DNA of 64,000 nt from Bacteroidaceae bacterium (GTDB lineage Bacteria > Bacteroidota > Bacteroidia > Bacteroidales > Bacteroidaceae). Position 1 is the stretch's first letter, and the number at the start of each line of letters is the position of its first letter. The notes below the pieces were generated by a model that saw nothing but the letters and a program-made list of their open reading frames with translations, ran no database searches and had not been told where the DNA came from. Shown piece by piece: positions 1-64,000 of this stretch. Where the stretch lies: the NCBI GenBank assembly GCA_017428785.1, contig JAFRQD010000001.1, positions 17,277 to 81,276 of the forward strand. The letters are read 5' to 3'. The position numbers were made by a program, and so were the translations under genes.

Positions 1-714
1 CTGAGCCGCATATGCGACAATATCAATAAGGAGAGCGGCAGCATCGCTACGGGTAATAAGCAGGAGGCCCTGCGCAGGGACATGGAGTGTATGCTGCACT
101 TCCCCGGTGACTTTGGGTGCTTCGACCTGCTTCAATGCACGGCGGACAAGCAGTCCACCATATCTGTCAAGGGATGCCATTACTCTGTACCCGACCACCT
201 CGCAGGAGAGTCTGTAGTCGTGCAGTTCTATAGCGAGAAGATCCGTGTCTATGACTCAGCCCACAAGAAGGTGGCAGAGCATGAACGAAGCTACTCTAAC
301 GGCTCATGGACGTTTGATATCAACCATTATATAAACACCCTGATGAAGAAGCCTGGTGCACTAAAGGGCTCTATCGCCCTCCGTCAGATGCCCGATAAAA
401 TGCGTGAGCTCTTCCGTGTGCACTTTGAGGACAGCGGGAAGGACTTCCTCAAACTGCTCAAGTACTGCAGGGAGAAGTCGTATGACTACAAGGACATACT
501 GGATGCGGTGAGGAAGATACGCATGCGAGGTGCAAGGCATATCAATTTTGACCAGATAAAGGTGGCTTTGGAGACAAGGGATGACAAACCTCTTGTATTC
601 ACGGACAGCCAAAGGACTGACGACTTTTTGGAGATAGAGCTTGGCAGTGAGGATGTGCTGTCACAGCTTGACAGCATCATGCAAGGCAGAGCAGGAAGGA
701 GGGACAGACTATGA
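1..714 (+). CDS. istA: IS21-family transposase IstA, C-terminal part (cut by window edge)
   Basis: The reading frame is open from base 1, so this is the last ~237 residues of a longer protein. An ATG at 82 is internal and not the start. The fragment has the layout of an IstA C-terminus: a small beta-rich domain (residues with the pattern SVKGCHYSVPDH, typical of the region after the DDE integrase core) followed by a helical tail. The catalytic DDE residues would lie upstream of the window. IstA is the DDE transposase of IS21 elements and acts with the ATPase IstB. Its stop overlaps the istB start by 4 nt (ATGA), the usual coupled arrangement. The pairing with istB makes the call firm although the catalytic core is not visible. 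Confidence 0.88.
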   Translation: MSRICDNINKESGSIATGNKQEALRRDMECMLHFPGDFGCFDLLQCTADKQSTISVKGCHYSVPDHLAGESVVVQFYSEKIRVYDSAHKKVAEHERSYSNGSWTFDINHYINTLMKKPGALKGSIALRQMPDKMRELFRVHFEDSGKDFLKLLKYCREKSYDYKDILDAVRKIRMRGARHINFDQIKVALETRDDKPLVFTDSQRTDDFLEIELGSEDVLSQLDSIMQGRAGRRDRL

Positions 715-1463
715 ATGAGAAGGATATTGTAAGCTCATATGCCAGGGAACTGAAACTGGCATCCGTAAGGGAGAATGCGGCACTCTTTGCCGAGGATGCC
801 ATGAGAGAGCAGTGGGGATATCTCTCCTACCTGCGAAGACTGCTCGAAGAGGAGGTGACGCAGCGAAGGGAAAAGAGCAAGATCACGCGCATACACAGGG
901 CTGACTTCCCTCAAATGAAATACCTCGAGGAGCTCCAGCGTGAGGAGCTCCCCCTTGAGGGGCAGATGCTGCTGTCAGAAGTGGAAACACTGGAGTTTAT
1001 CAAGGAAGGGAGAAGTATCGTCATGTACGGCAATCCTGGTACGGGCAAGACACATATCGCCATCGCACTAGGCATCAAAGCATGCCTTGAAGGATACTCG
1101 GTTTTCTTTACATCCGTGCCACGTTTGCTTACACATATCAGGGAAGCGAAGACGGAGAAGACACTGAGGAATCTGGAGATTAAGTTTGAGCGCTATGACC
1201 TCGTCATATGTGACGAACTCGGGTATGTCGGCTTCGACAAGGAAAGCGCAGAGATGCTCTTCAATCATCTCTCATTGAGGACTGGCAAGAAGTCAACTAT
1301 CATCACTACGAACCTGCCTTTTACCAGGTGGGAGGAGGTACTTAAGGATAAGGTTTTATGCTCTGCACTGGTAGACAGATTGTGTCATAAATCATATCTC
1401 GTCAACATGACGGGTACGTCATATCGTATTAAAGAAACTAAAAAATATATTAGTAACAAGTAA
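711..1463 (+). CDS. istB: IS21-family helper ATPase IstB
   Basis: A 250-residue AAA+ ATPase of the DnaC/IstB type that assists the IstA transposase in target-site selection. A Walker A motif GNPGTGKT lies at about residues 107-114 and a Walker B motif (LVICDEL) at about 163-169, followed by a sensor-like ITTNLPF. The length is normal for IstB (about 245-260). The start is translationally coupled to istA through an ATGA overlap. The gene appears intact, so the element may be active if istA is complete upstream. The next gene is convergent (Nudix), so the insertion sequence ends somewhere in 1464-1574; the exact terminal bases cannot be assigned here. Confidence 0.93.
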   Translation: MNEKDIVSSYARELKLASVRENAALFAEDAMREQWGYLSYLRRLLEEEVTQRREKSKITRIHRADFPQMKYLEELQREELPLEGQMLLSEVETLEFIKEGRSIVMYGNPGTGKTHIAIALGIKACLEGYSVFFTSVPRLLTHIREAKTEKTLRNLEIKFERYDLVICDELGYVGFDKESAEMLFNHLSLRTGKKSTIITTNLPFTRWEEVLKDKVLCSALVDRLCHKSYLVNMTGTSYRIKETKKYISNK

Positions 1464-1574
1464 TGTATAACAAACTTTTTATATCTTTGCAGCACTCGGT
1501 CGGAGTGGTATACTTTTAAATTATTATTTAGTATACTTTCACGTTATCATTTACAGTTCTTCTAAAATGTTCTT
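1464..1574. other. Right-end region of the IS21 element
   Basis: Non-coding stretch between istB and the convergent Nudix gene. It contains two direct repeats of GTATACTTT (1508-1516 and 1531-1539) 23 bp apart, consistent with the multiple terminal repeats of IS21 elements, and a rightward TATCTTTG -7 box (1482-1489). No clear terminal TG...CA boundary or target duplication can be fixed without the left end. Confidence 0.35.
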
Positions 1575-2267
1575 TTAAAATTCCAGTCTGAATCCCTTTT
1601 GCTTGAGTTCATTGTAGCTGTCCATGTTGAATGTGTAGAGGAAGGCTTCCCGCTTGGGAGTGGGCCAGACCTTTTCATCCAATTGTGTCAGGATGTTGAA
1701 GTGCAGCATCTTCTTTGAGAAGTTGGCGCGGTCGAAGTGCACATCGAGGATGGCCTCGTAGAGGTTCTGCAGTTCCTTCATTGTGAACTTCTCCGGCAGC
1801 AGTTCAAATCCTATGGGTTCGAAGTGAATGCGTTCACGAAGACGTTTTAGTGCCTCGCGCAGAATTCTGTCATGATCGAAAGCCAGTTGTGGCACTTTAT
1901 CGAGCGTGAACCAAGCAGCTTGAGCAGCATCGTCACCACTTTTCACATCTTGAATTCTGACCAAAGCATAGTAGGCAACTGTGATGACGCGTTCCCTGGG
2001 ATCACGCTCTGGATCGCTGAAAGTGTGGAACTGCTCAATGTAAGCAGTCGAAAGCCCAGTTTCTTCTTTCAATTCACGAAGTGCTCCCTTTGTGCATGAC
2101 TCGTCCATGTTGATAAAACCACCAGGGAAAGCCCATCTTCCCTTATATGGTTCAATACCGCGTTCAATGAGCAGCACTTTCAATTTTGCTCCATCGAAAC
2201 CAAATATCACGCAGTCAGTCGTAACTGCTGGGTGAGGGTACTTGTAACAATACTTTTTCTCTTCCAT
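1575..2267 (-). CDS. Nudix hydrolase-domain transcriptional regulator, NrtR-like
   Basis: A 230-residue protein with a complete Nudix box: G-x5-E-x7-REL-x-EE-x-GL spanning GFINMDE to KEETGL. It is followed by a C-terminal ~75-residue segment (from about FEPIGFELLPEKFTMKELQNLYEAI) that matches the winged-helix domain of NrtR/YgaD regulators. In that family the Nudix domain senses ADP-ribose-type ligands, and members control NAD, sugar or other operons. The ORF is open back to 2324, but the ATG at 2267 (MEEKKYCY) is preferred because the promoter and TSS lie between the two. Two palindromic sites flank that promoter, suggesting autoregulation. The Nudix motif is intact, so retained hydrolase activity is possible. 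Confidence 0.85.
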   Translation of the reverse strand: MEEKKYCYKYPHPAVTTDCVIFGFDGAKLKVLLIERGIEPYKGRWAFPGGFINMDESCTKGALRELKEETGLSTAYIEQFHTFSDPERDPRERVITVAYYALVRIQDVKSGDDAAQAAWFTLDKVPQLAFDHDRILREALKRLRERIHFEPIGFELLPEKFTMKELQNLYEAILDVHFDRANFSKKMLHFNILTQLDEKVWPTPKREAFLYTFNMDSYNELKQKGFRLEF

Positions 2268-2275
2268 AATACATG

Positions 2276-2349
2276 TTGTGTAAATTTCACACTGCAAAAG
2301 TACAGGTATTTTCTCAAACTGCAAAATATTTTGGGTAAAATTTACACAA
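2276..2349 (-). promoter_or_regulatory. Promoter of the Nudix regulator with two palindromic operator candidates
   Basis: On the minus strand a -33 TTTG (2322-2325) lies 19 nt upstream of a -7 TACTTTTG (2295-2302). Two copies of TTGTGTAAATTT(C/T)AC occur in opposite orientation, one at 2276-2292 just downstream of the expected TSS and one at 2333-2349 just upstream of the -33 box. Each is itself nearly palindromic (GTAAA-N-TTTAC). The placement suits repression by the encoded NrtR-like protein; binding is inferred. Confidence 0.6.
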
Positions 2350-2503
2350 GAAGTATAAAAAAGTTATATTCACATTATATATATATGAAAACCTAGAAAT
2401 AATAAATAATTTTGTTCGCCGTTTACATTTAGAGACAATACAAGTGCTTCTGACATTTCTCTTGTTACATATATCGATGTCGTGTAGGGGTATGCTATAC
2501 GAC

Positions 2504-2537
2504 GAAAAAAAAGAACTGGAGAAAATCCCCAGTTCTT
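2504..2537 (-). terminator. Rho-independent terminator of the flavodoxin operon
   Basis: A perfect 9-bp stem AAGAACTGG (2511-2519) / CCAGTTCTT (2529-2537) with a 9-nt loop is followed on the minus strand by a run of about eight T (2504-2512). It lies 130 nt downstream of the flavodoxin stop. Confidence 0.8.
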
Positions 2538-2660
2538 CGCTTGCTCAGACGCAGTCAGTTCTTCACTTGCTCAGGCGCAGGCGGTTCTACACTTCGCTCA
2601 GGCATAGGCGGTTCTTCGCTTGGCTCAGGTTCAGGCGGTTCTTCGCTTCGCTCAGGGGCA
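2531..2660. repeat. Five-copy 26-27-bp tandem repeat in the flavodoxin 3' UTR
   Basis: Reading the minus strand after the flavodoxin stop, about five tandem units share the pattern CCTGAGC-AAGxGAAGAAC. The first three are 27 nt, so the frame after the stop stays open and would encode P/E-rich repeats. The fourth and fifth have lost one base. The last unit runs into the upstream arm of the terminator stem. Confidence 0.8.
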
Positions 2661-2668
2661 GGCAGAAC

Positions 2669-3274
2669 TTAATACCCAAGGCTTTTCAGCCACTTTTCAA
2701 CCTTAGAGCGTTCTGTGCGTACCTCATGTCCGTAGATGCTGAAGCCCTTCTGGATGTTGGCGTCTGGGAAGGCTTTCTTCACGTCGTCCACGCAACTTGC
2801 CAGTCCTGAGCCTTCGTGTGTGGTGAAGGGGATGATGGTCTTGCCCTTCAGGTCGTTAGCATGCTTCTTGAAAAAGGTGAACATCACTTGCGGGTAGGTG
2901 CCCCACCATACGGGACCTCCGATAAATACGATGTCGTAGCAGCTCAAATCCACGTCGCCCTCATACTCCGGCAGTTCGCCATTTCTTTGTTCCTCTTGGG
3001 CAAGGTCGCAAAGCGGTTTGTAGGCCATTCCGTCGTATTTGTGCGTGACAATCTCGAACTGCTCTGCACCCGTCAGCTCAGTGATATAGTCGGCCACAAT
3101 CTTCGTGTTGCCCACCTTGATGTTTCCTACTGCGTAGTTGTCTCCTGCATGCGAGAAGAACACTACCAAACTCTTGTTATTCTTATTCATAACTTTCTCC
3201 TGTTTAGTGCCGCCGCTGCACGATACAGATATGAGCAGGCCGATGACGGCTGTAATGATACTTTTGATATTCAT
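2669..3274 (-). CDS. Flavodoxin-fold lipoprotein
   Basis: A 201-residue protein with a signal peptide ending in a lipobox-like LISVSC (Cys at about residue 19), then a flavodoxin domain. Visible features are the first strand LVVFFSHAGDNYAVG, the central IVFIGGPVWWGTYP (the FMN-contacting region after strand 3) and FTTHEGSG. Flavodoxins of this type bind FMN and act in electron transfer or quinone reduction; export as a lipoprotein is common in Bacteroidales. An internal start at MNKNNKSL would give a cytoplasmic form. The gene is last in a leftward three-gene set (NTF2-like, acetyltransferase, flavodoxin), 5 nt downstream of the acetyltransferase, and is followed by a strong terminator. Confidence 0.82.
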   Translation of the reverse strand: MNIKSIITAVIGLLISVSCSGGTKQEKVMNKNNKSLVVFFSHAGDNYAVGNIKVGNTKIVADYITELTGAEQFEIVTHKYDGMAYKPLCDLAQEEQRNGELPEYEGDVDLSCYDIVFIGGPVWWGTYPQVMFTFFKKHANDLKGKTIIPFTTHEGSGLASCVDDVKKAFPDANIQKGFSIYGHEVRTERSKVEKWLKSLGY

Positions 3275-3279
3275 CTTCC

Positions 3280-3876
3280 TTATTTTGTCTCTGATTCCTG
3301 ATTGTTAGAGCATGGCCCAGCACCTAATTCTTTTATAATCTTAGCAGGCACTCCACCCACTATGCAGCGGGGAGGCACATCCTTTGTGACCACTGCGCCA
3401 GAGGCCACCACAGCACCCTCGCCTACAGTGACGCCTGGCAATATCACTGCTCGGGATCCTACCCATGCATTGCGTTTCAGCACGATGGGTTTAAACTGCA
3501 ATACACGTATGTTGTCGAAGTCGTGGTTGGCTGTAATGAGTGCAGCTTCAGGACCTATCATCACACCATCCTCGATGGTGATGTCACCGTTTGACATGCA
3601 TACCAGTCCGTGATTTATGAATACATTCTCGCCTATATGCATAGCCTTGGGTTGGTCGATGTGGACAGGTGGAAGAATGGTGCACGACTGTGGCAAGCGA
3701 CCCTCAAACAGGTCTTCCAACATCTTACGGGTCTCCGGAGCCGATGGCAACGAGTTGTTTATGCGCCAGCACTGGTCATTAGCCTTAAAAAGATTTACTG
3801 CTGCTATTTCTCTGTAATCTTTGTCTGTTTGCAGGTCTATCCATTCACCTGCTTTCATCCTCTGATATATATCCAT
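3280..3876 (-). CDS. Sugar O-acetyltransferase, maltose/galactoside acetyltransferase (NodL/LacA) family
   Basis: A 198-residue left-handed beta-helix acetyltransferase. The N-terminal Mac domain (YQRMKAGEWID...) is followed by hexapeptide repeats (IGENVFINHG, IEDGVMIGPEAALITANH, IVLKRNAWVGSRAVILPGVTVGEGAVVASGAVV) and the C-terminal PxRCIVGGVPAKII signature. The active-site His is expected in ITANHD. It transfers acetyl from acetyl-CoA to a sugar hydroxyl; the natural substrate cannot be read from sequence. The length is typical (about 185-200). The C-terminal tail NNQESETK is unremarkable. It sits between an NTF2-like gene and a flavodoxin in one leftward operon. Confidence 0.88.
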   Translation of the reverse strand: MDIYQRMKAGEWIDLQTDKDYREIAAVNLFKANDQCWRINNSLPSAPETRKMLEDLFEGRLPQSCTILPPVHIDQPKAMHIGENVFINHGLVCMSNGDITIEDGVMIGPEAALITANHDFDNIRVLQFKPIVLKRNAWVGSRAVILPGVTVGEGAVVASGAVVTKDVPPRCIVGGVPAKIIKELGAGPCSNNQESETK

Positions 3877-3905
3877 GATTCTTTATTAGTAAGAGCTTTT
3901 TTGTA

Positions 3906-4337
3906 TCACAATGTTTGATTAGTTGACCACTCGAAATACTGCTCACGTTCACTTATCCACCAACGACCGTCAATTTTCTCATATTTGTCATAGTAGCGTA
4001 CTGCATGGGTAGTCAGCACATCCTTATCGTCCTGCTCTTTCACCAGCGTAGCCAGTGCATAACAAGTACCCGTGGCGTGAGTATCATCAACGAAATCTAC
4101 GCTCTGTTGTCCATTCATGTGGAATGACACCTTAGCGGCACCGAACGCCTTGTACTGACGGATCATGTCCTGTACATCGTTTGCTGTCATGCCGAGCTTG
4201 CCACCGAAATACACGTTCAGTTTGATGTCTGGACGGAAAATCTCCACGTAGCAGTCCTGATTGTTCTTGTCACTCTCTGTCGCATAGAAGTCTACTAAAG
4301 CCTTCAACTCCATGCGGTCTTGCATTCTGAAATCCAT
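3906..4337 (-). CDS. SnoaL/NTF2-like domain protein
   Basis: A 143-residue protein with an NTF2-like cone fold pattern: an N-terminal helix (MELKALVDFYATESDKNNQD), then VEIFRPDIKLNVYFGG and C-terminal strands THAVRYYDKYEKIDGRWWISERE. Members of this fold include SnoaL-type cyclases and dehydratases and many binding proteins; no specific reaction can be assigned. The ORF is open to 4433, but the start at 4337 (MDFRMQDRMEL) fits the domain boundary and the extra N-terminus is low-quality sequence. It is first of a leftward operon (then acetyltransferase and flavodoxin) divergent from an AraC regulator. Confidence 0.75.
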   Translation of the reverse strand: MDFRMQDRMELKALVDFYATESDKNNQDCYVEIFRPDIKLNVYFGGKLGMTANDVQDMIRQYKAFGAAKVSFHMNGQQSVDFVDDTHATGTCYALATLVKEQDDKDVLTTHAVRYYDKYEKIDGRWWISEREQYFEWSTNQTL

Positions 4338-4456
4338 TTTCTTATCGTTTTTAAGTTTCTGATAGGATGCAAGTGAAGTGCAAGGCGAACGCAGAGTCGA
4401 GTTACTCGAACTATGCTGAGCCGCAACCTTCACTCGCGGCGTGATTAATCACGCTG

Positions 4457-4464
4457 CAAAGGTA
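4457..4464 (-). promoter_or_regulatory. -7 box (TACCTTTG) for the NTF2-acetyltransferase-flavodoxin operon
   Basis: Minus-strand TACCTTTG about 120 nt upstream of the NTF2-like start. No well-spaced -33 TTTG is seen, which would be compatible with activator dependence on the divergent AraC protein (inference). Confidence 0.5.
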
Positions 4465-4552
4465 CGGCGATTTTTCGATACTTGGGTTTCACAAATCACA
4501 TCAGGGTTTTCACTTTTTGCACAAAATGTTCTTTTATTAAATAAATAATGTG

Positions 4553-4560
4553 TAATTTTG
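4553..4560 (+). promoter_or_regulatory. -7 box (TAATTTTG) of the AraC-family gene
   Basis: TAATTTTG ends at 4560. The TSS should therefore lie near 4565, which rules out the in-frame ATG at 4558 and supports ATG 4579 as the start. Confidence 0.6.
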
Positions 4561-4578
4561 CAACCAAAAAGCTGTGAT

Positions 4579-5400
4579 ATGAAGGCTGAATTTCTGTATT
4601 CCACCGACTTCTATGGGTTGAATGCGCGTGAATTGCGCCATACCTGCATGCACCTGATATGCTTGGCAGGGGAGGGGAGTTTTGTCTTCAACGAACATTG
4701 CTACCATATCACCAAGAACGACCTTGTGGTGATACCCATTCCCACCAAGGTGAAGAACCTGGCGGCACATACTGACTTGCAGGTGGAGTGGTTTGCTGCT
4801 GATTACAAGTTCCTGCAAAACCTGCTGCCTTCAAATAACTACAGTATTGGTGGCAGCATCTCGCTGAATCAAGACCCCGTCATCAAACTAACTGAAGAAC
4901 AAGCCCGACTTCTGCTGGATGACTTCCATCGTCTGCGCGACCGTATGGAAGACCGCCATCTGCAGTTCTATCACGAGCTGATGGGCAGCCTCTGTCTGAC
5001 GATGATGTACGACATCTTCGAAGCCCATGCCCAGCGCGAAGCTATAAACTCCCATACTGACCGCACAGCCTACATCGTGAAGCAGCTGATGGCTCTTCTC
5101 TCCACAGGCATCAGTCGCACGGAGCGCGAGGTAAGCTATTACGCCGAGCGTCTGAATGTTTCGCCCAAGTATCTCTCGGCCACCATCAAACGTGTGACGG
5201 GGCATAGTGTCACCTCGTACATCGACCGCCACACCATCCCCATCTTGAAAAGCTATCTGGACGACGAACGTTTGTCGCTCACCCAAATATCAGAACTGAT
5301 GAACTTCACCACACTTTCGTATTTCAGCCGATATTGTACCAAGCACCTTGGCCAGTCGCCAAGCGAGTACAGGCTGAGCCTTCAACCGAAGTACGACTGA
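4579..5400 (+). CDS. AraC-family transcriptional regulator
   Basis: A 273-residue regulator. The N-terminal half is a cupin-like sensor (LICLAGEGSFVFNEHCYHITKNDLVVIPIPTK has the AraC_binding pattern). The C-terminal ~100 residues form two helix-turn-helix motifs: VSYYAERLNVSPKYLSATIKRVTG and LTQISELMNFTTLSYFSRYCTKHLGQSPSEYR, the second matching the AraC signature. The start was set by the promoter (see -7 box at 4553). It is transcribed away from the NTF2/acetyltransferase/flavodoxin operon, which is its likely target; the ligand is unknown. The GNAT gene follows 23 nt downstream and may be cotranscribed. Confidence 0.92.
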   Translation: MKAEFLYSTDFYGLNARELRHTCMHLICLAGEGSFVFNEHCYHITKNDLVVIPIPTKVKNLAAHTDLQVEWFAADYKFLQNLLPSNNYSIGGSISLNQDPVIKLTEEQARLLLDDFHRLRDRMEDRHLQFYHELMGSLCLTMMYDIFEAHAQREAINSHTDRTAYIVKQLMALLSTGISRTEREVSYYAERLNVSPKYLSATIKRVTGHSVTSYIDRHTIPILKSYLDDERLSLTQISELMNFTTLSYFSRYCTKHLGQSPSEYRLSLQPKYD

Positions 5401-5423
5401 GTTTCAAATAGAATGGAAAAGAT

Positions 5424-6005
5424 ATGAGCAGAATAATCCGAGAAGCCAAGCAGACAGATATAGCTGACATTATGAAGGTGATGGAAGCTGCAAAGAAGAT
5501 CATGCGTTCTTCAGGCAATATGCACCAATGGGGAGATGGATATCCATCGGAAGCTGTCATTACCTCAGACATGGAGAAGAGCGGAGGTTTTGTCATAGAA
5601 GATGAAGGTCGTGTTGTCGGCTACTTCGCCTTCCTGCCATCACCCGAACCCACTTACCATAAGATATTTGATGGCAAATGGTTGGACGATGACCTGCCGT
5701 ATCATGTAGTCCACCGTATTGCCAGTTATCCAGACGCACATCATATCTTCAGCGATATGATAGACTTCTGCTTTGCTCATGATGCAAACATCCGGATTGA
5801 TACACATCGTGACAATACCATCATGCAGCACAATCTGCTGAAGCATGGCTTCACCTATTGTGGCATCATCTATTTGACATCAGGCGACGAGCGATTGGCT
5901 TACCAAAGAATTGCCCCGAATGTTATCCACAATCCGTTAGACTTTTATAAAGATAATAAAATCGTGGAGGGATATGAAATGGCGAACGAAAAGACAGAAA
6001 AATAA
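5424..6005 (+). CDS. GNAT-family N-acetyltransferase
   Basis: A 193-residue GNAT protein. The pattern is IREAKQTDIADIMKVMEAAKKIM at the N-terminus, then the central strands GGFVIEDEGRVVGYFAFLP, and a late NIRIDTHRDNTIMQHNLLKHGFTYCGIIYL, the motif B/C region of acetyltransferases with the usual N-xx-M-x-xx-L-xx-xGF. It transfers acetyl from acetyl-CoA to an amine; the substrate is not readable. The tail after about residue 165 (RIAPNVIHNPLDFYKDNK) is outside the core domain. It lies 23 nt after the AraC gene on the same strand. Confidence 0.85.
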   Translation: MSRIIREAKQTDIADIMKVMEAAKKIMRSSGNMHQWGDGYPSEAVITSDMEKSGGFVIEDEGRVVGYFAFLPSPEPTYHKIFDGKWLDDDLPYHVVHRIASYPDAHHIFSDMIDFCFAHDANIRIDTHRDNTIMQHNLLKHGFTYCGIIYLTSGDERLAYQRIAPNVIHNPLDFYKDNKIVEGYEMANEKTEK

Positions 6006-6038
6006 CTGGGATTTCGAAGTTTGTATTTCTTTTTTTGA

Positions 6039-6046
6039 TACCTTTG
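6039..6046 (+). promoter_or_regulatory. -7 box (TACCTTTG) of the sialidase gene
   Basis: TACCTTTG followed by GCAG, 38 nt upstream of the sialidase ATG. A TTTG at 6020-6023 is closer (15 nt) than the usual 19-21 nt. Confidence 0.6.
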
Positions 6047-6084
6047 CAGAAAAGTTTAAGCAATTATAATCAACTAACCTAACT

Positions 6085-8544
6085 ATGAAAACACGACTTT
6101 ACCTGTTTATTGTAATACTGTTGATGGCCGCATCGGCTTGGGCTGGTGATGCGAAAGGGAATGATGCTCGTATCTCCGGATACTGGAAGATTAAAGTGGA
6201 TGACACGCATTATGCCAAGGCTGCTGCCAACCTGACGCAATGGGCTACAGAGATTAGCGTGCAGACGGACTATGACCTCTTCCAGATTGAGGGCACGTAT
6301 GATGCTTGTACCATCCGCCTGATGGGGCGCTCGAACAATATCGGCCCGGACAGGAACATGCAGCTCTTTGTTGACCAGACCGCCAGCACGATGTACTCCA
6401 TCGTTGATGCCGGCGACGGCAAGGTAAAGTTGAAGAATAACGGCTACTGGGTTTATGTGGATAACGGCACATTCACCTGGAACACCAGCAAGAGCACGAT
6501 GCTTGAATTGGAGTTCGTGATGGAAAGCAACGAGCCACAACGCACCACGCTGTTCAGCACGCTAAAGGGCGGAATGGACATTCCTCCTTATCGCATTCCG
6601 GGTATCACCTGTGGAAAGGATGGCCGCCTCATAGCCAGCGCAGCACGTCTTGTCTGCGGTACCGACCCCGGATACGGGCAAGTGGATTGCGTGGTCAAGA
6701 TAAGCGACGACAATGGCTTGACGTGGAGCGACAAGGAGATAGACGTGGCTGTCGGCGATGCCTCATTAATAAATAATGTAAAGACGCCGATGGAGGCAGC
6801 ATACGGCGACCCAGCCATCGTGATGGACCGTGAGCATAACGAGGTGCTGGTGATGGCTGTGGCCGGGTGTACCGTTTACGCCAACAGTACGACCAACCGC
6901 CAGAATCCCAACATGATTGCAGCTATCCGCAGCCTTGATGGCGGAGAGACATGGCAGCAGCCTGTTGACCAGACGGAAGACATCTACGGTCTCTTCGACA
7001 AGGGCAACCCTATGGCAGCCGCTTTCGTGGGAGGTGGACGAATCTTCCAGAGCCGTATCGTGAAGGTTGGCGACTACTATCGCATCTATGCTGCTCTGGC
7101 TGCACGTCCCAACGGAAACCGCGTCATCTACTCTGACGACTTCGGTCGCACTTGGAAAGCCCTTGGTGGAGTCAGCGCGACACCTGTGCCTAATGGCGAC
7201 GAACCCAAATGTGAGGAGCTGCCCGACGGACGTGTCATCATCACCAGTCGCACTGGTGGAGGTCGTCTGCTGAACATCTTCACTTATACCAATACCAAGA
7301 CAGGTGCGGGCAAGTGGGAGGTGGAGACAAAGGCAACCATGAGCGGCCTTAGCGCAAGCCCCAGCAACAACCCCACGAATGGCGAGATGCTCATTGTGCC
7401 TGCCAAACGTCTCAGCGACAGCAAGCCGCTGTATGTAGCCTTGCAGTCCGTGCCGACAGGTGGCGGTCGCAACAACGTCGGCATCTTCTTCAAGGAACTT
7501 GCCGACATCAGCGACATCCGCAACCTGGCAGCCTTTTCTGCCGGATGGGACGGCTTCTACCAGGTGAGCACAACGGCTTCGGCCTATAGTAGTATCGAGC
7601 TTCAGGCCGACGACAAGATAGCCTTCTTCTATGAGGAGACCTTGACGAAATGGGGCACAAAGCCCAATCCTGTGAGCACAAGCTTCCCAACAGGAGCAGG
7701 CACGCACAACTTCGACGGCTTCGAGAACATCTACCTGGCCCTCGATTTGGAGTTGATTACGGATGGCAAATACTGCGTAAGCCACGAGGTGAACCGAGGC
7801 GAGTATTTGAAGACATTCTTTAACGCGCTCATCGACGAAATGGAACTGACAGCCGAGGAGAAGACCACAGCAAGGGCTTTGGTGGCAAACCTGACTGCTG
7901 AACCTGCGCCAGAACAAATAGATGCCATCTACACATTGCTTGCCAGCAAGGAGCCTGCCGACAAGTGGGACGGCAAGACGCTTACCTTCACCAACATCCA
8001 GCAGAACGGAACGAAGCGAATGCTCTACATAAACGGCAGCAAACTGTCGCTCAGTACTCGGACTGCGGAGGAGCTTGCCTCGAAAGCTTTGTTCACATGC
8101 AAAAAGGAAGAAAGTGGCAAGTATAGTTTTTTTAATGAGCAGACCGGACTCTACATGATATGGCGAGCCGGTCAGAACTACGGATACAACAACAATTCAG
8201 GCACGCTGTCCACATACAACGCCACCTATTGCGACTGGAGCATCGTGGATGCCAGTGGCACGAAGGCCGACACCTATTACATTGTCAGCAAGCGTAGCAA
8301 CGGCACCACCGACGGTTCGCTTGTAGTAATGGCTTCTGGTGTCTTCGACTCCTATAGCGCTGTCGTGGCATGGGCGAGCAACTACAGCAACCTCTTCTAC
8401 ATCGATGCTGTCGAAGATGAAACAGGCATAGAAAGCACTAATGCCACATCAAACAAGCCCGACGGCAAGTATATCGAGGGTAAACATCTCTACATTATTA
8501 AAGACGGTACACGCTATAATGTAGCAGGCCTGAAAGTAAGGTGA
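6085..8544 (+). CDS. Exported sialidase (exo-alpha-sialidase, GH33-type)
   Basis: An 819-residue protein with a signal peptide (MKTRLYLFIVILLMAASAWA). An N-terminal beta domain (about 25-155) precedes a six-bladed propeller. The YRIP motif at about 169-172 carries the first arginine of the sialic-acid triad. Asp boxes SDDNGLTW (about 207), SLDGGETW (about 283) and SDDFGRTW (about 350) are clear. GH33 enzymes release terminal sialic acid from host glycoconjugates outside the inner membrane. The C-terminal 200 residues look like a carbohydrate-binding module and a short tail (IIKDGTRYNVAGLKV) resembling the exported-protein tails elsewhere in the window. The released sugar would feed the nan genes at 22-33 kb. 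Confidence 0.9.
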   Translation: MKTRLYLFIVILLMAASAWAGDAKGNDARISGYWKIKVDDTHYAKAAANLTQWATEISVQTDYDLFQIEGTYDACTIRLMGRSNNIGPDRNMQLFVDQTASTMYSIVDAGDGKVKLKNNGYWVYVDNGTFTWNTSKSTMLELEFVMESNEPQRTTLFSTLKGGMDIPPYRIPGITCGKDGRLIASAARLVCGTDPGYGQVDCVVKISDDNGLTWSDKEIDVAVGDASLINNVKTPMEAAYGDPAIVMDREHNEVLVMAVAGCTVYANSTTNRQNPNMIAAIRSLDGGETWQQPVDQTEDIYGLFDKGNPMAAAFVGGGRIFQSRIVKVGDYYRIYAALAARPNGNRVIYSDDFGRTWKALGGVSATPVPNGDEPKCEELPDGRVIITSRTGGGRLLNIFTYTNTKTGAGKWEVETKATMSGLSASPSNNPTNGEMLIVPAKRLSDSKPLYVALQSVPTGGGRNNVGIFFKELADISDIRNLAAFSAGWDGFYQVSTTASAYSSIELQADDKIAFFYEETLTKWGTKPNPVSTSFPTGAGTHNFDGFENIYLALDLELITDGKYCVSHEVNRGEYLKTFFNALIDEMELTAEEKTTARALVANLTAEPAPEQIDAIYTLLASKEPADKWDGKTLTFTNIQQNGTKRMLYINGSKLSLSTRTAEELASKALFTCKKEESGKYSFFNEQTGLYMIWRAGQNYGYNNNSGTLSTYNATYCDWSIVDASGTKADTYYIVSKRSNGTTDGSLVVMASGVFDSYSAVVAWASNYSNLFYIDAVEDETGIESTNATSNKPDGKYIEGKHLYIIKDGTRYNVAGLKVR

Positions 8545-8545
8545 G

Positions 8546-8589
8546 GGTAGGGCAATATGAAGTGACCTCCATAAGTTCTTTGCCCTGCC
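8546..8589. terminator. Possible bidirectional hairpin between convergent genes
   Basis: GGTAGGGCAA (8546-8555) pairs with TTGCCCTGCC (8580-8589) with one G-T mismatch across a 24-nt loop, just after the sialidase stop and before the convergent glycerate kinase stop. No T-run is present. Confidence 0.35.
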
Positions 8590-8611
8590 ACCATCCATAT
8601 TCGAGGAAAGC

Positions 8612-9679
8612 CTACAAAGCAGTTACGATTCTGTCCGTCAACAAAGCGATATTTCTTTTTGCTGTTTCCGGTTTCATAGCCTCATCAATAGAGATGTCAG
8701 GAGGATTGATGCATTCAACTTGTGAGAAGCCTGCGTCAAGCAGTTGTTGTTTGTCACTAATCCGACCGGCAATAAGGATAACAGGCACTTGGAAGTGCTT
8801 TGCTTTCTGTAGAATGCCAAAAGGCACTTTCCCCATTAGTGTCTGATGGTCGGCTGAGCCTTCGCCTGTGATGATGATAGACGCATCTTTCATGTGTTCC
8901 TCAAAGCAGATGGTGTCAAGTAAGAGGTCGATGCCAGAGCGGCAATCGGCATTCAGATATTGCAGGAATGCATATCCCAATCCACCTGCAGCTCCGGCAC
9001 CGGGCATTTCCTGTCGGTCGTAGCCAAAGATAAGAGCAGATTTCTCTGCGAATTGCCTGGCACGTTCATCCAGTTCAATAACCATTTCGGGTGTAGCCCC
9101 TTTCTGTGGAGCAAACACATGAGCTGCTCCCTTCTCACCACAAAGCGGATTCCTGACATCTGTGGCAATTGTGAAACGGGCGTCCTCCAAAGCCTGAATA
9201 TCTCCCCATGTTCCATGAGGAGCAAAGCAATCGATGATGGCTTGAAGCATCCCGATGCCGCAGTCGCTTGTGGCGCTGCCCCCAAGCCCCACGATGATGT
9301 GCTTGCATCCCTTTCGCATGGCATCTGCCACGAGCTGGCCTGTCCCGTAGCTTGTTGCCACCATCGGGTTGCGTTCCTTTGGGCAGAGCAAAGTCAGTCC
9401 GCTGGCTTTTGCCATCTCAATAACAGCCGTGTCATCATGTATCAGGTATTGAGCAAGGATAGGCCGCATCAGCGGGTCTCTCACATTCACGTCCACCAGC
9501 ATGCCGCCTGTTGCTGAATGAAAAGCCTCCAGCCATCCCTCGCCGCCATCGCTGACGGGAATCTGTGTCACCTCAGCATCAGGCTTATGAGAGAGAATCC
9601 CTTCTGCCGCAGCCCGATTTGCTTCAGCCGAAGTCAAGCACCCTTTGAACGAGTCGATGGCGACGATGATTTTACTCAT
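8612..9679 (-). CDS. Glycerate kinase (GlxK/GarK type)
   Basis: A 355-residue glycerate kinase phosphorylating glycerate to phosphoglycerate with ATP. Family landmarks are IIVAIDSFKGCLTSAEA at the N-terminus, PVSDGGEGWLEAF, the glycine-rich VGLGGSATSDCGIGMLQ, and PGAGAAGGLGYAFL near the middle, with IITGEGSADHQTLMGKVP near the C-terminus. The length is slightly short of E. coli GlxK (about 380). It is last in a leftward operon after carbonic anhydrase and a DUF4250 gene, 5 nt downstream of the latter. Whether it is a 2- or 3-kinase is not decidable; this family usually forms 2-phosphoglycerate. Confidence 0.92.
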   Translation of the reverse strand: MSKIIVAIDSFKGCLTSAEANRAAAEGILSHKPDAEVTQIPVSDGGEGWLEAFHSATGGMLVDVNVRDPLMRPILAQYLIHDDTAVIEMAKASGLTLLCPKERNPMVATSYGTGQLVADAMRKGCKHIIVGLGGSATSDCGIGMLQAIIDCFAPHGTWGDIQALEDARFTIATDVRNPLCGEKGAAHVFAPQKGATPEMVIELDERARQFAEKSALIFGYDRQEMPGAGAAGGLGYAFLQYLNADCRSGIDLLLDTICFEEHMKDASIIITGEGSADHQTLMGKVPFGILQKAKHFQVPVILIAGRISDKQQLLDAGFSQVECINPPDISIDEAMKPETAKRNIALLTDRIVTAL

Positions 9680-9684
9680 ACCAT

Positions 9685-9891
9685 TTATAAGCTATCATCA
9701 TAACCGATGGGCCGGAACTGCTTTTGCTGTTTGCTGTAAACGAATCCATGTCCGTAGAGGTAATCCTTTATGTCTTCAGGTTCAGTCCCGAAGTTGTAGC
9801 ACAAGGACTCGAGCGTGTCAAACTCCTCGTCGCGAAGTAGCATGTTCACGCTCGAAACCAATATCGCAGGGTCTTTAGGCAGATAATCCAT
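9685..9891 (-). CDS. DUF4250 family small protein
   Basis: A 68-residue protein with the DUF4250 pattern LPKDPAILVSSVNMLLRDEEFDTLESLCYNF at the N-terminus and a C-terminal GHGFVYSKQQKQF. Function is unknown in the family; small proteins of this type occur in Firmicutes and Bacteroidales. It is tightly packed between carbonic anhydrase (4 nt) and glycerate kinase (5 nt), so all three are probably one transcript. Confidence 0.8.
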   Translation of the reverse strand: MDYLPKDPAILVSSVNMLLRDEEFDTLESLCYNFGTEPEDIKDYLYGHGFVYSKQQKQFRPIGYDDSL

Positions 9892-9895
9892 CGGT

Positions 9896-10438
9896 TTAGC
9901 GAATTTCTTCCAATGCGCCTGTCTCGGAGTCGATAATGAAGCCTCTGACCACTATGTCCTTTGGCACGAGCGGATGTGTCTTGATGGTCTCAACTGTCTT
10001 GCGGACAGAGGTTGGCGTGTCCTTGAAGCCCTCCAGCCATTGGTTGAGGTCTATGCCGCACTTGCGGATCGTGTCGAGTGTCGCGTCTGTCACGCCACGG
10101 GCAATCATCTCGTGGTGGAAGTGGTTGTAGCTCATGTGGCAGGCTCCACAATGAGAGTGAGCCACTACCATTATCTCCTTCACTCCCAACTCATATATGG
10201 CGACAATCAGACTGCGCATGGCAGAGTCGAAAGCGGAAATCACCAAGCCGCCAGCGTTCTTGATAATCTTTGCGTCGCCATTCTTCAGTCCGAGAGCGGC
10301 AGGGAGCAACTCTGTCAAACGCGTGTCCATACAGGATAGCACAGCCAGCTTCTTGCCCGGGTACTTGTCCGTGAGATACTTTTCGTAGCCTTTCTGCTCG
10401 ACAAAAGACTTGTTGTATTCAATAATCTGGTCTATCAT
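9896..10438 (-). CDS. Beta-class carbonic anhydrase
   Basis: A 180-residue enzyme interconverting CO2 and bicarbonate. Zinc ligands are predicted at C36 (in CMDTR, with the D38/R40 dyad), H94 and C97 (H-S-H-C). The following GAC and the GGLVISAFDSAMRSL segment are typical of the short bacterial beta-CA type. It is first gene of a leftward operon from a good Bacteroidetes promoter. Bicarbonate supply matters to succinate-forming Bacteroidales (family knowledge); a specific link to glycerate metabolism in this operon is only suggested by position. Confidence 0.93.
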   Translation of the reverse strand: MIDQIIEYNKSFVEQKGYEKYLTDKYPGKKLAVLSCMDTRLTELLPAALGLKNGDAKIIKNAGGLVISAFDSAMRSLIVAIYELGVKEIMVVAHSHCGACHMSYNHFHHEMIARGVTDATLDTIRKCGIDLNQWLEGFKDTPTSVRKTVETIKTHPLVPKDIVVRGFIIDSETGALEEIR

Positions 10439-10461
10439 GGTTCATTTATCTAATTTCTCTG

Positions 10462-10495
10462 CAAATATACGAAAAAGTTGTGATTTAGGAGCAAA
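10462..10495 (-). promoter_or_regulatory. Promoter of the carbonic anhydrase operon
   Basis: Minus-strand -7 TATATTTG (10462-10469) with a -33 TTTG (10492-10495) 22 nt upstream; the ATG at 10438 follows after a short leader. Confidence 0.6.
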
Positions 10496-10520
10496 AGGCA
10501 AAAGAAAAAAACAAAGCCTC

Positions 10521-10784
10521 GAAGTCCACACGAGGATTTGATGAAATTCACACGAGGATTTTGCGAAGTCCACACGAGGATTTTTGATACTTGACGGGTG
10601 CCGAGCTGAAGCATCTCGCGAGTGGATAGTAAACAACACACGAATAGTTGTCAAACTACCCACGTTTAATTTGCAAATTATCCATGTTTAGTTTGCGAAT
10701 TATCCACGTTTAGTTTGCGATTTACACTAAGGTAATTTGCGATTTACGTTATAGTTGTTTGTAAATCACAGTCAAAGAACGACG
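10521..10784. repeat. Twelve-unit intergenic array with exact 22-nt period
   Basis: Twelve consecutive 22-nt windows starting at 10521, 10543, 10565 and so on stay in one register to 10784. Most units begin (G/A)AA, carry a C-x-CACG-like core at about positions 8-13 and end in T-rich TTTGC. Units 1-3 share CCACACGAGGATTT or TCACACGAGGATTT; units 7-9 share CCACGTTTA or CCATGTTTA plus TTTGC; units 4, 5, 11 and 12 are degenerate. The array fills most of the 489-bp divergent region between carbonic anhydrase and the GIY-YIG gene. It is not CRISPR: there is no constant repeat plus unrelated spacer. Confidence 0.85.
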
Positions 10785-10899
10785 ACAATTGTAATCCCGC
10801 AAGCAAACAGAAAAAAGGTTTTCATCAATCACAAAAAGTTTTGCTGGATAAAATTATGTGTTTTCTTCTCATTCTCTTGCGAAAAAGGGAGATAATTCG

Positions 10900-10907
10900 T
10901 AAATTTG
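10900..10907 (+). promoter_or_regulatory. -7 box (TAAATTTG) of the GIY-YIG gene
   Basis: TAAATTTG followed by CAG, 20 nt upstream of the first ATG of the GIY-YIG/DUF4268 gene. Confidence 0.55.
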
Positions 10908-10927
10908 CAGAGCAAATTTGATAAATA

Positions 10928-11758
10928 ATGGACGTTATGGCAAACGAGAAAGCCGGATATGTGTATATTCTGACGAATCCGAGTTTCAGGGATGATTGGG
11001 TGAAAATAGGAATGACTCAGAACATGGAAGAGCGACTCAGAACGCTCGACACAACCGCCCTACCCTTGCCGTTCAAGAAGTACGCAACCATGAAAACGCT
11101 CAAGTACAAGGCTGCCGAGAAGCATGTTCACCACTACATAGAACGTTTTACAGACCTGCGAATCCGCGATAATCGTGAGTTCTTCAACATTACTCCAGAA
11201 GAGGCTCTCAGCATCTTCTATGATGTGGCTGAACTGCTTGATGATGCAGAAATTGTTGTGTACGACAAAGAAGCATCCAAGCCCAAGAGTCAAGATTGCC
11301 CATTCTCAGACAAGCCGAAGAGCAAAGGCCAACTTTTCAATCATGACTATTGGGAAGCCTTTGTGGAGTATATGAGGCAGAATCCCTCTGAATTGTTCCA
11401 CACCCCAAAAGCGACAACCGACCATTGGATGAATATTGCTTTAGGAAGTAGCAAATCAGGTATCTCGCTTCTTTTAAACAAAAGAGAGCAGAAGGCCACA
11501 ATACAACTATATAACGCCCATGACGCAGACAAGAAGATTTTCGATGCCCTCTTTCTTTATAAGGAATCTGCAGAGGCCAGCATTGGAAAAGAGTTGGATT
11601 GGCGCAGAATAGATGATAAGAAAGCATCATCCATAGAATTGTACCTTGAAAACTGCGGCATTACCGATTCCACAAAATGGAGCGAAATCTTTGCTTGGTA
11701 TAAGGAATATACCGAGAAATTCATCGAGTTCTTCAAACCGATATTAAAGTCGTTGTAA
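10928..11758 (+). CDS. GIY-YIG (T5orf172/MUG113-type) nuclease with C-terminal DUF4268 domain
   Basis: A 276-residue protein. Residues ~9-100 form a GIY-YIG domain of the T5orf172 type: AGYVYILTNPSF, VKIGMTQNMEERLRTLDT, and AEKHVHHYIERF...REFFNI with the conserved late acidic/Asn region. Residues ~140-270 match DUF4268, a domain often found with restriction-like proteins (YWEAFVEYMRQN...WMNIALGSSKSGISLLL...KKIFDALFLYKESAEASIGKELDW). The combination suggests a DNA-acting nuclease; substrate unknown. ATG 10937 (MANEKAG) is an alternative start. The next gene starts 9 nt later, and the block to 15122 is visibly A/T-richer at third positions than its neighbours, hinting at transfer. Confidence 0.78.
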   Translation: MDVMANEKAGYVYILTNPSFRDDWVKIGMTQNMEERLRTLDTTALPLPFKKYATMKTLKYKAAEKHVHHYIERFTDLRIRDNREFFNITPEEALSIFYDVAELLDDAEIVVYDKEASKPKSQDCPFSDKPKSKGQLFNHDYWEAFVEYMRQNPSELFHTPKATTDHWMNIALGSSKSGISLLLNKREQKATIQLYNAHDADKKIFDALFLYKESAEASIGKELDWRRIDDKKASSIELYLENCGITDSTKWSEIFAWYKEYTEKFIEFFKPILKSL

Positions 11759-11767
11759 TTAAAGATT

Positions 11768-12352
11768 ATGAAGAAACTGTTTTCAATACTGGTAATGGTG
11801 TTGTTTGCTTTGTGCATTTTGGCACAAGAAAAGGAAGTCACAAAATTCCTTGGCATCCCCGTTGATGGCACAAAATCCGAAATGAGGAAGAAACTCATCG
11901 AAAAGGGATTCACCTATAGTGCTCAGGGAGACTATCTAGAGGGTGAATTTAACGGACACGATGTTGTCGTTTATATTATCACGAACAATAATAAGGTTTA
12001 CCGTATTATGTTGTGTGATGCTCATGGCTTGGACGAAGCAAACATAAAGATTCGCTTCAACAATTTGGTTAGCCAGTTCCAAAACAATAACAGATATCTT
12101 GCCCATGAAAAGCAAACAATTCCTGAAAAAGAAGATATATCCTATCAAATGGCTGCTCACGACAAAATATATGAAGCAATTTTCTTCCAAACAAGAAAAG
12201 AGTTTTTGTTAACGGAAGAAGATGCAAAAAGATCTGCTGAGGAAACAATAAATAGGCCTGTTTGGTTTCGTATAACCGAGAATTATGGTAAGTATTATAT
12301 TCTCATGTTCTACGATAACAAATACAATGAAGCCAACGGCGAAGATTTGTAA
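11768..12352 (+). CDS. Small exported protein of unknown function
   Basis: A 194-residue protein with a signal peptide (MKKLFSILVMVLFALCILAQ) and a soluble domain starting KFLGIPVDGTKSEMRKKLIEKGFTY, a pattern seen in many Bacteroidales exported proteins where a short helix follows GIPVDGTK. No enzymatic motif is visible. The two halves, TYSAQGDYLEGEFNGHDVVVY and RPVWFRITENYGKYYILMFYDN, look like beta-rich strands. It lies 9 nt after the GIY-YIG gene and 15 nt before the helicase gene, so the three are probably one transcript. Its place between two DNA-acting genes is unexplained. Confidence 0.7.
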   Translation: MKKLFSILVMVLFALCILAQEKEVTKFLGIPVDGTKSEMRKKLIEKGFTYSAQGDYLEGEFNGHDVVVYIITNNNKVYRIMLCDAHGLDEANIKIRFNNLVSQFQNNNRYLAHEKQTIPEKEDISYQMAAHDKIYEAIFFQTRKEFLLTEEDAKRSAEETINRPVWFRITENYGKYYILMFYDNKYNEANGEDL

Positions 12353-12367
12353 AGGATAGACAAGACA

Positions 12368-14437
12368 ATGCCACGCTATTTTTACTATTCGGACATTAGT
12401 TCTTTTCTGCGTGAAAGTGTGGAAGGGATCTTCGGCAAGTTGTCGATGAATGACGAATACGATACGGCTGCCACTCAGAAGTTCGCTTGGGAAGAGGAAA
12501 TCAACACGATGAAGGATGTGTTGAAGCCGTATCAGGATGAGCAAGGTTGGATTCTCTTCGAATACACTATTCCACGTATAGGCAAGCGTATTGATGTTGT
12601 CTTGCTGCTTCGAGAACGTATCTTCGCTATTGAGTTCAAAGCCGGTCAGAAAGACATCTTGCATGCTGATGTTGACCAAGTCTTGGATTATGCTTTAGAC
12701 CTTAAAAATTTCCATCAGGGAAGTGCCGAGCGAATGATAGCCCCCATTCTCGTGCCGACAGAAAACGATAAAGTCTCTACGACTTGCACCCTTTCGCATT
12801 ATGATGATGGCGTATATGAGCCCATGATAGCCAATAAAGTGGCTCTGGGTGATGTTTTGAAAAGAGTATTGGGGCAAGACATTCCACATAAGGAATACAA
12901 GGTCGCTTTGAAGGATTGGGTGCGCAGTCGTTACGAACCAACACCTACTATTGTAGAGGCTGCAAGCGCTCTTTATAATCAGCATAGTGTAGAAGAAATC
13001 ACTCGTCACGAAGCCGAAGGAGAACAATTGGACCGAACGACCAAGTATGTGATGCAGGTCATCCACGAAACAAAGGAACGCAAAGGTAAAAGTATCTGCT
13101 TTGTGACTGGCGTCCCAGGTGCTGGCAAGACGCTTGTAGGGTTGAATGTTGCTATTAAACAGTCCGAACAAGTGACTAATGGGAAACGAGACCTTGCAGT
13201 ATATTTGTCGGGCAATGGTCCTTTGGTGGCTGTACTGACGGAAGCACTTGCAAGAGACAAACAAAGGCAAGAAGAGAAGGGCAACAAATACTATATTACA
13301 AAAGCCCGTCAAGAAGTGTCTCAATTCATCCAAATTATCCATCGATATCGCGACCAAATGTTGGGAAAACTAAAGACTCCCATTTGTGATGGTATCATAG
13401 AAATCGACCCTAAGAAAGAACTCCGAGACAAGCGTGCAGGATATGCCGAAGTGGAGAATATTGCCATCTTCGACGAGGCCCAACGTTCGTGGGACCAAGA
13501 GCATTTGGCTTCTTGGCTGAAACGCAAGAAAGGCGTGAATAACTTCCCAATGTCTGAAGGCGAGTTCCTGATTTGGTCGCTCGACCAAAGGCAAGACTGG
13601 GCTGTAATAGTTTGCCTTGTTGGTGGCGGTCAGGAAATCAATACAGGCGAAGCAGGTATTGGCGAATGGGTTCGTGCCATGAACGAAACGTTCCCCGATT
13701 GGAAAGTTTACATCTCGAATCAACTGACTGAAAAAGAATATGCAGAAGGGCAAGTGGAAGAGATGTTGAAGGAGCACGAGAATGTCGTATTCTCAGACGA
13801 CCTGCATTTGGCCGTTTCCATGCGTTCTTTCCGTGCTGAAAGCCTTTCAAGGATGGTACACTATTTGCTCGATTGTGACGCCAAGAAAGTAAAAGAAACA
13901 TACCAAGAGATAAAGGACAGATATCCAATTGTCCTAACTCGTGATTTAGAAAAGGCAAAGGATTGGCTGCGAGAAAGGGCTCGTGGCAGTGAACGATATG
14001 GTATGTTGGTGTCGTCAAAAGGTTATCGTCTGAAACCTCTTGCCATTGATGTCCGTTGCAAACCCGATACCGTCCATTGGTTTCTTGATGACATAGATGA
14101 TGTCCGTTCTTCTCTATTCTTGGAAGATGCAGCAAGCGAATTTGACGTTCAAGGATTGGAACTTGATTGGACTTGCCTTGTTTGGGATGCAGATTTCCGT
14201 TATAATAAAGGCGCTTGGGACTTCTACGAGTTTAGTGGTGGCACTCGATGGAATAAGATCAAGAAAGAAGAAAGGCAGGCATACCAATTGAACGCATATC
14301 GAGTTTTGCTGACTCGTGCTCGTCAGGGAATGATAATCTGTGTGCCTGCAGGAAATCAAGAAGACCATACTCGCCAACCTGAGTTCTACGATTGCACCTA
14401 TAATTACCTGAAGCAATTAGGTTTTGAGGAGATATAA
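12368..14437 (+). CDS. DUF2075-family ATPase/helicase-like protein with N-terminal PD-(D/E)XK nuclease motif
   Basis: A 689-residue protein. The N-terminal ~180 residues contain a PD-(D/E)XK-like signature: D76 in RIDVVLL and E89-F-K91, with HADVDQVLDYALDL behind it, as in restriction-fold nucleases. The P-loop GVPGAGKT is at 248-255, an IAIFDEAQRSW motif (Walker B/DEAQ) follows at about 366, and a late YRVLLTRARQGM resembles SF1 motif VI. DUF2075 proteins are SF1-like ATPases of unclear role. A nuclease fused to a helicase, next to a GIY-YIG protein, suggests a nucleic-acid defence or repair function; this is inference. The downstream lipoprotein starts 4 nt after the stop. Confidence 0.8.
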   Translation: MPRYFYYSDISSFLRESVEGIFGKLSMNDEYDTAATQKFAWEEEINTMKDVLKPYQDEQGWILFEYTIPRIGKRIDVVLLLRERIFAIEFKAGQKDILHADVDQVLDYALDLKNFHQGSAERMIAPILVPTENDKVSTTCTLSHYDDGVYEPMIANKVALGDVLKRVLGQDIPHKEYKVALKDWVRSRYEPTPTIVEAASALYNQHSVEEITRHEAEGEQLDRTTKYVMQVIHETKERKGKSICFVTGVPGAGKTLVGLNVAIKQSEQVTNGKRDLAVYLSGNGPLVAVLTEALARDKQRQEEKGNKYYITKARQEVSQFIQIIHRYRDQMLGKLKTPICDGIIEIDPKKELRDKRAGYAEVENIAIFDEAQRSWDQEHLASWLKRKKGVNNFPMSEGEFLIWSLDQRQDWAVIVCLVGGGQEINTGEAGIGEWVRAMNETFPDWKVYISNQLTEKEYAEGQVEEMLKEHENVVFSDDLHLAVSMRSFRAESLSRMVHYLLDCDAKKVKETYQEIKDRYPIVLTRDLEKAKDWLRERARGSERYGMLVSSKGYRLKPLAIDVRCKPDTVHWFLDDIDDVRSSLFLEDAASEFDVQGLELDWTCLVWDADFRYNKGAWDFYEFSGGTRWNKIKKEERQAYQLNAYRVLLTRARQGMIICVPAGNQEDHTRQPEFYDCTYNYLKQLGFEEI

Positions 14438-14441
14438 CCAA

Positions 14442-15122
14442 ATGAACCGTAAAAGCCTTCCTCTAGTTTGTCTTCTAATCTTGCTTGTAGGATGTGAGAA
14501 GCAGAAATACGAAGATTTTGTTGAGCCTGAGCCAGACCCAATAAACATCATCTCGTACACAGAAAGGGAACGAGAGGATATTGACGAAGGGCAAAACCTC
14601 TTAATAAACGGAGGATTGGAAGAGTGGATTTTTTTCTCTGATAATATGCCTGAGCATTGGCTCTGTCATAACAACAATAATGTAAAGAGGGATTATAAAG
14701 TAGTATATGAGGGACGTTATTCTGCCAAAATGCAATCTCTTGAAAAGGGTTCGACTGCAAGGATAGATCAGGTTGTGCCTGTCACTTCGAACAAGAAGAT
14801 TAGGATTCGTTTCCATTATGCGATAACGCAATGGAAGGACAAAGGAGCTAGGACTTATTGTTACTTCAGGACACGATCAGCCGAGTCGTCCACCATTTCT
14901 TCAGAAGCCTTGAACTACTTTTACGATGCTAATACTATGCGTGTCATTCGAGGCGGAGGATATGGACTGACATATTTTCCTCACGAACTTAACAAGTGGC
15001 TCACTTTTGATGAAACGATTGAAGTACCCCCATCGGCTAATTATTTCGCCTTTGGTATAAATAGTTACTATGGGACAACAATGTATGTAGATGATTGTTG
15101 GATTACCAATGTTGCTAAATAA
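14442..15122 (+). CDS. Lipoprotein with a jelly-roll (CBM-like) domain
   Basis: A 226-residue protein. The lipobox LLVGC lies in the signal peptide, then a P/E-rich linker (FVEPEPDP). The domain from about residue 45 (NLLINGGLEEW, then RYSAKMQSLEKGSTARIDQVVPV, ending MYVDDCWITNV) has the order of strands of CBM_4_9 or similar carbohydrate-binding jelly rolls. It is likely anchored in the outer membrane. The ATG at 14424 would overlap the helicase gene; the ATG at 14442, just after its stop, gives a normal signal peptide and is chosen. It ends the A/T-rich four-gene set. Confidence 0.75.
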   Translation: MNRKSLPLVCLLILLVGCEKQKYEDFVEPEPDPINIISYTEREREDIDEGQNLLINGGLEEWIFFSDNMPEHWLCHNNNNVKRDYKVVYEGRYSAKMQSLEKGSTARIDQVVPVTSNKKIRIRFHYAITQWKDKGARTYCYFRTRSAESSTISSEALNYFYDANTMRVIRGGGYGLTYFPHELNKWLTFDETIEVPPSANYFAFGINSYYGTTMYVDDCWITNVAK

Positions 15123-15199
15123 GCGAGAAGAGACCTACCTCCAGGCGGCGGAAGAGAAATGAGACAATAAGATTATAATAATAAACACATTATGTAGCT

Positions 15200-15343
15200 A
15201 TGAACAAGGAAACTGTCAATGAAAAGAGAGAGGTCGTGAAGGACCTTTTCGTTCTTTGGCTTGCTTTGGCTGCTCTGGGCTGTGCTGCTGTGAACCTCCA
15301 CATCTCCCTGAATATGCTCGGGAGAAAGAAGGTGCTAGAGTAG
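15200..15343 (+). CDS. Small single-span membrane protein (47 residues)
   Basis: The frame MNKETVNEKREVVKDL continues into a hydrophobic stretch (FVLWLALAALGCAAVNLHI) and a basic end (LGRKKVLE). A charged start, one membrane span of about 19 residues and a basic C-terminus are typical of small membrane proteins. No homologue is recognised. It is 77 nt after the lipoprotein and 53 nt before GH20. Confidence 0.5.
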   Translation: MNKETVNEKREVVKDLFVLWLALAALGCAAVNLHISLNMLGRKKVLE

Positions 15344-15387
15344 AGTGGGGTTTAGAGTTAAAAGTTTAGAGTTTAAGTGTTGAGTTC
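15344..15387. repeat. GTTTAGA/GAGTTTA heptamer repeats before GH20
   Basis: Imperfect copies of TTTAGAGTTAAAAG and TTTAGAGTTTAAG lie within 55 nt of the GH20 start. Similar tracts precede asnS and clpB in the same orientation. Confidence 0.6.
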
Positions 15388-15396
15388 GTGATTGTT

Positions 15397-16905
15397 ATGA
15401 AATACATTCTTATAGCACTTGCATTTGCTTTTTGGGTAATGAACGTTCAGGCTCAGGCTCAACCGACTGACTTGATTCCTGCTCCGGTGGAGTGTTCTGT
15501 TAGCCCGGGTTGCATCAGCTCCAAAGAGATGGCTGGGCTGCGCGAGAAGGTGCGCATCTCCCCAAAAGCGCTCCTTCGCCATCTGAAAGGCAGGAAACTG
15601 GAAGATTGGCAGTTGAAGTCGGCCTACCAGTTGGAACTGGGGAAGAAGGGCGTCAAGATTGTGGCAGCCGATGAGGAAGGCGTGTTCTATGCTCGTCAGA
15701 CGCTCAAGATGATGGCTTCGCTGGACAGTTCAGTAGCCTGCTGCACCATCCTCGACTGGCCGCGCTTCCGCTACAGGGGCGTGATGCTCGACGAGAGCCG
15801 CCACTTCCAGGGCAAGGCCTTCGTGAAGAAGCAGTTGGAGATGATGGCTCTGCTGAAGATGAACCACTTCCACTTCCACCTGGTGGACAACCCCGGATGG
15901 CGTGTGCAGATTGACGCCTATCCCAGACTCACCAACCTGACGGCCTGGCGACCTCAGGCTTTCTTCTGGGACTGGGAGAAGAACGAGATAGGCGGGCCTT
16001 TCGTGGAGGAGGGAACGCCCGGGGCTTACGGCGGATACTATACGAAGCAGGACATAGCCGACATCCTCTCCTTTGCCGACGAGCGGCACATCGAGGTGAT
16101 ACCGGAGATAGAGATGCCCGGGCATAACTACGAGACGCGATACGCCTTCCCCGAACTGGCTTGCAGCCTGCCGAATGGTGGAAAAGACCCCTGGGAACTT
16201 TGTCCGGGCAAGGAGAGCACTTTCGAGTTCTTGGAGAAGGTTCTGCTCGAGATATTCGACATGTTTCCCTCGAAGTACATCCACATCGGCGGAGACGAGG
16301 CCAGGAAGAACAACTGGAAGCTCTGTCCGGACTGTCAGGCAAGGATGAAGGCCGAGGGGCTGAAGAGCGCGGAAGAGCTGCAGAGCTATCTGATCAAGCG
16401 GATGGAGCGTTTCGCCCACGAACACGGCAAGCGCATCATCGGTTGGGACGAAATCCTGCAGGGAGGCTTGGCTCCGGATGCCACCGTGATGTCGTGGCAT
16501 GGGATAGAAGCGGGCATTCAGGCCGTCAAGGAAGGGCATGACGTCATCTTCACCCCTACACATTATTATTATCTCGACTATCATCAAGATCCTGCTCAGT
16601 TCCGGGCTGTTGGCCGCCATGTGCCTTTGGAGAAAGTCTATTCCTTCGAACCGATGGCAAAGGACATTTCCAAGGCAGATGCCCATCATGTCTTGGGCGT
16701 GCAGGGCAACCTGTGGACAGAGCATGTTCAGGATGCCTGGCATGCCGAGATGATGCTCTATCCGCGTGTCTTCGCCATAGCAGAAACGGGCTGGAGTCAG
16801 GCTGAGAAGAAGAACTGGCCCGACTTCGAGCGTAGAGCCTCAGCCCTGTCAGCAGAAGCCCGCAAATGGGGTTATACCGTTTATCCACCAAGTCAACAAC
16901 AATAA
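15397..16905 (+). CDS. Exported beta-N-acetylhexosaminidase, GH20
   Basis: A 502-residue enzyme with a signal peptide (MKYILIALAFAFWVMNVQAQ). A GH20b domain (about 25-115, ending FYARQTLKMMA) precedes the catalytic TIM barrel from WPRFRYRGVMLDESRHF. The catalytic pair D300-E301 lies in HIGGDEA; later landmarks are IGWDEIL and VQGNLWTEHV. GH20 enzymes remove terminal GlcNAc or GalNAc through substrate-assisted catalysis. The frame is open to a GTG at 15388, but ATG 15397 gives the better signal peptide. With GH89 15 nt downstream it forms a pair acting on host glycans (mucin, heparan or keratan type). Confidence 0.93.
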   Translation: MKYILIALAFAFWVMNVQAQAQPTDLIPAPVECSVSPGCISSKEMAGLREKVRISPKALLRHLKGRKLEDWQLKSAYQLELGKKGVKIVAADEEGVFYARQTLKMMASLDSSVACCTILDWPRFRYRGVMLDESRHFQGKAFVKKQLEMMALLKMNHFHFHLVDNPGWRVQIDAYPRLTNLTAWRPQAFFWDWEKNEIGGPFVEEGTPGAYGGYYTKQDIADILSFADERHIEVIPEIEMPGHNYETRYAFPELACSLPNGGKDPWELCPGKESTFEFLEKVLLEIFDMFPSKYIHIGGDEARKNNWKLCPDCQARMKAEGLKSAEELQSYLIKRMERFAHEHGKRIIGWDEILQGGLAPDATVMSWHGIEAGIQAVKEGHDVIFTPTHYYYLDYHQDPAQFRAVGRHVPLEKVYSFEPMAKDISKADAHHVLGVQGNLWTEHVQDAWHAEMMLYPRVFAIAETGWSQAEKKNWPDFERRASALSAEARKWGYTVYPPSQQQ

Positions 16906-16920
16906 AACTTAAATAAACTA

Positions 16921-19080
16921 ATGACTATGCGCAAACAAATCTTTCATTCAATCCTGCTTCTGGTCGTCTCTTTGGCTTTGATGTCGTTCAAGACGGCCGA
17001 TGAGCAGGCTGCAGAAGCCCTGGCTCGCAGAGTGATGGGCAGCAAGGCAAAAGCCGTAATCTTTGAACAAACCGAATCGCCTGTAGATTCCTACGAACTG
17101 CTACAGAAGGGCAAGAAAGTCCTCATTCGAGGGAATAACGCCAATTCTATGGCTGTCGGCCTGAACCGTTACATCCAGCAGTATTGCCTGGCAAACGTGA
17201 GTTGGTTCGACTTCAATCCCGTAGAACTTCCGCGGAAGATGCCGAAGGTTCCCGAAAAGGTGACGGGCAAGGTGGAAATGCCCATCCGTTTCTTCCTCAA
17301 CTACTGCACTTTCGGCTACACCATGCCGTGGTGGAAATGGCCACAATGGGAACGCTTCATCGACTGGATGGCCTTGAACGGCGTGAACATGCCGCTTGCC
17401 ATTACCGGTCAGGAAGCCGTCTGGCAGAAGGTGTGGCGCAAGTACGGCCTGACCGACGAGCAAATCCGTGCCTACTTCACAGGACCTGCCCATCTGCCTT
17501 GGCAACGCATGATTAACATCGACCGCTGGCAAGGGCCGCTCCCTCAGAGCTGGATTGACGGCCAGGCAGAACTGCAGAAGCAAATCCTCGAGCGAGAGCG
17601 CGAGCTGAACATGACGCCCGTCCTTCCAGCCTTTGCCGGTCACGTTCCATCTGACCTGGAACAGGCTGTGCCAGGCATCAGAACCTCGAAGGTGAACCGC
17701 TGGTGCAACTTCGACGAGAAATACCGCTGCACCTACCTGAACCCGTCAGACCCCATCTTTGCCCGCATCCAGAGGGATTTCCTCGAGGAGCAGACCAAGA
17801 TGTACGGCACGAACCACATCTACGGCGTGGACCTCTTCAACGAAGTCTCGCCTCCATCATGGGAACCCGACTCGCTGGCCAAGATTTCAGCCGGCGTCTA
17901 TCAGTCCCTGGCAAGTGTTGACCCCGAAGCCGTCTGGCTGCAGATGGCTTGGCTCTTCATCAGCAACAAGAGAGCCTGGACGCAGGAGCGCATCAAAGCC
18001 TACCTTGGTGCCGTTCCCATAGGCAAGATGATTATGCTTGACTACGAGTGCGACTATACCGAGATTTGGCGAATGACGGAGCACTTCTACGGACACAAGT
18101 TCATCTGGTGCTACCTGGGCAACTTCGGCGGAATGACGGAGATAGAGGGCGACTACAAACATAATGCGAAGCTGATTGCTGGCGCAAAGAAGGAAGGCGG
18201 CTCGGAGTTCGTTGGCATCGGCTCCACCCTGGAAGGCTTTGGTGTCAACGAGCCTATCTATGAGGCTTTGCTGACTCAGGCTTGGGACACGGGCATCGGA
18301 TTTGATGAATATATCGACAATATTGCCGACCGCCATCTTGGCCGAGTGGATGCGAACTATCGGGCATTCTGGCACACGATGGTGGACAAGGTCTGCACTA
18401 CGCACACCAGCACAGGCGCCGCTGGCATCATTAACGCTCACCCCAACCTGGAGGGCGAATGGAACTGGACAACAGAACTCCGCAAAGGCTACGACATCAA
18501 GAATCTCGACGAAGCGCTGGCTATCCTGGAGAAGGTGGAAGGCTCGTCCAACTACCTCAAGTTCGACCTCGCCAACACACGCCGTCAGTCCATCCGCAAC
18601 AACGCTCTGGCCGTAAGGAAACGCTTCTCGGATGCCTATAAGGCAGGCGACAGGGAAGGAATGGTGGCGGCTTCTCAGGAGTTCTTGGGGATGTGCGACA
18701 AGATGGTCTCGGAGGTGAAGAAATGTCACGACTTCTCGCTCGACGACTGGATTCGAGATGCCCGCGCCTGGGGCACGACCGAGGCAGAGAAAGACTATTT
18801 CGAGATGAATGCCCGCACCATCATTACCGTCTGGGGCGACACGTACCGACTCACGGACTACGCCAATCGCGACTATGACGGCCTGGTGGAAACCTTCTAC
18901 AAAGTCCGCTGGCAGAAGTTCTTCGATGCCGTCCTGGCAGCCTACGATGCAGGCGAGCCGTTTGTCAACATGAAAGGTCCAAACATTCCCAAGGGCAAGA
19001 CAAAAGAGGAGTGTGAACGTGCCATGAAGTACGATGCCGAGATCTGGGACTTCGAAAACAAATGGGCGCACATAAAGTAA
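16921..19080 (+). CDS. Alpha-N-acetylglucosaminidase, GH89 (NAGLU family)
   Basis: A 719-residue protein with an N-terminal signal (MRKQIFHSILLLVVSLALMSF; ATG at 16921 or 16927). Family landmarks are NYCTFGYTMPWWKWPQWERFIDWMALNGVNMPLA, then WQKVWRKYGLT, FTGPAHLPWQRM and GVDLFNEVSPP, the last holding a likely catalytic glutamate. GH89 removes terminal alpha-linked GlcNAc from glycans such as heparan sulfate or gastric-type mucin caps. The length fits bacterial NAGLUs (about 700-720). Cotranscription with GH20 is likely (15-nt gap). The stop is followed by ATTTAC-type heptamers, a 22-nt array and a dispersed repeat. Confidence 0.93.
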   Translation: MTMRKQIFHSILLLVVSLALMSFKTADEQAAEALARRVMGSKAKAVIFEQTESPVDSYELLQKGKKVLIRGNNANSMAVGLNRYIQQYCLANVSWFDFNPVELPRKMPKVPEKVTGKVEMPIRFFLNYCTFGYTMPWWKWPQWERFIDWMALNGVNMPLAITGQEAVWQKVWRKYGLTDEQIRAYFTGPAHLPWQRMINIDRWQGPLPQSWIDGQAELQKQILERERELNMTPVLPAFAGHVPSDLEQAVPGIRTSKVNRWCNFDEKYRCTYLNPSDPIFARIQRDFLEEQTKMYGTNHIYGVDLFNEVSPPSWEPDSLAKISAGVYQSLASVDPEAVWLQMAWLFISNKRAWTQERIKAYLGAVPIGKMIMLDYECDYTEIWRMTEHFYGHKFIWCYLGNFGGMTEIEGDYKHNAKLIAGAKKEGGSEFVGIGSTLEGFGVNEPIYEALLTQAWDTGIGFDEYIDNIADRHLGRVDANYRAFWHTMVDKVCTTHTSTGAAGIINAHPNLEGEWNWTTELRKGYDIKNLDEALAILEKVEGSSNYLKFDLANTRRQSIRNNALAVRKRFSDAYKAGDREGMVAASQEFLGMCDKMVSEVKKCHDFSLDDWIRDARAWGTTEAEKDYFEMNARTIITVWGDTYRLTDYANRDYDGLVETFYKVRWQKFFDAVLAAYDAGEPFVNMKGPNIPKGKTKEECERAMKYDAEIWDFENKWAHIK

Positions 19081-19083
19081 AAA

Positions 19084-19128
19084 CATTTACCATTTACTAT
19101 TTACTATTTACCATTTACCATTTGCTAT
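19084..19128. repeat. CATTTAC/TATTTAC heptamer tract after GH89
   Basis: About six adjacent copies of (C/T)ATTTAC or close variants begin four bases after the GH89 stop. Confidence 0.6.
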
Positions 19129-19314
19129 CTGCCATTTCTGGCAAAGCACAGGAACATAGAAAGACATAGCACACACAGGATTTGAGCAGGAGGATGAGAC
19201 TGTTCTTGCCCTCCTGCTCTGAAATCATAGCTTTCTCAAAGAGGAGGCCTGTCAGTCTGTTTTTGTAAAGATTTTTCCAGGGGAGACGTTTTCTGGCGGC
19301 TTTTTTTGAGCGAT

Positions 19315-19357
19315 GTGGCACTTTTCTACCCCAAACGCTAAAAATGCGCTTAAATCG
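19315..19357 (+). other. Conserved leader upstream of the 22-nt array (copy 1)
   Basis: GTGGCACTTTTCTACCC, then AACGC and GCGCTTAAATCG. Two other loci carry the same order of blocks (38729-38772 plus strand; 33992-34036 minus strand), each about 85-130 nt before a 22-nt array. Confidence 0.55.
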
Positions 19358-19464
19358 AACCCCGTCTGATAATCAACAGGTTACAAAGTCGCATTTTCAA
19401 GCATCGGGACAAGAAAGTACCATCGCGGCAGGCCAAGTAGCCGAATGAAGCACAGTTTGGCTCG

Positions 19465-19596
19465 AAATTCAGCGTGCGGGGATAGTGAACTTCGCGTGGG
19501 GTAATTTCAATCGCCGCACGTTAAGTTTGCAAACATCGCGTGCTGCGTTTGGAATCGTCCCGTGTGAGGTTTCAAAACACGGCACAAAAGGACACA
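19465..19596 (+). repeat. 22-nt-period array, about six units, in the GH89-map gap
   Basis: Units start at 19465, 19487, 19509, 19531, 19553 and 19575. Cores are CGCGTG or CGCACG preceded by AA-N3-5 and followed by TTTGC- or TTTGG-like ends. The rest of the 985-bp gap holds the leader at 19315, heptamers and the 288-bp repeat; no protein gene is supported. Confidence 0.8.
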
Positions 19597-19695
19597 TTTT
19601 TTGTCAAGGATTTTTCAGAAGTGATATAGTCAATATCGGACAATACACCCAGATATAAATTGGTTGGACAGTTCGGCGATTATTTGTTTTCATAG

Positions 19696-19983
19696 GTGTC
19701 CGGTAAAAATATTTCATCATCTCTTGCCCCCTCCCAACCATCGGCATTTAGAGCAAGATGTAAGTAGCAGGGGCTTGGGACGCCCCAAAGGGGCAGAAAG
19801 ATGTCAGCCCAGGGCAGCGCCCTGGGTGTTGGAATGCCGCGGCAAATGACGCTCTGTAAGAGCAAAAGCACTAAAACACAAAGCTTTTGCCCCTTTAGGG
19901 CGAAATCTACTTCTGTGTCATAAACCCAGGGCGATGCCCTGGGCTGACATCTTAATGGCCTTTCAGGCCGGATTAACCGGACA
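19696..19983 (+). repeat. 288-bp dispersed repeat, copy 1
   Basis: Nearly identical to 39038-39325. Ends are inverted: TGTCCGGTAAAAAT at the left and ATTAACCGGACA at the right. The interior is rich in hairpins such as CCCAGGGCAGCGCCCTGGG and CGCCCCAAAGGGGC. No convincing ORF. It could be a MITE-like element or a structured RNA. Confidence 0.8.
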
Positions 19984-20032
19984 GCAATAAAAATAATTCA
20001 TGATTCATAATCCTTAATTCATAATTATTTTA

Positions 20033-20040
20033 TACCTTTG
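20033..20040 (+). promoter_or_regulatory. -7 box (TACCTTTG) of map
   Basis: TACCTTTG followed by CAGG, 25 nt upstream of the map ATG. An ATTCAT direct-repeat tract (about 19997-20024) lies just upstream. Confidence 0.6.
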
Positions 20041-20065
20041 CAGGCGAATTGCAATAAAGCAAACG

Positions 20066-20944
20066 ATGACGAGCAAAAAGAAGAAGAAACAAAAGCCGCG
20101 CTGGATGGTGCCGGCAGGACTGGAGCCAACGGAGATGGACCTCAAGATAATGGAGTGGGAGGCAAAGGGAAAACTGGTGCCTACGCCCAACCTTATCAAG
20201 ACAAAGGACCAGATCGAAGGCATCCGAAAGGCCGGCGTTCTGAATACTGCTGTGCTCGATGCTGTGGCGGAGAGGATTCGCGAAGGCATGAGTACTGCGG
20301 AGATAGACAGAATCGTCTATGACTACACGACCGCTCATGGCGGCATCCCTGCACCCCTCAACTTTGAGGGTTTCCCAAACAGTTGCTGCACGAGCATCAA
20401 CGATGTGGTGTGCCACGGCATCCCCAGCGAGGACGACATCCTGGAGGAGGGCGACATCATCAATGTGGACTGCACGACCATCCTCAATGGCTACTACGCC
20501 GATGCCAGCCGCATGTTCATCATAGGGAAGACGACGCCCGAACGCCAGCACCTCGTTGATGTGGCGTGGGAGTGTCTGAAGATAGGTGAGCAGGTCTGCT
20601 CCGAGCCGTATGTCTTCGTCGGCGACCTCGGCAACGCCATAGCCCAGCATGCTCACAAGAACGGCTATACGGTGGTTCGCGACCTCTGCGGCCACGGCGT
20701 CGGACTTCAGTTCCACGAAGAGCCGGATGTGGAGCACTACGGAAAAAAGGGCTCGGGCATGCTTCTTGTGCCAGGCATGACATTTACCATCGAACCCATG
20801 ATAAACGGAGGCGATTGGTATGTCTGTGGCGACGAGGAGGACGAGACGGAATGGATAGTCCTGACCGAAGACGGCGAGGACAGCGCACAATGGGAACATA
20901 CATACCTGATGACGGAGAACGGAGTGGAGGTGCTGACACACTGA
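20066..20944 (+). CDS. map: Methionine aminopeptidase, type I
   Basis: A 292-residue enzyme that removes initiator methionine from nascent proteins. The N-terminal ~45-residue extension (KKKKKQKPRWMVPAGLEPTEMD) resembles the short SEC-C-like linker region of some bacterial MetAPs. The catalytic domain shows the five metal ligands: D in NVDCTT, D in YADASRMF, H in CGHGVG, E in IEPM and E in QWEHT. The stop at 20944 lies at the edge of a GC-rich element that separates it from tsaD. The gene order map-tsaD is probably cotranscribed from the promoter at 20033. Confidence 0.94.
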   Translation: MTSKKKKKQKPRWMVPAGLEPTEMDLKIMEWEAKGKLVPTPNLIKTKDQIEGIRKAGVLNTAVLDAVAERIREGMSTAEIDRIVYDYTTAHGGIPAPLNFEGFPNSCCTSINDVVCHGIPSEDDILEEGDIINVDCTTILNGYYADASRMFIIGKTTPERQHLVDVAWECLKIGEQVCSEPYVFVGDLGNAIAQHAHKNGYTVVRDLCGHGVGLQFHEEPDVEHYGKKGSGMLLVPGMTFTIEPMINGGDWYVCGDEEDETEWIVLTEDGEDSAQWEHTYLMTENGVEVLTH

Positions 20945-21111
20945 CCCCCTAACCCCCTTGCCCTCCGTCGCTTGCGCTCCCCAATCGCTCTGCTCCCAAC
21001 AGGCGATTGCCACTTTGGGGGAGTGCTGTTAAAGGCAATAAGTAAAATGAAAGAAAATTTAATACATGATGGTTCTGAGGCACTCCCCCAAAGGGGGAGC
21101 GGGGAGGGGGC
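20943..21111. mobile_element. GC-rich inverted-ended element between map and tsaD, reaching into tsaD
   Basis: The right arm (21077-21111) holds CACTCCCCCAAAGGGGGAGC followed by GGGGAGGGGGC, identical to the arm of the element at 25238-25377. The left arm starts ACCCCCTAACCCCC and ends CACTTTGGGGGAGTGC; it is interrupted by an internal hairpin CAATCGC/GCGATTG. The right arm supplies tsaD codons, and the interior supplies its ATG. Confidence 0.65.
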
Positions 21112-22198
21112 TGGGCCTACCTTTATCCTCGGCATAGAATCCAGTTGTGACGATACCTCTGCGGCTGTCCTTTGTGACGGCATCTTGCTCTCGAATGTGA
21201 CGGCCAGCCAGGCTGTGCATGAAGCTTATGGCGGCGTGGTGCCCGAGTTGGCGAGCCGTGCCCATCAGCAGAACATCGTGCCCGTCGTGGATGCCGCTCT
21301 GAAGCAGGCCGGCATCGAACGCGAGCAGTTGAGCGCAATAGCCTTCACACGAGGTCCTGGTCTGCTGGGCTCCCTGCTTGTCGGCGTGTCGTTTGCCAAA
21401 GGACTGGCGGCCTCGCTCGGCATCCCCATGATAGACGTCAACCACCTACACGGCCATGTGCTGGCGCATTTCATAAAGGAGCAAGGAGCAAGGAGCAAGG
21501 AGCAAGAGAATACCAAGGGTCTCGAACAATCCTCTTGCCCCTCGCCCCTTGCCCCTCGCCCCGCTTCACCGGAGTTCCCCTTCCTCTGCCTCTTGGTGAG
21601 CGGAGGCAACAGCCAGATTGTCCTCGTCAAGAGTTACAAGGACATGGAAATCATCGGGCAGACCATCGACGATGCAGCAGGCGAGGCCATCGACAAGTGC
21701 TCGAAAGTGATGGGGCTGGGCTATCCCGGCGGACCGATTATCGACAGACTCGCACGCCAAGGCAACCCCGAGGCTTTCTCTTTCTCAAAACCCAACATCC
21801 CTGGCTACGACTACAGCTTCAGCGGACTGAAGACGAGCTTCCTCTACAACCTTCGTGACTGGATAAAGGACGACCCCGACTTCATCGAGCACCACAAGGA
21901 AGACCTTGCCGCTTCGCTCGAAAAGACCATCGTCGACATCCTGATGAAGAAGCTGCGCCTTGCTGCCAAGGACTTGAAGATAAAGCAGGTGGCTGTGGCT
22001 GGCGGCGTCTCTGCCAACACAGGACTGCGGAATGCTTTCCACGACTATGCCCGTCGCTATGGCTGGCAGGTGTTCATCCCCCGCTTCAGCTACACGACGG
22101 ACAATGCCGCCATGATAGCCATAGCAGGTTACTTCAAGTATCTCGACAAGGACTTCTGCCCGATGTCGGCTCCCGCTTATAGTCGCGTCACGACATAA
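21047..22198 (+). CDS. tsaD: tRNA N6-adenosine threonylcarbamoyltransferase TsaD, with two in-frame insertions
   Basis: TsaD transfers threonylcarbamoyl to A37 of ANN-decoding tRNAs. Landmarks are GIESSCDDTSAAV, the metal-binding H-L-H-G-H (residues 133-137), LLVSGGNSQIVLV and the C-terminal PxxxxTDNAAMIA. From ATG 21047 the protein has 383 residues, against about 340 for the family. The excess is explained by two blocks: about residues 11-24 (ALPQRGSGEGAGP), encoded by the arm of a GC-rich element, and about 145-175, encoded by AGGAGCA repeats and CCCCTTG/CCCCTCG repeats. Neither block hits a catalytic motif. The ORF extends to 20972 without an ATG, so 21047 is chosen. The core is intact, so the protein is probably functional. 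Confidence 0.93.
   Translation: MKENLIHDGSEALPQRGSGEGAGPTFILGIESSCDDTSAAVLCDGILLSNVTASQAVHEAYGGVVPELASRAHQQNIVPVVDAALKQAGIEREQLSAIAFTRGPGLLGSLLVGVSFAKGLAASLGIPMIDVNHLHGHVLAHFIKEQGARSKEQENTKGLEQSSCPSPLAPRPASPEFPFLCLLVSGGNSQIVLVKSYKDMEIIGQTIDDAAGEAIDKCSKVMGLGYPGGPIIDRLARQGNPEAFSFSKPNIPGYDYSFSGLKTSFLYNLRDWIKDDPDFIEHHKEDLAASLEKTIVDILMKKLRLAAKDLKIKQVAVAGGVSANTGLRNAFHDYARRYGWQVFIPRFSYTTDNAAMIAIAGYFKYLDKDFCPMSAPAYSRVTT
21479..21571. repeat. AGGAGCA-repeat block inserted inside tsaD
   Basis: Four copies of AAGGAGC or a near copy, then a short unique stretch, then CTCTTGCCCCTCGCCCCTTG-type repeats. The two arms are imperfectly inverted. About 93 nt, a multiple of three, so the frame is kept. Confidence 0.65.
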
Positions 22199-22257
22199 GA
22201 AACGGGGCGAAAGGTTCGGATTGCCGCAAACTTATTTGCCAAAAACACGGCAAAGTA

Positions 22258-23442
22258 TCACTTGGAGCTCTCTTTTTGGGCAATCCGCTCTAATGTCTGA
22301 TAGACTTGCATCAAGCCTCTTGGCACGTGGAAGCAGCCCTTCCACTTGCCGCCTTTGAGTGTCAGGAGCACCTCGCCGCGGCGGTTCAGGTAGCCGAACC
22401 ACTCGGGATACTCGGGGTCCATGAAGTGACTCCAAACGTATTCATGCACCTTCATGAACCAGTCGAGGCATTCCTGCCTGCCCGTCAGCTCGTAGCCCTT
22501 TATCATCGTGATGAGCGTTTCGATGTGAACCCACCAAAGCTTCTGATCCCACTCGAGTTGCTGAAGCGGTCGGCCCAGGCGGTCCATGAAGTAGAAGATG
22601 CCGCCGTACTGCTTGTCCCAACCGTATTCAGCCTCGCGAAGGGCGATGTGTACGGCCTTGTCGATGAGGTCCTGACGACCGAGCCGCTTGCCGAGGTCCA
22701 TGATGAACCACATGGCTTCGATGGCGTGTCCGGGGTTCAGGAGGCGTCCCTCGTGGCAATCGACGAGTTTGCCGTCCTTGCTGACGTGCTCTACTACGAG
22801 GTCGAGCTCGGGCCGATAGAAGACGTCGAGAACTTCGTGCAGGCAGATGTCGATGGTCTCCTTCAGGAACTTCGGGTCGAGCAAGTCCTCTATCTCGAGG
22901 GCGACGTTGCAGAGAATCATCGGCAGGGCAAAGTCCTTGAGAGCACGAGCGCCCTGTGCCGCCTTGCTCCAACGGCCTTTGGGATTATTGCGCTTAGCAA
23001 GCACGATGTCGAAGGTCTTCTTGGCTATCTCGGCATACTCCTGAATACCAGTCGCCTTGTAGAGCTGACCGAAGGCAATCACGGCAAAGGTGTAGGAGAA
23101 GATGTTGTAGGGCTCTACAAGCGGACGGCCTTCGCGGTCGAGCGAGAAGTACCAGTTGAGGTTGCCGTCGTGCCCGTACTTCTTGAGGAACTCGGCGCCC
23201 TGAATAGCCGCATCGAGCCATTCCTGCTTCTTCTCTACCTTATTATATAATGTAGCGAGCATCCACACCTCGCGGCCTTGCAGCCAAATGAACTTGTCGG
23301 TGTCATAGACCTCGCCGTTTCGCTCGATGCATGTGAAGTATCCACCGAACTCTTTGTCTATACTGTTCTCCATCCAGAAGGGCATCACCCTGTCCAGTAG
23401 CTCGCTCTTATATTGAGCGGCAAGTAAGTTAAAATCGACCAT
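22258..23442 (-). CDS. nanE: N-acylglucosamine 2-epimerase (AGE family), NanE-type
   Basis: A 394-residue (alpha/alpha)6-barrel epimerase. Typical segments are FGGYFTCIERNGEVYDTDKFIWLQGREVWML, LNPGHAIEAMWFIMDLG (with a catalytic His) and QKLWWVHIETL with the second His. In Bacteroides sialic acid use, an AGE-type epimerase converts N-acetylmannosamine released by NanA into N-acetylglucosamine; this role is assigned here from family plus neighbours. It is the last gene of a leftward set (LRR protein, mutarotase-symporter, epimerase), 15 nt downstream of the symporter. The length is typical; no insertion is seen. Confidence 0.9.
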   Translation of the reverse strand: MVDFNLLAAQYKSELLDRVMPFWMENSIDKEFGGYFTCIERNGEVYDTDKFIWLQGREVWMLATLYNKVEKKQEWLDAAIQGAEFLKKYGHDGNLNWYFSLDREGRPLVEPYNIFSYTFAVIAFGQLYKATGIQEYAEIAKKTFDIVLAKRNNPKGRWSKAAQGARALKDFALPMILCNVALEIEDLLDPKFLKETIDICLHEVLDVFYRPELDLVVEHVSKDGKLVDCHEGRLLNPGHAIEAMWFIMDLGKRLGRQDLIDKAVHIALREAEYGWDKQYGGIFYFMDRLGRPLQQLEWDQKLWWVHIETLITMIKGYELTGRQECLDWFMKVHEYVWSHFMDPEYPEWFGYLNRRGEVLLTLKGGKWKGCFHVPRGLMQVYQTLERIAQKESSK

Positions 23443-23457
23443 ATTATTTAGTTTTAG

Positions 23458-25983
23458 TTATTTTTTCGTTAGGAATGATGTGAGCCAAGCCACGATGACG
23501 CTTATGACAATCCCCGTTGCTCCGAAGAGGAAGAAGTTGACGTCCGTGTAGAGGTACATCAGGAAGACTACTATCTCGCCTGCGATGAAGCCTGTCAGGG
23601 CGGCTCGTCCCTTGATGCGCGGGAAGAAGACGGCCATCACGAAGAGACCTCCGAGACCGCTCGTTAGCAGGCCGAGGATGGTGTTGAAGTAGTCGAGCAG
23701 CGAGGCGATGTCCCATGTGGCCATCAGCAAAGCGATGCCGAGGCCCATCAGTCCACTGACGATACATGTCCAACGGGCTACACGAAGAAGCGTCGAGTCC
23801 TTGATTGAGGGACGGAAACGCTGGATGAAGTCCACGCTGAAGGCCGTCGAGACGGAGTTGATGTTGCTCGATATCGTGCTCATCGTGGCGGCAAAGATGG
23901 CGGCAATCAGCAGTCCGGCTACGCCTGCGGGCATCTGGCTCATCATGAAGTACGGGAAGATGGCGTCGCCCTGCTGCATCGTGATGTCGAGGCTCTGGGG
24001 GTGCGTCTTGTAGAACGTGTAGAGACCTGTGCCGATGAAGTAGAAGGCGACGGAGATGAAGACGCTCATGAAGCCGTTCACCAGGATGCTTCGGCCTGCG
24101 CTCTTCTCGTCCTTCGTAGTCATGTAGCGCTGGATGACCGTCTGGTCCGAGGTGTAGGAGATGAGGTTGTTGGCTATGCCGCCGCCGATGATGGCGACCC
24201 AGAATGTAACGCGGCGGTAGTCGAGACTCCAGACGAAGAGCCGCATCTTGTCGTTATCTATCGCCAACTGCCAAGCTCCCGCGAAGCCTCCTTCCGTGCC
24301 TGCCCAGAGGTAAACGGCTGCGAAGATGGCTCCGCCCACGAGGATGCAGCCTTGCACGACGTCGCCCCAGATGACCGCTTCCACGCCGCCCATCGTGCAA
24401 TAGACGATGGTGACGAGTCCCATCAGGATGATGCAAAGGTAGATGTCGATGCCGGTCACGGCGGTCAGCGCGAGCGACGGCAGGTACATGACCAGTGCCA
24501 TGCGTGCCACCATGAAGATGCAGAACAGCGTGGAGGCCATCATGCGAGTGGCGAGGTTGAAGCGCTCTTCGAGTATCGCGTAGGCAGATGCCGCTTTGAG
24601 TCTGCGGAAGTAGGGTAGGTAATACCATATCACAGGGAAGCCCACGACGGGTATCATCCAGAGCATCGGGTAGTAGGTCCAGTCCGTGGCGTAGGCTTTG
24701 GCAGGAATGGCCATGTAGGTAATGGCAGAGAGCATGGTGGCGTAGATGCTGATGCCTGCTGCCCACCATGGGATGCGGCCGCCGCCCTTGAAGAAGTCCT
24801 CGGCTCCGTTCTCGCGTCGCATGAAGTAGATGCCCATGCCGAGCATAGCTACAAGATAAAGGATAAGTACCGTCCAGTTGAGCCAGCCGAAGTGTGTCTC
24901 ATGTTTCGTCTCGATACGCGAAATCTTGTCCGACCTGATGCCGGGCATCGTCTCGCCGCCGCTGTAGAACCATCCGCCGTCGAAGGGCGTGAGGACTGCG
25001 CCTGCCCTTGCCAGCAAACTGTCTCCGGGGAAGACCGTCCAGGAGTCTGTGATGGTATGATAGGCCAATACGTCCTGACGGAACTTGTACCACGAAGGCT
25101 CGTGACGAAGGTATTGGTCGTCCTGCTTGCCCTGAATGGCAGAGAGGAAGATGTCGTAGTTCACGCCGCCGAAGAAGAGGATGTGGCTGTAGCCGCAAGG
25201 AGTGCAGCAGGAGCCGACGAGAGCCTGCGGCCAGCTGGCCCCCTCCCTGCTCCCCCTTTGGGGGAGTGCTTTGATGGAAGCTGGAGAAGTCTCTTGCCAC
25301 TCAAGAGTCTTTAGGTTAAGTTTCAAGCCTTTCAGGAACACTGAGGCACTCCCCCAAAGGGGGAGCGGGGAGGGGGCTGTGTATCCTCCAAATACATACA
25401 ACGCCTTCCCTTCGGGAGCATTCTGTACGGCCATGCAGGGCTGCAAGCGGCCTTCGTCAGGCAATTCACAGAGTTTCACCCATTCCTTTCCGTCGGGCCA
25501 ATCGAGGGCATAGACATCCCTGTTGAGCACGCCATCCGTCTGACCGCCTGCCACGAAGATTCGGTCTGTGCCATAACATGCGGCAAAGTTGTCGAGAGGC
25601 TTGGGTAATGGTGGAAGGTTAGAGGGGCTGACGGAAGCGTCAGACCCATTCTCGTCCATGCCTCCAATGTATATTGTTTCGCCCGGCACAGCCACGCTTG
25701 CGCCGTAGGCTTTCGGATAGAATACTTTTTGTCCGCCGTCGGCACAAGGCACATCGGGGAAGTTGCAGCCGCCCCATGTCTGGAGCTTGCCGTCGACAAG
25801 GCCTGCGAAGTGTCCCGAGACGGCCCGCTCCATCTTGCCTGCCGGGGTGACGATGATGTTGTTGGCTTTCCCTGCGTCCGTCGCCCCTTGGTTCTGCCCT
25901 TGGCAAAGTCCAAAGATAAGGAAGAGGAAAACGAAGAGGAATTCGAATCGTTGTTTCATGGAATAGTTGCGTTTTAGCTTCAT
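23458..25983 (-). CDS. Fused NanM-like mutarotase (kelch) and sodium:solute symporter, probably for sialic acid
   Basis: An 841-residue fusion. A signal peptide (around MKQRFEFLFVFLFLIFGLCQG; ATG 25959 is an alternative start) leads into a kelch propeller like the cyclically permuted N-acetylneuraminate mutarotases (repeats such as VYALDWPDGKEWVKLCELPDEGR and ALYVFGGYT). From about residue 365 it is a sodium:solute symporter with about 13 spans (LNWTVLILYLVAMLGMGIYF, SAITYMAIPAKAYATDW). A mutarotase equilibrating sialic acid anomers at the mouth of its own transporter is plausible. Residues ~202-249 are foreign: they are encoded by an inverted-ended GC-rich element (25238-25377) inside the propeller, kept in frame. 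The epimerase gene follows. Confidence 0.9.
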   Translation of the reverse strand: MKLKRNYSMKQRFEFLFVFLFLIFGLCQGQNQGATDAGKANNIIVTPAGKMERAVSGHFAGLVDGKLQTWGGCNFPDVPCADGGQKVFYPKAYGASVAVPGETIYIGGMDENGSDASVSPSNLPPLPKPLDNFAACYGTDRIFVAGGQTDGVLNRDVYALDWPDGKEWVKLCELPDEGRLQPCMAVQNAPEGKALYVFGGYTAPSPLPLWGSASVFLKGLKLNLKTLEWQETSPASIKALPQRGSREGASWPQALVGSCCTPCGYSHILFFGGVNYDIFLSAIQGKQDDQYLRHEPSWYKFRQDVLAYHTITDSWTVFPGDSLLARAGAVLTPFDGGWFYSGGETMPGIRSDKISRIETKHETHFGWLNWTVLILYLVAMLGMGIYFMRRENGAEDFFKGGGRIPWWAAGISIYATMLSAITYMAIPAKAYATDWTYYPMLWMIPVVGFPVIWYYLPYFRRLKAASAYAILEERFNLATRMMASTLFCIFMVARMALVMYLPSLALTAVTGIDIYLCIILMGLVTIVYCTMGGVEAVIWGDVVQGCILVGGAIFAAVYLWAGTEGGFAGAWQLAIDNDKMRLFVWSLDYRRVTFWVAIIGGGIANNLISYTSDQTVIQRYMTTKDEKSAGRSILVNGFMSVFISVAFYFIGTGLYTFYKTHPQSLDITMQQGDAIFPYFMMSQMPAGVAGLLIAAIFAATMSTISSNINSVSTAFSVDFIQRFRPSIKDSTLLRVARWTCIVSGLMGLGIALLMATWDIASLLDYFNTILGLLTSGLGGLFVMAVFFPRIKGRAALTGFIAGEIVVFLMYLYTDVNFFLFGATGIVISVIVAWLTSFLTKK
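25238..25377. mobile_element. 140-bp inverted-ended GC-rich element inside the mutarotase-symporter gene
   Basis: The left arm GCCCCCTCCCTGCTCCCCC plus TTTGGGGGAGTGC pairs with the right arm GCACTCCCCCAAAGGGGGAG plus CGGGGAGGGGGC; about 35 bp with three mismatches. The interior is about 70 bp of ordinary composition. It translates in frame (SPLPLWGSAS ... ALPQRGSREGA). Target duplication is unclear. Confidence 0.75.
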
Positions 25984-25992
25984 GCACTTCTC

Positions 25993-28383
25993 TTACTTAA
26001 CCAAGACCTTTTTGCATCCAACGATGTTGATGCCTTTCTGCATCTTCTGGAGGCGTTGGCCAGCAAGGTTGACTATCGTCGAGCCTTGCTTATAAATAGC
26101 GTCAGCTTCTTCTGTTTCCCTGACGGAGGGAATGCCGTCGATATCTTCTTCAACGATGTTGTTGAAGTCTCTCCAGCCTTCTGTTATATAATATTTCTCA
26201 GCAGTTCCTTTTGGCACATACAAAGTGGCTTCCCTGAATACCGTTTCTGTGAAGGATGACAAGGGGTCGTCGGGACTAATCTGAATCCCATCAAACGGGA
26301 AAGGTTCCTCAATCTTCGAATAGATGGTTTTAATGTTGTCGCAATCTTTGAAGATGCGGCTTCCGTTACTGCTAACAGCAAAGTCTTCCAAAGTGCTGGG
26401 GAAAGACACAGTTTCGAGGCTTGTGCAACCCACGAACATCGCCAAGGGAACAATTCTGACTCCCTCTTCAAATACGACAGTCTTAATGGCAGTACAATGC
26501 TGGAAGAGGCGTTGCCCGTATTCAGTAATATTATTTGGGAAGAAGACAGAAGTCAGGCTTGAGCATCTCAAGAATGCATCCGATTCTAAGGTTGTCAGGC
26601 TTCTGGGGAGCTGAATGTCCTTCAGGCTGCTGCAAGACCTGAAAGCATATTCACCAATCTTCTCCAAGCCTTCGGGCAGATTTATGGAAATCAGAGAAGT
26701 GCAACTCGAGAAAGCATTTTTGTCGATAATCCGAATTGTCTTGGGAAGTTTGACGGAAGTTATGCTTTTGCATTCAAAGAAAGCCTGATTCCCAATGGCT
26801 GTAACCGTTCGCTCTGCACCTTCAAACATGGCCTTTTCTGGTATCACGAGTTCTTTGAAATGATAGAGGTGTTCAGGGTCGTTCTGATTCATGATGACAG
26901 TCAAGGTCTTGCCGTCTGTATTCAATTGGTAGCACAGCGCTTCATCCGCTTTGGCAAAAGTGACTCTGACCGTCACATCCCCAGAAGGCATCTTGAAGGA
27001 ACACTCAAGTGTTGGGGCATTGGGGTCGTCCGGGAGCAATTCGCCGAGGGAATTACCGTCACAGATGAGGTCAACGGAATCTAAACGATAACCGTCATCT
27101 GGAGTTACCGAAATCTTTACTTCATCGCCTTCTTTTGCAACTGTGGCACTTGGGTACACTAAACCTCCGACGTTGTATTCCACATTTATGTTATAGTATT
27201 TCTCAGTACTCTCGAAAGGCGTTTCGGTGATGGAGCCGCTGAAGGAGCCTGTCACCTTGTCGTAGAGTCCCACCATATTGCCCTTCTGGGCAGGCACGAA
27301 GTCGCGCACCAAAGTCTCGTCCTCGTATATCTTGCATCCGTAGAGCGTCATGACGGAAGGCGATGTGTCGATTGATATGCCGCCCGGATGGCTGGATGTG
27401 TTGAGGTTGAAGAGCAGCATCGGTGTCTTGCCGTCGTCGGCTGTGCCTGTTGTATTCACGCTGTTGACGGCAACATCAGGGTTGGTTGCCCTGTACCATT
27501 GGACGGTATTGCCGGTAGCAACGATGCTGATGCGATCGCCATAGATGAAGCCCCTGCCGCGAGTCTCATCGCCTGAGCGGTTGAAGCAAGGGATGTTTCT
27601 TCTGTCAGTTCTTGAGAAGAAACAGAAAGCGTTGTTGTCGTAGTCTCCCAGACGCGCGCCGAACAGAGCTTCCCAGTCGCTCTGAACGTCCTTCTCCACA
27701 TTGCAATCCATCACGACCTTCGTGTTGGCCTTGTGGATGTAGTCCGTATTGAAGGCCTGCTTGCCGGTTGACTTGATGTCGGTCAGCATGACGAGTTCTT
27801 GTTCTGGCGCGGTACCTACGCCTTGCGCCTTGAGCGAGAGATTGCGGAAGCGCGGGCCGAAATAACCTAACCAATATACTATGTCGCATCCCTTTACGAT
27901 GTACTTCAACTTGCGTGTCCCTTTGACAAGGCTGAAGAGTTCAGAAGAAGAATATGTCCACGATGTATGGACGCCCACGTCGTCCAGCACCGTTACCGAG
28001 CTAAGGCTGTCGCCGTTCTCGGCGAGCATCTCTACTGTGACGCTACAAACCTTTGCGCCATGGTCGCCAACAGCCCAGGTGGTTATCATCTCAGCACTAG
28101 CATGGCACATGGTTTGTCCTTTGTCGATGTTTTCAGCTGTCATGCCTTTTTGCAAGAGGTCGACGGTCTGCCAAAACGAACTCTCAAAGAAGGACGACAC
28201 AAAGGAATAGGTTCCGTCTTCTTCCTCTTTGATGGCCCAGCCGTCTCCGTTGCCATCGCATATCCAGCCCTTGAAGGTGCCGTCGGGGGCACCATTGGTG
28301 AGCAGTTCGACATAATCAGAATCCCCTGCCATAGCTGCCGAAGCTGTCAAGGCAAGAAGGAGGGAAAGTATAACTCTTTTCAT
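25993..28383 (-). CDS. Exported surface protein with BspA-type leucine-rich repeats
   Basis: A 796-residue protein with a signal peptide (MKRVILSLLLALTASAAMAG; the upstream ORF extension to 28458 lacks a signal). Order: a beta-rich domain (about 25-180, LLTNGAPDGTFKGWICDGNGDGW), a lectin-like domain (about 195-400), a beta module ending MPSGDVTVRVTF (about 405-490), then LRR_5 repeats (AFFECKSITSVKLPKTIRII, AFSSCTSLISINLPEGLEKI, AFRSCSSLKDIQLPRSL). The C-terminus GQRLQKMQKGINIVGCKKVLV is the exported-protein tail also seen at 38.3 and 44.7 kb. It is the first gene of the leftward set with the symporter (9-nt gap) and epimerase. A glycan-binding or adhesion role is possible but unproven. Confidence 0.8.
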   Translation of the reverse strand: MKRVILSLLLALTASAAMAGDSDYVELLTNGAPDGTFKGWICDGNGDGWAIKEEEDGTYSFVSSFFESSFWQTVDLLQKGMTAENIDKGQTMCHASAEMITTWAVGDHGAKVCSVTVEMLAENGDSLSSVTVLDDVGVHTSWTYSSSELFSLVKGTRKLKYIVKGCDIVYWLGYFGPRFRNLSLKAQGVGTAPEQELVMLTDIKSTGKQAFNTDYIHKANTKVVMDCNVEKDVQSDWEALFGARLGDYDNNAFCFFSRTDRRNIPCFNRSGDETRGRGFIYGDRISIVATGNTVQWYRATNPDVAVNSVNTTGTADDGKTPMLLFNLNTSSHPGGISIDTSPSVMTLYGCKIYEDETLVRDFVPAQKGNMVGLYDKVTGSFSGSITETPFESTEKYYNINVEYNVGGLVYPSATVAKEGDEVKISVTPDDGYRLDSVDLICDGNSLGELLPDDPNAPTLECSFKMPSGDVTVRVTFAKADEALCYQLNTDGKTLTVIMNQNDPEHLYHFKELVIPEKAMFEGAERTVTAIGNQAFFECKSITSVKLPKTIRIIDKNAFSSCTSLISINLPEGLEKIGEYAFRSCSSLKDIQLPRSLTTLESDAFLRCSSLTSVFFPNNITEYGQRLFQHCTAIKTVVFEEGVRIVPLAMFVGCTSLETVSFPSTLEDFAVSSNGSRIFKDCDNIKTIYSKIEEPFPFDGIQISPDDPLSSFTETVFREATLYVPKGTAEKYYITEGWRDFNNIVEEDIDGIPSVRETEEADAIYKQGSTIVNLAGQRLQKMQKGINIVGCKKVLVK

Positions 28384-28427
28384 AGGTAATTGATGTGTTG
28401 TTTCGGTAATTAAAACATAATCGCCTG

Positions 28428-28435
28428 CAAAGTTA
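28428..28435 (-). promoter_or_regulatory. -7 box (TAACTTTG) of the LRR-symporter-epimerase operon
   Basis: Minus-strand TAACTTTG, 44 nt upstream of the LRR-protein start. Confidence 0.55.
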
Positions 28436-28546
28436 CGAATAAGCAAGCAAAAAGCCAAATTTAGTTAGGTATTTTTGAGTGTTCTGTGCTTGCCCAATAC
28501 GCTTTTTGCTGTCGGAAATCTTGTTCCAGACATGCTGGGAATGCCA

Positions 28547-28651
28547 TTTCCGTGCTGACAGTTCTTGAAACGCAAGTTGCGTACCGACATTTGCGGCTTG
28601 TGTCTCCCCGTGTGCAATCTGCGTTTCTCCATGCGCAACCTGCATTTTAAG
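28547..28651. repeat. 21-nt-period array, about five units
   Basis: Units start at 28547, 28568, 28589, 28610 and 28631 with cores such as CGCAAGTTGCG, TTGCGGCTTGTG, TGCAATCTGCG and TGCGCAACCTGC. The 21-nt period leaves one minus-strand frame open (repeating AHGETQ), a by-product of the period. It occupies the divergent 408-bp region between the LRR operon and the oxidoreductase, along with their promoters; nothing else is seen there. Confidence 0.75.
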
Positions 28652-28747
28652 AATCAAATGTCGTGCGAAGAGGAATTCATAGTCTGCAAAGATAGAATTG
28701 AGCATGTTTTTTTTATGATTATGGCATAGTAATTCAAATATTTTCAT

Positions 28748-28755
28748 TAACTTTG
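28748..28755 (+). promoter_or_regulatory. -7 box (TAACTTTG) of the oxidoreductase gene
   Basis: TAACTTTG, 36 nt upstream of the Tat-signal oxidoreductase ATG. Confidence 0.55.
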
Positions 28756-28791
28756 TCAGCGAAAGCACACAACTAACACTATAATTATACT

Positions 28792-30126
28792 ATGGAAAGA
28801 AGAGATTTTTTGAGAGTGAGTGCATTAGGTGCTGCCGCTATGGCCACACCAGTCAGTCTTGTTCATGCTGCGGCCCCTGCAGCTGCTGCCAAATCAGCCA
28901 ACGGGAAAGTCAATCTGGGTTTCATCGGGCTTGGGCAACAGGCGATGTATCTGCTGAGCACCTTCATGGCGTTCGACGACGTGCGTGTGCTGGCTGGCTG
29001 CGACGTCTATGACATCAAGCGCGAACGCTTCGAGCGTCGTGTGAAGGAATACTACGGGTCGAAGGGCGAGAAGAAGGTGAAGGTGGATGTCTATGAGGAC
29101 TACCAGGACTTGCTGGCGCGAAAGGACATCGACGCCGTGGTTATTGCCACGCCCGACCACCAGCACGCCATCATCGCCATCGCCGCTTGCAAGGCTGGCA
29201 AGGATGTCTATCTGGAGAAACCGCTCACGCTCACCATCTTCGAGGGGCAACAACTCGTGAAGGCCGTCCGCAAGTACGGGCGCATCCTGCAGGTGGGCAG
29301 TCAGCAGCGAAGCAGCGGCGAGTTCATCCATGCTGCCACGCTCTGCCGTGAGGGCATCCTCGGCAAGATAGACAGGATAAAAGTCCATTGCGGACGTACT
29401 GCGACGAACCCCAAGAGCGCGGCTCCTGTGCCCTACAACCTGCCGAAGCAGGAAGTGCCCGCCGGTCTGAACTGGGACAAGTGGCTCGGTCCGCTGCCGG
29501 CTTCCATCTGGTACAATCAGGAGCTCGACCCCTTCATCGACGCGGAGCACAACGAGAGCTTTTGGGGAGCGTGGCGTTGGTACAAGGAGACAGGCGGCGG
29601 CTTGATGACCGACTGGGGCGCTCACATGTTCGACATCGCCCAATGGAGCATCGGCAAGGACGGAAACGGCGGCCCCGTGAAGATTGCTCCTGCCGGCTAC
29701 GGACGCTACGAGCAGCTGACCTTCGAGTACGACAATGGCATCATCATCACCGAGGAGCCTTATAATGGCGGCGAGCAAGGCCTGCAGATCTATGGAGAGA
29801 ACGGCTGGCTGAAGGTCTGCCGCGGCTCGTTCCGTGCTTCCGACAAGAAGTTCGAGAAGATGGACCTCGGCGTAGAAAAGGGTGCCTACGAGTCGCAATC
29901 GGCTCACCGTCGCATCTGGATAGATGCCGTCAAGGCGCATGTTGACCCCAACTGCCCCGTCGAGACAGGCCACACCAGCTGTACCGTCTGCAACCTCGGC
30001 AATATCGCCATCCAGCTCGGCCGTCCCGTCCGCTGGAACCCCATCGTGCAGAAGTTCATGGACGACCCAGAAGCCACCAAACTGCTGCACTACAAATACA
30101 GGGAAGGCTACACGCTCGACGTGTAA
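28792..30126 (+). CDS. Exported Gfo/Idh/MocA-family oxidoreductase (Tat signal)
   Basis: A 444-residue protein starting MERRDFLRVSALGAAAMATP, a twin-arginine signal. The Rossmann fold follows (VNLGFIGLGQQAMYLL), then VVIATPDHQHAIIAIAACKAGKDVYLEKPLT, the EKP motif of the family, and a C-terminal domain with TGGGLMTDWGAHMFDIAQW. Members bind NAD(P) tightly and oxidise or epimerise sugars; GH109 glycosidases share the fold, but the diagnostic GH109 histidine motif is not seen here. It faces away from the LRR-symporter-epimerase genes and towards the convergent esterase-NanA pair, so a role in amino-sugar processing is likely by context only. Confidence 0.85.
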   Translation: MERRDFLRVSALGAAAMATPVSLVHAAAPAAAAKSANGKVNLGFIGLGQQAMYLLSTFMAFDDVRVLAGCDVYDIKRERFERRVKEYYGSKGEKKVKVDVYEDYQDLLARKDIDAVVIATPDHQHAIIAIAACKAGKDVYLEKPLTLTIFEGQQLVKAVRKYGRILQVGSQQRSSGEFIHAATLCREGILGKIDRIKVHCGRTATNPKSAAPVPYNLPKQEVPAGLNWDKWLGPLPASIWYNQELDPFIDAEHNESFWGAWRWYKETGGGLMTDWGAHMFDIAQWSIGKDGNGGPVKIAPAGYGRYEQLTFEYDNGIIITEEPYNGGEQGLQIYGENGWLKVCRGSFRASDKKFEKMDLGVEKGAYESQSAHRRIWIDAVKAHVDPNCPVETGHTSCTVCNLGNIAIQLGRPVRWNPIVQKFMDDPEATKLLHYKYREGYTLDV

Positions 30127-30138
30127 CCCTCTTTTAAC

Positions 30139-30217
30139 CGTGAATTGCACGAATTGCACGAATTGGCTACGCCCTCAGTTGGCTTAAAGAATTCGTGTAA
30201 TTTGTGTAATTCGTGGT
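30139..30217. repeat. Inverted repeat of TGCACGAAT 11-mers between convergent genes
   Basis: The left arm (30139-30165) reads CGTGAATTGCACGAATTGCA with a third copy; the right arm (30190-30217) is its imperfect inverse, AATTCGTGTAATTTGTGTAA and on. A long hairpin forms between two convergent genes, so it may stop transcription from both. Confidence 0.7.
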
Positions 30218-30318
30218 CTTTATTAATTATTCGCTTGCGTTAATTCGTTTCTATAACTCCTTCGGCTGTTGCCTCAGTGCAGGCGGAACTTTTACTTCAT
30301 CAACTCCCGAAGCTTAAA

Positions 30319-32550
30319 TTACCTTACCTTAGTGTAGAAGGTCGAGGCGGGCAGGCCCTGTTTGTTGCGGAGGTCGGCATCGGTGAAGCCGCTCCATCCG
30401 TAGCGGACGAGCGTCGGGTTCTTGACGGCAGGCGAGGAGAGGAGTATCTTGTCACCCTCTATCTTGATGTCGGCAGGATGGAACATGCCATCGTAGGCAG
30501 CAATCTCGAAGCCTCGCGTGCAGGTCAGGCCGTCAGCATTGTCGAAATGCAGGAAGATGTCGTTGTTCTTTCCGCGACCAGCAAAGTTCAAGGTCGGACC
30601 TTCGCAAACCAACTCATGGCCGTAAGTGTGCTTCAACGCAAGCAGGGCCAGGCGCTCGCCTACAGGACGCTTCGTGCGGTAATGAACGTCGTTCTTGTCG
30701 CCGAGGTCACTGCTGACAGCCATCCATGTGTCTGGCAAGCCTTCCCCGTCCCCTAAAAAGGAGGGGTGAATGGCCAGACGCCGCTGGCTGTCGCGGAAGG
30801 CAGGCCACGAAGGTCGCGGCAGGCTGCTGAGCTGAACGACATAGAAGGGCAGGGGATGCTTCTTGTGGAACTCGCTCCTCCAGCGCTGGGCAAAGAACTT
30901 GCGCCACGACTGCTCAAGGAGCGTGAAGAGCCGCTCGTGTACCTCGATGTTGTGGGCATTACTCTCTCCCTGGTACCAAATGACGCCACGGATGGGCAGA
31001 TGTCCGAGCGGGGCGATGGCTGCTTCGAAGAGGTAGGCGGGCTCGTAGGGATGGCGTTGGAGGGGATTGTATGCAGCCGACTCCTTGTTGAGGGCGTGGG
31101 CGATGTTCTGCGTCATGCGGCCGCGTGCCCAAGCCTGTCCGAAGTCGCCGTTCCGCCAGTCGCGCAGGATGTTGGGGAACTCCCATTCGAGTGTCGAGCG
31201 GTCAATCCAAGACTCTGTCGTGGAGCCTCCCACGGCGTTACAGATGATGCCGATGGGCACGTCGGGCAGGCTGTCGCAAAGCACGCGGGCGAAGTTGAAG
31301 GCGACGGCCGAGAAGTTCCGAACCGATTCGGGCGAAGCCGTCTTCCATCCCTGGAACTCCATGTGGCGCAGCTGGTTCGTGAAGGCAAGCACGCTGTCGT
31401 CCCACTCCACGGCATCCGTCCTTGCACGCGCGGGCATATTATATATATGTAGGTTGGCGAGGCGCCTGGCGTCGGCAAGGTCCTCGTCGAGCGTGTTGCA
31501 TTGGTCCACCCGCAGCTCCATGTTCGACTGTCCGCTGGCCAGCCAGATGTCGCCAAAGTAGAGGCTGTCTATCGTGAGCGTCTGCGGCTTGGCTTTCGTC
31601 AGGTTCTTGAGCTGATAGGGATACTTTTCGGGATAGTAGAAGCGATAATGGTCGGGGTTCAGCGGCGTGGCCGTGAACGTAAGGGTATAAGGACCGCCAG
31701 CCTTCATTTCGGACATCTCCATACTCCACGAGCCATCGGCACGCGAGAAAGTCTCACCCTCATCCACTACCTTGCCGTCCTTGCTCAGCACGCGTCTTAT
31801 GTTGCTTCGCGCATTGGCACGACCTTCCAACAGGAGGGGTTCGTCGCGCGGAAGAACCATTCCGCTGGAATAGACAGGGGGCAATTGCAGTCCTCCGTAG
31901 TCGCCCGTGAGAGCCGAATAGACGGTCTTCGCCAGAATCTTCGCGCCTTCGGGATTGGGATGGAGGGCGTCGGGGAAGAGGTCGGGACGCGAGTGCAGGG
32001 GCGTGAAGAGGTCGATGAGCTGTGCTCCAGAGCCTTGTGCGACCTGCTCGATGGCCTTCTGAACCTGTGCGTGCCAGTCGCGTGTGCCGCTCTGGAAGCG
32101 TGGGTGACGGTCGAAGATGGGCGTCATCTTGCAGACGAGGATGCGGGCCTCGGGGTTCACCAGGCGGAAGGAATCAATCAGGGCGCGGTAGTTCGGGATG
32201 AACTCCTCCTTCCAGTCGGGCCAGTTGCGCGGGTCTGTGTCGTTCAGGCCAAGATGGATGACCACCCAATCGGGCTTGAAGTCGAGCGCCTGATGGAACT
32301 CCGGCAGGCCGATGTAAGGCCGATGTCCCTTATATAATAAGGTAGCACCAGAGTGTCCGAAGTTGCCCACCTCATAGCCCTCGCCCAGCATCTGCTGCAG
32401 GCGAACCGGGTAGGAGTCGTGCTCGCGGTCTTGCAGGCCGTAGCCGTAGGTCACGCTATTGCCCACACAAGCCACCTTGACCTTCTGTGCTGCGTGTGAG
32501 GCACAAACGCAAAGGCACAGGACTATGAATATGATACCTTTATTTCTCAT
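30319..32550 (-). CDS. Two-domain SGNH esterase: sialate O-acetylesterase
   Basis: A 743-residue exported protein (signal MRNKGIIFIVLCLCVCASHA). The N-terminal SGNH hydrolase domain has VACVGNSVTYGYG, a GDSL-like block, and IHLGLNDTDPRNW. After a linker, a second domain has the SASA/sialate O-acetylesterase motif LASGQSNMELRV (catalytic Ser) and IRGVIWYQGESNAHN. It would remove O-acetyl groups from host sialic acids so that sialidase and lyase can act. Residues ~594-604 (HPSFLGDGEG) are encoded by a GC-rich palindrome (30741-30772) between RRLAI and WMAVSSDLGD, which are adjacent in normal family members; the reading frame is kept. It directly follows nanA with no gap. Confidence 0.9.
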   Translation of the reverse strand: MRNKGIIFIVLCLCVCASHAAQKVKVACVGNSVTYGYGLQDREHDSYPVRLQQMLGEGYEVGNFGHSGATLLYKGHRPYIGLPEFHQALDFKPDWVVIHLGLNDTDPRNWPDWKEEFIPNYRALIDSFRLVNPEARILVCKMTPIFDRHPRFQSGTRDWHAQVQKAIEQVAQGSGAQLIDLFTPLHSRPDLFPDALHPNPEGAKILAKTVYSALTGDYGGLQLPPVYSSGMVLPRDEPLLLEGRANARSNIRRVLSKDGKVVDEGETFSRADGSWSMEMSEMKAGGPYTLTFTATPLNPDHYRFYYPEKYPYQLKNLTKAKPQTLTIDSLYFGDIWLASGQSNMELRVDQCNTLDEDLADARRLANLHIYNMPARARTDAVEWDDSVLAFTNQLRHMEFQGWKTASPESVRNFSAVAFNFARVLCDSLPDVPIGIICNAVGGSTTESWIDRSTLEWEFPNILRDWRNGDFGQAWARGRMTQNIAHALNKESAAYNPLQRHPYEPAYLFEAAIAPLGHLPIRGVIWYQGESNAHNIEVHERLFTLLEQSWRKFFAQRWRSEFHKKHPLPFYVVQLSSLPRPSWPAFRDSQRRLAIHPSFLGDGEGLPDTWMAVSSDLGDKNDVHYRTKRPVGERLALLALKHTYGHELVCEGPTLNFAGRGKNNDIFLHFDNADGLTCTRGFEIAAYDGMFHPADIKIEGDKILLSSPAVKNPTLVRYGWSGFTDADLRNKQGLPASTFYTKVR
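30741..30772. repeat. GC-rich palindromic insertion inside the esterase gene
   Basis: Minus strand CACCCCTCCTTTTTAGGGGA followed by CGGGGAAGG. The arms CCCCT and AGGGG flank an A/T-rich centre. It encodes about 11 residues in frame and is absent from the usual SASA layout. Confidence 0.55.
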
Positions 32551-33495
32551 TTAAAACTCGTTGCAATGTTGGAAGAAGCCTATCTCGTCGAGTTCCTTCT
32601 TGAGGCGCGTTTCCTCTTCCGGCGTGATGTTCTGGAAGGGCGTGCGGTTGGGGCCGAGGTCGAGGCCGATGAGCTTCATGATACGCTTGCCACCCACGAT
32701 GTTTCCGCGGAAATGGCAGATGACGTTGATGACGAGCTGCGAATAATCCTGTAGTTGACGCGCGGACTCCAAATCGCCTCGATTCCAGGCATCTATGATG
32801 CCGACGAGATTCTTGCCGTTGTAGTTCGTGGTGCCTCCGATGCCGCCTCGAGCGCCGCCCATGGCGAGGCAGGGCAGGATGGTCTCGTCCTGTCCGTGGA
32901 GCATGTCGAACTTACCGTCGGCGTAGAGCCGGCATTGGTTGTATTCGTAGAGGCTCTCGAAGGTGTACTTGATGCCGGCAAAGTTCGGGATGCGTCCGTC
33001 GACGGCTTTGAGGAACTCGACCATGGGGAGGAATGCGCCGTTGAAGGCAGGGATGTGGTAGAAGTAGAAGGGTAGGGCAGGAGCGCCTGCGGCAATCTCC
33101 TCGCAGTACTTCACGAGTTCCTCTATGCGGCCAATCTTCGGGAACGGCGGCGCCATGGCTCCGATGCCCCAGGCGCCAATCTTCTGAGCGTGCTCGGCAA
33201 GTTTGCGGCTCTCGCGGACGCAGCAGCTTCCCACATGCACGATGACCTTGAAAGACCCTTCCCGGCCCTCCCTTAAAGGGAGGGAGTTAGAAGCTTGTAT
33301 CCAAGCCTCAGCCAGTTGCATGCGTTCCTCAGGCGTCAGCATATAGCCTTCGCCGCTGCTTCCGTTGATGAATACGCCCTTCAACCCGTTCTTCTGTAGC
33401 ATCTTAGCGTATGCAGGGATGGGTTCGAGGTTCACGTCGCCATTCTCATAAAACGGGGTGAACGGCGCGTCGATAAGTCCGATGATTTCTTCCAT
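32551..33495 (-). CDS. nanA: N-acetylneuraminate lyase NanA (DapA superfamily)
   Basis: A 314-residue aldolase splitting sialic acid into N-acetylmannosamine and pyruvate. The GSSGE motif (residues 45-49) binds the pyruvate carboxylate; the Schiff-base lysine is K176 in GIKYT and the catalytic tyrosine is Y146 in YFYHIPA. Residues ~70-81 (NSLPLREGREGS) are an insertion from a GC-rich palindrome at 33255-33288, between helix and strand, absent from close relatives of normal length (about 303-305). Essential residues are untouched. It is first in a two-gene leftward operon with the esterase and is led by a -7 box at 33549. Confidence 0.93.
   Translation of the reverse strand: MEEIIGLIDAPFTPFYENGDVNLEPIPAYAKMLQKNGLKGVFINGSSGEGYMLTPEERMQLAEAWIQASNSLPLREGREGSFKVIVHVGSCCVRESRKLAEHAQKIGAWGIGAMAPPFPKIGRIEELVKYCEEIAAGAPALPFYFYHIPAFNGAFLPMVEFLKAVDGRIPNFAGIKYTFESLYEYNQCRLYADGKFDMLHGQDETILPCLAMGGARGGIGGTTNYNGKNLVGIIDAWNRGDLESARQLQDYSQLVINVICHFRGNIVGGKRIMKLIGLDLGPNRTPFQNITPEEETRLKKELDEIGFFQHCNEF
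33255..33288. repeat. GC-rich palindromic insertion inside nanA
   Basis: Minus strand AACTCCCTCCCTTTAAGGGA followed by GGGCCGGGAAGGG. It resembles one arm of the element at 25238-25377 (CTCCC, a central AAGGG, then CGGGAAGGG). It keeps the nanA frame. Confidence 0.6.
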
Positions 33496-33548
33496 GAATG
33501 TCTGTTGATTATAGGTTATTGGTTAATGTGATGTTAGTTTTTCGAGAA

Positions 33549-33556
33549 CAAAGATA
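33549..33556 (-). promoter_or_regulatory. -7 box (TATCTTTG) of the nanA operon
   Basis: Minus-strand TATCTTTG, about 53 nt upstream of the nanA start. A -33 candidate TTTG (33582-33585) is 25 nt away, wider than usual. Confidence 0.5.
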
Positions 33557-33732
33557 ATCATTTTTTTTCAATAATCTTATACAAAGCAGCCAATAATAAG
33601 TGTGAAAGTCGATAAAAGGGTCAGAATATGTGCAATTGAAGAGGTCAAGCCCCATTTGCTGGTCGGAATACATTTTGTCAGCTAAATCTATCTTTCTGCT
33701 TGCAAAGTGTCAGATTTCGGAGTGGCGAAAAT

Positions 33733-33864
33733 TGAGCCATTACAGGCTGGGATTCCCATCTCCGCGTGCGACGATTACAAACGCCGCACGCGGCGTTGGC
33801 CATCTCCGCGTGCGGCGATTGATTTTCCGCCTGCGGAGATGGGGAGACTTTCCACGCGGAATTT
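33733..33864 (-). repeat. 22-nt-period array, about six units (minus orientation)
   Basis: On the minus strand units run downwards from 33864 (first unit starts AAATTCCGCGTGG) and share cores CGCACGCGG and CGCGTGCGGCG. The plus-strand ends CCCATCTCCGC (33755) and GCGGAGATGGG (ending about 33844) are inverted. It lies in the 810-bp gap upstream of nanA; the rest of that gap holds the leader at 33992 and the promoters of the two flanking genes, with no supported gene. Confidence 0.8.
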
Positions 33865-33991
33865 TGTGAAAAATCAGGCCAAAAGTGCCTTTTTTGCAAG
33901 GTGTAGTTGTCAATTGTGCGAATTGAACATTGAAATTTGTAATTTGGTGGCAGAAAATGATGCCTGTAAATCAATAAATTACGAACCATTT

Positions 33992-34036
33992 GCGTTTTAA
34001 GCGCGTTTCTCGTCTCTTGGGTACAAAAGTGCCGCC
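33992..34036 (-). other. Conserved leader upstream of the 22-nt array (copy 3, minus strand)
   Basis: Minus strand GGCACTTTTGTACCC, then GAAACGCGCTTAAAACGC. Same order of blocks as at 19315-19357 and 38729-38772. Confidence 0.5.
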
Positions 34037-34236
34037 GAGAGATTTTTAAGCGATTCTCGCGAGTCGGCCCAAAATCAAAAAGTAAGCAAAAGTGACTAAG
34101 TCGCTTACAAATTGTCAATTCGATAATAACAAATCATCCCGTCGGATTCATACATTTTTCTGCATGAGTTACCCTAAACACGCATGCGTTAACAAGATTT
34201 AACAATATTGTAATAGATTATTAAAAGAATAATGTG

Positions 34237-34244
34237 TAAATTTG
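34237..34244 (+). promoter_or_regulatory. -7 box (TAAATTTG) of the giant exported protein gene
   Basis: TAAATTTG, 61 nt upstream of the ATG at 34306. Confidence 0.5.
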
Positions 34245-34305
34245 TGGCAGTTAATGTGCGTGTGCACTCAAAAGGGAAAGTATAAAATCAAAACACAAAA
34301 AGAAT

Positions 34306-37300
34306 ATGAACACCAAATCATTACTCATGACATTACTTGTGCTGGCATGTGTCAGCATGGCAAAAGCAGGTGAAATAGAGGTAGGATATCGCACTTCTTT
34401 ATGCGGTAATGAATTGCCTGTCACCTCCGGACAATTGTATTCCTTGACACAGCAGAATTTTCATCAAGAAGATATAGGCGGTGCGGTCATCATCAATACT
34501 CTGGGTTTCTTCAACTCGGGCGATTGGTTCGATCGTTCGCTGGACATCTATATGTCAGAGGAGTATGTCGGCAGTTCCACATCTCCTTTGGAAGTTTCGG
34601 AAGACGAGAAGGTGTTCAGCGGCACAGTAACGTTCATGTCTGATGATTGGGCGACGATAGTGCTGGACAAGCCCTTCCGATACAAAGGCGAGGGCAGCCT
34701 CATCATCACCGTCAATAGTATAAATAACACAAATTGGGTTGTGTTTCAGAACTTCCCTCTGGTCAAAGTCCCGACTTCTGGGCGTTCCTTTGCGATATAC
34801 GGCGATGACGAACCATACGACCCGACGGATATTCTTTCCTATAACCTCATGGATGTCGGACCCCTTGTCAACCAGATACAGATTAACGGGAAAACAATCG
34901 GCGAACCCTCGATATCGAGCAACAGCCTTCCCACTGAGAGCAGTTACCCCTATGCAATCTCGGAGCAAATCTATACGAACTTTGAAATGGGCGGAGCCGG
35001 CTTCATCAAGAACCTCAGCTTCTATAATATCGGTGATGTGGCGGAACGCTACATCGACCTCTATCTGGTGCATACCTCCAAAGAATGCTTCGACGGAACA
35101 GACGACTGGCTTGATGTGTCGCCGAGCGACAAAGTGTTCAGCGGCAAAGTGAACTTCAAGAAGGAAGACTGGACGACAATAGGACTGCGCGTCCCCTTCG
35201 AGTATAACGGCAGAGACAACCTCGCAGTCGTCGTCTACGATAGATCCGGCTATACATCGCCATCTTCGAAACTGAAGTGCATCACATACTTCGCATCGGG
35301 AGAACAGTCTCTATGTTATTATGCCTACCAACCCCTCGACCCGACAGGCATGACAGAAGATGGCATGTTCGATGACCTGAGTACGAAGAATATGATGAAG
35401 TTCAACATAGAAAGGAAACCATTCGAGATAGCAGGAAGCCAGGTCACCCTCAACTCCTTCATTCCAACCAATACCAGCTACAATTATTCGCTCTCAGAGC
35501 AGATATTCACCACAGACGAGCTGGGCAGCGCCAACATGCTCTCAAGCGTTAGCTTCTACAACGCAGGCAAAGAAGTCAATCGGGAGCTTGAAATCTATCT
35601 CGTGCCGACAAACAAGGATGAATTCCTCACCAATAGTGATTATATTGAATACGACGAATCCAACAAGGTTTACGGCAGCAATGTGTGCTTCTACGAGGAC
35701 GATTGGACAACGATTACCTTCGACTGGCCCTACTACTATGACGGCAAAAGCAATCTCGTCCTCATCGTGAACGACATATCCGGCTGGCAGGAACCCGGCA
35801 TAGAGTGCTTGGCATTCGAGTCCGGCAACTACCAAACTATATATAACTACCGAAATAACTCAATGTTCGAGAATCCTTCAGATGTTTCGGTCGGCTGGGC
35901 AAGCCTTATGGTCAAAAAGAAAAATCAAGTCATCTTCAACAAAGAGGAAGAATACCTCGGAAGACCATATTTCCTGTACATCGACCCAGAAGCCTATTCA
36001 GCAACTGTTGAATGGCAAGGAGACGGCAACTCGTGGAACCTGCAGTACAAGAGAGAAGGCGACGACAGTTGGACTACAATCGCAGACCTCAGAGAGAGGA
36101 GTTATGAGCTGACAGGACTAAAATGCAACACGAATTATCGTCTCCGCATACAGTCTGTTTATAGCGCCAAGAAGGTCAGCCATTGGACACCGATTACGTT
36201 CACAACACAATCTCCTGTGCCTACGAATTACGATATCAGCGTGACGCCCAACTCTGCCACAATCAATTGGACAGGTTACAGCGACAGGTATGAAGTGAGA
36301 TACAGGAAGACGAACAAGACTTTCTTCTGCGACTTCGAGAGCATCACCGACGGGCAAATCCCTCCCGACTGGACAACAGAGGACAGAGATGGAGACGGAT
36401 ACGGTTGGATAGTAGCCCCGTCCTACTATCACACCCATTCGGGGAATGTCTGCCTGACTTCTGCAAGTTTTTTCCAAAATACTGCACTACAACCCGACAA
36501 CTGGCTTATCTCGCCTTTGGTAAAGCTGGACGGAACGCTCAAGGTATGGTTAAGAGGTCAGGACGACAGCGGGAATTTGCACGACCACTTCAGAATATAT
36601 GCCCTCAGCGAGGATGGCTCCGAATTTCATGTGCTGCTGCCTGAAACATTGTCGCAGAACACCTATACGGAATACACAATGGACCTGAGTCCCTTGGGTG
36701 GGCAGATGGGTTTCATAGAAATTCAGCACAGTAACTGTTCAGGCCAGGGCTCTCTCAACCTCGACGATATCTGCATCTTTACCGATGAGCCCGAGGGGAC
36801 ATGGGCAACGGTGTACACAGACGAGCCGCAGATAACACTCTCAGGCCTGCCGTCCAACACGAAATATGAGTTCCAGGTGACTGCTGTTAAGGAGGGCGAG
36901 GAGAATGTCCTGGGCGGCCTCACGCTTTTCTCTACCCTTGCACGCAATCCTAAGCCCTTCGATATTGCAGCCACAGCCGACGACACCTCCGCCGACATCA
37001 GCTGGTCGGGCTTTAGCGACAGCTACACGGTGCGTTACAGGACCATGCAGCGTGAGGAGATAGACAAGGTTACCTTAGAGGAAGACTTCGAGAGCGGCCT
37101 CAACAATTGGACAATCATCACGAATGGCGACTCGCCGCAAGGGTCGAAGGGATGGTTTGCTTCGTCCGAATCGACGCATGGAGGCTCCTATGCTGCAAGC
37201 GCCTGGAGCTATTTGCCTGACGAGGGAAGCTTCGATGCCGACAACTGGCTCATCTCGCCGCAAATCACCCTGGGTGGTGTGATGTCTTTCTGGGAAGCGA

Positions 37301-38385
37301 ATGCCTCGGACGAGTACTTCGACACCTATGAGGTCTTGCTTTCCACGACGGGCAACAGCGTCAGCGACTTCACCACAACTTTGTTCGACATGCATGAGGC
37401 CTCGTACTTCTGGGAGAACATCGATGTTGACCTGAGCCCTTATGAGGGACAAAAAGGTTACATCGCCTTCCATCATAAAAACAACGCCAAGAGCGGAATT
37501 CTCATCGACGACATCCGCATCTGTTCCTATAAGACGATACCTCCCGGCCAATGGAAGACGGTAACGACAAACAAGACGGAAGCGAAGCTCAGCGGCCTGA
37601 TGCCGGAAACGCCATACGAATACCAGGTTGTCGGCACGAAGAGTGGCGAGGCGGATGCCTCGTCGGACTCGAACTTCTTCACCACCTTGAATGCTCTCTT
37701 CGACCTTGTCTTGGATGCAAACAACAGCAACGAACAGATTCTTTTGGACAACTGGGGCAAGTACGTCAACGCAACCCTCAAGAATTATGTCTTCAAGAAA
37801 GACAACTCATGGTCAACAATCTGTCTGCCATTCGACATGGAGCTGGAAGGCAGCATCCTTGAAGGTGCGGATATCAGGGCATTTAGCGGCAGTTGGCCTA
37901 CGGAGGATTCAAGGTTCCTCATCCTCGATTTCCTCATCCCTGTCACGAAAGTTGAAGCAGGATTGCCTTATCTCATCAGGTGGGACAGAGGCAAAGATGT
38001 CGTCGACCCCGTGTTCAAGAAGGTTATCATCAATTTAGGGGTCCAGTACTATGATGACTGGTGGGTAGGATTCTATGGCACATACAGCTCTGGCACTACA
38101 ACAGATCCCTTTATCTATGTTTTGGACGGCAATCTGGACCTGTCTCCTCTGATGGGGATGCCTGGCGGAATCAAGGCCTTCCAAGCCTTCTTCTATTCTT
38201 TTGATGAATGGGAGGGCATCGGCCTGAATGTCGGCGACATTGGCGAAACGATAACGGGCGTTGATGCACCGAGCATGACACAAAGCCCACAGGACGATGT
38301 CATCTACAACCTTGCAGGCCAGCGCTTGAGCAAGATGCAGAAGGGTATTAACATCGTGAACGGCAAGAAGATTCTCGTCCCGTAG
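34306..38385 (+). CDS. Giant exported protein with choice-of-anchor J and fibronectin-III domains
   Basis: A 1359-residue protein with a signal peptide (MNTKSLLMTLLVLACVSMAKA). Three copies of a ~180-residue module (about 22-200, 200-370, 375-540) share a hallmark pattern DKVFSGKVNFKKEDWTTIGL. Fibronectin-III-like segments (VEWQGDGNSWNLQYKREG; INWTGYSDRYEVRYRKT; ISWSGFSDSYTVRYRTM) alternate with two choice-of-anchor J/MAM-like domains, each beginning near FESI or FESG and ending LDDICIF or IDDIRIC with DNWLISP. The C-terminus NLAGQRLSKMQKGINIVNGK is the exported-protein tail. No catalytic motif is seen; a surface adhesin or scaffold is likely. Confidence 0.8.
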   Translation: MNTKSLLMTLLVLACVSMAKAGEIEVGYRTSLCGNELPVTSGQLYSLTQQNFHQEDIGGAVIINTLGFFNSGDWFDRSLDIYMSEEYVGSSTSPLEVSEDEKVFSGTVTFMSDDWATIVLDKPFRYKGEGSLIITVNSINNTNWVVFQNFPLVKVPTSGRSFAIYGDDEPYDPTDILSYNLMDVGPLVNQIQINGKTIGEPSISSNSLPTESSYPYAISEQIYTNFEMGGAGFIKNLSFYNIGDVAERYIDLYLVHTSKECFDGTDDWLDVSPSDKVFSGKVNFKKEDWTTIGLRVPFEYNGRDNLAVVVYDRSGYTSPSSKLKCITYFASGEQSLCYYAYQPLDPTGMTEDGMFDDLSTKNMMKFNIERKPFEIAGSQVTLNSFIPTNTSYNYSLSEQIFTTDELGSANMLSSVSFYNAGKEVNRELEIYLVPTNKDEFLTNSDYIEYDESNKVYGSNVCFYEDDWTTITFDWPYYYDGKSNLVLIVNDISGWQEPGIECLAFESGNYQTIYNYRNNSMFENPSDVSVGWASLMVKKKNQVIFNKEEEYLGRPYFLYIDPEAYSATVEWQGDGNSWNLQYKREGDDSWTTIADLRERSYELTGLKCNTNYRLRIQSVYSAKKVSHWTPITFTTQSPVPTNYDISVTPNSATINWTGYSDRYEVRYRKTNKTFFCDFESITDGQIPPDWTTEDRDGDGYGWIVAPSYYHTHSGNVCLTSASFFQNTALQPDNWLISPLVKLDGTLKVWLRGQDDSGNLHDHFRIYALSEDGSEFHVLLPETLSQNTYTEYTMDLSPLGGQMGFIEIQHSNCSGQGSLNLDDICIFTDEPEGTWATVYTDEPQITLSGLPSNTKYEFQVTAVKEGEENVLGGLTLFSTLARNPKPFDIAATADDTSADISWSGFSDSYTVRYRTMQREEIDKVTLEEDFESGLNNWTIITNGDSPQGSKGWFASSESTHGGSYAASAWSYLPDEGSFDADNWLISPQITLGGVMSFWEANASDEYFDTYEVLLSTTGNSVSDFTTTLFDMHEASYFWENIDVDLSPYEGQKGYIAFHHKNNAKSGILIDDIRICSYKTIPPGQWKTVTTNKTEAKLSGLMPETPYEYQVVGTKSGEADASSDSNFFTTLNALFDLVLDANNSNEQILLDNWGKYVNATLKNYVFKKDNSWSTICLPFDMELEGSILEGADIRAFSGSWPTEDSRFLILDFLIPVTKVEAGLPYLIRWDRGKDVVDPVFKKVIINLGVQYYDDWWVGFYGTYSSGTTTDPFIYVLDGNLDLSPLMGMPGGIKAFQAFFYSFDEWEGIGLNVGDIGETITGVDAPSMTQSPQDDVIYNLAGQRLSKMQKGINIVNGKKILVP

Positions 38386-38660
38386 GGAATCTCCAGCCGC
38401 CACCTTGCTCCTTCGGCCACATTTAGTGGTTCCTCTAAAGCCCGCTCCTTCGCCCAAAAGGCGGAGAGCAGGCTTCCCCAACTCCATTCCCATTCCCCGA
38501 TGGGGAGGGGCAGGTGTGGGGGTTGGAATGTAAGCCGAGTCACCCCACCTCGGCTTTCAGCCACTTCTCCCCTAAAAGAGGCGGAGAGCAGGCCCCCCCG
38601 ACTCCCTTTCCATTCCTCGAAGGGGAGGGGCAAGGCGAAGCGAGGGGTGTCTTCCCCCCA
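38386..38660. repeat. Intergenic GC-rich duplicated blocks
   Basis: Two related blocks share AGGCGGAGAGCAGGC (38459-38473 and 38579-38593) and GGGGAGGGGCA (38502-38512 and 38621-38631), with CCTCGGC/GCCGAG arms between them. They resemble the palindromic elements found in coding genes, here without ORF. The rest of the 1260-bp gap holds the leader at 38729, the array at 38857 and the 288-bp repeat at 39038. Confidence 0.55.
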
Positions 38661-38728
38661 CCTCGGCCTTCGACTTTTGTAAACATTCTTTACTTGCCAA
38701 CGCTCTCTGAGCGCTTATTTTTGGTCGG

Positions 38729-38772
38729 GTGGCTCTTTTCTACCCTGAACGCAAAATAAGGGCTTAAATCGC
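38729..38772 (+). other. Conserved leader upstream of the 22-nt array (copy 2)
   Basis: GGTGGCTCTTTTCTACCC, then AACGC and GGGCTTAAATCGCG, matching 19315-19357 and the minus-strand 33992-34036. Confidence 0.55.
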
Positions 38773-38856
38773 GTTTCCTTCTCTGACAGGCGGTTTGCGA
38801 GGACGAATTTTCCGACCTCAAGCAATGAAAGTGTAACTCTCCCTTGTCGTCCGGTT

Positions 38857-38988
38857 AATTCAAGCGTGCTTTTCTGCCAAATTCCGCCTGTGGTGTTGGG
38901 CAACTTCGCGTGGGGAAATTGCAAACATCGCGTGCGGCGTTGACCAACTCCGCGTGCGGCGTTTGGTTTCCCGGCACGCGCCGATGGC
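38857..38988 (+). repeat. 22-nt-period array, six units, before purB
   Basis: Units start at 38857, 38879, 38901, 38923, 38945 and 38967 with cores AGCGTGC, CGCCTGTGG, CGCGTGGGG, CGCGTGCGGCG (twice) and GCACGCGCCG. Most begin with AA or CAA in the same register as the array at 19465. Confidence 0.8.
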
Positions 38989-39037
38989 GTTTTCCTTATT
39001 TTTCGACACTTTTTTTTGTAAAGTTTTTTTGGCTTGA

Positions 39038-39325
39038 GTCCGGTAAAAATATTTCATCATCTCTTGCACCCTTCCCACCATCGGCATATAGAGCAAAATG
39101 TGATTGGCAGGGGCTTGGGACGCCCCAAAGGGGCAGAAAGATGTCAGCCCAGGGCAGCGCTCTGGGTGTTGAAATGCCGCGGCAAATGACGCTCTGTAAG
39201 AGCAAAAGCACTAAAACACAAAGCTTTTGCCCCTTTAGGGCGCATTCTACCATTGCGCCATAAACCCAGGGCGCTGCCCTGGGCTGACATCTTAATGGCC
39301 TTACAGGCCGAATTTACCGGACACC
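39038..39325 (+). repeat. 288-bp dispersed repeat, copy 2
   Basis: Same as 19696-19983 with scattered substitutions, including TCCGGTAAAAAT at the left and AATTTACCGGAC at the right. Both copies lie in the same orientation, each 50-100 nt after a 22-nt array. Confidence 0.8.
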
Positions 39326-39610
39326 ACTATTTTTTTTTGCTGTTTCTCTTCGTTTTGACAGGTCGGAAGCCTCATGGCCCGAGGCAATCTGGGCTGTTGG
39401 CTGATGGCTTGGAGGGTTGTTTGGAGGGTGTTATTTCACTCCCAACAAGCCCTTTTTGCTATTCCTGAGCGGAGCCTCATGTTCCCGTATTTTCCCTGAT
39501 ATAGGCGCAATTTGCCTTTGTTCCCAGCTCTCTCAGGCAGGATTATGTGCAAAAGCGGCAAATATGAAGTATTTTGAATTTAATAATTTTGTATTTAGAA
39601 TAAATCTTTG

Positions 39611-39640
39611 TATCTTTGCAGCCGTTTTTTAACAGGAGGC
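39611..39640 (+). promoter_or_regulatory. -7 box and ribosome-binding site of purB
   Basis: TATCTTTG (39611-39618) and an unusually strong AGGAGG (about 39634-39639) precede the ATG at 39646. The upstream in-frame ATG-less extension from 39616 overlaps the promoter and is not coding. Confidence 0.65.
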
Positions 39641-39645
39641 TACTT

Positions 39646-40989
39646 ATGGAACTTGATGTATTGACAGCCGTTTCGCCCATCGACGGACGATACAGAGGCA
39701 AGACGGAAGCGTTGGCGGCGTACTTTTCAGAATACGCTCTGATTCGTTATCGCGTTCGCGTTGAGGTGGAGTATTTCATCGCGCTCGCACATCTGCCGCT
39801 CCCTCAATTGAAGGATATTCCCGTCAGCGACGACCAGCTGCGAGACATCTACCGTAATTTCTCGGAACAGGACGCCCAGCGGGTGAAGGACATCGAAATG
39901 GTGACCAACCATGATGTGAAGGCTGTGGAGTACTTCATCAAAGAGAAGTTCGACGAATTGGGCGGCCTGGAGCAGTACAAGGAGTTCATCCATTTCGGCC
40001 TCACGAGTCAGGACATCAACAATACGAGCGTGCCCCTCAGCATCAAGGAGGCTCTGGAACAGGTGTATTACCCCCTCATCGAGGAGCTGATAGCGCAGCT
40101 GCAGACCTATGCAGAGGAGTGGAAAGACGTTCCCATGCTTGCCAAGACGCACGGTCAGCCCGCAAGCCCCACGCGATTGGGCAAGGAGGTGATGGTCTTC
40201 GTCTATCGCCTGAAACGCCAGCTCGAGATGCTCCGTGCTTGTCCGCTCACGGCCAAGTTTGGCGGAGCGACAGGCAACTTCAACGCCCATCATGTGGCTT
40301 ATCCCGGTTACGACTGGCGTGCTTTCGGACGACAGTTCACGAGCGAAAGTCTCGGCCTTGAGCGCGAAGAGTACACCACGCAGATAAGCAACTACGACTG
40401 CCTCGGAGCTGTGTTCGACGCCATGAAGCGCATCAACACCATCATCATCGACCTCGACCGCGACTTCTGGCAATATGTCTCGATGGAGTATTTCCGTCAG
40501 AAGATCAAGGCAGGCGAAGTAGGGTCGAGCGCCATGCCTCACAAGGTGAATCCTATCGATTTCGAGAACTCCGAAGGCAACCTCGGCATCGCCAACGCCA
40601 TCCTGTCGCACCTCAGCATGAAGCTGCCCATCAGCCGCTTGCAACGCGACCTGACCGACAGCACCGTGCTTCGCAACGTAGGCGTCCCCGTGGGGCACAT
40701 GCTCATCAGCATCAAGAGCACCCTGAAGGGCTTGCGAAAACTCGTCCTCAACGAAGAAGCCATCCGTCGCGACCTCGAGGGCTGCTGGGCAGTCTGCGCA
40801 GAAGCCATCCAGACCATCCTGCGCAGAGAAGCCTACCCGCATCCCTACGAAGCCCTCAAGGCTTTGACAAGAACCGGCAAAGGCATCGACGAGGCTACCA
40901 TCAAGAACTTTATCGAGGAGCTGAACGTCAGTGAATCCGTGAAGGAAGAGCTGCGTGCCATCACTCCTTACACTTATACAGGTATTTAA
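39646..40989 (+). CDS. purB: Adenylosuccinate lyase
   Basis: A 447-residue fumarase/aspartase-superfamily enzyme. It splits adenylosuccinate and SAICAR in purine synthesis, releasing fumarate. Visible are AVSPIDGRY at the N-terminus, KTHGQPASPTRLGKE, and the signature GSSAMPHKVNPIDFENSEGNL on the mobile loop with the catalytic serine. The start at 39646 (MELDVLTA) is set by the promoter and strong Shine-Dalgarno sequence. The length fits the bacterial type (about 448-456). The next gene starts 15 nt after the stop. Confidence 0.95.
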   Translation: MELDVLTAVSPIDGRYRGKTEALAAYFSEYALIRYRVRVEVEYFIALAHLPLPQLKDIPVSDDQLRDIYRNFSEQDAQRVKDIEMVTNHDVKAVEYFIKEKFDELGGLEQYKEFIHFGLTSQDINNTSVPLSIKEALEQVYYPLIEELIAQLQTYAEEWKDVPMLAKTHGQPASPTRLGKEVMVFVYRLKRQLEMLRACPLTAKFGGATGNFNAHHVAYPGYDWRAFGRQFTSESLGLEREEYTTQISNYDCLGAVFDAMKRINTIIIDLDRDFWQYVSMEYFRQKIKAGEVGSSAMPHKVNPIDFENSEGNLGIANAILSHLSMKLPISRLQRDLTDSTVLRNVGVPVGHMLISIKSTLKGLRKLVLNEEAIRRDLEGCWAVCAEAIQTILRREAYPHPYEALKALTRTGKGIDEATIKNFIEELNVSESVKEELRAITPYTYTGI

Positions 40990-41004
40990 AACATAAAGAA
41001 AGAA

Positions 41005-42237
41005 ATGATCAACGAAAAAGAAAACTGGAGAGACAAGTTCTCCGAAGAGAGCGGAGGCCGCCGAGAGGGCTATCGTCCGCAGGGTAACAACGAAGGTTAT
41101 AATGGCTACGGACGTCCGATGCGCCCCCGCTACAACCGTCCATCCTACAACGGCAATCAAGGCCAGGGAGGCTATCAGCCTCGTCCTCGCTACAACCATG
41201 AAGGCGGCTATCAGCAGAGAGAAGGCTATCAGCCACGCGAAGGCGGCTATCGTCCAAGATACAATAATAATAATGGCGAAGGCGGATACCAATCTCGTCC
41301 GAGATATAACAATAACAACGGCGAAGGCGGCTATCGTCCTCGCTACAATCGCGAAGGCGGCTACCAGCAGAGAGAAGGCGGCTACCAGCCACGCGAAGGT
41401 TACTCTCCCAAAGGGGGAGGCAGAGGCGCCTACCGTCCTCGCACCCAAGGCTACAATCCCCATGCCAAGTACAGCCTCAAGAAGCAAATCGAGTATAAGG
41501 AAGCAAACTATGATCCCGAGGCACCAATCCGCCTGAACAAGTACCTCGCAAATGCAGGAGTCTGCTCTCGCCGTGAGGCAGACGACTTCATTGCGGCTGG
41601 CGTCGTAAAGGTCAATGGCGAGATTGTCACAGAGCTCGGCACCAAGGTGAAGCGCTCGGATGCAGTCCTCTTCCACGACCAATTGGTAAACATCGAGAAG
41701 AAGGTTTACATCCTCCTCAACAAGCCCAAGGATTATGTCACTACAAGCGACGACCCCCAGAACCGCAAGACGGTAATGGACCTTGTGAAGGGTGCTTGTC
41801 GCGAACGCATCTATCCGGTAGGCCGCCTCGACAGAAACACTACCGGCGTGCTCCTGCTCACGAATGATGGCGAGCTGGCCACCAAGCTGACGCACCCTCA
41901 GTTCCTCAAGAAGAAGATATACCATGTGTTCCTCGACAAGAATGTTACCGCAGCCGACATGCGGCAAATAGCAGATGGCATAGAGCTTGAGGACGGCGAG
42001 ATTCATGCAGATGCCATCGACTATGCCAGCGAGACAGACCGCAAGCAGGTGGGCATCGAGATTCACAGCGGAAAGAACCGCATCGTGCGTCGCATCTTCG
42101 AGCATCTCGGCTACAAGGTCACCAAACTCGACCGCGTTTACTTTGCAGGCCTGACCAAGAAGAATGTCCGTCGAGGCGACTGGCGTTTCCTCACCGAGCA
42201 AGAGGTTAACATGCTGAGGATGGGGGCGTTTGAATAG
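41005..42237 (+). CDS. rRNA pseudouridine synthase (RluB/RsuA family) with an RG/Y-rich repetitive N-terminus
   Basis: A 410-residue protein. The N-terminal ~150 residues are low complexity: repeats of GGYQPREGGYRPRYN and NNNNGEGGYQSRPRY, rich in G, Y, R and N, like RGG-type RNA-binding tails. An S4 domain follows (IRLNKYLANAGVCSRREADDFIAAG), then the synthase domain with the catalytic Asp in VGRLDRNTTGVLLLTND and the C-terminal NRIVRRIFEHLGYKVTKLDR. It isomerises a uridine in rRNA; the site is not assignable. Part of the repeat (41404-41430, CCCAAAGGGGGAG) resembles an arm of the GC-rich elements. It sits between purB and asnS. Confidence 0.9.
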   Translation: MINEKENWRDKFSEESGGRREGYRPQGNNEGYNGYGRPMRPRYNRPSYNGNQGQGGYQPRPRYNHEGGYQQREGYQPREGGYRPRYNNNNGEGGYQSRPRYNNNNGEGGYRPRYNREGGYQQREGGYQPREGYSPKGGGRGAYRPRTQGYNPHAKYSLKKQIEYKEANYDPEAPIRLNKYLANAGVCSRREADDFIAAGVVKVNGEIVTELGTKVKRSDAVLFHDQLVNIEKKVYILLNKPKDYVTTSDDPQNRKTVMDLVKGACRERIYPVGRLDRNTTGVLLLTNDGELATKLTHPQFLKKKIYHVFLDKNVTAADMRQIADGIELEDGEIHADAIDYASETDRKQVGIEIHSGKNRIVRRIFEHLGYKVTKLDRVYFAGLTKKNVRRGDWRFLTEQEVNMLRMGAFE

Positions 42238-42286
42238 TTCAGAGTTTAAAGTTTAGAGTTTAGTGTTTAGAGTTAAGAGTTATTAT
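42238..42286. repeat. GTTTAGA heptamer tract directly before asnS
   Basis: AGAGTTTAAAGTTTAGAGTT and further AGTTTAG units fill the gap between the preceding stop and the asnS ATG at 42287. Confidence 0.7.
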
Positions 42287-43726
42287 ATGAAACGTACTAA
42301 AGTTATTGATGCTCTGAAGAGCACAGCATACGGGAGCGAAATCTGCGTAAAAGGTTGGGTTCGCTCAAAGCGTGGCAGTAAAGGCATTTTCTTCATTGCC
42401 CTGAACGATGGTTCGACAATCAAGAACATTCAGATTGTGGGCGACGATGCCAATTTCGACGAGGAGACGCTGAAGCGCATCACTACGGGGGCTTGCCTCA
42501 GCGTAGTGGGCAAACTCGTGGAGAGCCCCGCTGCCGGACAGGCAAGCGAGGTGCAGGCCACATCCATCGAGATTCTGGGCGACTGCGACAACACCTATCC
42601 TCTGCAGAAGAAAGGGGCAAGTTGGGAATACCTCCGCACGGTGGCTCATCTGCGTCCACGCACCAACACCTTCGGAGCCATCCTGCGCATCCGTCACAAC
42701 ATGGCGATGGCCATCCACACTTACTTCCACGAGCATGGTTACTTCTACTTCCACACGCCGCTCATCACGGCTTCGGATTGCGAAGGCGCAGGCAACATGT
42801 TCCAGGTGACGACCAAGAACCTCTATGACCTCAAGAAGGACGAGCAAGGCAAGATAATCTACGACGACGATTTCTTTGGCGAGCAGACTTCCCTGACCGT
42901 CAGCGGTCAGCTTGAGGGCGAGCTTGGCGCAACGGCTCTCGGTGCCATCTACACTTTCGGCCCCACCTTCAGGGCTGAGAACAGCAACACGCCCCGCCAT
43001 CTTGCCGAGTTCTGGATGATTGAGCCTGAGGTGGCGTTTCTCGATCAGGAGGAGCTGATGGACCTCGAGGAGGACTTCATCAAGTACTGCGTTAAGTGGG
43101 CTTTGGACAACTGCAAGGACGACCTTGAGTTCCTCAACAAGATGATCGACAAGACCCTCATCGAGCGTCTGGAAGGCGTGCTGAAGGAGACCTTCGTCCG
43201 CCTGCCTTATACCGAAGGCATCCGCATCCTGCAGGAGGCAAAGGCGAACGGCAAGAAGTTCGAGTTCCCCTGCGAATGGGGCGACGACCTTGCCAGCGAG
43301 CACGAGCGCTACCTCGTGGAGGAACACTTCAAGAAGCCCGTCATCATGACCGACTATCCGCGTTCCTTCAAGTCCTTCTACATGAAGCAGAATCAAGAGA
43401 CGGCCGACGGCGGCAGCGTTGGCTACAAGGGCGCCGTTGCTCCTGGCCCGACGATGCAGGGCACCGATGTGCTCTTCCCATCCATCGGCGAGATTATCGG
43501 CGGTTCTGTCCGCGAGGAGAACTACGACAAGCTGATGGCAGAGGTGGACCGCCGCGGCATGGACCTGACGCACCTCTGGTGGTATCTCGACACCCGCAAG
43601 TACGGCTCATGCCCGCATGCAGGCTTCGGCCTCGGCTTCGAGAGGCTCATCCTCTTCGTCACAGGCATGCAGAACATACGCGACGTCATTCCGTTCCCAA
43701 GGACACCTCGCAACGCCGAGTTCTAA
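42287..43726 (+). CDS. asnS: Asparaginyl-tRNA synthetase
   Basis: A 479-residue class II synthetase charging tRNA-Asn. An OB-fold anticodon domain (about 15-110, [23 protein letters not shown]) precedes the catalytic core. Motif 2 is [21 protein letters not shown] and motif 3 is [10 protein letters not shown] near the C-terminus. The ORF continues to 42263, but MKRTKVIDA at 42287 is the natural start. Near residue 370 ([19 protein letters not shown]) the catalytic insertion looks longer than in the E. coli enzyme; whether this is a lineage feature cannot be told here. A strong terminator follows the stop at 43731. Confidence 0.95.
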
Positions 43727-43730
43727 AAAC

Positions 43731-43765
43731 AATAAAGCACACAGCCTTGAGTTGTGTGCTTTATT
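43731..43765. terminator. Bidirectional terminator after asnS
   Basis: A perfect 13-bp stem AATAAAGCACACA / TGTGTGCTTTATT (43731-43743, 43753-43765). It stops asnS and may also end the convergent small gene. Confidence 0.85.
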
Positions 43766-44063
43766 CTTTCTGGTCCGTATGAGAGTGTTCGCGGATTAGC
43801 TCGTCTATTTTTGGGGGAAGCTCATGCTTCTCTACCTTACGGATGGTTCTTCTCAGGTTCCACTTGCTGGCTCTTTCCGAGATGGTGACCGAGTGTGAGG
43901 CTTTGCCGTTTCTGTGGACATACTTCAGCGTCCACTTCAGGTCGTACACTGTGTCCTGATAGATCTCACAGCTTCTGGACATGAGAACTTTCTTGTGTGG
44001 CCCGACCTTCTTGTCGCCAGACCATATCTTGAGGAATATGTTGTTTAAGAATGTATCGAACAT
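43761..44063 (-). CDS. Hypothetical 100-residue basic protein
   Basis: A small basic protein (WSGDKKVGPHKKVLMSRSC...KWTLKYVHRNGKASHSVTISER). No family is recognised and no signal peptide or membrane span is seen. Support for expression: a minus-strand promoter with -33 TTTG (44108-44111) and -7 TAACTTTG (44081-44088) spaced by 19 nt, and a terminator at its end. It lies between the convergent asnS and a 22-nt array. Confidence 0.6.
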   Translation of the reverse strand: MFDTFLNNIFLKIWSGDKKVGPHKKVLMSRSCEIYQDTVYDLKWTLKYVHRNGKASHSVTISERASKWNLRRTIRKVEKHELPPKIDELIREHSHTDQKE

Positions 44064-44080
44064 CCTCGCTATTTTTACCG

Positions 44081-44111
44081 CAAAGTTAGCAAAAATTCGC
44101 CAAACTTCAAA
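44081..44111 (-). promoter_or_regulatory. Promoter of the 100-residue hypothetical gene
   Basis: -7 TAACTTTG (44081-44088) and -33 TTTG (44108-44111), 19 nt apart, on the minus strand. Confidence 0.65.
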
Positions 44112-44224
44112 TAATAACGGGCAATAAATGGAGTTAAATGTCCCGATTTGACAGAAAATGCTTCAATTTAGCTCGTCAAGTCCCATGAAATGGGGCTTTT
44201 CGGCTTATGTGGAGCCTCGTTTTC

Positions 44225-44334
44225 GGCCCCCTTGTGCGAGCCTTCAAAACGCCGCGTGCGGCGATGGCAATCCCCGCGTGCGGCGATGGGCATTTCCGCG
44301 TGCGGCGTTGGGCATCGCCGCAGCCGGCGTTTTC
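44225..44334 (+). repeat. 22-nt-period array, four to five units
   Basis: Four clear units start at 44247, 44269, 44291 and 44313 with cores CCGCGTGCGGCGATGG (twice), CCGCGTGCGGCGTTGG and CCGCAGCCGGCG; a weaker one starts at 44225. AAAACGCCG at the left and CGGCGTTTT at the right are inverted ends. The remaining ~110 bp to the small gene show nothing. Confidence 0.8.
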
Positions 44335-44444
44335 AACCCCTCCATAAGGGCAGGAAAAACCTGTTACAAAGAATCCCCGAAACGCCTTTGCGAATCGGGG
44401 ATTCCCTATGTTCTGTCAGTCAGACAATGGGATGGACCGGAAGT

Positions 44445-44603
44445 TTATTCTTCGTTGCCCCAAATGTCCCAGGCATCGTCTTCTTTTGTCAATGCCTTGT
44501 CTCCGCTAACGGTTGTGCCGCTGATGATAGGCAGACTCTCTGCAAGCATCTGAGCTGCCTCAGCCTCTTCAATCTTAATTGCAGGTGCTAAATACTTCTT
44601 CAT
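44445..44603 (-). CDS. Small acidic protein (52 residues)
   Basis: A 52-residue protein beginning MKKYLAPAIKIEEAEAAQML and ending in acidic DDAWDIWGNEE. Short proteins that begin MKK-x-Y-x-x-P and end with DSWDIW/DAWDIWG-type tails occur beside large exported proteins in Bacteroidales; no function is established. It starts 114 nt after the stop of the giant exported gene on the same strand and could be its partner. The frame, length and codon use look real. Confidence 0.6.
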   Translation of the reverse strand: MKKYLAPAIKIEEAEAAQMLAESLPIISGTTVSGDKALTKEDDAWDIWGNEE

Positions 44604-44716
44604 ATTGATATATTATATTATTATTATATTAATAATGTAGTAACCTCCTCCTTCTTCCTCCTTGCGGGGCGACAGGGTGTTGCCCCCGTCGCTCCGAAGG
44701 GAAAGAGTTGGTTTTT

Positions 44717-47700
44717 TTACTTCAGCACTTTCTTGCCGTTGACGATGTTCACGCCATTCATAGCCTTGCCCATGCGCTGGCCGGCGAGGTTGAAGATAAT
44801 CTCGTCTTTCTCGTTGGCAAAGATGCCAGAGATAGCGGTGGGATCATCATCCTCAACAGGATAGAAGGGCTTAACGCTGCCACCGTCTTCACCCAGGTAG
44901 AGATAACCCTTACGAGCTGGGATGATGGAACCTGCTCTTGCCTTGTAGAAGCCTAAGCCTTCTTCGCCGTCAGCAAGTACATACTGGCTACCGTCGGCCT
45001 CCAATGGGGCGTAAGTGGGATACAGGTTGTTTCCGGGAATGTAAAGCTCATTCATTCCTTCTGCACGAGCCACTTCGTATGTGCCGGCTGCTTCAGCCTT
45101 CACGATAACTGCTTGGCCAACGGGAACACGGGTAACAGGGATGAGACGAACAGCTGTCAAGGCCTCATTCACCTGAGCGGCATAAGCGGTAACCTCAGCA
45201 CCAGTGAAGTCAACATCGATAGGAGCAACATAAGTTGCATACAGCATGTCGGTGACTTTTACGCTGAAGTCGAATGCAGGATTCTCTGCCCAAACGATGT
45301 TGGACTCATGGCGTTCGTCACCACCGCGGTAGATGGTCTGGATGCCCACCTTTTCCCAGCAGCCGATCTCAGCAGCACTCTGGTTGAAGTACAGCTTGTT
45401 GTTGTAGATGTCATAATTGTCAGAGAAGGTGTAAGGAATCTCATCCATAGACTCTTCCAGCAATGTGTATTCCTCGGGATACAATGTCAGAAGCTCTTCG
45501 GTATTATACTTCTTCACATATACCTTGTAAGATGTCTTGGAGGCAAGAATAGGATTGCCATCTACATCAACGAGAGGAATGTTGAATTCAACCATAGGAT
45601 ACTTAACATCAACAGTCGCAACCTCAAGAATCTCAGGATCAGCAGGAGTGGCAGCCACATCGGGAATCAACCTCAGTACCATGCCCTGATACCAGTGCCA
45701 GTAGTTGTTAATCTCACGACGGTCGGCATTGACGAAGATGTCCTGTTCGCTGGTCAGAGTGTTAGCCTCTGGATCATAGACGAACCTAACGTCATCGAGG
45801 AGCAAATTCTCCTCCTCATCGAAGGTAATAGATGTCAGGAAGAGATTCACATCCACATACTGATAAGCCTCATAGTCAATGTACTCATGCGTGCCGAAGA
45901 ATGTGCTGTAAGGAATGGTGACAGTGTTGTCGGCATCGAGTGTACCCATTACCCAAGCTTCGGGCAGTTCGGGGCAAAGGCCCTGGATGTAAACCTGAGT
46001 GCCGTCTTCACCCTCAACGGTGTAGAAACCTACCTGAGCGGGAGCACTGTAATCATTGGCCTCATAAGTCTCTTCTGAAATAGGCTCACCCGTTTCCTCA
46101 TCGACTTCTGCAGGATAGTAGTATATCTCAGTAGCTTCGACTAACCATTCAGCAGACTCGAGGTCATCGGGAGCAACGGTCTCAACCATAGGAGGCAGCT
46201 GCTTGATGGCAACAGTAACGTTGATGCTGTTGATCTGCGTGTTGCCGCTCACCCATTTGCCTGTTTCCTCATTGAAGTAGCCAACAGCGAACTCTACAGT
46301 CTGAGCGTTGCCAGTCCATGTTGCTTGCTTTGCATTTGCATCATCTGTAATCTCACCAGAATCAGCAAAGACATTGCCGGCATTGTTGCTGCCGCCCCAG
46401 TTCTTGGAATTGTAGTTGAATACGATGTTGGTGATGTAGTAACCATCGGGAACGTCGAATGTCATAGTGCCGCTATAAATGCGCAGCTGAGGACCTGCAG
46501 AAGTGCTCCAGAAGCGGTTAGGTGTGTTGCATCTGCTATCAGCGGGAGTGATGGTCAGTGTGATGTCACTCGCTGTGAATACCTGGTCTTCCTTGAAGTC
46601 GCCGTCGTTAACGCCTGTAGCAGAAGTTGGCACATCCATTGTGTTGAAGTTGAAGGTAGCGTCATACGACTTCAGAGTGCCAATTATGCTGCCTGCCTTA
46701 TACCATTTGTAGTATGAAATGCTTCTCCTCTTATCACTTACGACGACGTCGGTCTGCAGTACATAGTAGTCTTGATCCTCGTTGTAGGTCATCACGACAT
46801 CGGCAATGGCAGAAGCCTTATCATCGTAGCCAACCATGTAGAATTGGTATTCTGTATCTTGATAAAGGAATGTACCAAGGTTCTGGCCAGTGGTGAATAC
46901 GACGTTGCCATCAGCATCCTTTGTGCCCTTTACCCAAGCCTCGGGAGCATATTCGTTGAAGCCTTGTACATAGACATCGTCGCCTACGACAGCCACATTC
47001 ACAGTGCTCTCGAAATCTGAAGAGGAGCCGTTCGAGAAAGTCGTGCCAGAGAAGGGATACTCAACGACCTCTGCGCCTTCGGGCAGTTCAACCGGTGCGG
47101 GAGTGCTCTCTGTGCCGATAGTCATGCCATCGAAGTATGGGTAGTAGAAGCCCAGTTCGTCAGGTGAGCCATTGGCAAAGATGAGGCCGTCCGATATGTA
47201 CATGTCATCATCAGCAAGATAGTTGAAGGTGACGGGAATCAAATTTCCCGTTTTCGTATCATAGGAAGAGAGGTACATGTATTCGCCATTGAAGAGGCCA
47301 ATGCACTGGATGGGGAAGGTGACAACTCCATTCTTGAGGGTACCCTTTGCCCAGCCGTTGGGGCACTGAGGCATGATGCCCTGAATATATACATCCTCTC
47401 CATCGACTGCAACCATAACAGTTGCTTCGTAAGTTGTCCAAGAACCACTGTATGCATCAGCGGTAGCGGGATACTCTTTGCATTCTACGCCGTCGGGAAC
47501 CGTTGCAACCTGTGGGAACTCGAACCAAGTAATCTCGCTCTCGTTGATTTCGCCAAGGGCAGTGTAGATGCTCTTTGCACCGATGATGGTCAGGCCTTTA
47601 GCTTCTTCGCCCAGCTTAACTGTCTTCTGGTCGCCTGCGCCATTCTCCTTATCGTCATAGGCAATGGGGCTGCCAAGCTCAACGGGTTCGCCCTTCTCGT

Positions 47701-48937
47701 TCTGAGTGTAGAGCTGATAAGAGAGCAGTGAAGACAAAATGTCGCCGCCATCAACGTCAACACAAGGAACAGTGAGGGTGACAGTAGCAACCTCGCCATC
47801 CCAGTATTCGAACATTGTCACTTCCGGAGCGGCCGGTATGGCAGGAGTCTCTTCAAGTTCAGGATATACGAATGTGCCGTCGAAGGTAATGGTGGCAGCT
47901 CCTTGTTCTCCGAACCAGACGCTACTTTCAGGAGCAAAGAATGTCCATGAACTAGCGAAGGTCAGAGTGTTCTCCGTGCCTGTACCGCTAATTGTTGGCG
48001 TCTTGCAATCTCCGTTGTAGGTATAGAAGTCACCAGTTGGTTTGCCTTGGAAATCCATACTTTCCATGACGAGCTGTGGTTTAATAACGAACTTGCCGCC
48101 GTTCTTCAGGGTAACGTCAATAGCAAGTTCTTCGTCGCCGAAGTTCCAAACGGTAGCTGTGCTGGTTTCTTCGTCAAAGTCGATATCCACAGCAGCGGTA
48201 ACCTCTTCCCCATCTGAATCGACCCAAGTCATAGTGCCATTGGGTATCACAGCTATGCTCTCGTAGATGTCGCTGTAAGCTGAGCCAGCGTAATCACCAT
48301 CAAGGAGGGCGATGTACCAGTAGTCGTTCAGCACTACTGCGTTACCATCGCTGGTCAGTGTGCAAACGAGGCTTTCTGCGCCTGTAACGCTGGCCAGAGC
48401 AAGTGTGCCATAGTCGCTTGTACCTGTAGTCTGTCCATAGGGAATGGTGATAGACATAGTGGTGGGATCGACTGTGCCTTCTACGGCTGTCTCGCCGCCA
48501 CCGATACCTGTGACGCTAACCTTCATGGTAGTGATGTCAGCAGTCATGGTCCATGTTTCAGTGACACGGGGGATGCTCAGGGGAACGAGGTCATAGACCG
48601 GTTCCTCTTCGGTACCCGTGTTCTCCATGCTGTAAGCATAGCTCTTCACCATGAAGTCAACGGGCTTTCCGCTGAGGAGGGCTGTAAGGTCGATTGCTTT
48701 CTTGGGAGCAGCCTTAGCCTTCTTCATGGGTCTCTGCGCAGGTTTAGCCTTCAAAGTGCCTTTGAGAGCCTGACGCGGAGCCGTCTCCTTCTTCATTTGA
48801 GGAACCAGCTTAGTGGATGTTGCCGTCTTGGCGGCAAACTGCTCGGGCAACAACTTGTGGTTCTTCACAGCTGTCGGTTGTGCCCAGGAACTTACGGCGA
48901 TGAATGCCGCAAGGAGCATAAACGTAAACTTTTTCAT
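44717..48937 (-). CDS. Giant exported repeat-module protein (1406 residues)
   Basis: A signal peptide (MKKFTFMLLAAFIAVSSWAQ) is followed by a K/A-rich stretch (about 20-85) and then beta-rich modules. At least four copies of a ~150-residue module share the pattern VYVQG-x-PEAWVKGTLDADG and YY(V/I) sequences (near VYIQGIMPQCPNGWAKGTL, VYVQGFNEYAPEAWVKGT, VYIQGLCPELPEAWVMGTL). The C-terminus ends NLAGQRMGKAMNGVNIVNGK, the exported-protein tail. No enzyme motif is seen. Together with the equally large protein at 34306 it points to a big surface or extracellular protein set. A promoter -7 box lies at 48992. Confidence 0.8.
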   Translation of the reverse strand: MKKFTFMLLAAFIAVSSWAQPTAVKNHKLLPEQFAAKTATSTKLVPQMKKETAPRQALKGTLKAKPAQRPMKKAKAAPKKAIDLTALLSGKPVDFMVKSYAYSMENTGTEEEPVYDLVPLSIPRVTETWTMTADITTMKVSVTGIGGGETAVEGTVDPTTMSITIPYGQTTGTSDYGTLALASVTGAESLVCTLTSDGNAVVLNDYWYIALLDGDYAGSAYSDIYESIAVIPNGTMTWVDSDGEEVTAAVDIDFDEETSTATVWNFGDEELAIDVTLKNGGKFVIKPQLVMESMDFQGKPTGDFYTYNGDCKTPTISGTGTENTLTFASSWTFFAPESSVWFGEQGAATITFDGTFVYPELEETPAIPAAPEVTMFEYWDGEVATVTLTVPCVDVDGGDILSSLLSYQLYTQNEKGEPVELGSPIAYDDKENGAGDQKTVKLGEEAKGLTIIGAKSIYTALGEINESEITWFEFPQVATVPDGVECKEYPATADAYSGSWTTYEATVMVAVDGEDVYIQGIMPQCPNGWAKGTLKNGVVTFPIQCIGLFNGEYMYLSSYDTKTGNLIPVTFNYLADDDMYISDGLIFANGSPDELGFYYPYFDGMTIGTESTPAPVELPEGAEVVEYPFSGTTFSNGSSSDFESTVNVAVVGDDVYVQGFNEYAPEAWVKGTKDADGNVVFTTGQNLGTFLYQDTEYQFYMVGYDDKASAIADVVMTYNEDQDYYVLQTDVVVSDKRRSISYYKWYKAGSIIGTLKSYDATFNFNTMDVPTSATGVNDGDFKEDQVFTASDITLTITPADSRCNTPNRFWSTSAGPQLRIYSGTMTFDVPDGYYITNIVFNYNSKNWGGSNNAGNVFADSGEITDDANAKQATWTGNAQTVEFAVGYFNEETGKWVSGNTQINSINVTVAIKQLPPMVETVAPDDLESAEWLVEATEIYYYPAEVDEETGEPISEETYEANDYSAPAQVGFYTVEGEDGTQVYIQGLCPELPEAWVMGTLDADNTVTIPYSTFFGTHEYIDYEAYQYVDVNLFLTSITFDEEENLLLDDVRFVYDPEANTLTSEQDIFVNADRREINNYWHWYQGMVLRLIPDVAATPADPEILEVATVDVKYPMVEFNIPLVDVDGNPILASKTSYKVYVKKYNTEELLTLYPEEYTLLEESMDEIPYTFSDNYDIYNNKLYFNQSAAEIGCWEKVGIQTIYRGGDERHESNIVWAENPAFDFSVKVTDMLYATYVAPIDVDFTGAEVTAYAAQVNEALTAVRLIPVTRVPVGQAVIVKAEAAGTYEVARAEGMNELYIPGNNLYPTYAPLEADGSQYVLADGEEGLGFYKARAGSIIPARKGYLYLGEDGGSVKPFYPVEDDDPTAISGIFANEKDEIIFNLAGQRMGKAMNGVNIVNGKKVLK

Positions 48938-48991
48938 AAATGAGATTTTAATTAATAATTAAGTTAACTATAGTTTTTAGCATTTTGGGGA

Positions 48992-48999
48992 CAAAGATA
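48992..48999 (-). promoter_or_regulatory. -7 box (TATCTTTG) of the giant exported protein gene
   Basis: Minus-strand TATCTTTG, 54 nt upstream of the ATG at 48937. Confidence 0.55.
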
Positions 49000-49215
49000 C
49001 GAATTTTCTTAATAATTATAATAATGTATAGGGAAAAAATCAATCTAATTGAGCGGATTTTGTGTAAAAGGCCCTCGTTTTGTCCTGCTTTGCATCGAGG
49101 AATCTGCCCCAAACAATACACTTACAATCCTCATTTGGCCGGAAAATATCTTTGAAAAGGAAGAAAAAGCCGTTAGCGTCTGTTCCATTTCCTTAAAATC
49201 TGTGTAATGTTGTTG

Positions 49216-49299
49216 ATATGCAAGCTGCGTTTCCACATGCGCTGCCCGAGTATCTTCATTCGCAGCTTGCGTCTCTCCATACGCAGCTTGCATATCAAG
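49216..49299. repeat. 21-nt-period array, four units
   Basis: Units start at 49216, 49237, 49258 and 49279 with GCAAGCTGCG/CGCAGCTTGC cores. The outer ends ATATGCAAGCTGCG (49216-49229) and CGCAGCTTGCATAT (about 49282-49295) are perfect inverted repeats. Similar in unit content to the array at 28547. The rest of the 571-bp gap before clpB holds the heptamer tract and a promoter; nothing else is seen. Confidence 0.8.
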
Positions 49300-49451
49300 A
49301 AGCAGACACCGTAAGTATGTGAATATGAGAGGCGGGGAGTGGAAATGCCGTCAGAGGGAAGACTTTTCTCTCTCCGTCATTTTGTCTTGCTTCGCGACAA
49401 TTTGTCCTGTGCCTTGCTCGTTTGCATAGAGTTTGTGGAATAAGGGCAGAT

Positions 49452-49497
49452 GTGAGTTTAGAGTTTAGAGTTTAGAGTTTAGAGTTTAGAGTTAAGG
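49452..49497. repeat. GAGTTTA heptamer tract directly before clpB
   Basis: Six consecutive GAGTTTA-type units (GAGTTTAGAGTTTAGAGTTT and on) end about a dozen bases before the clpB ATG at 49509. Confidence 0.8.
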
Positions 49498-49508
49498 AGA
49501 TTAAGACT

Positions 49509-51629
49509 ATGATACAGAACAATCAAAACCAACAAGAAGAGAAGAGCCTGCAGAAGTATGCCCGCAATCTCGTGGACGAAGCGCGTGCCGGAAAGCTCGA
49601 CCCGGTGATTGGCCGAGACGACGAAATACGTCGCGTGCTGCAGATTCTTTCTCGCAGAACGAAGAACAATCCTATCCTGATAGGTGAACCCGGTACGGGC
49701 AAGACGGCCATCGTAGAAGGCCTTGCCCACAGAATCCTGCGTGGCGATGTGCCCGAGAACCTGAAGAACAAGCAGCTCTACAGCCTCGACATGGGCGCCC
49801 TCATTGCCGGAGCGATGTATAAGGGCGAGTTCGAGGAAAGGCTGAAGAGCGTCGTAAAGGAAGTGACCGAGAGCCAGGGCGGCATCATCCTCTTCATCGA
49901 TGAGATTCATACACTCGTCGGAGCCGGTAAGGGCGAAGGTGCGATGGATGCAGCAAACATCCTGAAGCCCGCGCTTGCAAGGGGCGAGATGAGGAGCATC
50001 GGTGCCACAACGCTCGACGAATACCAGAAGTACTTCGAGAAGGACAAGGCCCTGGAGCGACGCTTCCAGACCGTCATGGTGGACGAACCCGACACGCTCT
50101 CCAGCATCAGCATCCTGCGTGGTCTGAAGGAGCGCTACGAGAACCACCACAAGGTCCGCATACAGGACGATGCCGTCATAGCTGCCGTGCAGCTCTCACA
50201 ACGCTACATCACAGAGCGTTTCCTGCCCGACAAAGCCATCGACCTCATGGACGAAGCCGCTGCAAAACTCCGTATGGAGCGCGACTCTGTGCCCGAGGAG
50301 CTCGACGAAATCAGCCGCCGCCTGGCACAGCTCGAGATTGAACGTGAAGCCATTCGCCGCGAGGTGAAGGCACTCATCCCAAACGGGAGCGGCGAAGGAG
50401 CTGCCAAGCTTGCCAACATCGAGAAAGAGATAGCCGACCTCCGCGAACAAGAGAGTAAGATGCGTAAGCAATGGGAGGACGAGAAGCAACAGGCCGACAA
50501 GATTCAAACCCTGAAGGACAGCATCGGGCAGCTTCGTCGCGAAGCTGAACAGGCCGAACGCGACGGCGACTACGCTAAGGTTGCCGAGATTCGCTACTCC
50601 AAGCTGCCTGAGCTTGAAAAGCAGCTCGCCGAGAGTTCTGCCGTCAGCAACAAACTGCTTCGCGATGAGGTGACAGCCGACGACATTGCCGATGTGGTGA
50701 GCCGCTGGACAGGCATTCCCGTCTCGAAGATGCAGACGAGCGAGACTGAAAAGCTGCTCCATCTGGAAGAAGAACTGCACAAGCGCGTCATCGGTCAGGA
50801 GGAAGCCATCGCTGCCGTCAGCAACGCCGTACGCCGCAGCCGTGCAGGACTGCAAGACCCGAAGCGACCCATCGGCTCGTTCATCTTCCTCGGTTCCACC
50901 GGCGTAGGCAAGACCGAACTGGCAAAGGCACTCGCCGAATACCTCTTCGACGATGAGACCATGATGACGCGTATCGATATGAGCGAGTATCAGGAGAAGT
51001 TCAGCGTGACGCGTCTCATCGGAGCGCCTCCAGGATATGTCGGCTATGACGAAGGCGGCCAGCTGACGGAAGCCGTTCGACGCAAACCCTATCAGGTTGT
51101 GCTCTTCGACGAGATAGAGAAAGCGCACCCCGACGTCTTCAATACCCTGCTGCAAGTGCTCGACGACGGACGTCTGACCGACTCCAAAGGCCGCACCGTC
51201 AACTTCAAGAACACCATCATCATCATGACGAGCAACCTCCTGACCGGAGCCGACCTCGACAAGGGAGCCGACGATGTGCGCGACATGCTGGTACAGCGCG
51301 GCATCCGTCCTGAGTTCCTGAACCGTATCGACGAGATAATCGTCTTCCATCCCTTGAACTGGGGCGAAGTGAAGCAGATTGTCCGCCTGCAGGTGGAGAA
51401 CGTTCAGAAGATGCTCCGCGAGAACGGCTTGACCATGGAGGTAAGCGACGAAGCCATCGACTTCCTCGCTAACGAGGGCTACGACCCCGACTTCGGTGCC
51501 CGTCCCGTCAAGCGAGCCATCCAGCATCTCTTGCTCGACGACCTCTCGAAGGCGCTCCTCGCAGGCCGCCTCGACCGCAACCGCCCCATCCGTGTCGATG
51601 CCAAAGAAGGCAAGCTCACGATGGAGTAA
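49509..51629 (+). CDS. clpB: ClpB disaggregase without the N-terminal domain
   Basis: A 706-residue AAA+ disaggregase. Two ATPase domains are complete: Walker A GEPGTGKT at 59-66 and GSTGVGKT near 462-469, Walker B in FIDEIHTL and [11 protein letters not shown], and a full coiled-coil M domain between them (about 265-395). The usual ~150-residue Clp_N domain is missing: the protein opens [20 protein letters not shown], where full-length ClpBs have this as an interior linker. Full-length ClpBs have about 860 residues. The M domain contains NGSGEGA at about residue 295, perhaps an eroded GC-rich insertion. No N-domain coding remnant is visible upstream; the ATG follows a heptamer tract. Confidence 0.9.
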
Positions 51630-51667
51630 GGTGAGAAAAAAAGGGCAGAATGTTGCGTAAGACACAA

Positions 51668-51683
51668 TATATTTGTACCTTTG
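51668..51683 (+). promoter_or_regulatory. Overlapping -7 boxes directly before GH30
   Basis: TATATTTG (51668-51675) and TACCTTTG (51676-51683) lie back to back, the second ending five bases before the ATG at 51688. Transcription from the second would begin about at the start codon (possibly leaderless). Confidence 0.5.
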
Positions 51684-51687
51684 CAGC

Positions 51688-53940
51688 ATGATAGCTAAAC
51701 AAAAGGACACCGTGAAAGCAATCATCCTATCTGTTTTATCAATGCTGCTGACGCTCTCTGTGAGTGGCCAGACAAGTCTGCTGGCCGACTTCGAGAACGG
51801 AGGAACGGGAAGGCTGAGGATAGGTACGGGCTATACGTCCAGCCTGTTCAAGGCCACTCCCAAGGTGATGGCCAATCCCGACAAAACGGGGATAAACACT
51901 TCGGAGAAATGCGTCGGCGCTACGAATGTGGCAAATGCCGGCTGGTGGCAGAACTTCCTTATACTGGAGCTCAGGACGCCCGTGACCATCAGCGACGACA
52001 ACTGCTTCCTGTCGATGCTGGCCTATCGCTCCATCCAGCCGAAGGACATGCGCATCGGGTTCAACACTCACGAAGAAAGCGGACAAATCTTTCAGGGCAA
52101 GCTGAAGGCAGACGACACATGGCAGGAGCTGACCTTCGACCTCGAAGCCTTCTACGGCAAGAGGCTGCAGAAGATCTGCATCGTGCTTAGCTGCAACTGG
52201 AGCGACCCCAGTTCCGGCTGGGGCGAGGCAACCTATTGCTTCGACGATATCTGCCTCTCGGGAGCCGAGCCTTTGCCCGATGTCTCTGCAAGGATAGACA
52301 CATCGATGTGCTTTCAGACCATTCAGCATTTCGGAGCCAGCGACTGCTGGACAACGGAGTTCATCGGCGACTATTACAGCGAGACAGAGAAGACGAAGGC
52401 TGCCAAATGGCTGTTCAGCCAACAGATGGACGCGAACGGCAATCCCGAAGGCATCGGGCTGAGCTGCTGGCGCGTGAATGTCGGGGCAGGCAGCGCCACA
52501 CAAGGCTCTGACAGCAATATCGAGGATGAAACCCATCGCACGGAGTGCTTCCTCAACCAGGATGGCACATACGACTGGACGCGCCAGGACGGACAACAGT
52601 GGTTCATGCGTCAAGCCAAAAACTATGGCGTCGAGCACTTCCTGCTCTTCTCCAACTCACCGCCCATCTATTACACAAATAACGGCAAGGCCAACGCCAA
52701 CAACAAAGCCATCTCGTGCAACCTGAAATCGACCTGCTTCGACGACTTCGCGGAGTTCCTTGCGACTGTTGCCAAGCACTTCGTAGATGAAGGTTACAAC
52801 ATCGCATACATCGACCCGGTTAATGAGCCGCAGTATGATTGGAAGAGTGGCCAGGAAGGTTCGCCTTGGCAGAACTCGGACATAGCCAGACTTGCAAAGC
52901 AACTCGACAAGTCGATTGCCAGCCGAGAACTCGACTCGAAGATACTCATCCCCGAGGCCGGTTCGTTGGTCTGCCTCTATGCCGGCACATCATCGAGGGG
53001 CAACAAGCAGATTGAAGCCTTCTGGAAACGCGGCACATCCACCTTTATCGGCACCCTGGCCTCGCTGGCTCCTGTGGCTGCAGGCCATAGCTATTGGAGT
53101 GTCGGCTCAGACGAGATGCTGCGCGAGGTGAGGGAAAAAGCTCGCGACGAAGCAGCAAAGTACGGGATAGAAGTGATGCAGACGGAATGGTCGATGCTCG
53201 ACGATCCGCCAAGCACCAGCATTGGATTCCCTGCCAGCTACAGCGAAGCATCGAAGATGGGCATCGCCCTCTATATGGGCAAGCTGATTCAGTGCGACCT
53301 CACCATCGGGAATATGGTGGGCTGGAGCTACTGGACTGCCTTCGCACAGGAGAAGTGGGGGCAAAAGAACCGTTTCCATCTTATCAGGGTTAACACAAGG
53401 GGAGATACCGGCGAGGAAAGCGAAGGCGACCTCAAGAAAGGCGGCAAGCTGACTGCCGACAAGAACCTGTGGGTGCTCGGCAACTTCAGCCGCTTCATCC
53501 GTCCAGGCTACAAACGCATCAGCCTCGGATTCCCTAACTCAGGGGAAACAGAGGATGGCCTTTTGCTCGGCTCTGCATGGCTTTCGCCAGACAAAAATGA
53601 AGTCGTGGCTGTCTTTGTCAATTTAAGTCATGCCCGCCGCAATGTGGATTTGTCTATGGTGTCGGGAGATGTGCGAGAAGTAAGGGCATACGTGACCGAC
53701 CGAGGTCGCAACCTCAGGCTCGACACTTCCTTGCAAGACCTGCAGAACATGGAACTCCCAGCCCGCTCTGTTGTCACCGTCGTTCTCGGGTTAGAGGATG
53801 CTTTAGGTATGGCCTTCAATAGTTCCAATCATACCTGGTTCTCTGAAGGTTGGTATGACCTGCAAGGCCGTAAGCTGTCGAACGGTCAAGTGGAGCGGGG
53901 CATCTATATAAGGAACGGACGTAAAGTCATCAAACATTAA
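51688..53940 (+). CDS. Exported GH30-family glycoside hydrolase
   Basis: A 750-residue protein with a hydrophobic signal (VKAIILSVLSMLLTLSVSGQ). An N-terminal jelly-roll domain (about 20-195) leads to a TIM barrel from about 205 (FGASDCWTTEF). The acid/base is E380 in IDPVNEPQYDW and the nucleophile E500 in MQTEWSML, both GH30 positions. A C-terminal beta domain follows, and a tail ending GIYIRNGRKVIK. GH30 enzymes act on beta-1,6- or other beta-glycans and some host glycans; specificity is not assignable. The ORF opens at 51673 but 51688 is preferred given the promoter. Confidence 0.88.
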   Translation: MIAKQKDTVKAIILSVLSMLLTLSVSGQTSLLADFENGGTGRLRIGTGYTSSLFKATPKVMANPDKTGINTSEKCVGATNVANAGWWQNFLILELRTPVTISDDNCFLSMLAYRSIQPKDMRIGFNTHEESGQIFQGKLKADDTWQELTFDLEAFYGKRLQKICIVLSCNWSDPSSGWGEATYCFDDICLSGAEPLPDVSARIDTSMCFQTIQHFGASDCWTTEFIGDYYSETEKTKAAKWLFSQQMDANGNPEGIGLSCWRVNVGAGSATQGSDSNIEDETHRTECFLNQDGTYDWTRQDGQQWFMRQAKNYGVEHFLLFSNSPPIYYTNNGKANANNKAISCNLKSTCFDDFAEFLATVAKHFVDEGYNIAYIDPVNEPQYDWKSGQEGSPWQNSDIARLAKQLDKSIASRELDSKILIPEAGSLVCLYAGTSSRGNKQIEAFWKRGTSTFIGTLASLAPVAAGHSYWSVGSDEMLREVREKARDEAAKYGIEVMQTEWSMLDDPPSTSIGFPASYSEASKMGIALYMGKLIQCDLTIGNMVGWSYWTAFAQEKWGQKNRFHLIRVNTRGDTGEESEGDLKKGGKLTADKNLWVLGNFSRFIRPGYKRISLGFPNSGETEDGLLLGSAWLSPDKNEVVAVFVNLSHARRNVDLSMVSGDVREVRAYVTDRGRNLRLDTSLQDLQNMELPARSVVTVVLGLEDALGMAFNSSNHTWFSEGWYDLQGRKLSNGQVERGIYIRNGRKVIKH

Positions 53941-53957
53941 GGCGTCAGTATCGCCAC

Positions 53958-54045
53958 AACATAACGTGTGTCGTTGCCCAACTTAACGTGCATCATTGAC
54001 CATCGTAACGTGTGTTGTCTACAATCGCTGCTGCCTGTGTTTCCT
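53958..54045 (+). repeat. 22-nt-period array, about four units, after GH30
   Basis: Units start at 53958, 53980, 54002 and 54024. The first three share TAACGTG at positions 5-11, followed by TTG-rich ends; the fourth is degenerate. It lies between the convergent GH30 and lipoprotein genes. Confidence 0.7.
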
Positions 54046-54092
54046 GTAAGTCAGTTTCACTCCTATGCAGCACGATAGTGTTGCAGACACAA

Positions 54093-54124
54093 ACAAAAAG
54101 AGCCGCCCCATGACGGACGGCTCT
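54093..54124 (-). terminator. Terminator of the repetitive lipoprotein gene
   Basis: Minus-strand stem AGAGCCG / CGGCTCT (54118-54124, 54099-54105) followed by TTTTTG. Confidence 0.75.
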
Positions 54125-54143
54125 ATAGGTTAGTATTAAGTAC

Positions 54144-54767
54144 TTAGAGCTTAATCTTGTCTGCTGCGTCCTGAATGGCTTGGTTTGTCTTAGCCTTTGC
54201 ATCATCGACGGCAGCCTTGCCAGCGTTTGCAGCATCATCGGCAGCCTTCTGACCTGCATCGACAACATCATTGACAGCCTTCTTGCCAGCGTCAACAGCG
54301 TCGTTAAGGGCACCCTGAGCAGCATCGACAGCGCCTTCAACAGCACCTTCCACCTGATCCTGAACGCCTTCGACGGCATCTTCTGCAGCACCTTGAGCGG
54401 CATCAACGGCAGCGCCAGGAAGAGCACTAACCTGGTCGAAGACCTTTGTCAGGGGAGCAACGTCGATGTTGAAGCCCTTCAGAGTCTCTGCGTTCTCTTC
54501 AACAAAGCTCTTAATCTTTGTGGCATACTCTGTAATCTTTGTTACATCAACATTAGTACCTGCGAGAAGTTTGTCCAGCTGAGTCTGCACGGTCTCAAGA
54601 GCCTTAGAGATGATTGTGGCATCTCCTGTCTGAAGCTTTTCGGCCAGTGCGCTTACCACTTCGTCGGCAGAAGCCTTGGAGAAGTCGAGGCCTTCCTCAA
54701 TCTTGTTGGTGCAAGCACCGAAAATCATTGCAGCTGCCAAAGCTGCCAAAGCAAATAACTTTTTCAT
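54144..54767 (-). CDS. Alanine-rich helical repeat lipoprotein
   Basis: A 207-residue protein with a lipobox (IFGAC, Cys at about 19) and a soluble part that becomes strongly repetitive after about residue 120: AEDAVEGVQDQVEGAVEGAVD and AAQGALNDAVDAGKKAVNDV run in ~11-residue A/D-rich steps. This is the signature of long amphipathic helices as in apolipoprotein- or LEA-like proteins. Homology is not claimed. It is transcribed leftward, ending at a terminator. Likely outer-membrane anchored; function unknown. Confidence 0.75.
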   Translation of the reverse strand: MKKLFALAALAAAMIFGACTNKIEEGLDFSKASADEVVSALAEKLQTGDATIISKALETVQTQLDKLLAGTNVDVTKITEYATKIKSFVEENAETLKGFNIDVAPLTKVFDQVSALPGAAVDAAQGAAEDAVEGVQDQVEGAVEGAVDAAQGALNDAVDAGKKAVNDVVDAGQKAADDAANAGKAAVDDAKAKTNQAIQDAADKIKL

Positions 54768-54811
54768 ACTTTTAAAATTAAATGGTTAATAAAAAGGGTT
54801 ATTAAAACTGT

Positions 54812-55870
54812 TTATTGTCTCATTTCTATTCCTTCAGGGACATCTATTTGCGTAGGTGTCTGATTTCGCCGAAGCACATTGCCCTGTATGGTGATGTCGC
54901 GGAACTCCCCAATGCCGTCGAAGCCATTCACGTTGCTTGCCGGACTGATGTATATGCCCCAGCGATTGTCGAGCAGTTGGTTGCCGCTTATCAGGACATC
55001 GCTCATGAAGTAGTTCGCGTAGAAGCCTGCTCCGGCATTATTGTAGGCGAGGTTGTCGAGGATGCTGATGTGACGTGCTCCCTGTATGCTGATGCCGTGA
55101 TTGCGACCGTTCTTGACGATGTTGCCGCGGATGATTTGTCCCTTGCCTTCTGTCATTGGTGAGCGTCCGTTCACACCGTTTCCGAAACGCGACTGGTCTT
55201 CTACGAAGATGCCATTGTTGCCGCAACCCACGCAGATGCAGTTCGTTATGATGAAGTTCTCGTCCTCATTGCCTCGCAATCCGATGCCGATGCCGCTGCC
55301 TCCCCCTTGCCCCGGAGTCCAGTTGCGTCCGCCCTCTATCACGCGTACATTATTTATTATAACGCGATTGAGGAAGTCTATTCCGAGAGCAGTGGCAGGA
55401 GTGCCACGAAGCACGAGGTCGTCGAAGACAGCATCTTGTATGGGGCGTATGTTGAAGGCCTTACAGTTGGTGGAGTAGGAGGTAGGCTTCATCTCGTAGC
55501 CATCGACGGTAAAGTGTTCGAAGCGGACGCTCTCGATGGCTGGGAAGTTGCCTTGCTTCGTGCTTTCTCCGATGAAGAGCGACCAGTTGCTCGTGCCAAT
55601 CATCTTGAGAATGGTGCTTTGCACAGACACACCTTGCAGCGAAACGCCCGAACGCCAATGGATAGGGGAGCGGAAGATGTATTGGCCGGAAGCAAGTTGA
55701 ATTGAGCCGCCGCCCTCGTCGTGAACTTTATCGACCAAGGCCTGCAGCCGTCCGGAGTTGTCCCACATTTGTGGAGCTATAAAGTACTCAGCAGCGTCGT
55801 AAACGGCTGCGTGTACTTGCCCAACGAGCATAATCAAGCAGAAGATAAGTTTTCTAGTCAAACTCTTCAA
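54812..55870 (-). CDS. Exported right-handed beta-helix protein (PbH1 repeats)
   Basis: A 352-residue protein with a signal peptide (MKSLTRKLIFCLIMLVGQVHA). Its body is a series of ~22-residue beta-helix coils, for instance IRGNIVKNGRNHGISIQGA, ISILDNLAYNNAGAGFYAN and VLISGNQLLDNRWGIYISPA. An early motif GGGSIQLASGQYIF is the start of pectate-lyase-like helices. Many such proteins cleave polysaccharide, but no catalytic residues can be assigned. It is transcribed leftward, with the repetitive lipoprotein gene 44 nt downstream. Confidence 0.82.
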   Translation of the reverse strand: MKSLTRKLIFCLIMLVGQVHAAVYDAAEYFIAPQMWDNSGRLQALVDKVHDEGGGSIQLASGQYIFRSPIHWRSGVSLQGVSVQSTILKMIGTSNWSLFIGESTKQGNFPAIESVRFEHFTVDGYEMKPTSYSTNCKAFNIRPIQDAVFDDLVLRGTPATALGIDFLNRVIINNVRVIEGGRNWTPGQGGGSGIGIGLRGNEDENFIITNCICVGCGNNGIFVEDQSRFGNGVNGRSPMTEGKGQIIRGNIVKNGRNHGISIQGARHISILDNLAYNNAGAGFYANYFMSDVLISGNQLLDNRWGIYISPASNVNGFDGIGEFRDITIQGNVLRRNQTPTQIDVPEGIEMRQ

Positions 55871-55991
55871 CTTTTGTGGGTTTTCGCAGCGAATTTACAT
55901 TTATTAGACGATATCAGCAAAGGAATTTGCAAGAAATTTGCCCTCTTAGCTTGAAAGTTATCAAAAATATGCTTATTTTTGTGCTCCAATT

Positions 55992-56519
55992 ATGCAAAAA
56001 GTGACTAATCCTCTCGTTTGGCTTGCCCGTTTCCGTCATCGAAAAGGTTACGGCGTGCACAGTCCCTTTGCCTTCCGCTTCATTACGGATGTCATTTATG
56101 AACGTCAGCCCTATTACGCCTACAAGGAACAGGATGCACAGCTGCCCTTCTGCAAGCGGTTCCGGGTGCGTAAAGGCTTGCATCTGCTCCTTCGAGTGGC
56201 CAATCATCTGCAGCCCAAGACAATCGTCCTGCCCAAAGACGCCTGGTGTGAGAAGCGCTATCTGCAAAACGGTTGCAAGAAGGCGAAGATTATGTGCCAA
56301 TGGCCAGAAGGAGAGGCAAGTATGTGTCTCCTGAAAGAACCTGCAGACGAGGCTATGCAGCATCTTGGAGAGCAATCTGTGCTCTTGCTTGACAACCTGA
56401 ATCATCATCGCGACTGGTTCCGCAACCTGCCATCTGTCGTCAGTTTCGACCTCTACGACTTTGGCATCGCATTCTTCGACAAACAATACAATAAACAATA
56501 CTATAAAGTGAATTTCTGA
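55992..56519 (+). CDS. Small protein related to class I methyltransferases of Bacteroidales
   Basis: A 175-residue protein opening with VTNPLVWLARFRHRKGYGVHSPFAFRFITDVIYE, the N-terminal signature of a Bacteroidales family annotated as SAM-dependent methyltransferase. The canonical glycine-rich SAM loop is not recognisable, and the protein is shorter than usual methyltransferases (about 230-260), so catalytic activity is doubtful. The stop overlaps the PduO-type gene start by one base (TGATG), so the two are translationally coupled. Substrate unknown. Confidence 0.55.
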   Translation: MQKVTNPLVWLARFRHRKGYGVHSPFAFRFITDVIYERQPYYAYKEQDAQLPFCKRFRVRKGLHLLLRVANHLQPKTIVLPKDAWCEKRYLQNGCKKAKIMCQWPEGEASMCLLKEPADEAMQHLGEQSVLLLDNLNHHRDWFRNLPSVVSFDLYDFGIAFFDKQYNKQYYKVNF

Positions 56520-57055
56520 TGAAAGTGTATACCAAGACCGGCGATGCCGGTACAACTTCTCTTGTAGGCGGAAAGCGCGTCCCGAAGGAGTGCGCACGCC
56601 TCGAGAGCTATGGCACCATCGATGAGCTCAATTGCCAGGTCGGCCTTCTGCTGACTTATGTCGCAGAGCAGATAGACAGGGATTGTCTCATCTCCGTCCA
56701 GAACTGCCTTTTTATCATAGGAGCACAACTTGCCACAGAAGCGCCCAATGTGCCGTCATGCGTCATCACGCTCGATGATGTGACGAAACTGGAGCAAAGC
56801 ATCGACCAAGCGAGTGAGGGCCTTCCCAAATGGCGGGGCTTCACGCTTCCAGGAGGTTGCAGGGCAGCGGCTCATGCTCATGTCTGCCGTACCGTATGCC
56901 GCAGAGCAGAACGCAGGATTTTGGCCCTCAATGCCACGGAGAAAGTTGATACACAGCTGCTTGCTTACGTCAACCGCTTGAGCGATTACTTCTATGTCTT
57001 AGCCCTTCGACTGAACTTTTTGCAGGGAACGGAAGAAATTTTATGGAAAAAGTGA
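56519..57055 (+). CDS. Cob(I)yrinic acid a,c-diamide adenosyltransferase, PduO type
   Basis: A 178-residue ATP:corrinoid adenosyltransferase. It opens MKVYTKTGDAGTTSLVGG, the ATP-binding signature, and has the arginine-rich CRTVCRRAERR near residue 128 and a late YVNRLSDYFYVLALRLN. It makes adenosylcobalamin from cobalamin for B12-dependent enzymes such as methylmalonyl-CoA mutase, common in Bacteroidales. The length is normal (about 180). It is coupled to the methyltransferase-like gene by a TGATG overlap. Confidence 0.9.
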   Translation: MKVYTKTGDAGTTSLVGGKRVPKECARLESYGTIDELNCQVGLLLTYVAEQIDRDCLISVQNCLFIIGAQLATEAPNVPSCVITLDDVTKLEQSIDQASEGLPKWRGFTLPGGCRAAAHAHVCRTVCRRAERRILALNATEKVDTQLLAYVNRLSDYFYVLALRLNFLQGTEEILWKK

Positions 57056-57076
57056 TTGCGGATTGAAAAATTGTTG

Positions 57077-57084
57077 TATCTTTG
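57077..57084 (+). promoter_or_regulatory. -7 box (TATCTTTG) of the DUF2795 gene
   Basis: TATCTTTG followed by CACACC; the TSS should fall after 57063, so the start at 57120 (MYWTLELAS) is used. Confidence 0.65.
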
Positions 57085-57119
57085 CACACCAAAAAGAAAA
57101 AAACACTAAAGAAAACACT

Positions 57120-57341
57120 ATGTACTGGACATTGGAATTAGCTTCAAAACTGGAGGACGCACCTTGGCCTGCAACCCGAGAAGAACTGATAGACTACGCT
57201 GTTCGCAGCGGTGCGCCACTCGAAGTAATAGAAAACCTGACAGAAATGGAGGATGAAGGCGAGGTCTATGAAACCATAGAAGACCTTTGGCCTGATTACC
57301 CCACGAAGGATGACTTCCTCTTCAACGAGGATGAGTATTAG
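57120..57341 (+). CDS. DUF2795-type small protein
   Basis: A 73-residue acidic protein (MYWTLELASKLEDAPWPATR then EELIDYAVRSGAPLEVIENL), strongly conserved in Bacteroidales under DUF2795. The family has no known function. The acidic C-terminus (KDDFLFNEDEY) is typical. It has its own promoter (57077) and a strong terminator (57371). Confidence 0.85.
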   Translation: MYWTLELASKLEDAPWPATREELIDYAVRSGAPLEVIENLTEMEDEGEVYETIEDLWPDYPTKDDFLFNEDEY

Positions 57342-57370
57342 AAGGTAATACATTATTCAAACTTCTTAAT

Positions 57371-57418
57371 ACCAGCGAGATAAACAATAATTATTTGTTT
57401 GTCTCGCTGGTGTTTTTT
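57371..57418 (+). terminator. Terminator of the DUF2795 gene
   Basis: Stem ACCAGCGAGA / TCTCGCTGGT, extended by AAACAA / TTGTTT, then GTTTTTT. Confidence 0.85.
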
Positions 57419-57496
57419 ATTCCTGATTTGTGCGTTTTGTTTGCCTAAATTACAATTTTTAACTCAGAATACTTGGTTTGTTTGTCTAAAAGTCAT

Positions 57497-57504
57497 TACC
57501 TTTG
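57497..57504 (+). promoter_or_regulatory. -7 box (TACCTTTG) of the integrase gene
   Basis: TACCTTTG followed by CAC, 40 nt upstream of the integrase ATG; TTTG boxes at 57477 and 57481 are about 12-16 nt away. Confidence 0.5.
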
Positions 57505-57543
57505 CACATCCTCATGGATAAACGATAAACAAACAACCAAGAT

Positions 57544-58902
57544 ATGGGACGACCCAAAAGACTCTATCCGCTTGGAAAATTCAGACTGCGTGTTCCCAAG
57601 CAGCCAGAACGGGATAAAGCATATCCTGTAGAACTTGAATACACCTGGAACAGACAAATTCTCAGAAGGACAACTAATGTCTTTGTGAAAGTGGGAGACT
57701 GGAATCAAGCTGGTGACAATGGTCGCGGCGTAATACGTTCCAGCTATGGCCCTGAGTATGCTCACATGAACCAAATACTTAACGGTCGTGTTGAGCGTAT
57801 AGACTATTTGCTTGCGGAGTATAACGAAAAGCATCCTCATCAGATTACTGCGGAAGTCATCATGGGCTTTCTTGCGGATAAGCCCTTGACAAGAAAAGAC
57901 CAAGGCAAGGATTTTGTTAAGTTCACCATGGAACGTCTTGAGTCGGACTATTCTCGAAATAGGATAGGAAGAAGCCGTTATATGAATGGGAAGTGCTGCA
58001 TGAATGTCTTCACAACATTCTTGCGTGCAACAAAACAAGGTACTTATGAGGCAGACAAGATATATGTTGGCGATATAACACCTGAACTCATAGACAGCTA
58101 CATTGAATGGCGTAGGGAGATAAAGCAAAACGAGGACGAAACCATCAACCATGCCCTGACACCTATTATAAAATCATGCGCGTACGCGTGTGAGCTGGGT
58201 ATGATATCTCCTACCATTAATGCCCGCATTCAAGATATGCGCATCGTCACCAAACCTACATTATCTGATGAAGAAGCCGAGTTTGATGGTAAAAGTCTAA
58301 CCAATGAACAGATGGCGAAGTTGCTTGACTATTATAAGGCGTGCACAGAACCTCGGCGTAAAGAGTTTCTTGAAATGTTCTTCTTTGCCTTTCATGCCTG
58401 TGGGCTTCGCGTCGTTGATGTCATGACGCTGCAATGGGGACATATCAACTTTGAAAAGAAGGAACTGAGGAAGATAATGATTAAGACCAATAAGCGTCAT
58501 GTTATTCCTTTAACAGAACCAGCCATACGTATTTTGCGTCAGTGGCAAGAGAAGAGAGAAGGATGCCGATATGTGTTCAATCTCGTCAAAGACAATTTGA
58601 ATCTTGATGACGCAGAAGCCTTATACAAGGCAAGGAACAATGCCACGAAGTGCATCAATCAGTCGCTTGTGGTAGTGGGGGAGAATATTGGCCTTCCGTT
58701 TAATCTTTCGATGCATGTAGCCCGTCATACTTTTGCAGTCTTTGCTTTGAACAAGGGATTGTCAATGTCTGTTGTAAGTCGTTTGCTGGGGCATGGAAGT
58801 ACGGATGTTACGGAAAAAGTTTATGCTCGTTTCTTGCCGGAAACTCTTGCCTCTGAAGTCGCAAAATTAAAAGCAGATCTTGACTCATTGGAACCAATTT
58901 GA
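57544..58902 (+). CDS. Tyrosine recombinase/integrase
   Basis: A 452-residue integrase of the Bacteroides mobile-element kind. N-terminal Arm/SAM-like domains (about 1-260) precede the catalytic domain. Catalytic residues: R289 (GLRVVD), the K in TNKRHVIPL, H391 and R394 in HVARHTF, H417 in LGHGS and Y427 in VYARFL; all are present. It would insert and excise the element that runs to the window end. An attachment site should lie near 57340-57540, but no tRNA gene or clear duplicated core is seen. Confidence 0.92.
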   Translation: MGRPKRLYPLGKFRLRVPKQPERDKAYPVELEYTWNRQILRRTTNVFVKVGDWNQAGDNGRGVIRSSYGPEYAHMNQILNGRVERIDYLLAEYNEKHPHQITAEVIMGFLADKPLTRKDQGKDFVKFTMERLESDYSRNRIGRSRYMNGKCCMNVFTTFLRATKQGTYEADKIYVGDITPELIDSYIEWRREIKQNEDETINHALTPIIKSCAYACELGMISPTINARIQDMRIVTKPTLSDEEAEFDGKSLTNEQMAKLLDYYKACTEPRRKEFLEMFFFAFHACGLRVVDVMTLQWGHINFEKKELRKIMIKTNKRHVIPLTEPAIRILRQWQEKREGCRYVFNLVKDNLNLDDAEALYKARNNATKCINQSLVVVGENIGLPFNLSMHVARHTFAVFALNKGLSMSVVSRLLGHGSTDVTEKVYARFLPETLASEVAKLKADLDSLEPI

Positions 58903-58966
58903 TACAAACTTAAGTAGAATCAGCGGCTTTGGAGCCTTGTTGTGAATGAATCTCAACGAAAAATTA

Positions 58967-58974
58967 TAATTTTG
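58967..58974 (+). promoter_or_regulatory. -7 box (TAATTTTG) of the AlbA_2/HTH gene
   Basis: TAATTTTG followed by CAACG. It excludes the upstream ATG at 58942 and supports 58993 or 58996. Confidence 0.6.
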
Positions 58975-58992
58975 CAACGTCAAAAAGAAATA

Positions 58993-60432
58993 ATGATGAC
59001 ACCAGAAAAGCTAAAAGCGATTATATCGCAAGGCGAAGGAACTGAGGTTGAGCTAAAAGAGTCGAAAGACAGCCTGACTCGAAAGGTTTATGAATCCATC
59101 TGTGCGTTTCTGAATCGCAGAGGTGGTCATGTCGTGTTGGGAGTTGATAATGATAGAAACGTTGTCGGCATCAATCCCTCGAAAGTTCAGGAGCAGTTAG
59201 ACCAGTTGGCAAAGGATATGAACAACCCTCAGCTGTTCAAACCTACTTACTATCTGAACTTTGAGCCAATGAATATAGATGGCAAGAAGGTCATCTACTT
59301 CTATGTGCCTGAAAGCACTCAAGGGCATAGCTACAAAGGTGTCTTCTATGACCGCAACCAGGATGGTGACTTTGAACTGCGCAGTACCGAACAGATTGCG
59401 AACTTGTTTATACGCAAGAGCAAGATGAAGACGGAGGATAGGGTTTATCCTATGTTGGGAATGAAAGATCTGGATGAGGAAGCATTCGATGAATTGAGAC
59501 GGGGCATCCGCATCGAGAATTCACAACACCCATGGCTCAGTCTGTCAAACGAGGAAATTATACGCTCGGCAGAATTGTATGCAGTTGACCCAGAAACAGG
59601 TAAAGAAGGATTGACGCTGGCTGCCATTCTTCTGTTTGGTAATAGTCATGCCATCACCACAGCCCTTCCTGCTTATCGCATTGATATGCTTTGCCGCGTA
59701 AACAATACAGAACTCTATGATGACCGGGAATTATTGAGCTGTAATTTGCTGAAGGCATATCCTATCATGATGGCTTTCATCAAGAAGCATCTGCCAGAGC
59801 AACCCTATATTGAAGGCATACAGCGTTTCAGCCTTCGCGACACAATCTTACGAGAGGTGGTATTGAACATGATTATTCACCGTGAGTATAGCAGTGCTTA
59901 TCCTACGACGTTTACCATCTATCGTGATACTATTGTTACGGAGAACTGGAACATCCCATACGTCTATGGTCACATTGACCTTCAGACCATGCGTCCGCAT
60001 CGTAAGAATCCAAAGATAGCCAAGGTATTCTCTCAGATGGGTATCGTAGAAGAGCTTGGTAGTGGTATGAGAAAGATGTTCAAGTACACTCCTCTATACG
60101 CTAATGGCAAAGAGCCCGTCATTGAGGAGCAAGACGTGTACCGCATAGAAATACCTTATGTTCCAACTTTACAGCCTACAGAGGGCGGAAGTAAACAGAA
60201 AAGTGGACCAGAAAGTGGACCAGAAAGTGGGCCAGAAAGTGGACCAGTAACAACCCAGAAAAGAATAATAAAACTTTTGATGGATAATCCTGACATTACA
60301 TCAAGGCAGATTGCGCAACAGTTGAAGATGGCCAGAAGTGGAATCAGCAAGCATCTCCATCTGCTTCAAGAGTTAGGTAAAATTAAGCATATAGGTCCAA
60401 ATAAAGGTGGTCATTGGGAGGTAATAGAATGA
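58993..60432 (+). CDS. AlbA_2 (Schlafen-type) domain protein with ATPase-like and HTH domains
   Basis: A 479-residue protein. An AlbA_2 domain at about 12-100 (EGTEVELKESKDSLTRKVYESICAFLNRRGG, VVLGVDNDRNVVGI) is followed by an HATPase_c_4-like region (LREVVLNMIIHREYSSAY, near EELGSGMRKMF) and a C-terminal winged helix (ITSRQIAQQLKMARSGISKHL). Between them is a short linker of three SGPE repeats (60202-60246). Such AlbA_2/HTH proteins are thought to be regulators or nucleic-acid-binding factors. The next gene starts in an ATGA overlap. Part of the mobile element; could control transfer or defend it (inference). Confidence 0.82.
   Translation: MMTPEKLKAIISQGEGTEVELKESKDSLTRKVYESICAFLNRRGGHVVLGVDNDRNVVGINPSKVQEQLDQLAKDMNNPQLFKPTYYLNFEPMNIDGKKVIYFYVPESTQGHSYKGVFYDRNQDGDFELRSTEQIANLFIRKSKMKTEDRVYPMLGMKDLDEEAFDELRRGIRIENSQHPWLSLSNEEIIRSAELYAVDPETGKEGLTLAAILLFGNSHAITTALPAYRIDMLCRVNNTELYDDRELLSCNLLKAYPIMMAFIKKHLPEQPYIEGIQRFSLRDTILREVVLNMIIHREYSSAYPTTFTIYRDTIVTENWNIPYVYGHIDLQTMRPHRKNPKIAKVFSQMGIVEELGSGMRKMFKYTPLYANGKEPVIEEQDVYRIEIPYVPTLQPTEGGSKQKSGPESGPESGPESGPVTTQKRIIKLLMDNPDITSRQIAQQLKMARSGISKHLHLLQELGKIKHIGPNKGGHWEVIE
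60202..60246 (+). repeat. 12-bp tandem repeat encoding SGPE
   Basis: Four near-identical 12-nt units (AGTGGACCAGAA, one with G for A, the last short) inside the linker of the AlbA_2/HTH gene, in frame. Confidence 0.85.
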
Positions 60433-61166
60433 CAGCAATGCTTCAAGTCGTATTTATGACAATAGGATTGTCAGTCCTTACATTTGTCATCGCATTCATA
60501 TTCAGGAAGTGGCAGCGTACCATCTTATGGGCTACTGCGTTGTTGCTGTTTATAGGAACCTCGATATTGCTTGGTATTGGACTATTGAAGATATATGAGA
60601 ATGGTATGGTCAACCATGCTGTTCTGTTAGGCATCACCCTTGCTTATGCTTGCTCTTTCATCTTCATTTATGGTGCTGAGAAGATCAATAAAGTCTTACA
60701 TCAGAATTGTTCAACTTTGGAAACGTCCATAGTTCAGCCCGTACAAGTTGTTAACGAAGAGCCAATACAGCCAGAACAAGCCTTTGATGAAAAGTTACCA
60801 CAACCTGAACATGAAGAAGTAGAAGAACATGTTGAACTCCAAGGACGTCTCAATACTCCACTTGCACGACAAGTCTTTGCCCTTGCCATTGAAAATGGTT
60901 TGATGGAAGAAGTGGGCAACCACTACAAATGGAACGAATCGAAAGCCTTATTGGCATACATGTGTGGACGGATTTATTGTGGAGACTATCCAAAATATTC
61001 TGCAAGAGAAGTGAAAAGTTACTGGAAGCCAGGAAGGACAGAGTTCTTTCCTGAATCAGACTTGAATGCTTTGTTCCAAGAAACGGCTTTGGGACAGTCC
61101 CGACAGAACCGAAAGGGCGAGGCCGTCCCAATGGGAAGTAAAAAAGTTGATGAATTATTTGAGTAG
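60429..61166 (+). CDS. Membrane protein with soluble C-terminal domain, mobile-element gene
   Basis: A 245-residue protein with three hydrophobic spans in the first 85 residues (VVFMTIGLSVLTFVIAFIF, ILWATALLLFIGTSILLGIG, AVLLGITLAYACSFIFIYG), a P/E-rich stretch, then a soluble domain (LARQVFALAIENGLMEEVGN, and ALLAYMCGRIYCGDYPKYSA) of a type found in Bacteroides mobile elements. Function unknown. ATG 60429 overlaps the preceding stop (ATGA), so translation is coupled. A terminator follows. Confidence 0.7.
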   Translation: MTAMLQVVFMTIGLSVLTFVIAFIFRKWQRTILWATALLLFIGTSILLGIGLLKIYENGMVNHAVLLGITLAYACSFIFIYGAEKINKVLHQNCSTLETSIVQPVQVVNEEPIQPEQAFDEKLPQPEHEEVEEHVELQGRLNTPLARQVFALAIENGLMEEVGNHYKWNESKALLAYMCGRIYCGDYPKYSAREVKSYWKPGRTEFFPESDLNALFQETALGQSRQNRKGEAVPMGSKKVDELFE

Positions 61167-61188
61167 CCATGTTAGGCTACTCTTTTTG
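61161..61188 (+). terminator. Terminator after the membrane protein gene
   Basis: Stem GAGTAGCC / GGCTACTC around ATGTTA, then TTTTTG; the stem includes the CDS stop. Confidence 0.8.
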
Positions 61189-61266
61189 TTTATACACAAT
61201 GAGTTATGAGACTGCTTGCCCTATATCCATAACTCTATCCTAATCCCTTCTTAACATATCTGAAGT

Positions 61267-61426
61267 GTTAGGCAACCCCAGCCTAACATCTTGTCCCTCA
61301 AATACGTAGTACCTTTGCACCGTGATTTCAGTGCGATGTGCACAGTCGTGCTGTTTCACAATTAACCACGGTGAGGTGGCCTGAGTGTGCATCAGGGTTG
61401 CTGAGCCATAAAATAGTAATGTAAAT
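61267..61426 (+). promoter_or_regulatory. Promoter and structured leader of the HTH-DUF3987 operon
   Basis: A hairpin GTTAGGC / GCCTAAC (61267-61273, 61281-61287) lies before a TACCTTTG -7 box (61310-61317). The ~105-nt leader contains the inverted repeat CACCGTG / CACGGTG (61318-61324, 61367-61373) and a GTGCACA core, suggesting an operator or RNA structure. Confidence 0.5.
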
Positions 61427-61753
61427 ATGGCAAAACGTAAAACCAATTTTGACAATCTGTGCGATAGAGAGCTGCTGGAGCAGATACTTCGCACTGTTCA
61501 GGACTCGTCTTCGGCATTGGCAGGCGGGCAATCTCATCAACGTCTGTATGACAACAAGGCTCTGATGGACTTGTTGCACATCAAGGACAAGTATCTTAAA
61601 AAGTTGCGTGACAATGGCTATCTGGGCTATTCGCGCGAAGGTGACAAGTATTGGTATTCACAAAGGGATGTAGATGATTTCTTGAATCGCTTCCATTATG
61701 ATGCCTTTGCAACAAATCCCTTGTGCCCAATTTGGGAAGGAGGTGCTTTATGA
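61427..61753 (+). CDS. Helix-turn-helix (excisionase/MerR-like) DNA-binding protein
   Basis: A 108-residue protein with an HTH_17-like domain at about 43-95: RLYDNKALMDLLHIKDKYLKKLRDNGYLGYSREGDKYWYSQRDVDDFL. This layout is shared by excisionases and element-borne regulators of Bacteroides mobilizable elements. It may direct excision or control the following gene. Its stop overlaps the start of the DUF3987 gene by 4 nt (ATGA). Confidence 0.8.
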   Translation: MAKRKTNFDNLCDRELLEQILRTVQDSSSALAGGQSHQRLYDNKALMDLLHIKDKYLKKLRDNGYLGYSREGDKYWYSQRDVDDFLNRFHYDAFATNPLCPIWEGGAL

Positions 61754-63186
61754 GTCAATCCTTTATGTCTTTTGACGGAAACGGACAGTCAGACTTCCTT
61801 TCCATCATCAACTCTGAGGCAGAGAAGGTGGAGTCAAGAATTTTGGCTCTACCTGCTCCTTCCATTGAACAACAATCACCACAATCTCCTGTGACGCAAC
61901 TCACGCTGCCCCAGATAGATTCTTCTAGTCCACCCAAGGAAACGTCGCATCTGAAAGCATCGACTTTTGCAGAGCCGGTGCTGCCTATTGATTGGTTTTC
62001 CGAACCGGTGCAAGAGTATATCCGTACTGTTTCAGAATCCTACGGATGTCCACAGGAGTATGTGGTGGTGAACAGTCTCTTTACCGCTGGCATCGCGGCT
62101 GGGAAAAAAGCACAGCTTGTCACCAACCCTTATACGAACTACCCATGCGACTTTTTCTGTATGGTGGGTAAGCCCAGCCGTAACAAGACTGGCCCCTTGA
62201 AAGAAGTTACACGCCCGTTACGCGAGCAGGATATAGCCAACTATGCCAAATACACAGAAGAAAAAGCTGCCTATGACCAACGCAAGCGTGAAGAGAAGAA
62301 CTACGACGGAGAACAGCCGATATTTCATCAACGGATAGTTGGCGATAGTTCGCCAGAATCCCGTAATGCTCTGCTTGCACAGGGTGATATGATTGGGGTT
62401 GTAGCCGACGAACTGAAGTCGTTCATTGATTCCTTTGGCCGTTATTCCAAAGGCGGTAATGGCTCAGGGGCGGAAATTTCACAATTGCTTTCCATTTGGT
62501 CAAACGTCGGCTTTGCCATTAACCGAAAGTCCGAGGAGACCAAGCTGATTGATGATCCTGCCATGTGCATCAATGGCGGCTTACAGCCAGAATTGCTCGG
62601 CAAGACTTTCGGAACCGATGCATTGATGGATTCCGGCTTCACGCAACGCTTCCTCTTTGTCTATCCCGACAAGGGCACGTTTATTAGGCGGTGCGACCGC
62701 AAGTTCATGACACTGGAGATGCGCGAGAGCTGGTCTGGTATCATTGGCAGGCTATTCAACATGCAGCCGTTAACTCTCCAGTTGTCTCATGAAGCAGGAC
62801 GACTTTACGCAGACTATGCCGATGCAAATGACATGAGGGCTGATGCAGAGGAGGATTGCTATATCGGCGGTATGATACAAAAGATGAACATCCATACGCT
62901 ACGCCTGGCTATCATGGCTCATCTGCTGTCCAACCATTGGAACGAGCCAGTTATCACGGCTGAGGGAATGGAACATGCCATCCGCATGGCCGACTACTTT
63001 ACCCGCATCCATATCGAGCGCATATATCCTTTGTTACGAGGCTCGGCGGCCACACAACGTCCGATGACCAACGGTGACTTGCTACGTGCCGTCAATCGTC
63101 AGTTCGCAATCAAGTCGCAGAATGCCCTTGCCGAAGTTCTCGGCGTTTCTCAACAATATGTCAGCAAAACATTAAAAGAACAATGA
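61750..63186 (+). CDS. DUF3987-family protein of mobile elements
   Basis: A 478-residue protein. The DUF3987 core is seen at about 75-440: LPIDWFSEPVQEYIRTVSESYGCPQEYVV, FCMVGKPSRNKTGPLKEVTRPL with a P-loop-like KPSRNKTG, then GVVADELKSFIDSFGRY (acidic Walker B-like), TQRFLFVYPD and a C-terminal helical end. DUF3987 proteins are primase/helicase-associated replication factors of phages, plasmids and Bacteroides mobilizable elements. It probably helps element replication. It starts in an ATGA overlap after the HTH gene. Confidence 0.8.
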   Translation: MSQSFMSFDGNGQSDFLSIINSEAEKVESRILALPAPSIEQQSPQSPVTQLTLPQIDSSSPPKETSHLKASTFAEPVLPIDWFSEPVQEYIRTVSESYGCPQEYVVVNSLFTAGIAAGKKAQLVTNPYTNYPCDFFCMVGKPSRNKTGPLKEVTRPLREQDIANYAKYTEEKAAYDQRKREEKNYDGEQPIFHQRIVGDSSPESRNALLAQGDMIGVVADELKSFIDSFGRYSKGGNGSGAEISQLLSIWSNVGFAINRKSEETKLIDDPAMCINGGLQPELLGKTFGTDALMDSGFTQRFLFVYPDKGTFIRRCDRKFMTLEMRESWSGIIGRLFNMQPLTLQLSHEAGRLYADYADANDMRADAEEDCYIGGMIQKMNIHTLRLAIMAHLLSNHWNEPVITAEGMEHAIRMADYFTRIHIERIYPLLRGSAATQRPMTNGDLLRAVNRQFAIKSQNALAEVLGVSQQYVSKTLKEQ

Positions 63187-63839
63187 TGGTTGTAGTTGTA
63201 GATACACGAAATCCCCGATAGATAAAGAGCGGAAGCCTACAACTGACCAACAACCAAAAGCTTTTGGTCCTGTTTGTCAGGCTTTATGCAGATGGTTGTA
63301 CCCAAGTTGTAATACAAAGGTCTACAGGACAAGGCTTTTGGTTCACTTACAACTACAACAACGAACTTAAAATTAGAGTAATAATGAATGTCAGCAACAT
63401 TAACATCGGTACGTTCTTCCATACCAGTTTGCAGTATGGAATCAACAGGGAGGAGGACAGACTATGAAAGCTGAAATGACGAGCTACAAAAGCATCACCG
63501 TTATGTCAAGTACGAAAAGGGCGACTGCGACTTAGAAACCGAGGTTGACATCCGTCGAGCTTCGCTTCCTCCTGCTCCTGACTGAAGGCTGCGCCGAGAG
63601 GGATTACCGAATAATCCCATAACATAATATGGACTTTTAGATTCGCCACGCTCCCTTAAAAAGTCCCATTATGCTCTCCGAGGGTTAGACCGCCACTATA
63701 CAGCAGTTTCGCTGCACATGGCAAGAACCAGAAACTAAATGTATCTGTGAGGGAGTGACTCTCTCCCTCAACCCTCCACTCAGGTTCCACCCGAGACCCG
63801 ATAAACAATTATACATAAACTTCAAAACTATAGAACAAA
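63187..63839. other. Gene-free or degenerate stretch before the mobilisation gene
   Basis: 653 bp with only short frames. A 67-residue frame (63264-63467) has a possible start at 63384 (MNVSNINIGTF...), followed by a Shine-Dalgarno-like GGAGGAGG and a 23-residue frame; these look like remnants of a larger gene rather than functional proteins. The rest has direct A/T stretches and the inverted repeat listed next. Nothing else was seen. Confidence 0.5.
63749..63769. other. Inverted repeat, candidate transfer-origin element
   Basis: GAGGGAG (63749-63755) and CTCCCTC (63763-63769) form a perfect 7-bp stem, 71 bp upstream of the probable mobilisation gene. oriT regions usually sit here, but a terminator or chance hairpin is also possible. 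Confidence 0.35.
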
Positions 63840-64000
63840 ATGAGTAAATCCAGATACAACATCCCCCGTGCCGCCATCCATGTTGGCGCACCAGCCAAGT
63901 CCTTTTCAGCGGCAGAAGGCTACGAGCCTGAACGTCGCGGTTGGGACGAGAACACCTATCGTCTGAAGAATCAGAATACCAACAACCATTACGATTTCTC
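63840..64000 (+). CDS. Start of a probable mobilisation protein (cut by window edge)
   Basis: The first 53 residues (MSKSRYNIPRAAIHVGAPAK...) end in TNNHYDFS, a pattern reminiscent of relaxase N-termini (NNHYD-x-S before the conserved LNFEI) of mobilizable elements. The position after int, HTH and DUF3987 genes supports it. The window ends before any catalytic motif, so the call is tentative. Confidence 0.4.
   Translation, partial: MSKSRYNIPRAAIHVGAPAKSFSAAEGYEPERRGWDENTYRLKNQNTNNHYDF

Follow-up and report, generated by a model that had tools for sequence, protein, structure and literature searches.

Periodic arrays in the window

The window, the whole 64,000-nucleotide stretch of DNA that was analysed, carries eight arrays of units repeated every 21 or 22 bp (Table 1). 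Its source is a 2.98 Mb Bacteroidales genome near Prevotella, here called G000. An earlier note had placed arrays with a 21-22-nt period at eight positions, and a periodicity scan of the window finds one at all eight: five pass at lag 22, two at lag 21, and the array at 19465 at lag 44. A cluster was called when there were at least 36 matches in 60 at the given lag. The 19465 array passes this threshold only at lag 44 (19469-19592) and is weakly periodic at lag 22; it was recovered at a lower threshold, mid-way in an interval that would otherwise be 18 kb long. Sampled arrays mostly have 3-5 units, and that at 10521 has about 11. The array at 44225 has the ends AAACGCC..GGCGTTTT, with four 14-bp cores and 8-bp spacers. 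Array ends are inverted because the units are dyads. The window has no Rfam match at the gathering score, in agreement with the proposal that the arrays fall outside known repeat types.

Table 1. Arrays in the window. Positions are those of the window.
Position	Strand	Array	Scan result
10521..10761	.	22-bp array, about 11 units in a single phase, family D (TCCACACGAGGATTT and CACGTTTAGTTTGC parts)	lag-22 cluster 10496-10778
19465..19592	.	22-bp array, diverged units (CGTG/CACG centres, GTTTGCAAAC-like half-way dyad)	
28566..28658	.	21-bp array, family E (CGCA..CTGCG dyad)	lag-21 cluster
33736..33833	.	22-bp array, family A-like (CCGCACGCGG cores)	lag-22 cluster; pattern match G000:C7:51060-51091
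38857..38963	.	22-bp array, A/D-like, upstream of purB-like gene (by eye)	lag-22 cluster 38856-38995
44225..44345	.	22-bp array, canonical family A, downstream of asnS-like gene	lag-22 cluster 44208-44362
49205..49318	.	21-bp array, family E, divergent gap	lag-21 cluster
53957..54027	.	22-bp array, family D, convergent gap	lag-22 cluster 53925-54047

Abundance, families and related genomes

Scanning 454 kb of G000 revealed 59 clusters at lag 22, 18 at lag 21, 4 at lag 20 and none at lag 23. A further 393 kb, kept as a hold-out, gave 50, 10, 1 and 0, respectively. The lag-22 arrays have a density of about one per 8 kb, compared with zero lag-23 clusters in 847 kb, and extrapolation from the two scans gives approximately 380 array loci per genome. 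No lag-22 cluster was found in 100 kb of E. coli K-12. The first observation is confirmed, and the class, which recurs across G000 as had been predicted, is larger than first described; the interpretation given with it is partly supported.

There are at least four sequence families with a 22-bp step and one with a 21-bp step, each common to many loci. The 21-nt arrays are a family of their own (E). A tally over 864 kb counted 130 arrays: 56 of family A, 41 of family D (a mixed remainder class), 17 of family E, 12 of family B and 4 of family C. Since five families cover all of these, the suggestion that core variants are private to single loci does not hold. The family of the 44225 and 33733 arrays has 308 pattern matches in G000, and the core of the 10521 array is found again at C24:115294, C42:143411 and C2:57363. 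Near-identical arrays of families A, B and C occur at many loci with unrelated flanks, which local copying, also suggested earlier, fails to explain on its own.

Gene calls were made with a purpose-written script. The arrays are intergenic, as had been claimed, in 59 of 59 cases in the 454 kb and 50 of 51 in the hold-out, and are not found equally in coding regions. A second tally took only arrays flanked on each side by a gene, which retained 61 of 62 G000 lag-22 arrays; it gave 91 of 91 intergenic, 61 from G000 and 30 from the sister species G041. Only one of 112 G000 lag-22 arrays placed against the gene calls is within a called ORF, a weakly scored 480-bp ORF of the hold-out. Tracts of A or T at least four long are present in part of the arrays, and no consistent rule for their polarity relative to genes was seen.

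Related species also have 22-bp arrays, but the letters differ. Of 24 further genomes from the genus, 15 have at least one non-coding lag-22 array in the 13-80 kb sampled, and the samples from the remaining nine are too small to count as array-free; Hoylesella marshii has six arrays in 100 kb. A set of genomes from the same order showed no lag-22 excess. In the few gene blocks that G000 and G041 share, most arrays occupy different places in the two genomes, as judged by eye. Strict positional conservation was rejected: with little shared gene order, only the purB-asnS segment is array-flanked in both (by eye).

Spacing, phase and dyad symmetry

Arrays of unrelated families are evenly spaced in G000. 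The 122 intervals between arrays of all families have a mean of 6.6 kb, and five are below 3 kb. Neighbours of unlike family (n=89; mean 6.5 kb, CV 0.41, four below 3 kb) are spaced like neighbours of the same family (n=33; mean 6.8 kb, CV 0.43, one below 3 kb). The 21-bp arrays take part in this avoidance: all 12 E arrays, counting only those outside genes with a CGCA..TGC motif, are more than 2.5 kb from any 22-bp array, although 4.5-6.5 of them would be expected to lie closer by chance (p ≤ 0.0008). The E avoidance taken alone is not significant in the hold-out (0/5, p 0.13-0.18).

The interval tests use one position per gap and lose any array outside the gap before a called gene. In the hold-out, the 50 intervals draw on 54 of 56 arrays; the ORF-internal array is among the two that were lost. 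These intervals have a CV of 0.31 against 0.85-0.87 in the null, a value that none of 5000 draws reached. With the ORF-internal array dropped, none is below 3 kb; that array lies 2.3 kb from its neighbour and is included in the five of 122 given above. None exceeds 15 kb, where 4.5-5.1 were expected. G041 is less regular (CV 0.57 versus 0.76-0.82, p 0.008-0.034); of its 34 intervals, 7 are shorter than 3 kb (p 0.06-0.14), and its second contig has a CV of 0.54 over 13 intervals.

Phase is kept base-exact across the junctions of unrelated cores. Beyond the array bounds, 25 of 72 CRYG core centres keep the exact phase, with about 3.3 expected. Around family B and C arrays they are in phase in 11 of 20, several of them being the cores of another family.

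At their variable pairs, the arms of the dyads are independent of each other. Significant dyad symmetry is found in only 35 of 104 single-array consensus units, against 8 of 87 control arrays, in a test limited to arrays that have at least 2.5 units, are free of N and do not lie mostly inside ORFs of at least 150 codons. In G041, core pair 5-10 is complementary in 45 of 124 cores (45.8 expected) and the inner pair 6-9 in 96 (83 expected), an excess for which either pairing or conservation alone could account; the 124 are all 14-mers fitting the core pattern in 237 kb, and some are chance matches. Compensated non-CG outer pairs occur in 1 of 233 family A cores of G000, where 12.4 were expected. 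Variable arms without covariation favour sites that are read as DNA over paired stems, and an RNA stem or cruciform was rejected on this ground, although the G041 inner pair exceeds expectation.

Possible nature of the arrays

The reading we tentatively prefer is that the arrays are phased assembly sites of a putative oligomeric DNA-binding protein and mark units of 5-8 kb along the chromosome. An oligomeric, probably dimeric, protein, or a few related ones, would assemble on adjacent sites set two helical turns apart. Sites would exclude one another over about 3-4 kb and nearly fill the chromosome, which would thereby be divided into units of approximately 5-8 kb. The likeliest role would be nucleoid or topological organisation, with sites just after genes preferred. 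Three elements of this proposal are inferred: a protein that reads the arrays, its ability to oligomerise, and chromosome organisation as the purpose of the spacing. Put more broadly and with further reserve, phased protein-assembly sites could possibly form a quasi-regular lattice along the whole chromosome in Bacteroidales. Conservation would then act on the two-turn step and on how far arrays lie from each other, rather than on the letters, and unrelated families would be interchangeable, as bacterial analogues of loop-anchor or boundary elements.

Random sequential placement with an exclusion of 4 kb reproduces the observed spread (CV 0.384 versus 0.407), so the spacing does not require chromosome organisation. 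The same result would suit a non-autonomous mobile or copied repeat that spread through intergenic DNA to near saturation under a target immunity of about 4 kb, its families being successive waves of which the older are decaying. Near-identical A, B and C arrays between unrelated flanks, letters that differ in related species and the mostly different positions in G000 and G041 (by eye) are consistent with such an origin. Two genomes with a clear Y1 transposase, G013 and G022, also carry a 22-bp array in the 3.3 kb locus around that gene, which leaves room for a Y1 link in some species. We nevertheless consider a mobile origin, the foremost alternative, rather unlikely. Unrelated families, the 21-bp one included, repel one another as strongly as identical ones, so that dissimilar sequences would need to confer the same immunity, and random insertion is not expected to keep unrelated cores in base-exact phase. 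G000 has a single full-length Y1 transposase, with different palindromes on its flanks and no 22-bp array in the surrounding 3.3 kb, and arrays occur without any Y1 match in G012 and G016. Of the 24 further genomes from the genus, which are 61-92% complete, six have any Y1 match at E≤0.001 and two, G013 and G022, a strong one. RAYT-driven REP elements are thus disfavoured as a general cause, with 22 of 24 genomes lacking a strong match and the G000 gene having palindromes of its own.

The arrays might instead be RNA elements of 3' untranslated regions, either bidirectional terminators or mRNA-stabilising hairpins. Within tandem gaps the array is closer to the 3' end of the upstream gene in 31 of 40 cases in G000 and 10 of 16 in G041, and arrays are present in 19 of 37 convergent gaps versus 16 of 56 divergent ones. 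Family A and the G041 family often have an A-tract and a T-tract at their ends, around GC-rich inverted cores, and the excess at the G041 inner pair points the same way. An RNA role is still improbable, given arms that vary without covariation, 16 array-bearing gaps that are divergent, 18 of 37 convergent gaps without an array, and families B and C without such tracts. Several arrays adjoin a separate terminator-like hairpin (by eye), and the even spacing would be left unexplained.

The uptake sequences of Haemophilus are evenly spaced, and the arrays are likewise high in copy number, intergenic and evenly spaced. They could be DNA self-recognition or uptake signals, and the viral contigs matching three array patterns number 1, 0 and 0. 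Such a function is very unlikely, since one genome contains several unrelated families, and the viral scans used exact, species-specific patterns whose absence says little. Viral carriage was not retained as a candidate on the same counts. The single matching contig, found with the family A pattern, has four ORFs, one of them KilA-N/ORF6N-like (by eye). That recombination between close copies evened out the spacing by deleting the intervening DNA is scarcely credible: it would eliminate close pairs, but unlike families repel equally and offer no homology to recombine, and the upper limit on hold-out intervals would be unexplained.

Bacterial intergenic repeats are usually defined by sequence. 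Here the sequence varies between related species and between families of one genome, and the features that persist are the 22-bp phase together with, for G000, arrays set about 6-7 kb apart. It thereby becomes testable whether near-regular domain markers are encoded in bacterial chromosomes, and which protein would read them. A period-based search detects the class, which similarity searches overlook. Arrays spread more evenly than chance over the sampled chromosome may point to a mode of organisation of bacterial DNA that has so far gone unrecognised.

Comparison with known elements

CRISPR loci alternate a conserved repeat with unique spacers. They were rejected, as the units here are 21-22 bp in all and the 8-bp spacers are related and common to several loci. 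Among the matches listed from the open-access literature, we recognised no class of evenly spaced 22-bp arrays; 11-bp periodic patterns are treated in PMC1242344. REP and BIME sequences are described as high-copy, extragenic and dyad-symmetric, with regularly spaced units in mosaic elements (PMC2817692); REPs are 20-40 bp palindromes (PMC3733652), possibly mobilised by a Y1-type TnpAREP (PMC8266576). The arrays are also extragenic and of high copy number, but have a 22-bp step, arms that do not covary as stems would, and no general association with Y1 genes.

BrickBuilt of Porphyromonas gingivalis, a minisatellite-MITE with a 23-nt unit in 19 copies and with leader and tail segments bearing terminal inverted repeats, resembles the arrays as an intergenic tandem repeat of similar unit length in Bacteroidales (PMC4596501). 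The passages concerned also mention 22-nt repeats in strain W83, and their description of BrickBuilt includes no spacing rule, unlike the arrays (PMC4596501). A 23-nt unit is absent here, lag 23 being empty in both scans. PINSR of Prevotella intermedia is intergenic and lineage-specific, with 177-184 copies of one 188-bp consensus, lacks terminal inverted repeats and is missing from most strain-specific mobile regions (PMC4755523). Compared by description rather than by sequence, it differs in that the account given there of the element describes neither a 22-bp period nor even spacing.

The arrays would work like plasmid iterons, as phased protein sites two helical turns apart; the iterons of plasmid R6K are 22 bp long. 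The arrays differ from iterons in lacking a plasmid origin, in occupying hundreds of loci per genome and in having several unrelated cores.

Occurrence and anatomy of the arrays

The genome containing the window (G000) comprises 2,981,395 bases in 71 contigs, with the window in contig 7. Judged by AsnS, it is closest, among named relatives, to an 'uncultured Bacteroidaceae bacterium' assembly from reindeer (92%), followed by Prevotella sp. khp7 (86%) and tc2-28 (85%). All eight intergenic arrays of 21-22-nt period listed by an earlier note were found again in the window and are real. Clusters were built from 60-base windows in which 36 or more positions match the base n positions away (lag n). 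Four sampled contigs (454 kb) contain 59 at lag 22, 18 at lag 21, 4 at lag 20, and zero at lags 17, 19, 23 and 25. Another 393 kb added 50 clusters at lag 22 and none at lag 23. By extrapolation, there are about 380 arrays per genome. No lag-22 arrays were present in 100 kb of E. coli.

Five families account for the 130 arrays tallied in 864 kb of G000. Families A (56 arrays; CCGCACGCGG cores), B (12; CATGATGCAGCAATTGATT), C (4; ACATGTA) and D (41; every other 22-bp array, many CACG-centred) have 22-bp steps, and family E (17; CGCA..CTGCG) has 21-bp steps. Each unit combines a 14-bp dyad with an 8-bp spacer, so that there is a dyad every 11 bp. The canonical family A element runs from an A-tract through four 14-bp cores, separated by three 8-bp spacers, to a T-tract. 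Its two-core pattern has 308 matches in G000 and, among 40 relatives, one match each in two. Arrays of a sister species (G041) resemble family A in layout but use other letters (CGCACCACGGTGCG cores).

Of 124 core-pattern matches in G041, 92 have GT or AC as their central step, and in 17 this step is self-complementary (50 expected). Pair 5-10 is complementary in 45 (45.8 expected); for pair 6-9, which is more conserved, the count is 96 (83 expected). In 233 family A cores, non-CG complementary outer dinucleotides occur once (12.4 expected). This arm pattern fits independent half-sites more readily than a selected stem.

Phase was assessed around 58 arrays using CRYG centres at least 6 bp beyond the array bounds, and 25 of 72 were exactly in phase (3.3 expected). 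For families B and C it was 11 of 20 centres, several of them lying beside another family's cores. Stronger support for phase outlasting sequence change comes from families B and C; some of the in-phase family A centres may belong to arrays that the chosen bounds truncated.

Placement along the chromosome

Genes were called with a purpose-written dicodon script, not a standard caller. By these calls, no array lay within a gene in the first G000 sample (0/59) or among 61 G000 and 30 G041 arrays (0/91), and one of 51 did in the 393-kb hold-out described below, in a weakly scored 480-bp ORF. In tandem gaps the array is closer to the upstream gene's 3' end in 31 of 40 cases (G000) and 10 of 16 (G041). 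Gaps of at least 100 bp bear arrays in 19/37 convergent, 16/56 divergent and 55/150 tandem cases. These counts indicate that arrays favour gene ends, yet do not mark every transcription-unit end.

Spacing was first compared with nine null models redrawing intergenic gaps (471 kb of G000, 237 kb of G041). Intervals had a coefficient of variation (CV) of 0.58, versus 0.75-0.88 under the nulls; 7 of 86 intervals were below 3 kb (19-24 expected). The 21-bp E arrays sit in wide gaps between 22-bp arrays, with 0 of 12 within 2.5 kb (4.5-6.5 expected). The prediction was then fixed and four other G000 contigs were taken as a hold-out, picked for known family A matches; a few positions, but no spacing analysis, had been seen beforehand. 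The 22-bp and E arrays combined gave 50 intervals (mean 7.3 kb, CV 0.31 versus 0.85-0.87), none below 3 kb or above 15 kb; these took in 54 of 56 arrays and omitted the ORF-internal array, 2.3 kb from its neighbour. The 22-bp arrays alone gave a CV of 0.42 versus 0.86-0.88. E avoidance on its own was not significant in the hold-out (0/5, p 0.13-0.18).

Pooling all G000 data with no array omitted yields 122 intervals averaging 6.6 kb (CV 0.42, 5th-95th percentile 3.1-11.3 kb), five below 3 kb and four above 12 kb. Neighbours of unlike families are as far apart as those of like families. When random sequential placement was modelled with four exclusion lengths, 4 kb matched the observed CV (0.384 versus 0.407; on average 113 of 119 intervals placeable) and 3 kb narrowly failed to (0.518, p 0.0025). 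Spacing in G041 is less even (CV 0.57, p 0.008-0.034), with 7 of its 34 intervals shorter than 3 kb; 80 kb from a second contig has 14 arrays and a CV of 0.54.

Distribution and possible role

At least one 22-bp intergenic array, in other letters, is present in 15 of 24 other same-genus genomes (small samples), and arrays are thinner across Bacteroidales. Among non-coding clusters, those at lag 22 outnumber those at lags 20, 21 and 23 in four of five sets, with 12 in 405 kb, 11 in 1,021 kb, 14 in 384 kb and 9 in 391 kb. A same-order set of 274 kb has only three, equal to lags 21 and 24; the class is therefore weak or absent in many families of the order. Such arrays are also carried by isolates with names (Hoylesella marshii, Prevotella sp. 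khp7 and tc2-28, Bacteroides congonensis, Phocaeicola plebeius), so metagenome assembly does not account for them.

The fixed two-turn step, dyads whose variable arms are independent, phase kept across unrelated cores and repulsion between unlike families together point to a candidate shared reader that would recognise spacing and assemble on DNA, at about one site per 5-8 kb of chromosome. The most economical role for such sites would be in organising the chromosome or its topology. The main competing explanation is a copied element with target immunity; it accounts for turnover and exclusion, but leaves unexplained why unrelated families, one of different period, exclude one another. The nearest known kinds are REP/BIME, BrickBuilt and PINSR; none matches all the features tested, and PINSR may prove to be the P. 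intermedia form of this class. Searches of an open-access library brought up no recognised description of an evenly spaced 22-bp class; one may exist elsewhere.

Other features

One full-length Y1 (RAYT-like) transposase gene is flanked by palindromes of GCCCAGGGC..GCCCTGGG and GCCCC..GGGGC types, comparable to palindromes in the window; together these look like a separate RAYT/REP system. One gene run in the window resembles glycan or sialic-acid use. Tandem 7-nt arrays form a separate class (20 lag-7 clusters in 454 kb of G000), reminiscent of the heptamer direct repeats reported for Beggiatoaceae (PMC4679880). A Paludibacteraceae assembly holds an array of 11-bp units (AGTCCTAACAT, CACAGTAAGGT), half of the 22-bp step.

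Coordinates of individual features (window positions unless a contig or locus is named)
Feature	Position	Detail
Y1 transposase (locus L140)	G000:C56:71986-72324	full-length, RAYT-like
Palindromes	about 19743-19960	
Palindromes	about 39260-39320	
11-bp array	L078:16500-16624	Paludibacteraceae assembly
Gene run	16981-33495	NAGLU; symporter fused to NanM-like domain; GDSL/SASA esterase; 315-aa protein, NanA/DapA-type lyase-like (by eye)
BspA-type leucine-rich-repeat protein	25993-28332	
7-nt tandem arrays	19084-19137, 42236-42281, 49454-49493	CATTTAC, AGTTTAG, GAGTTTA
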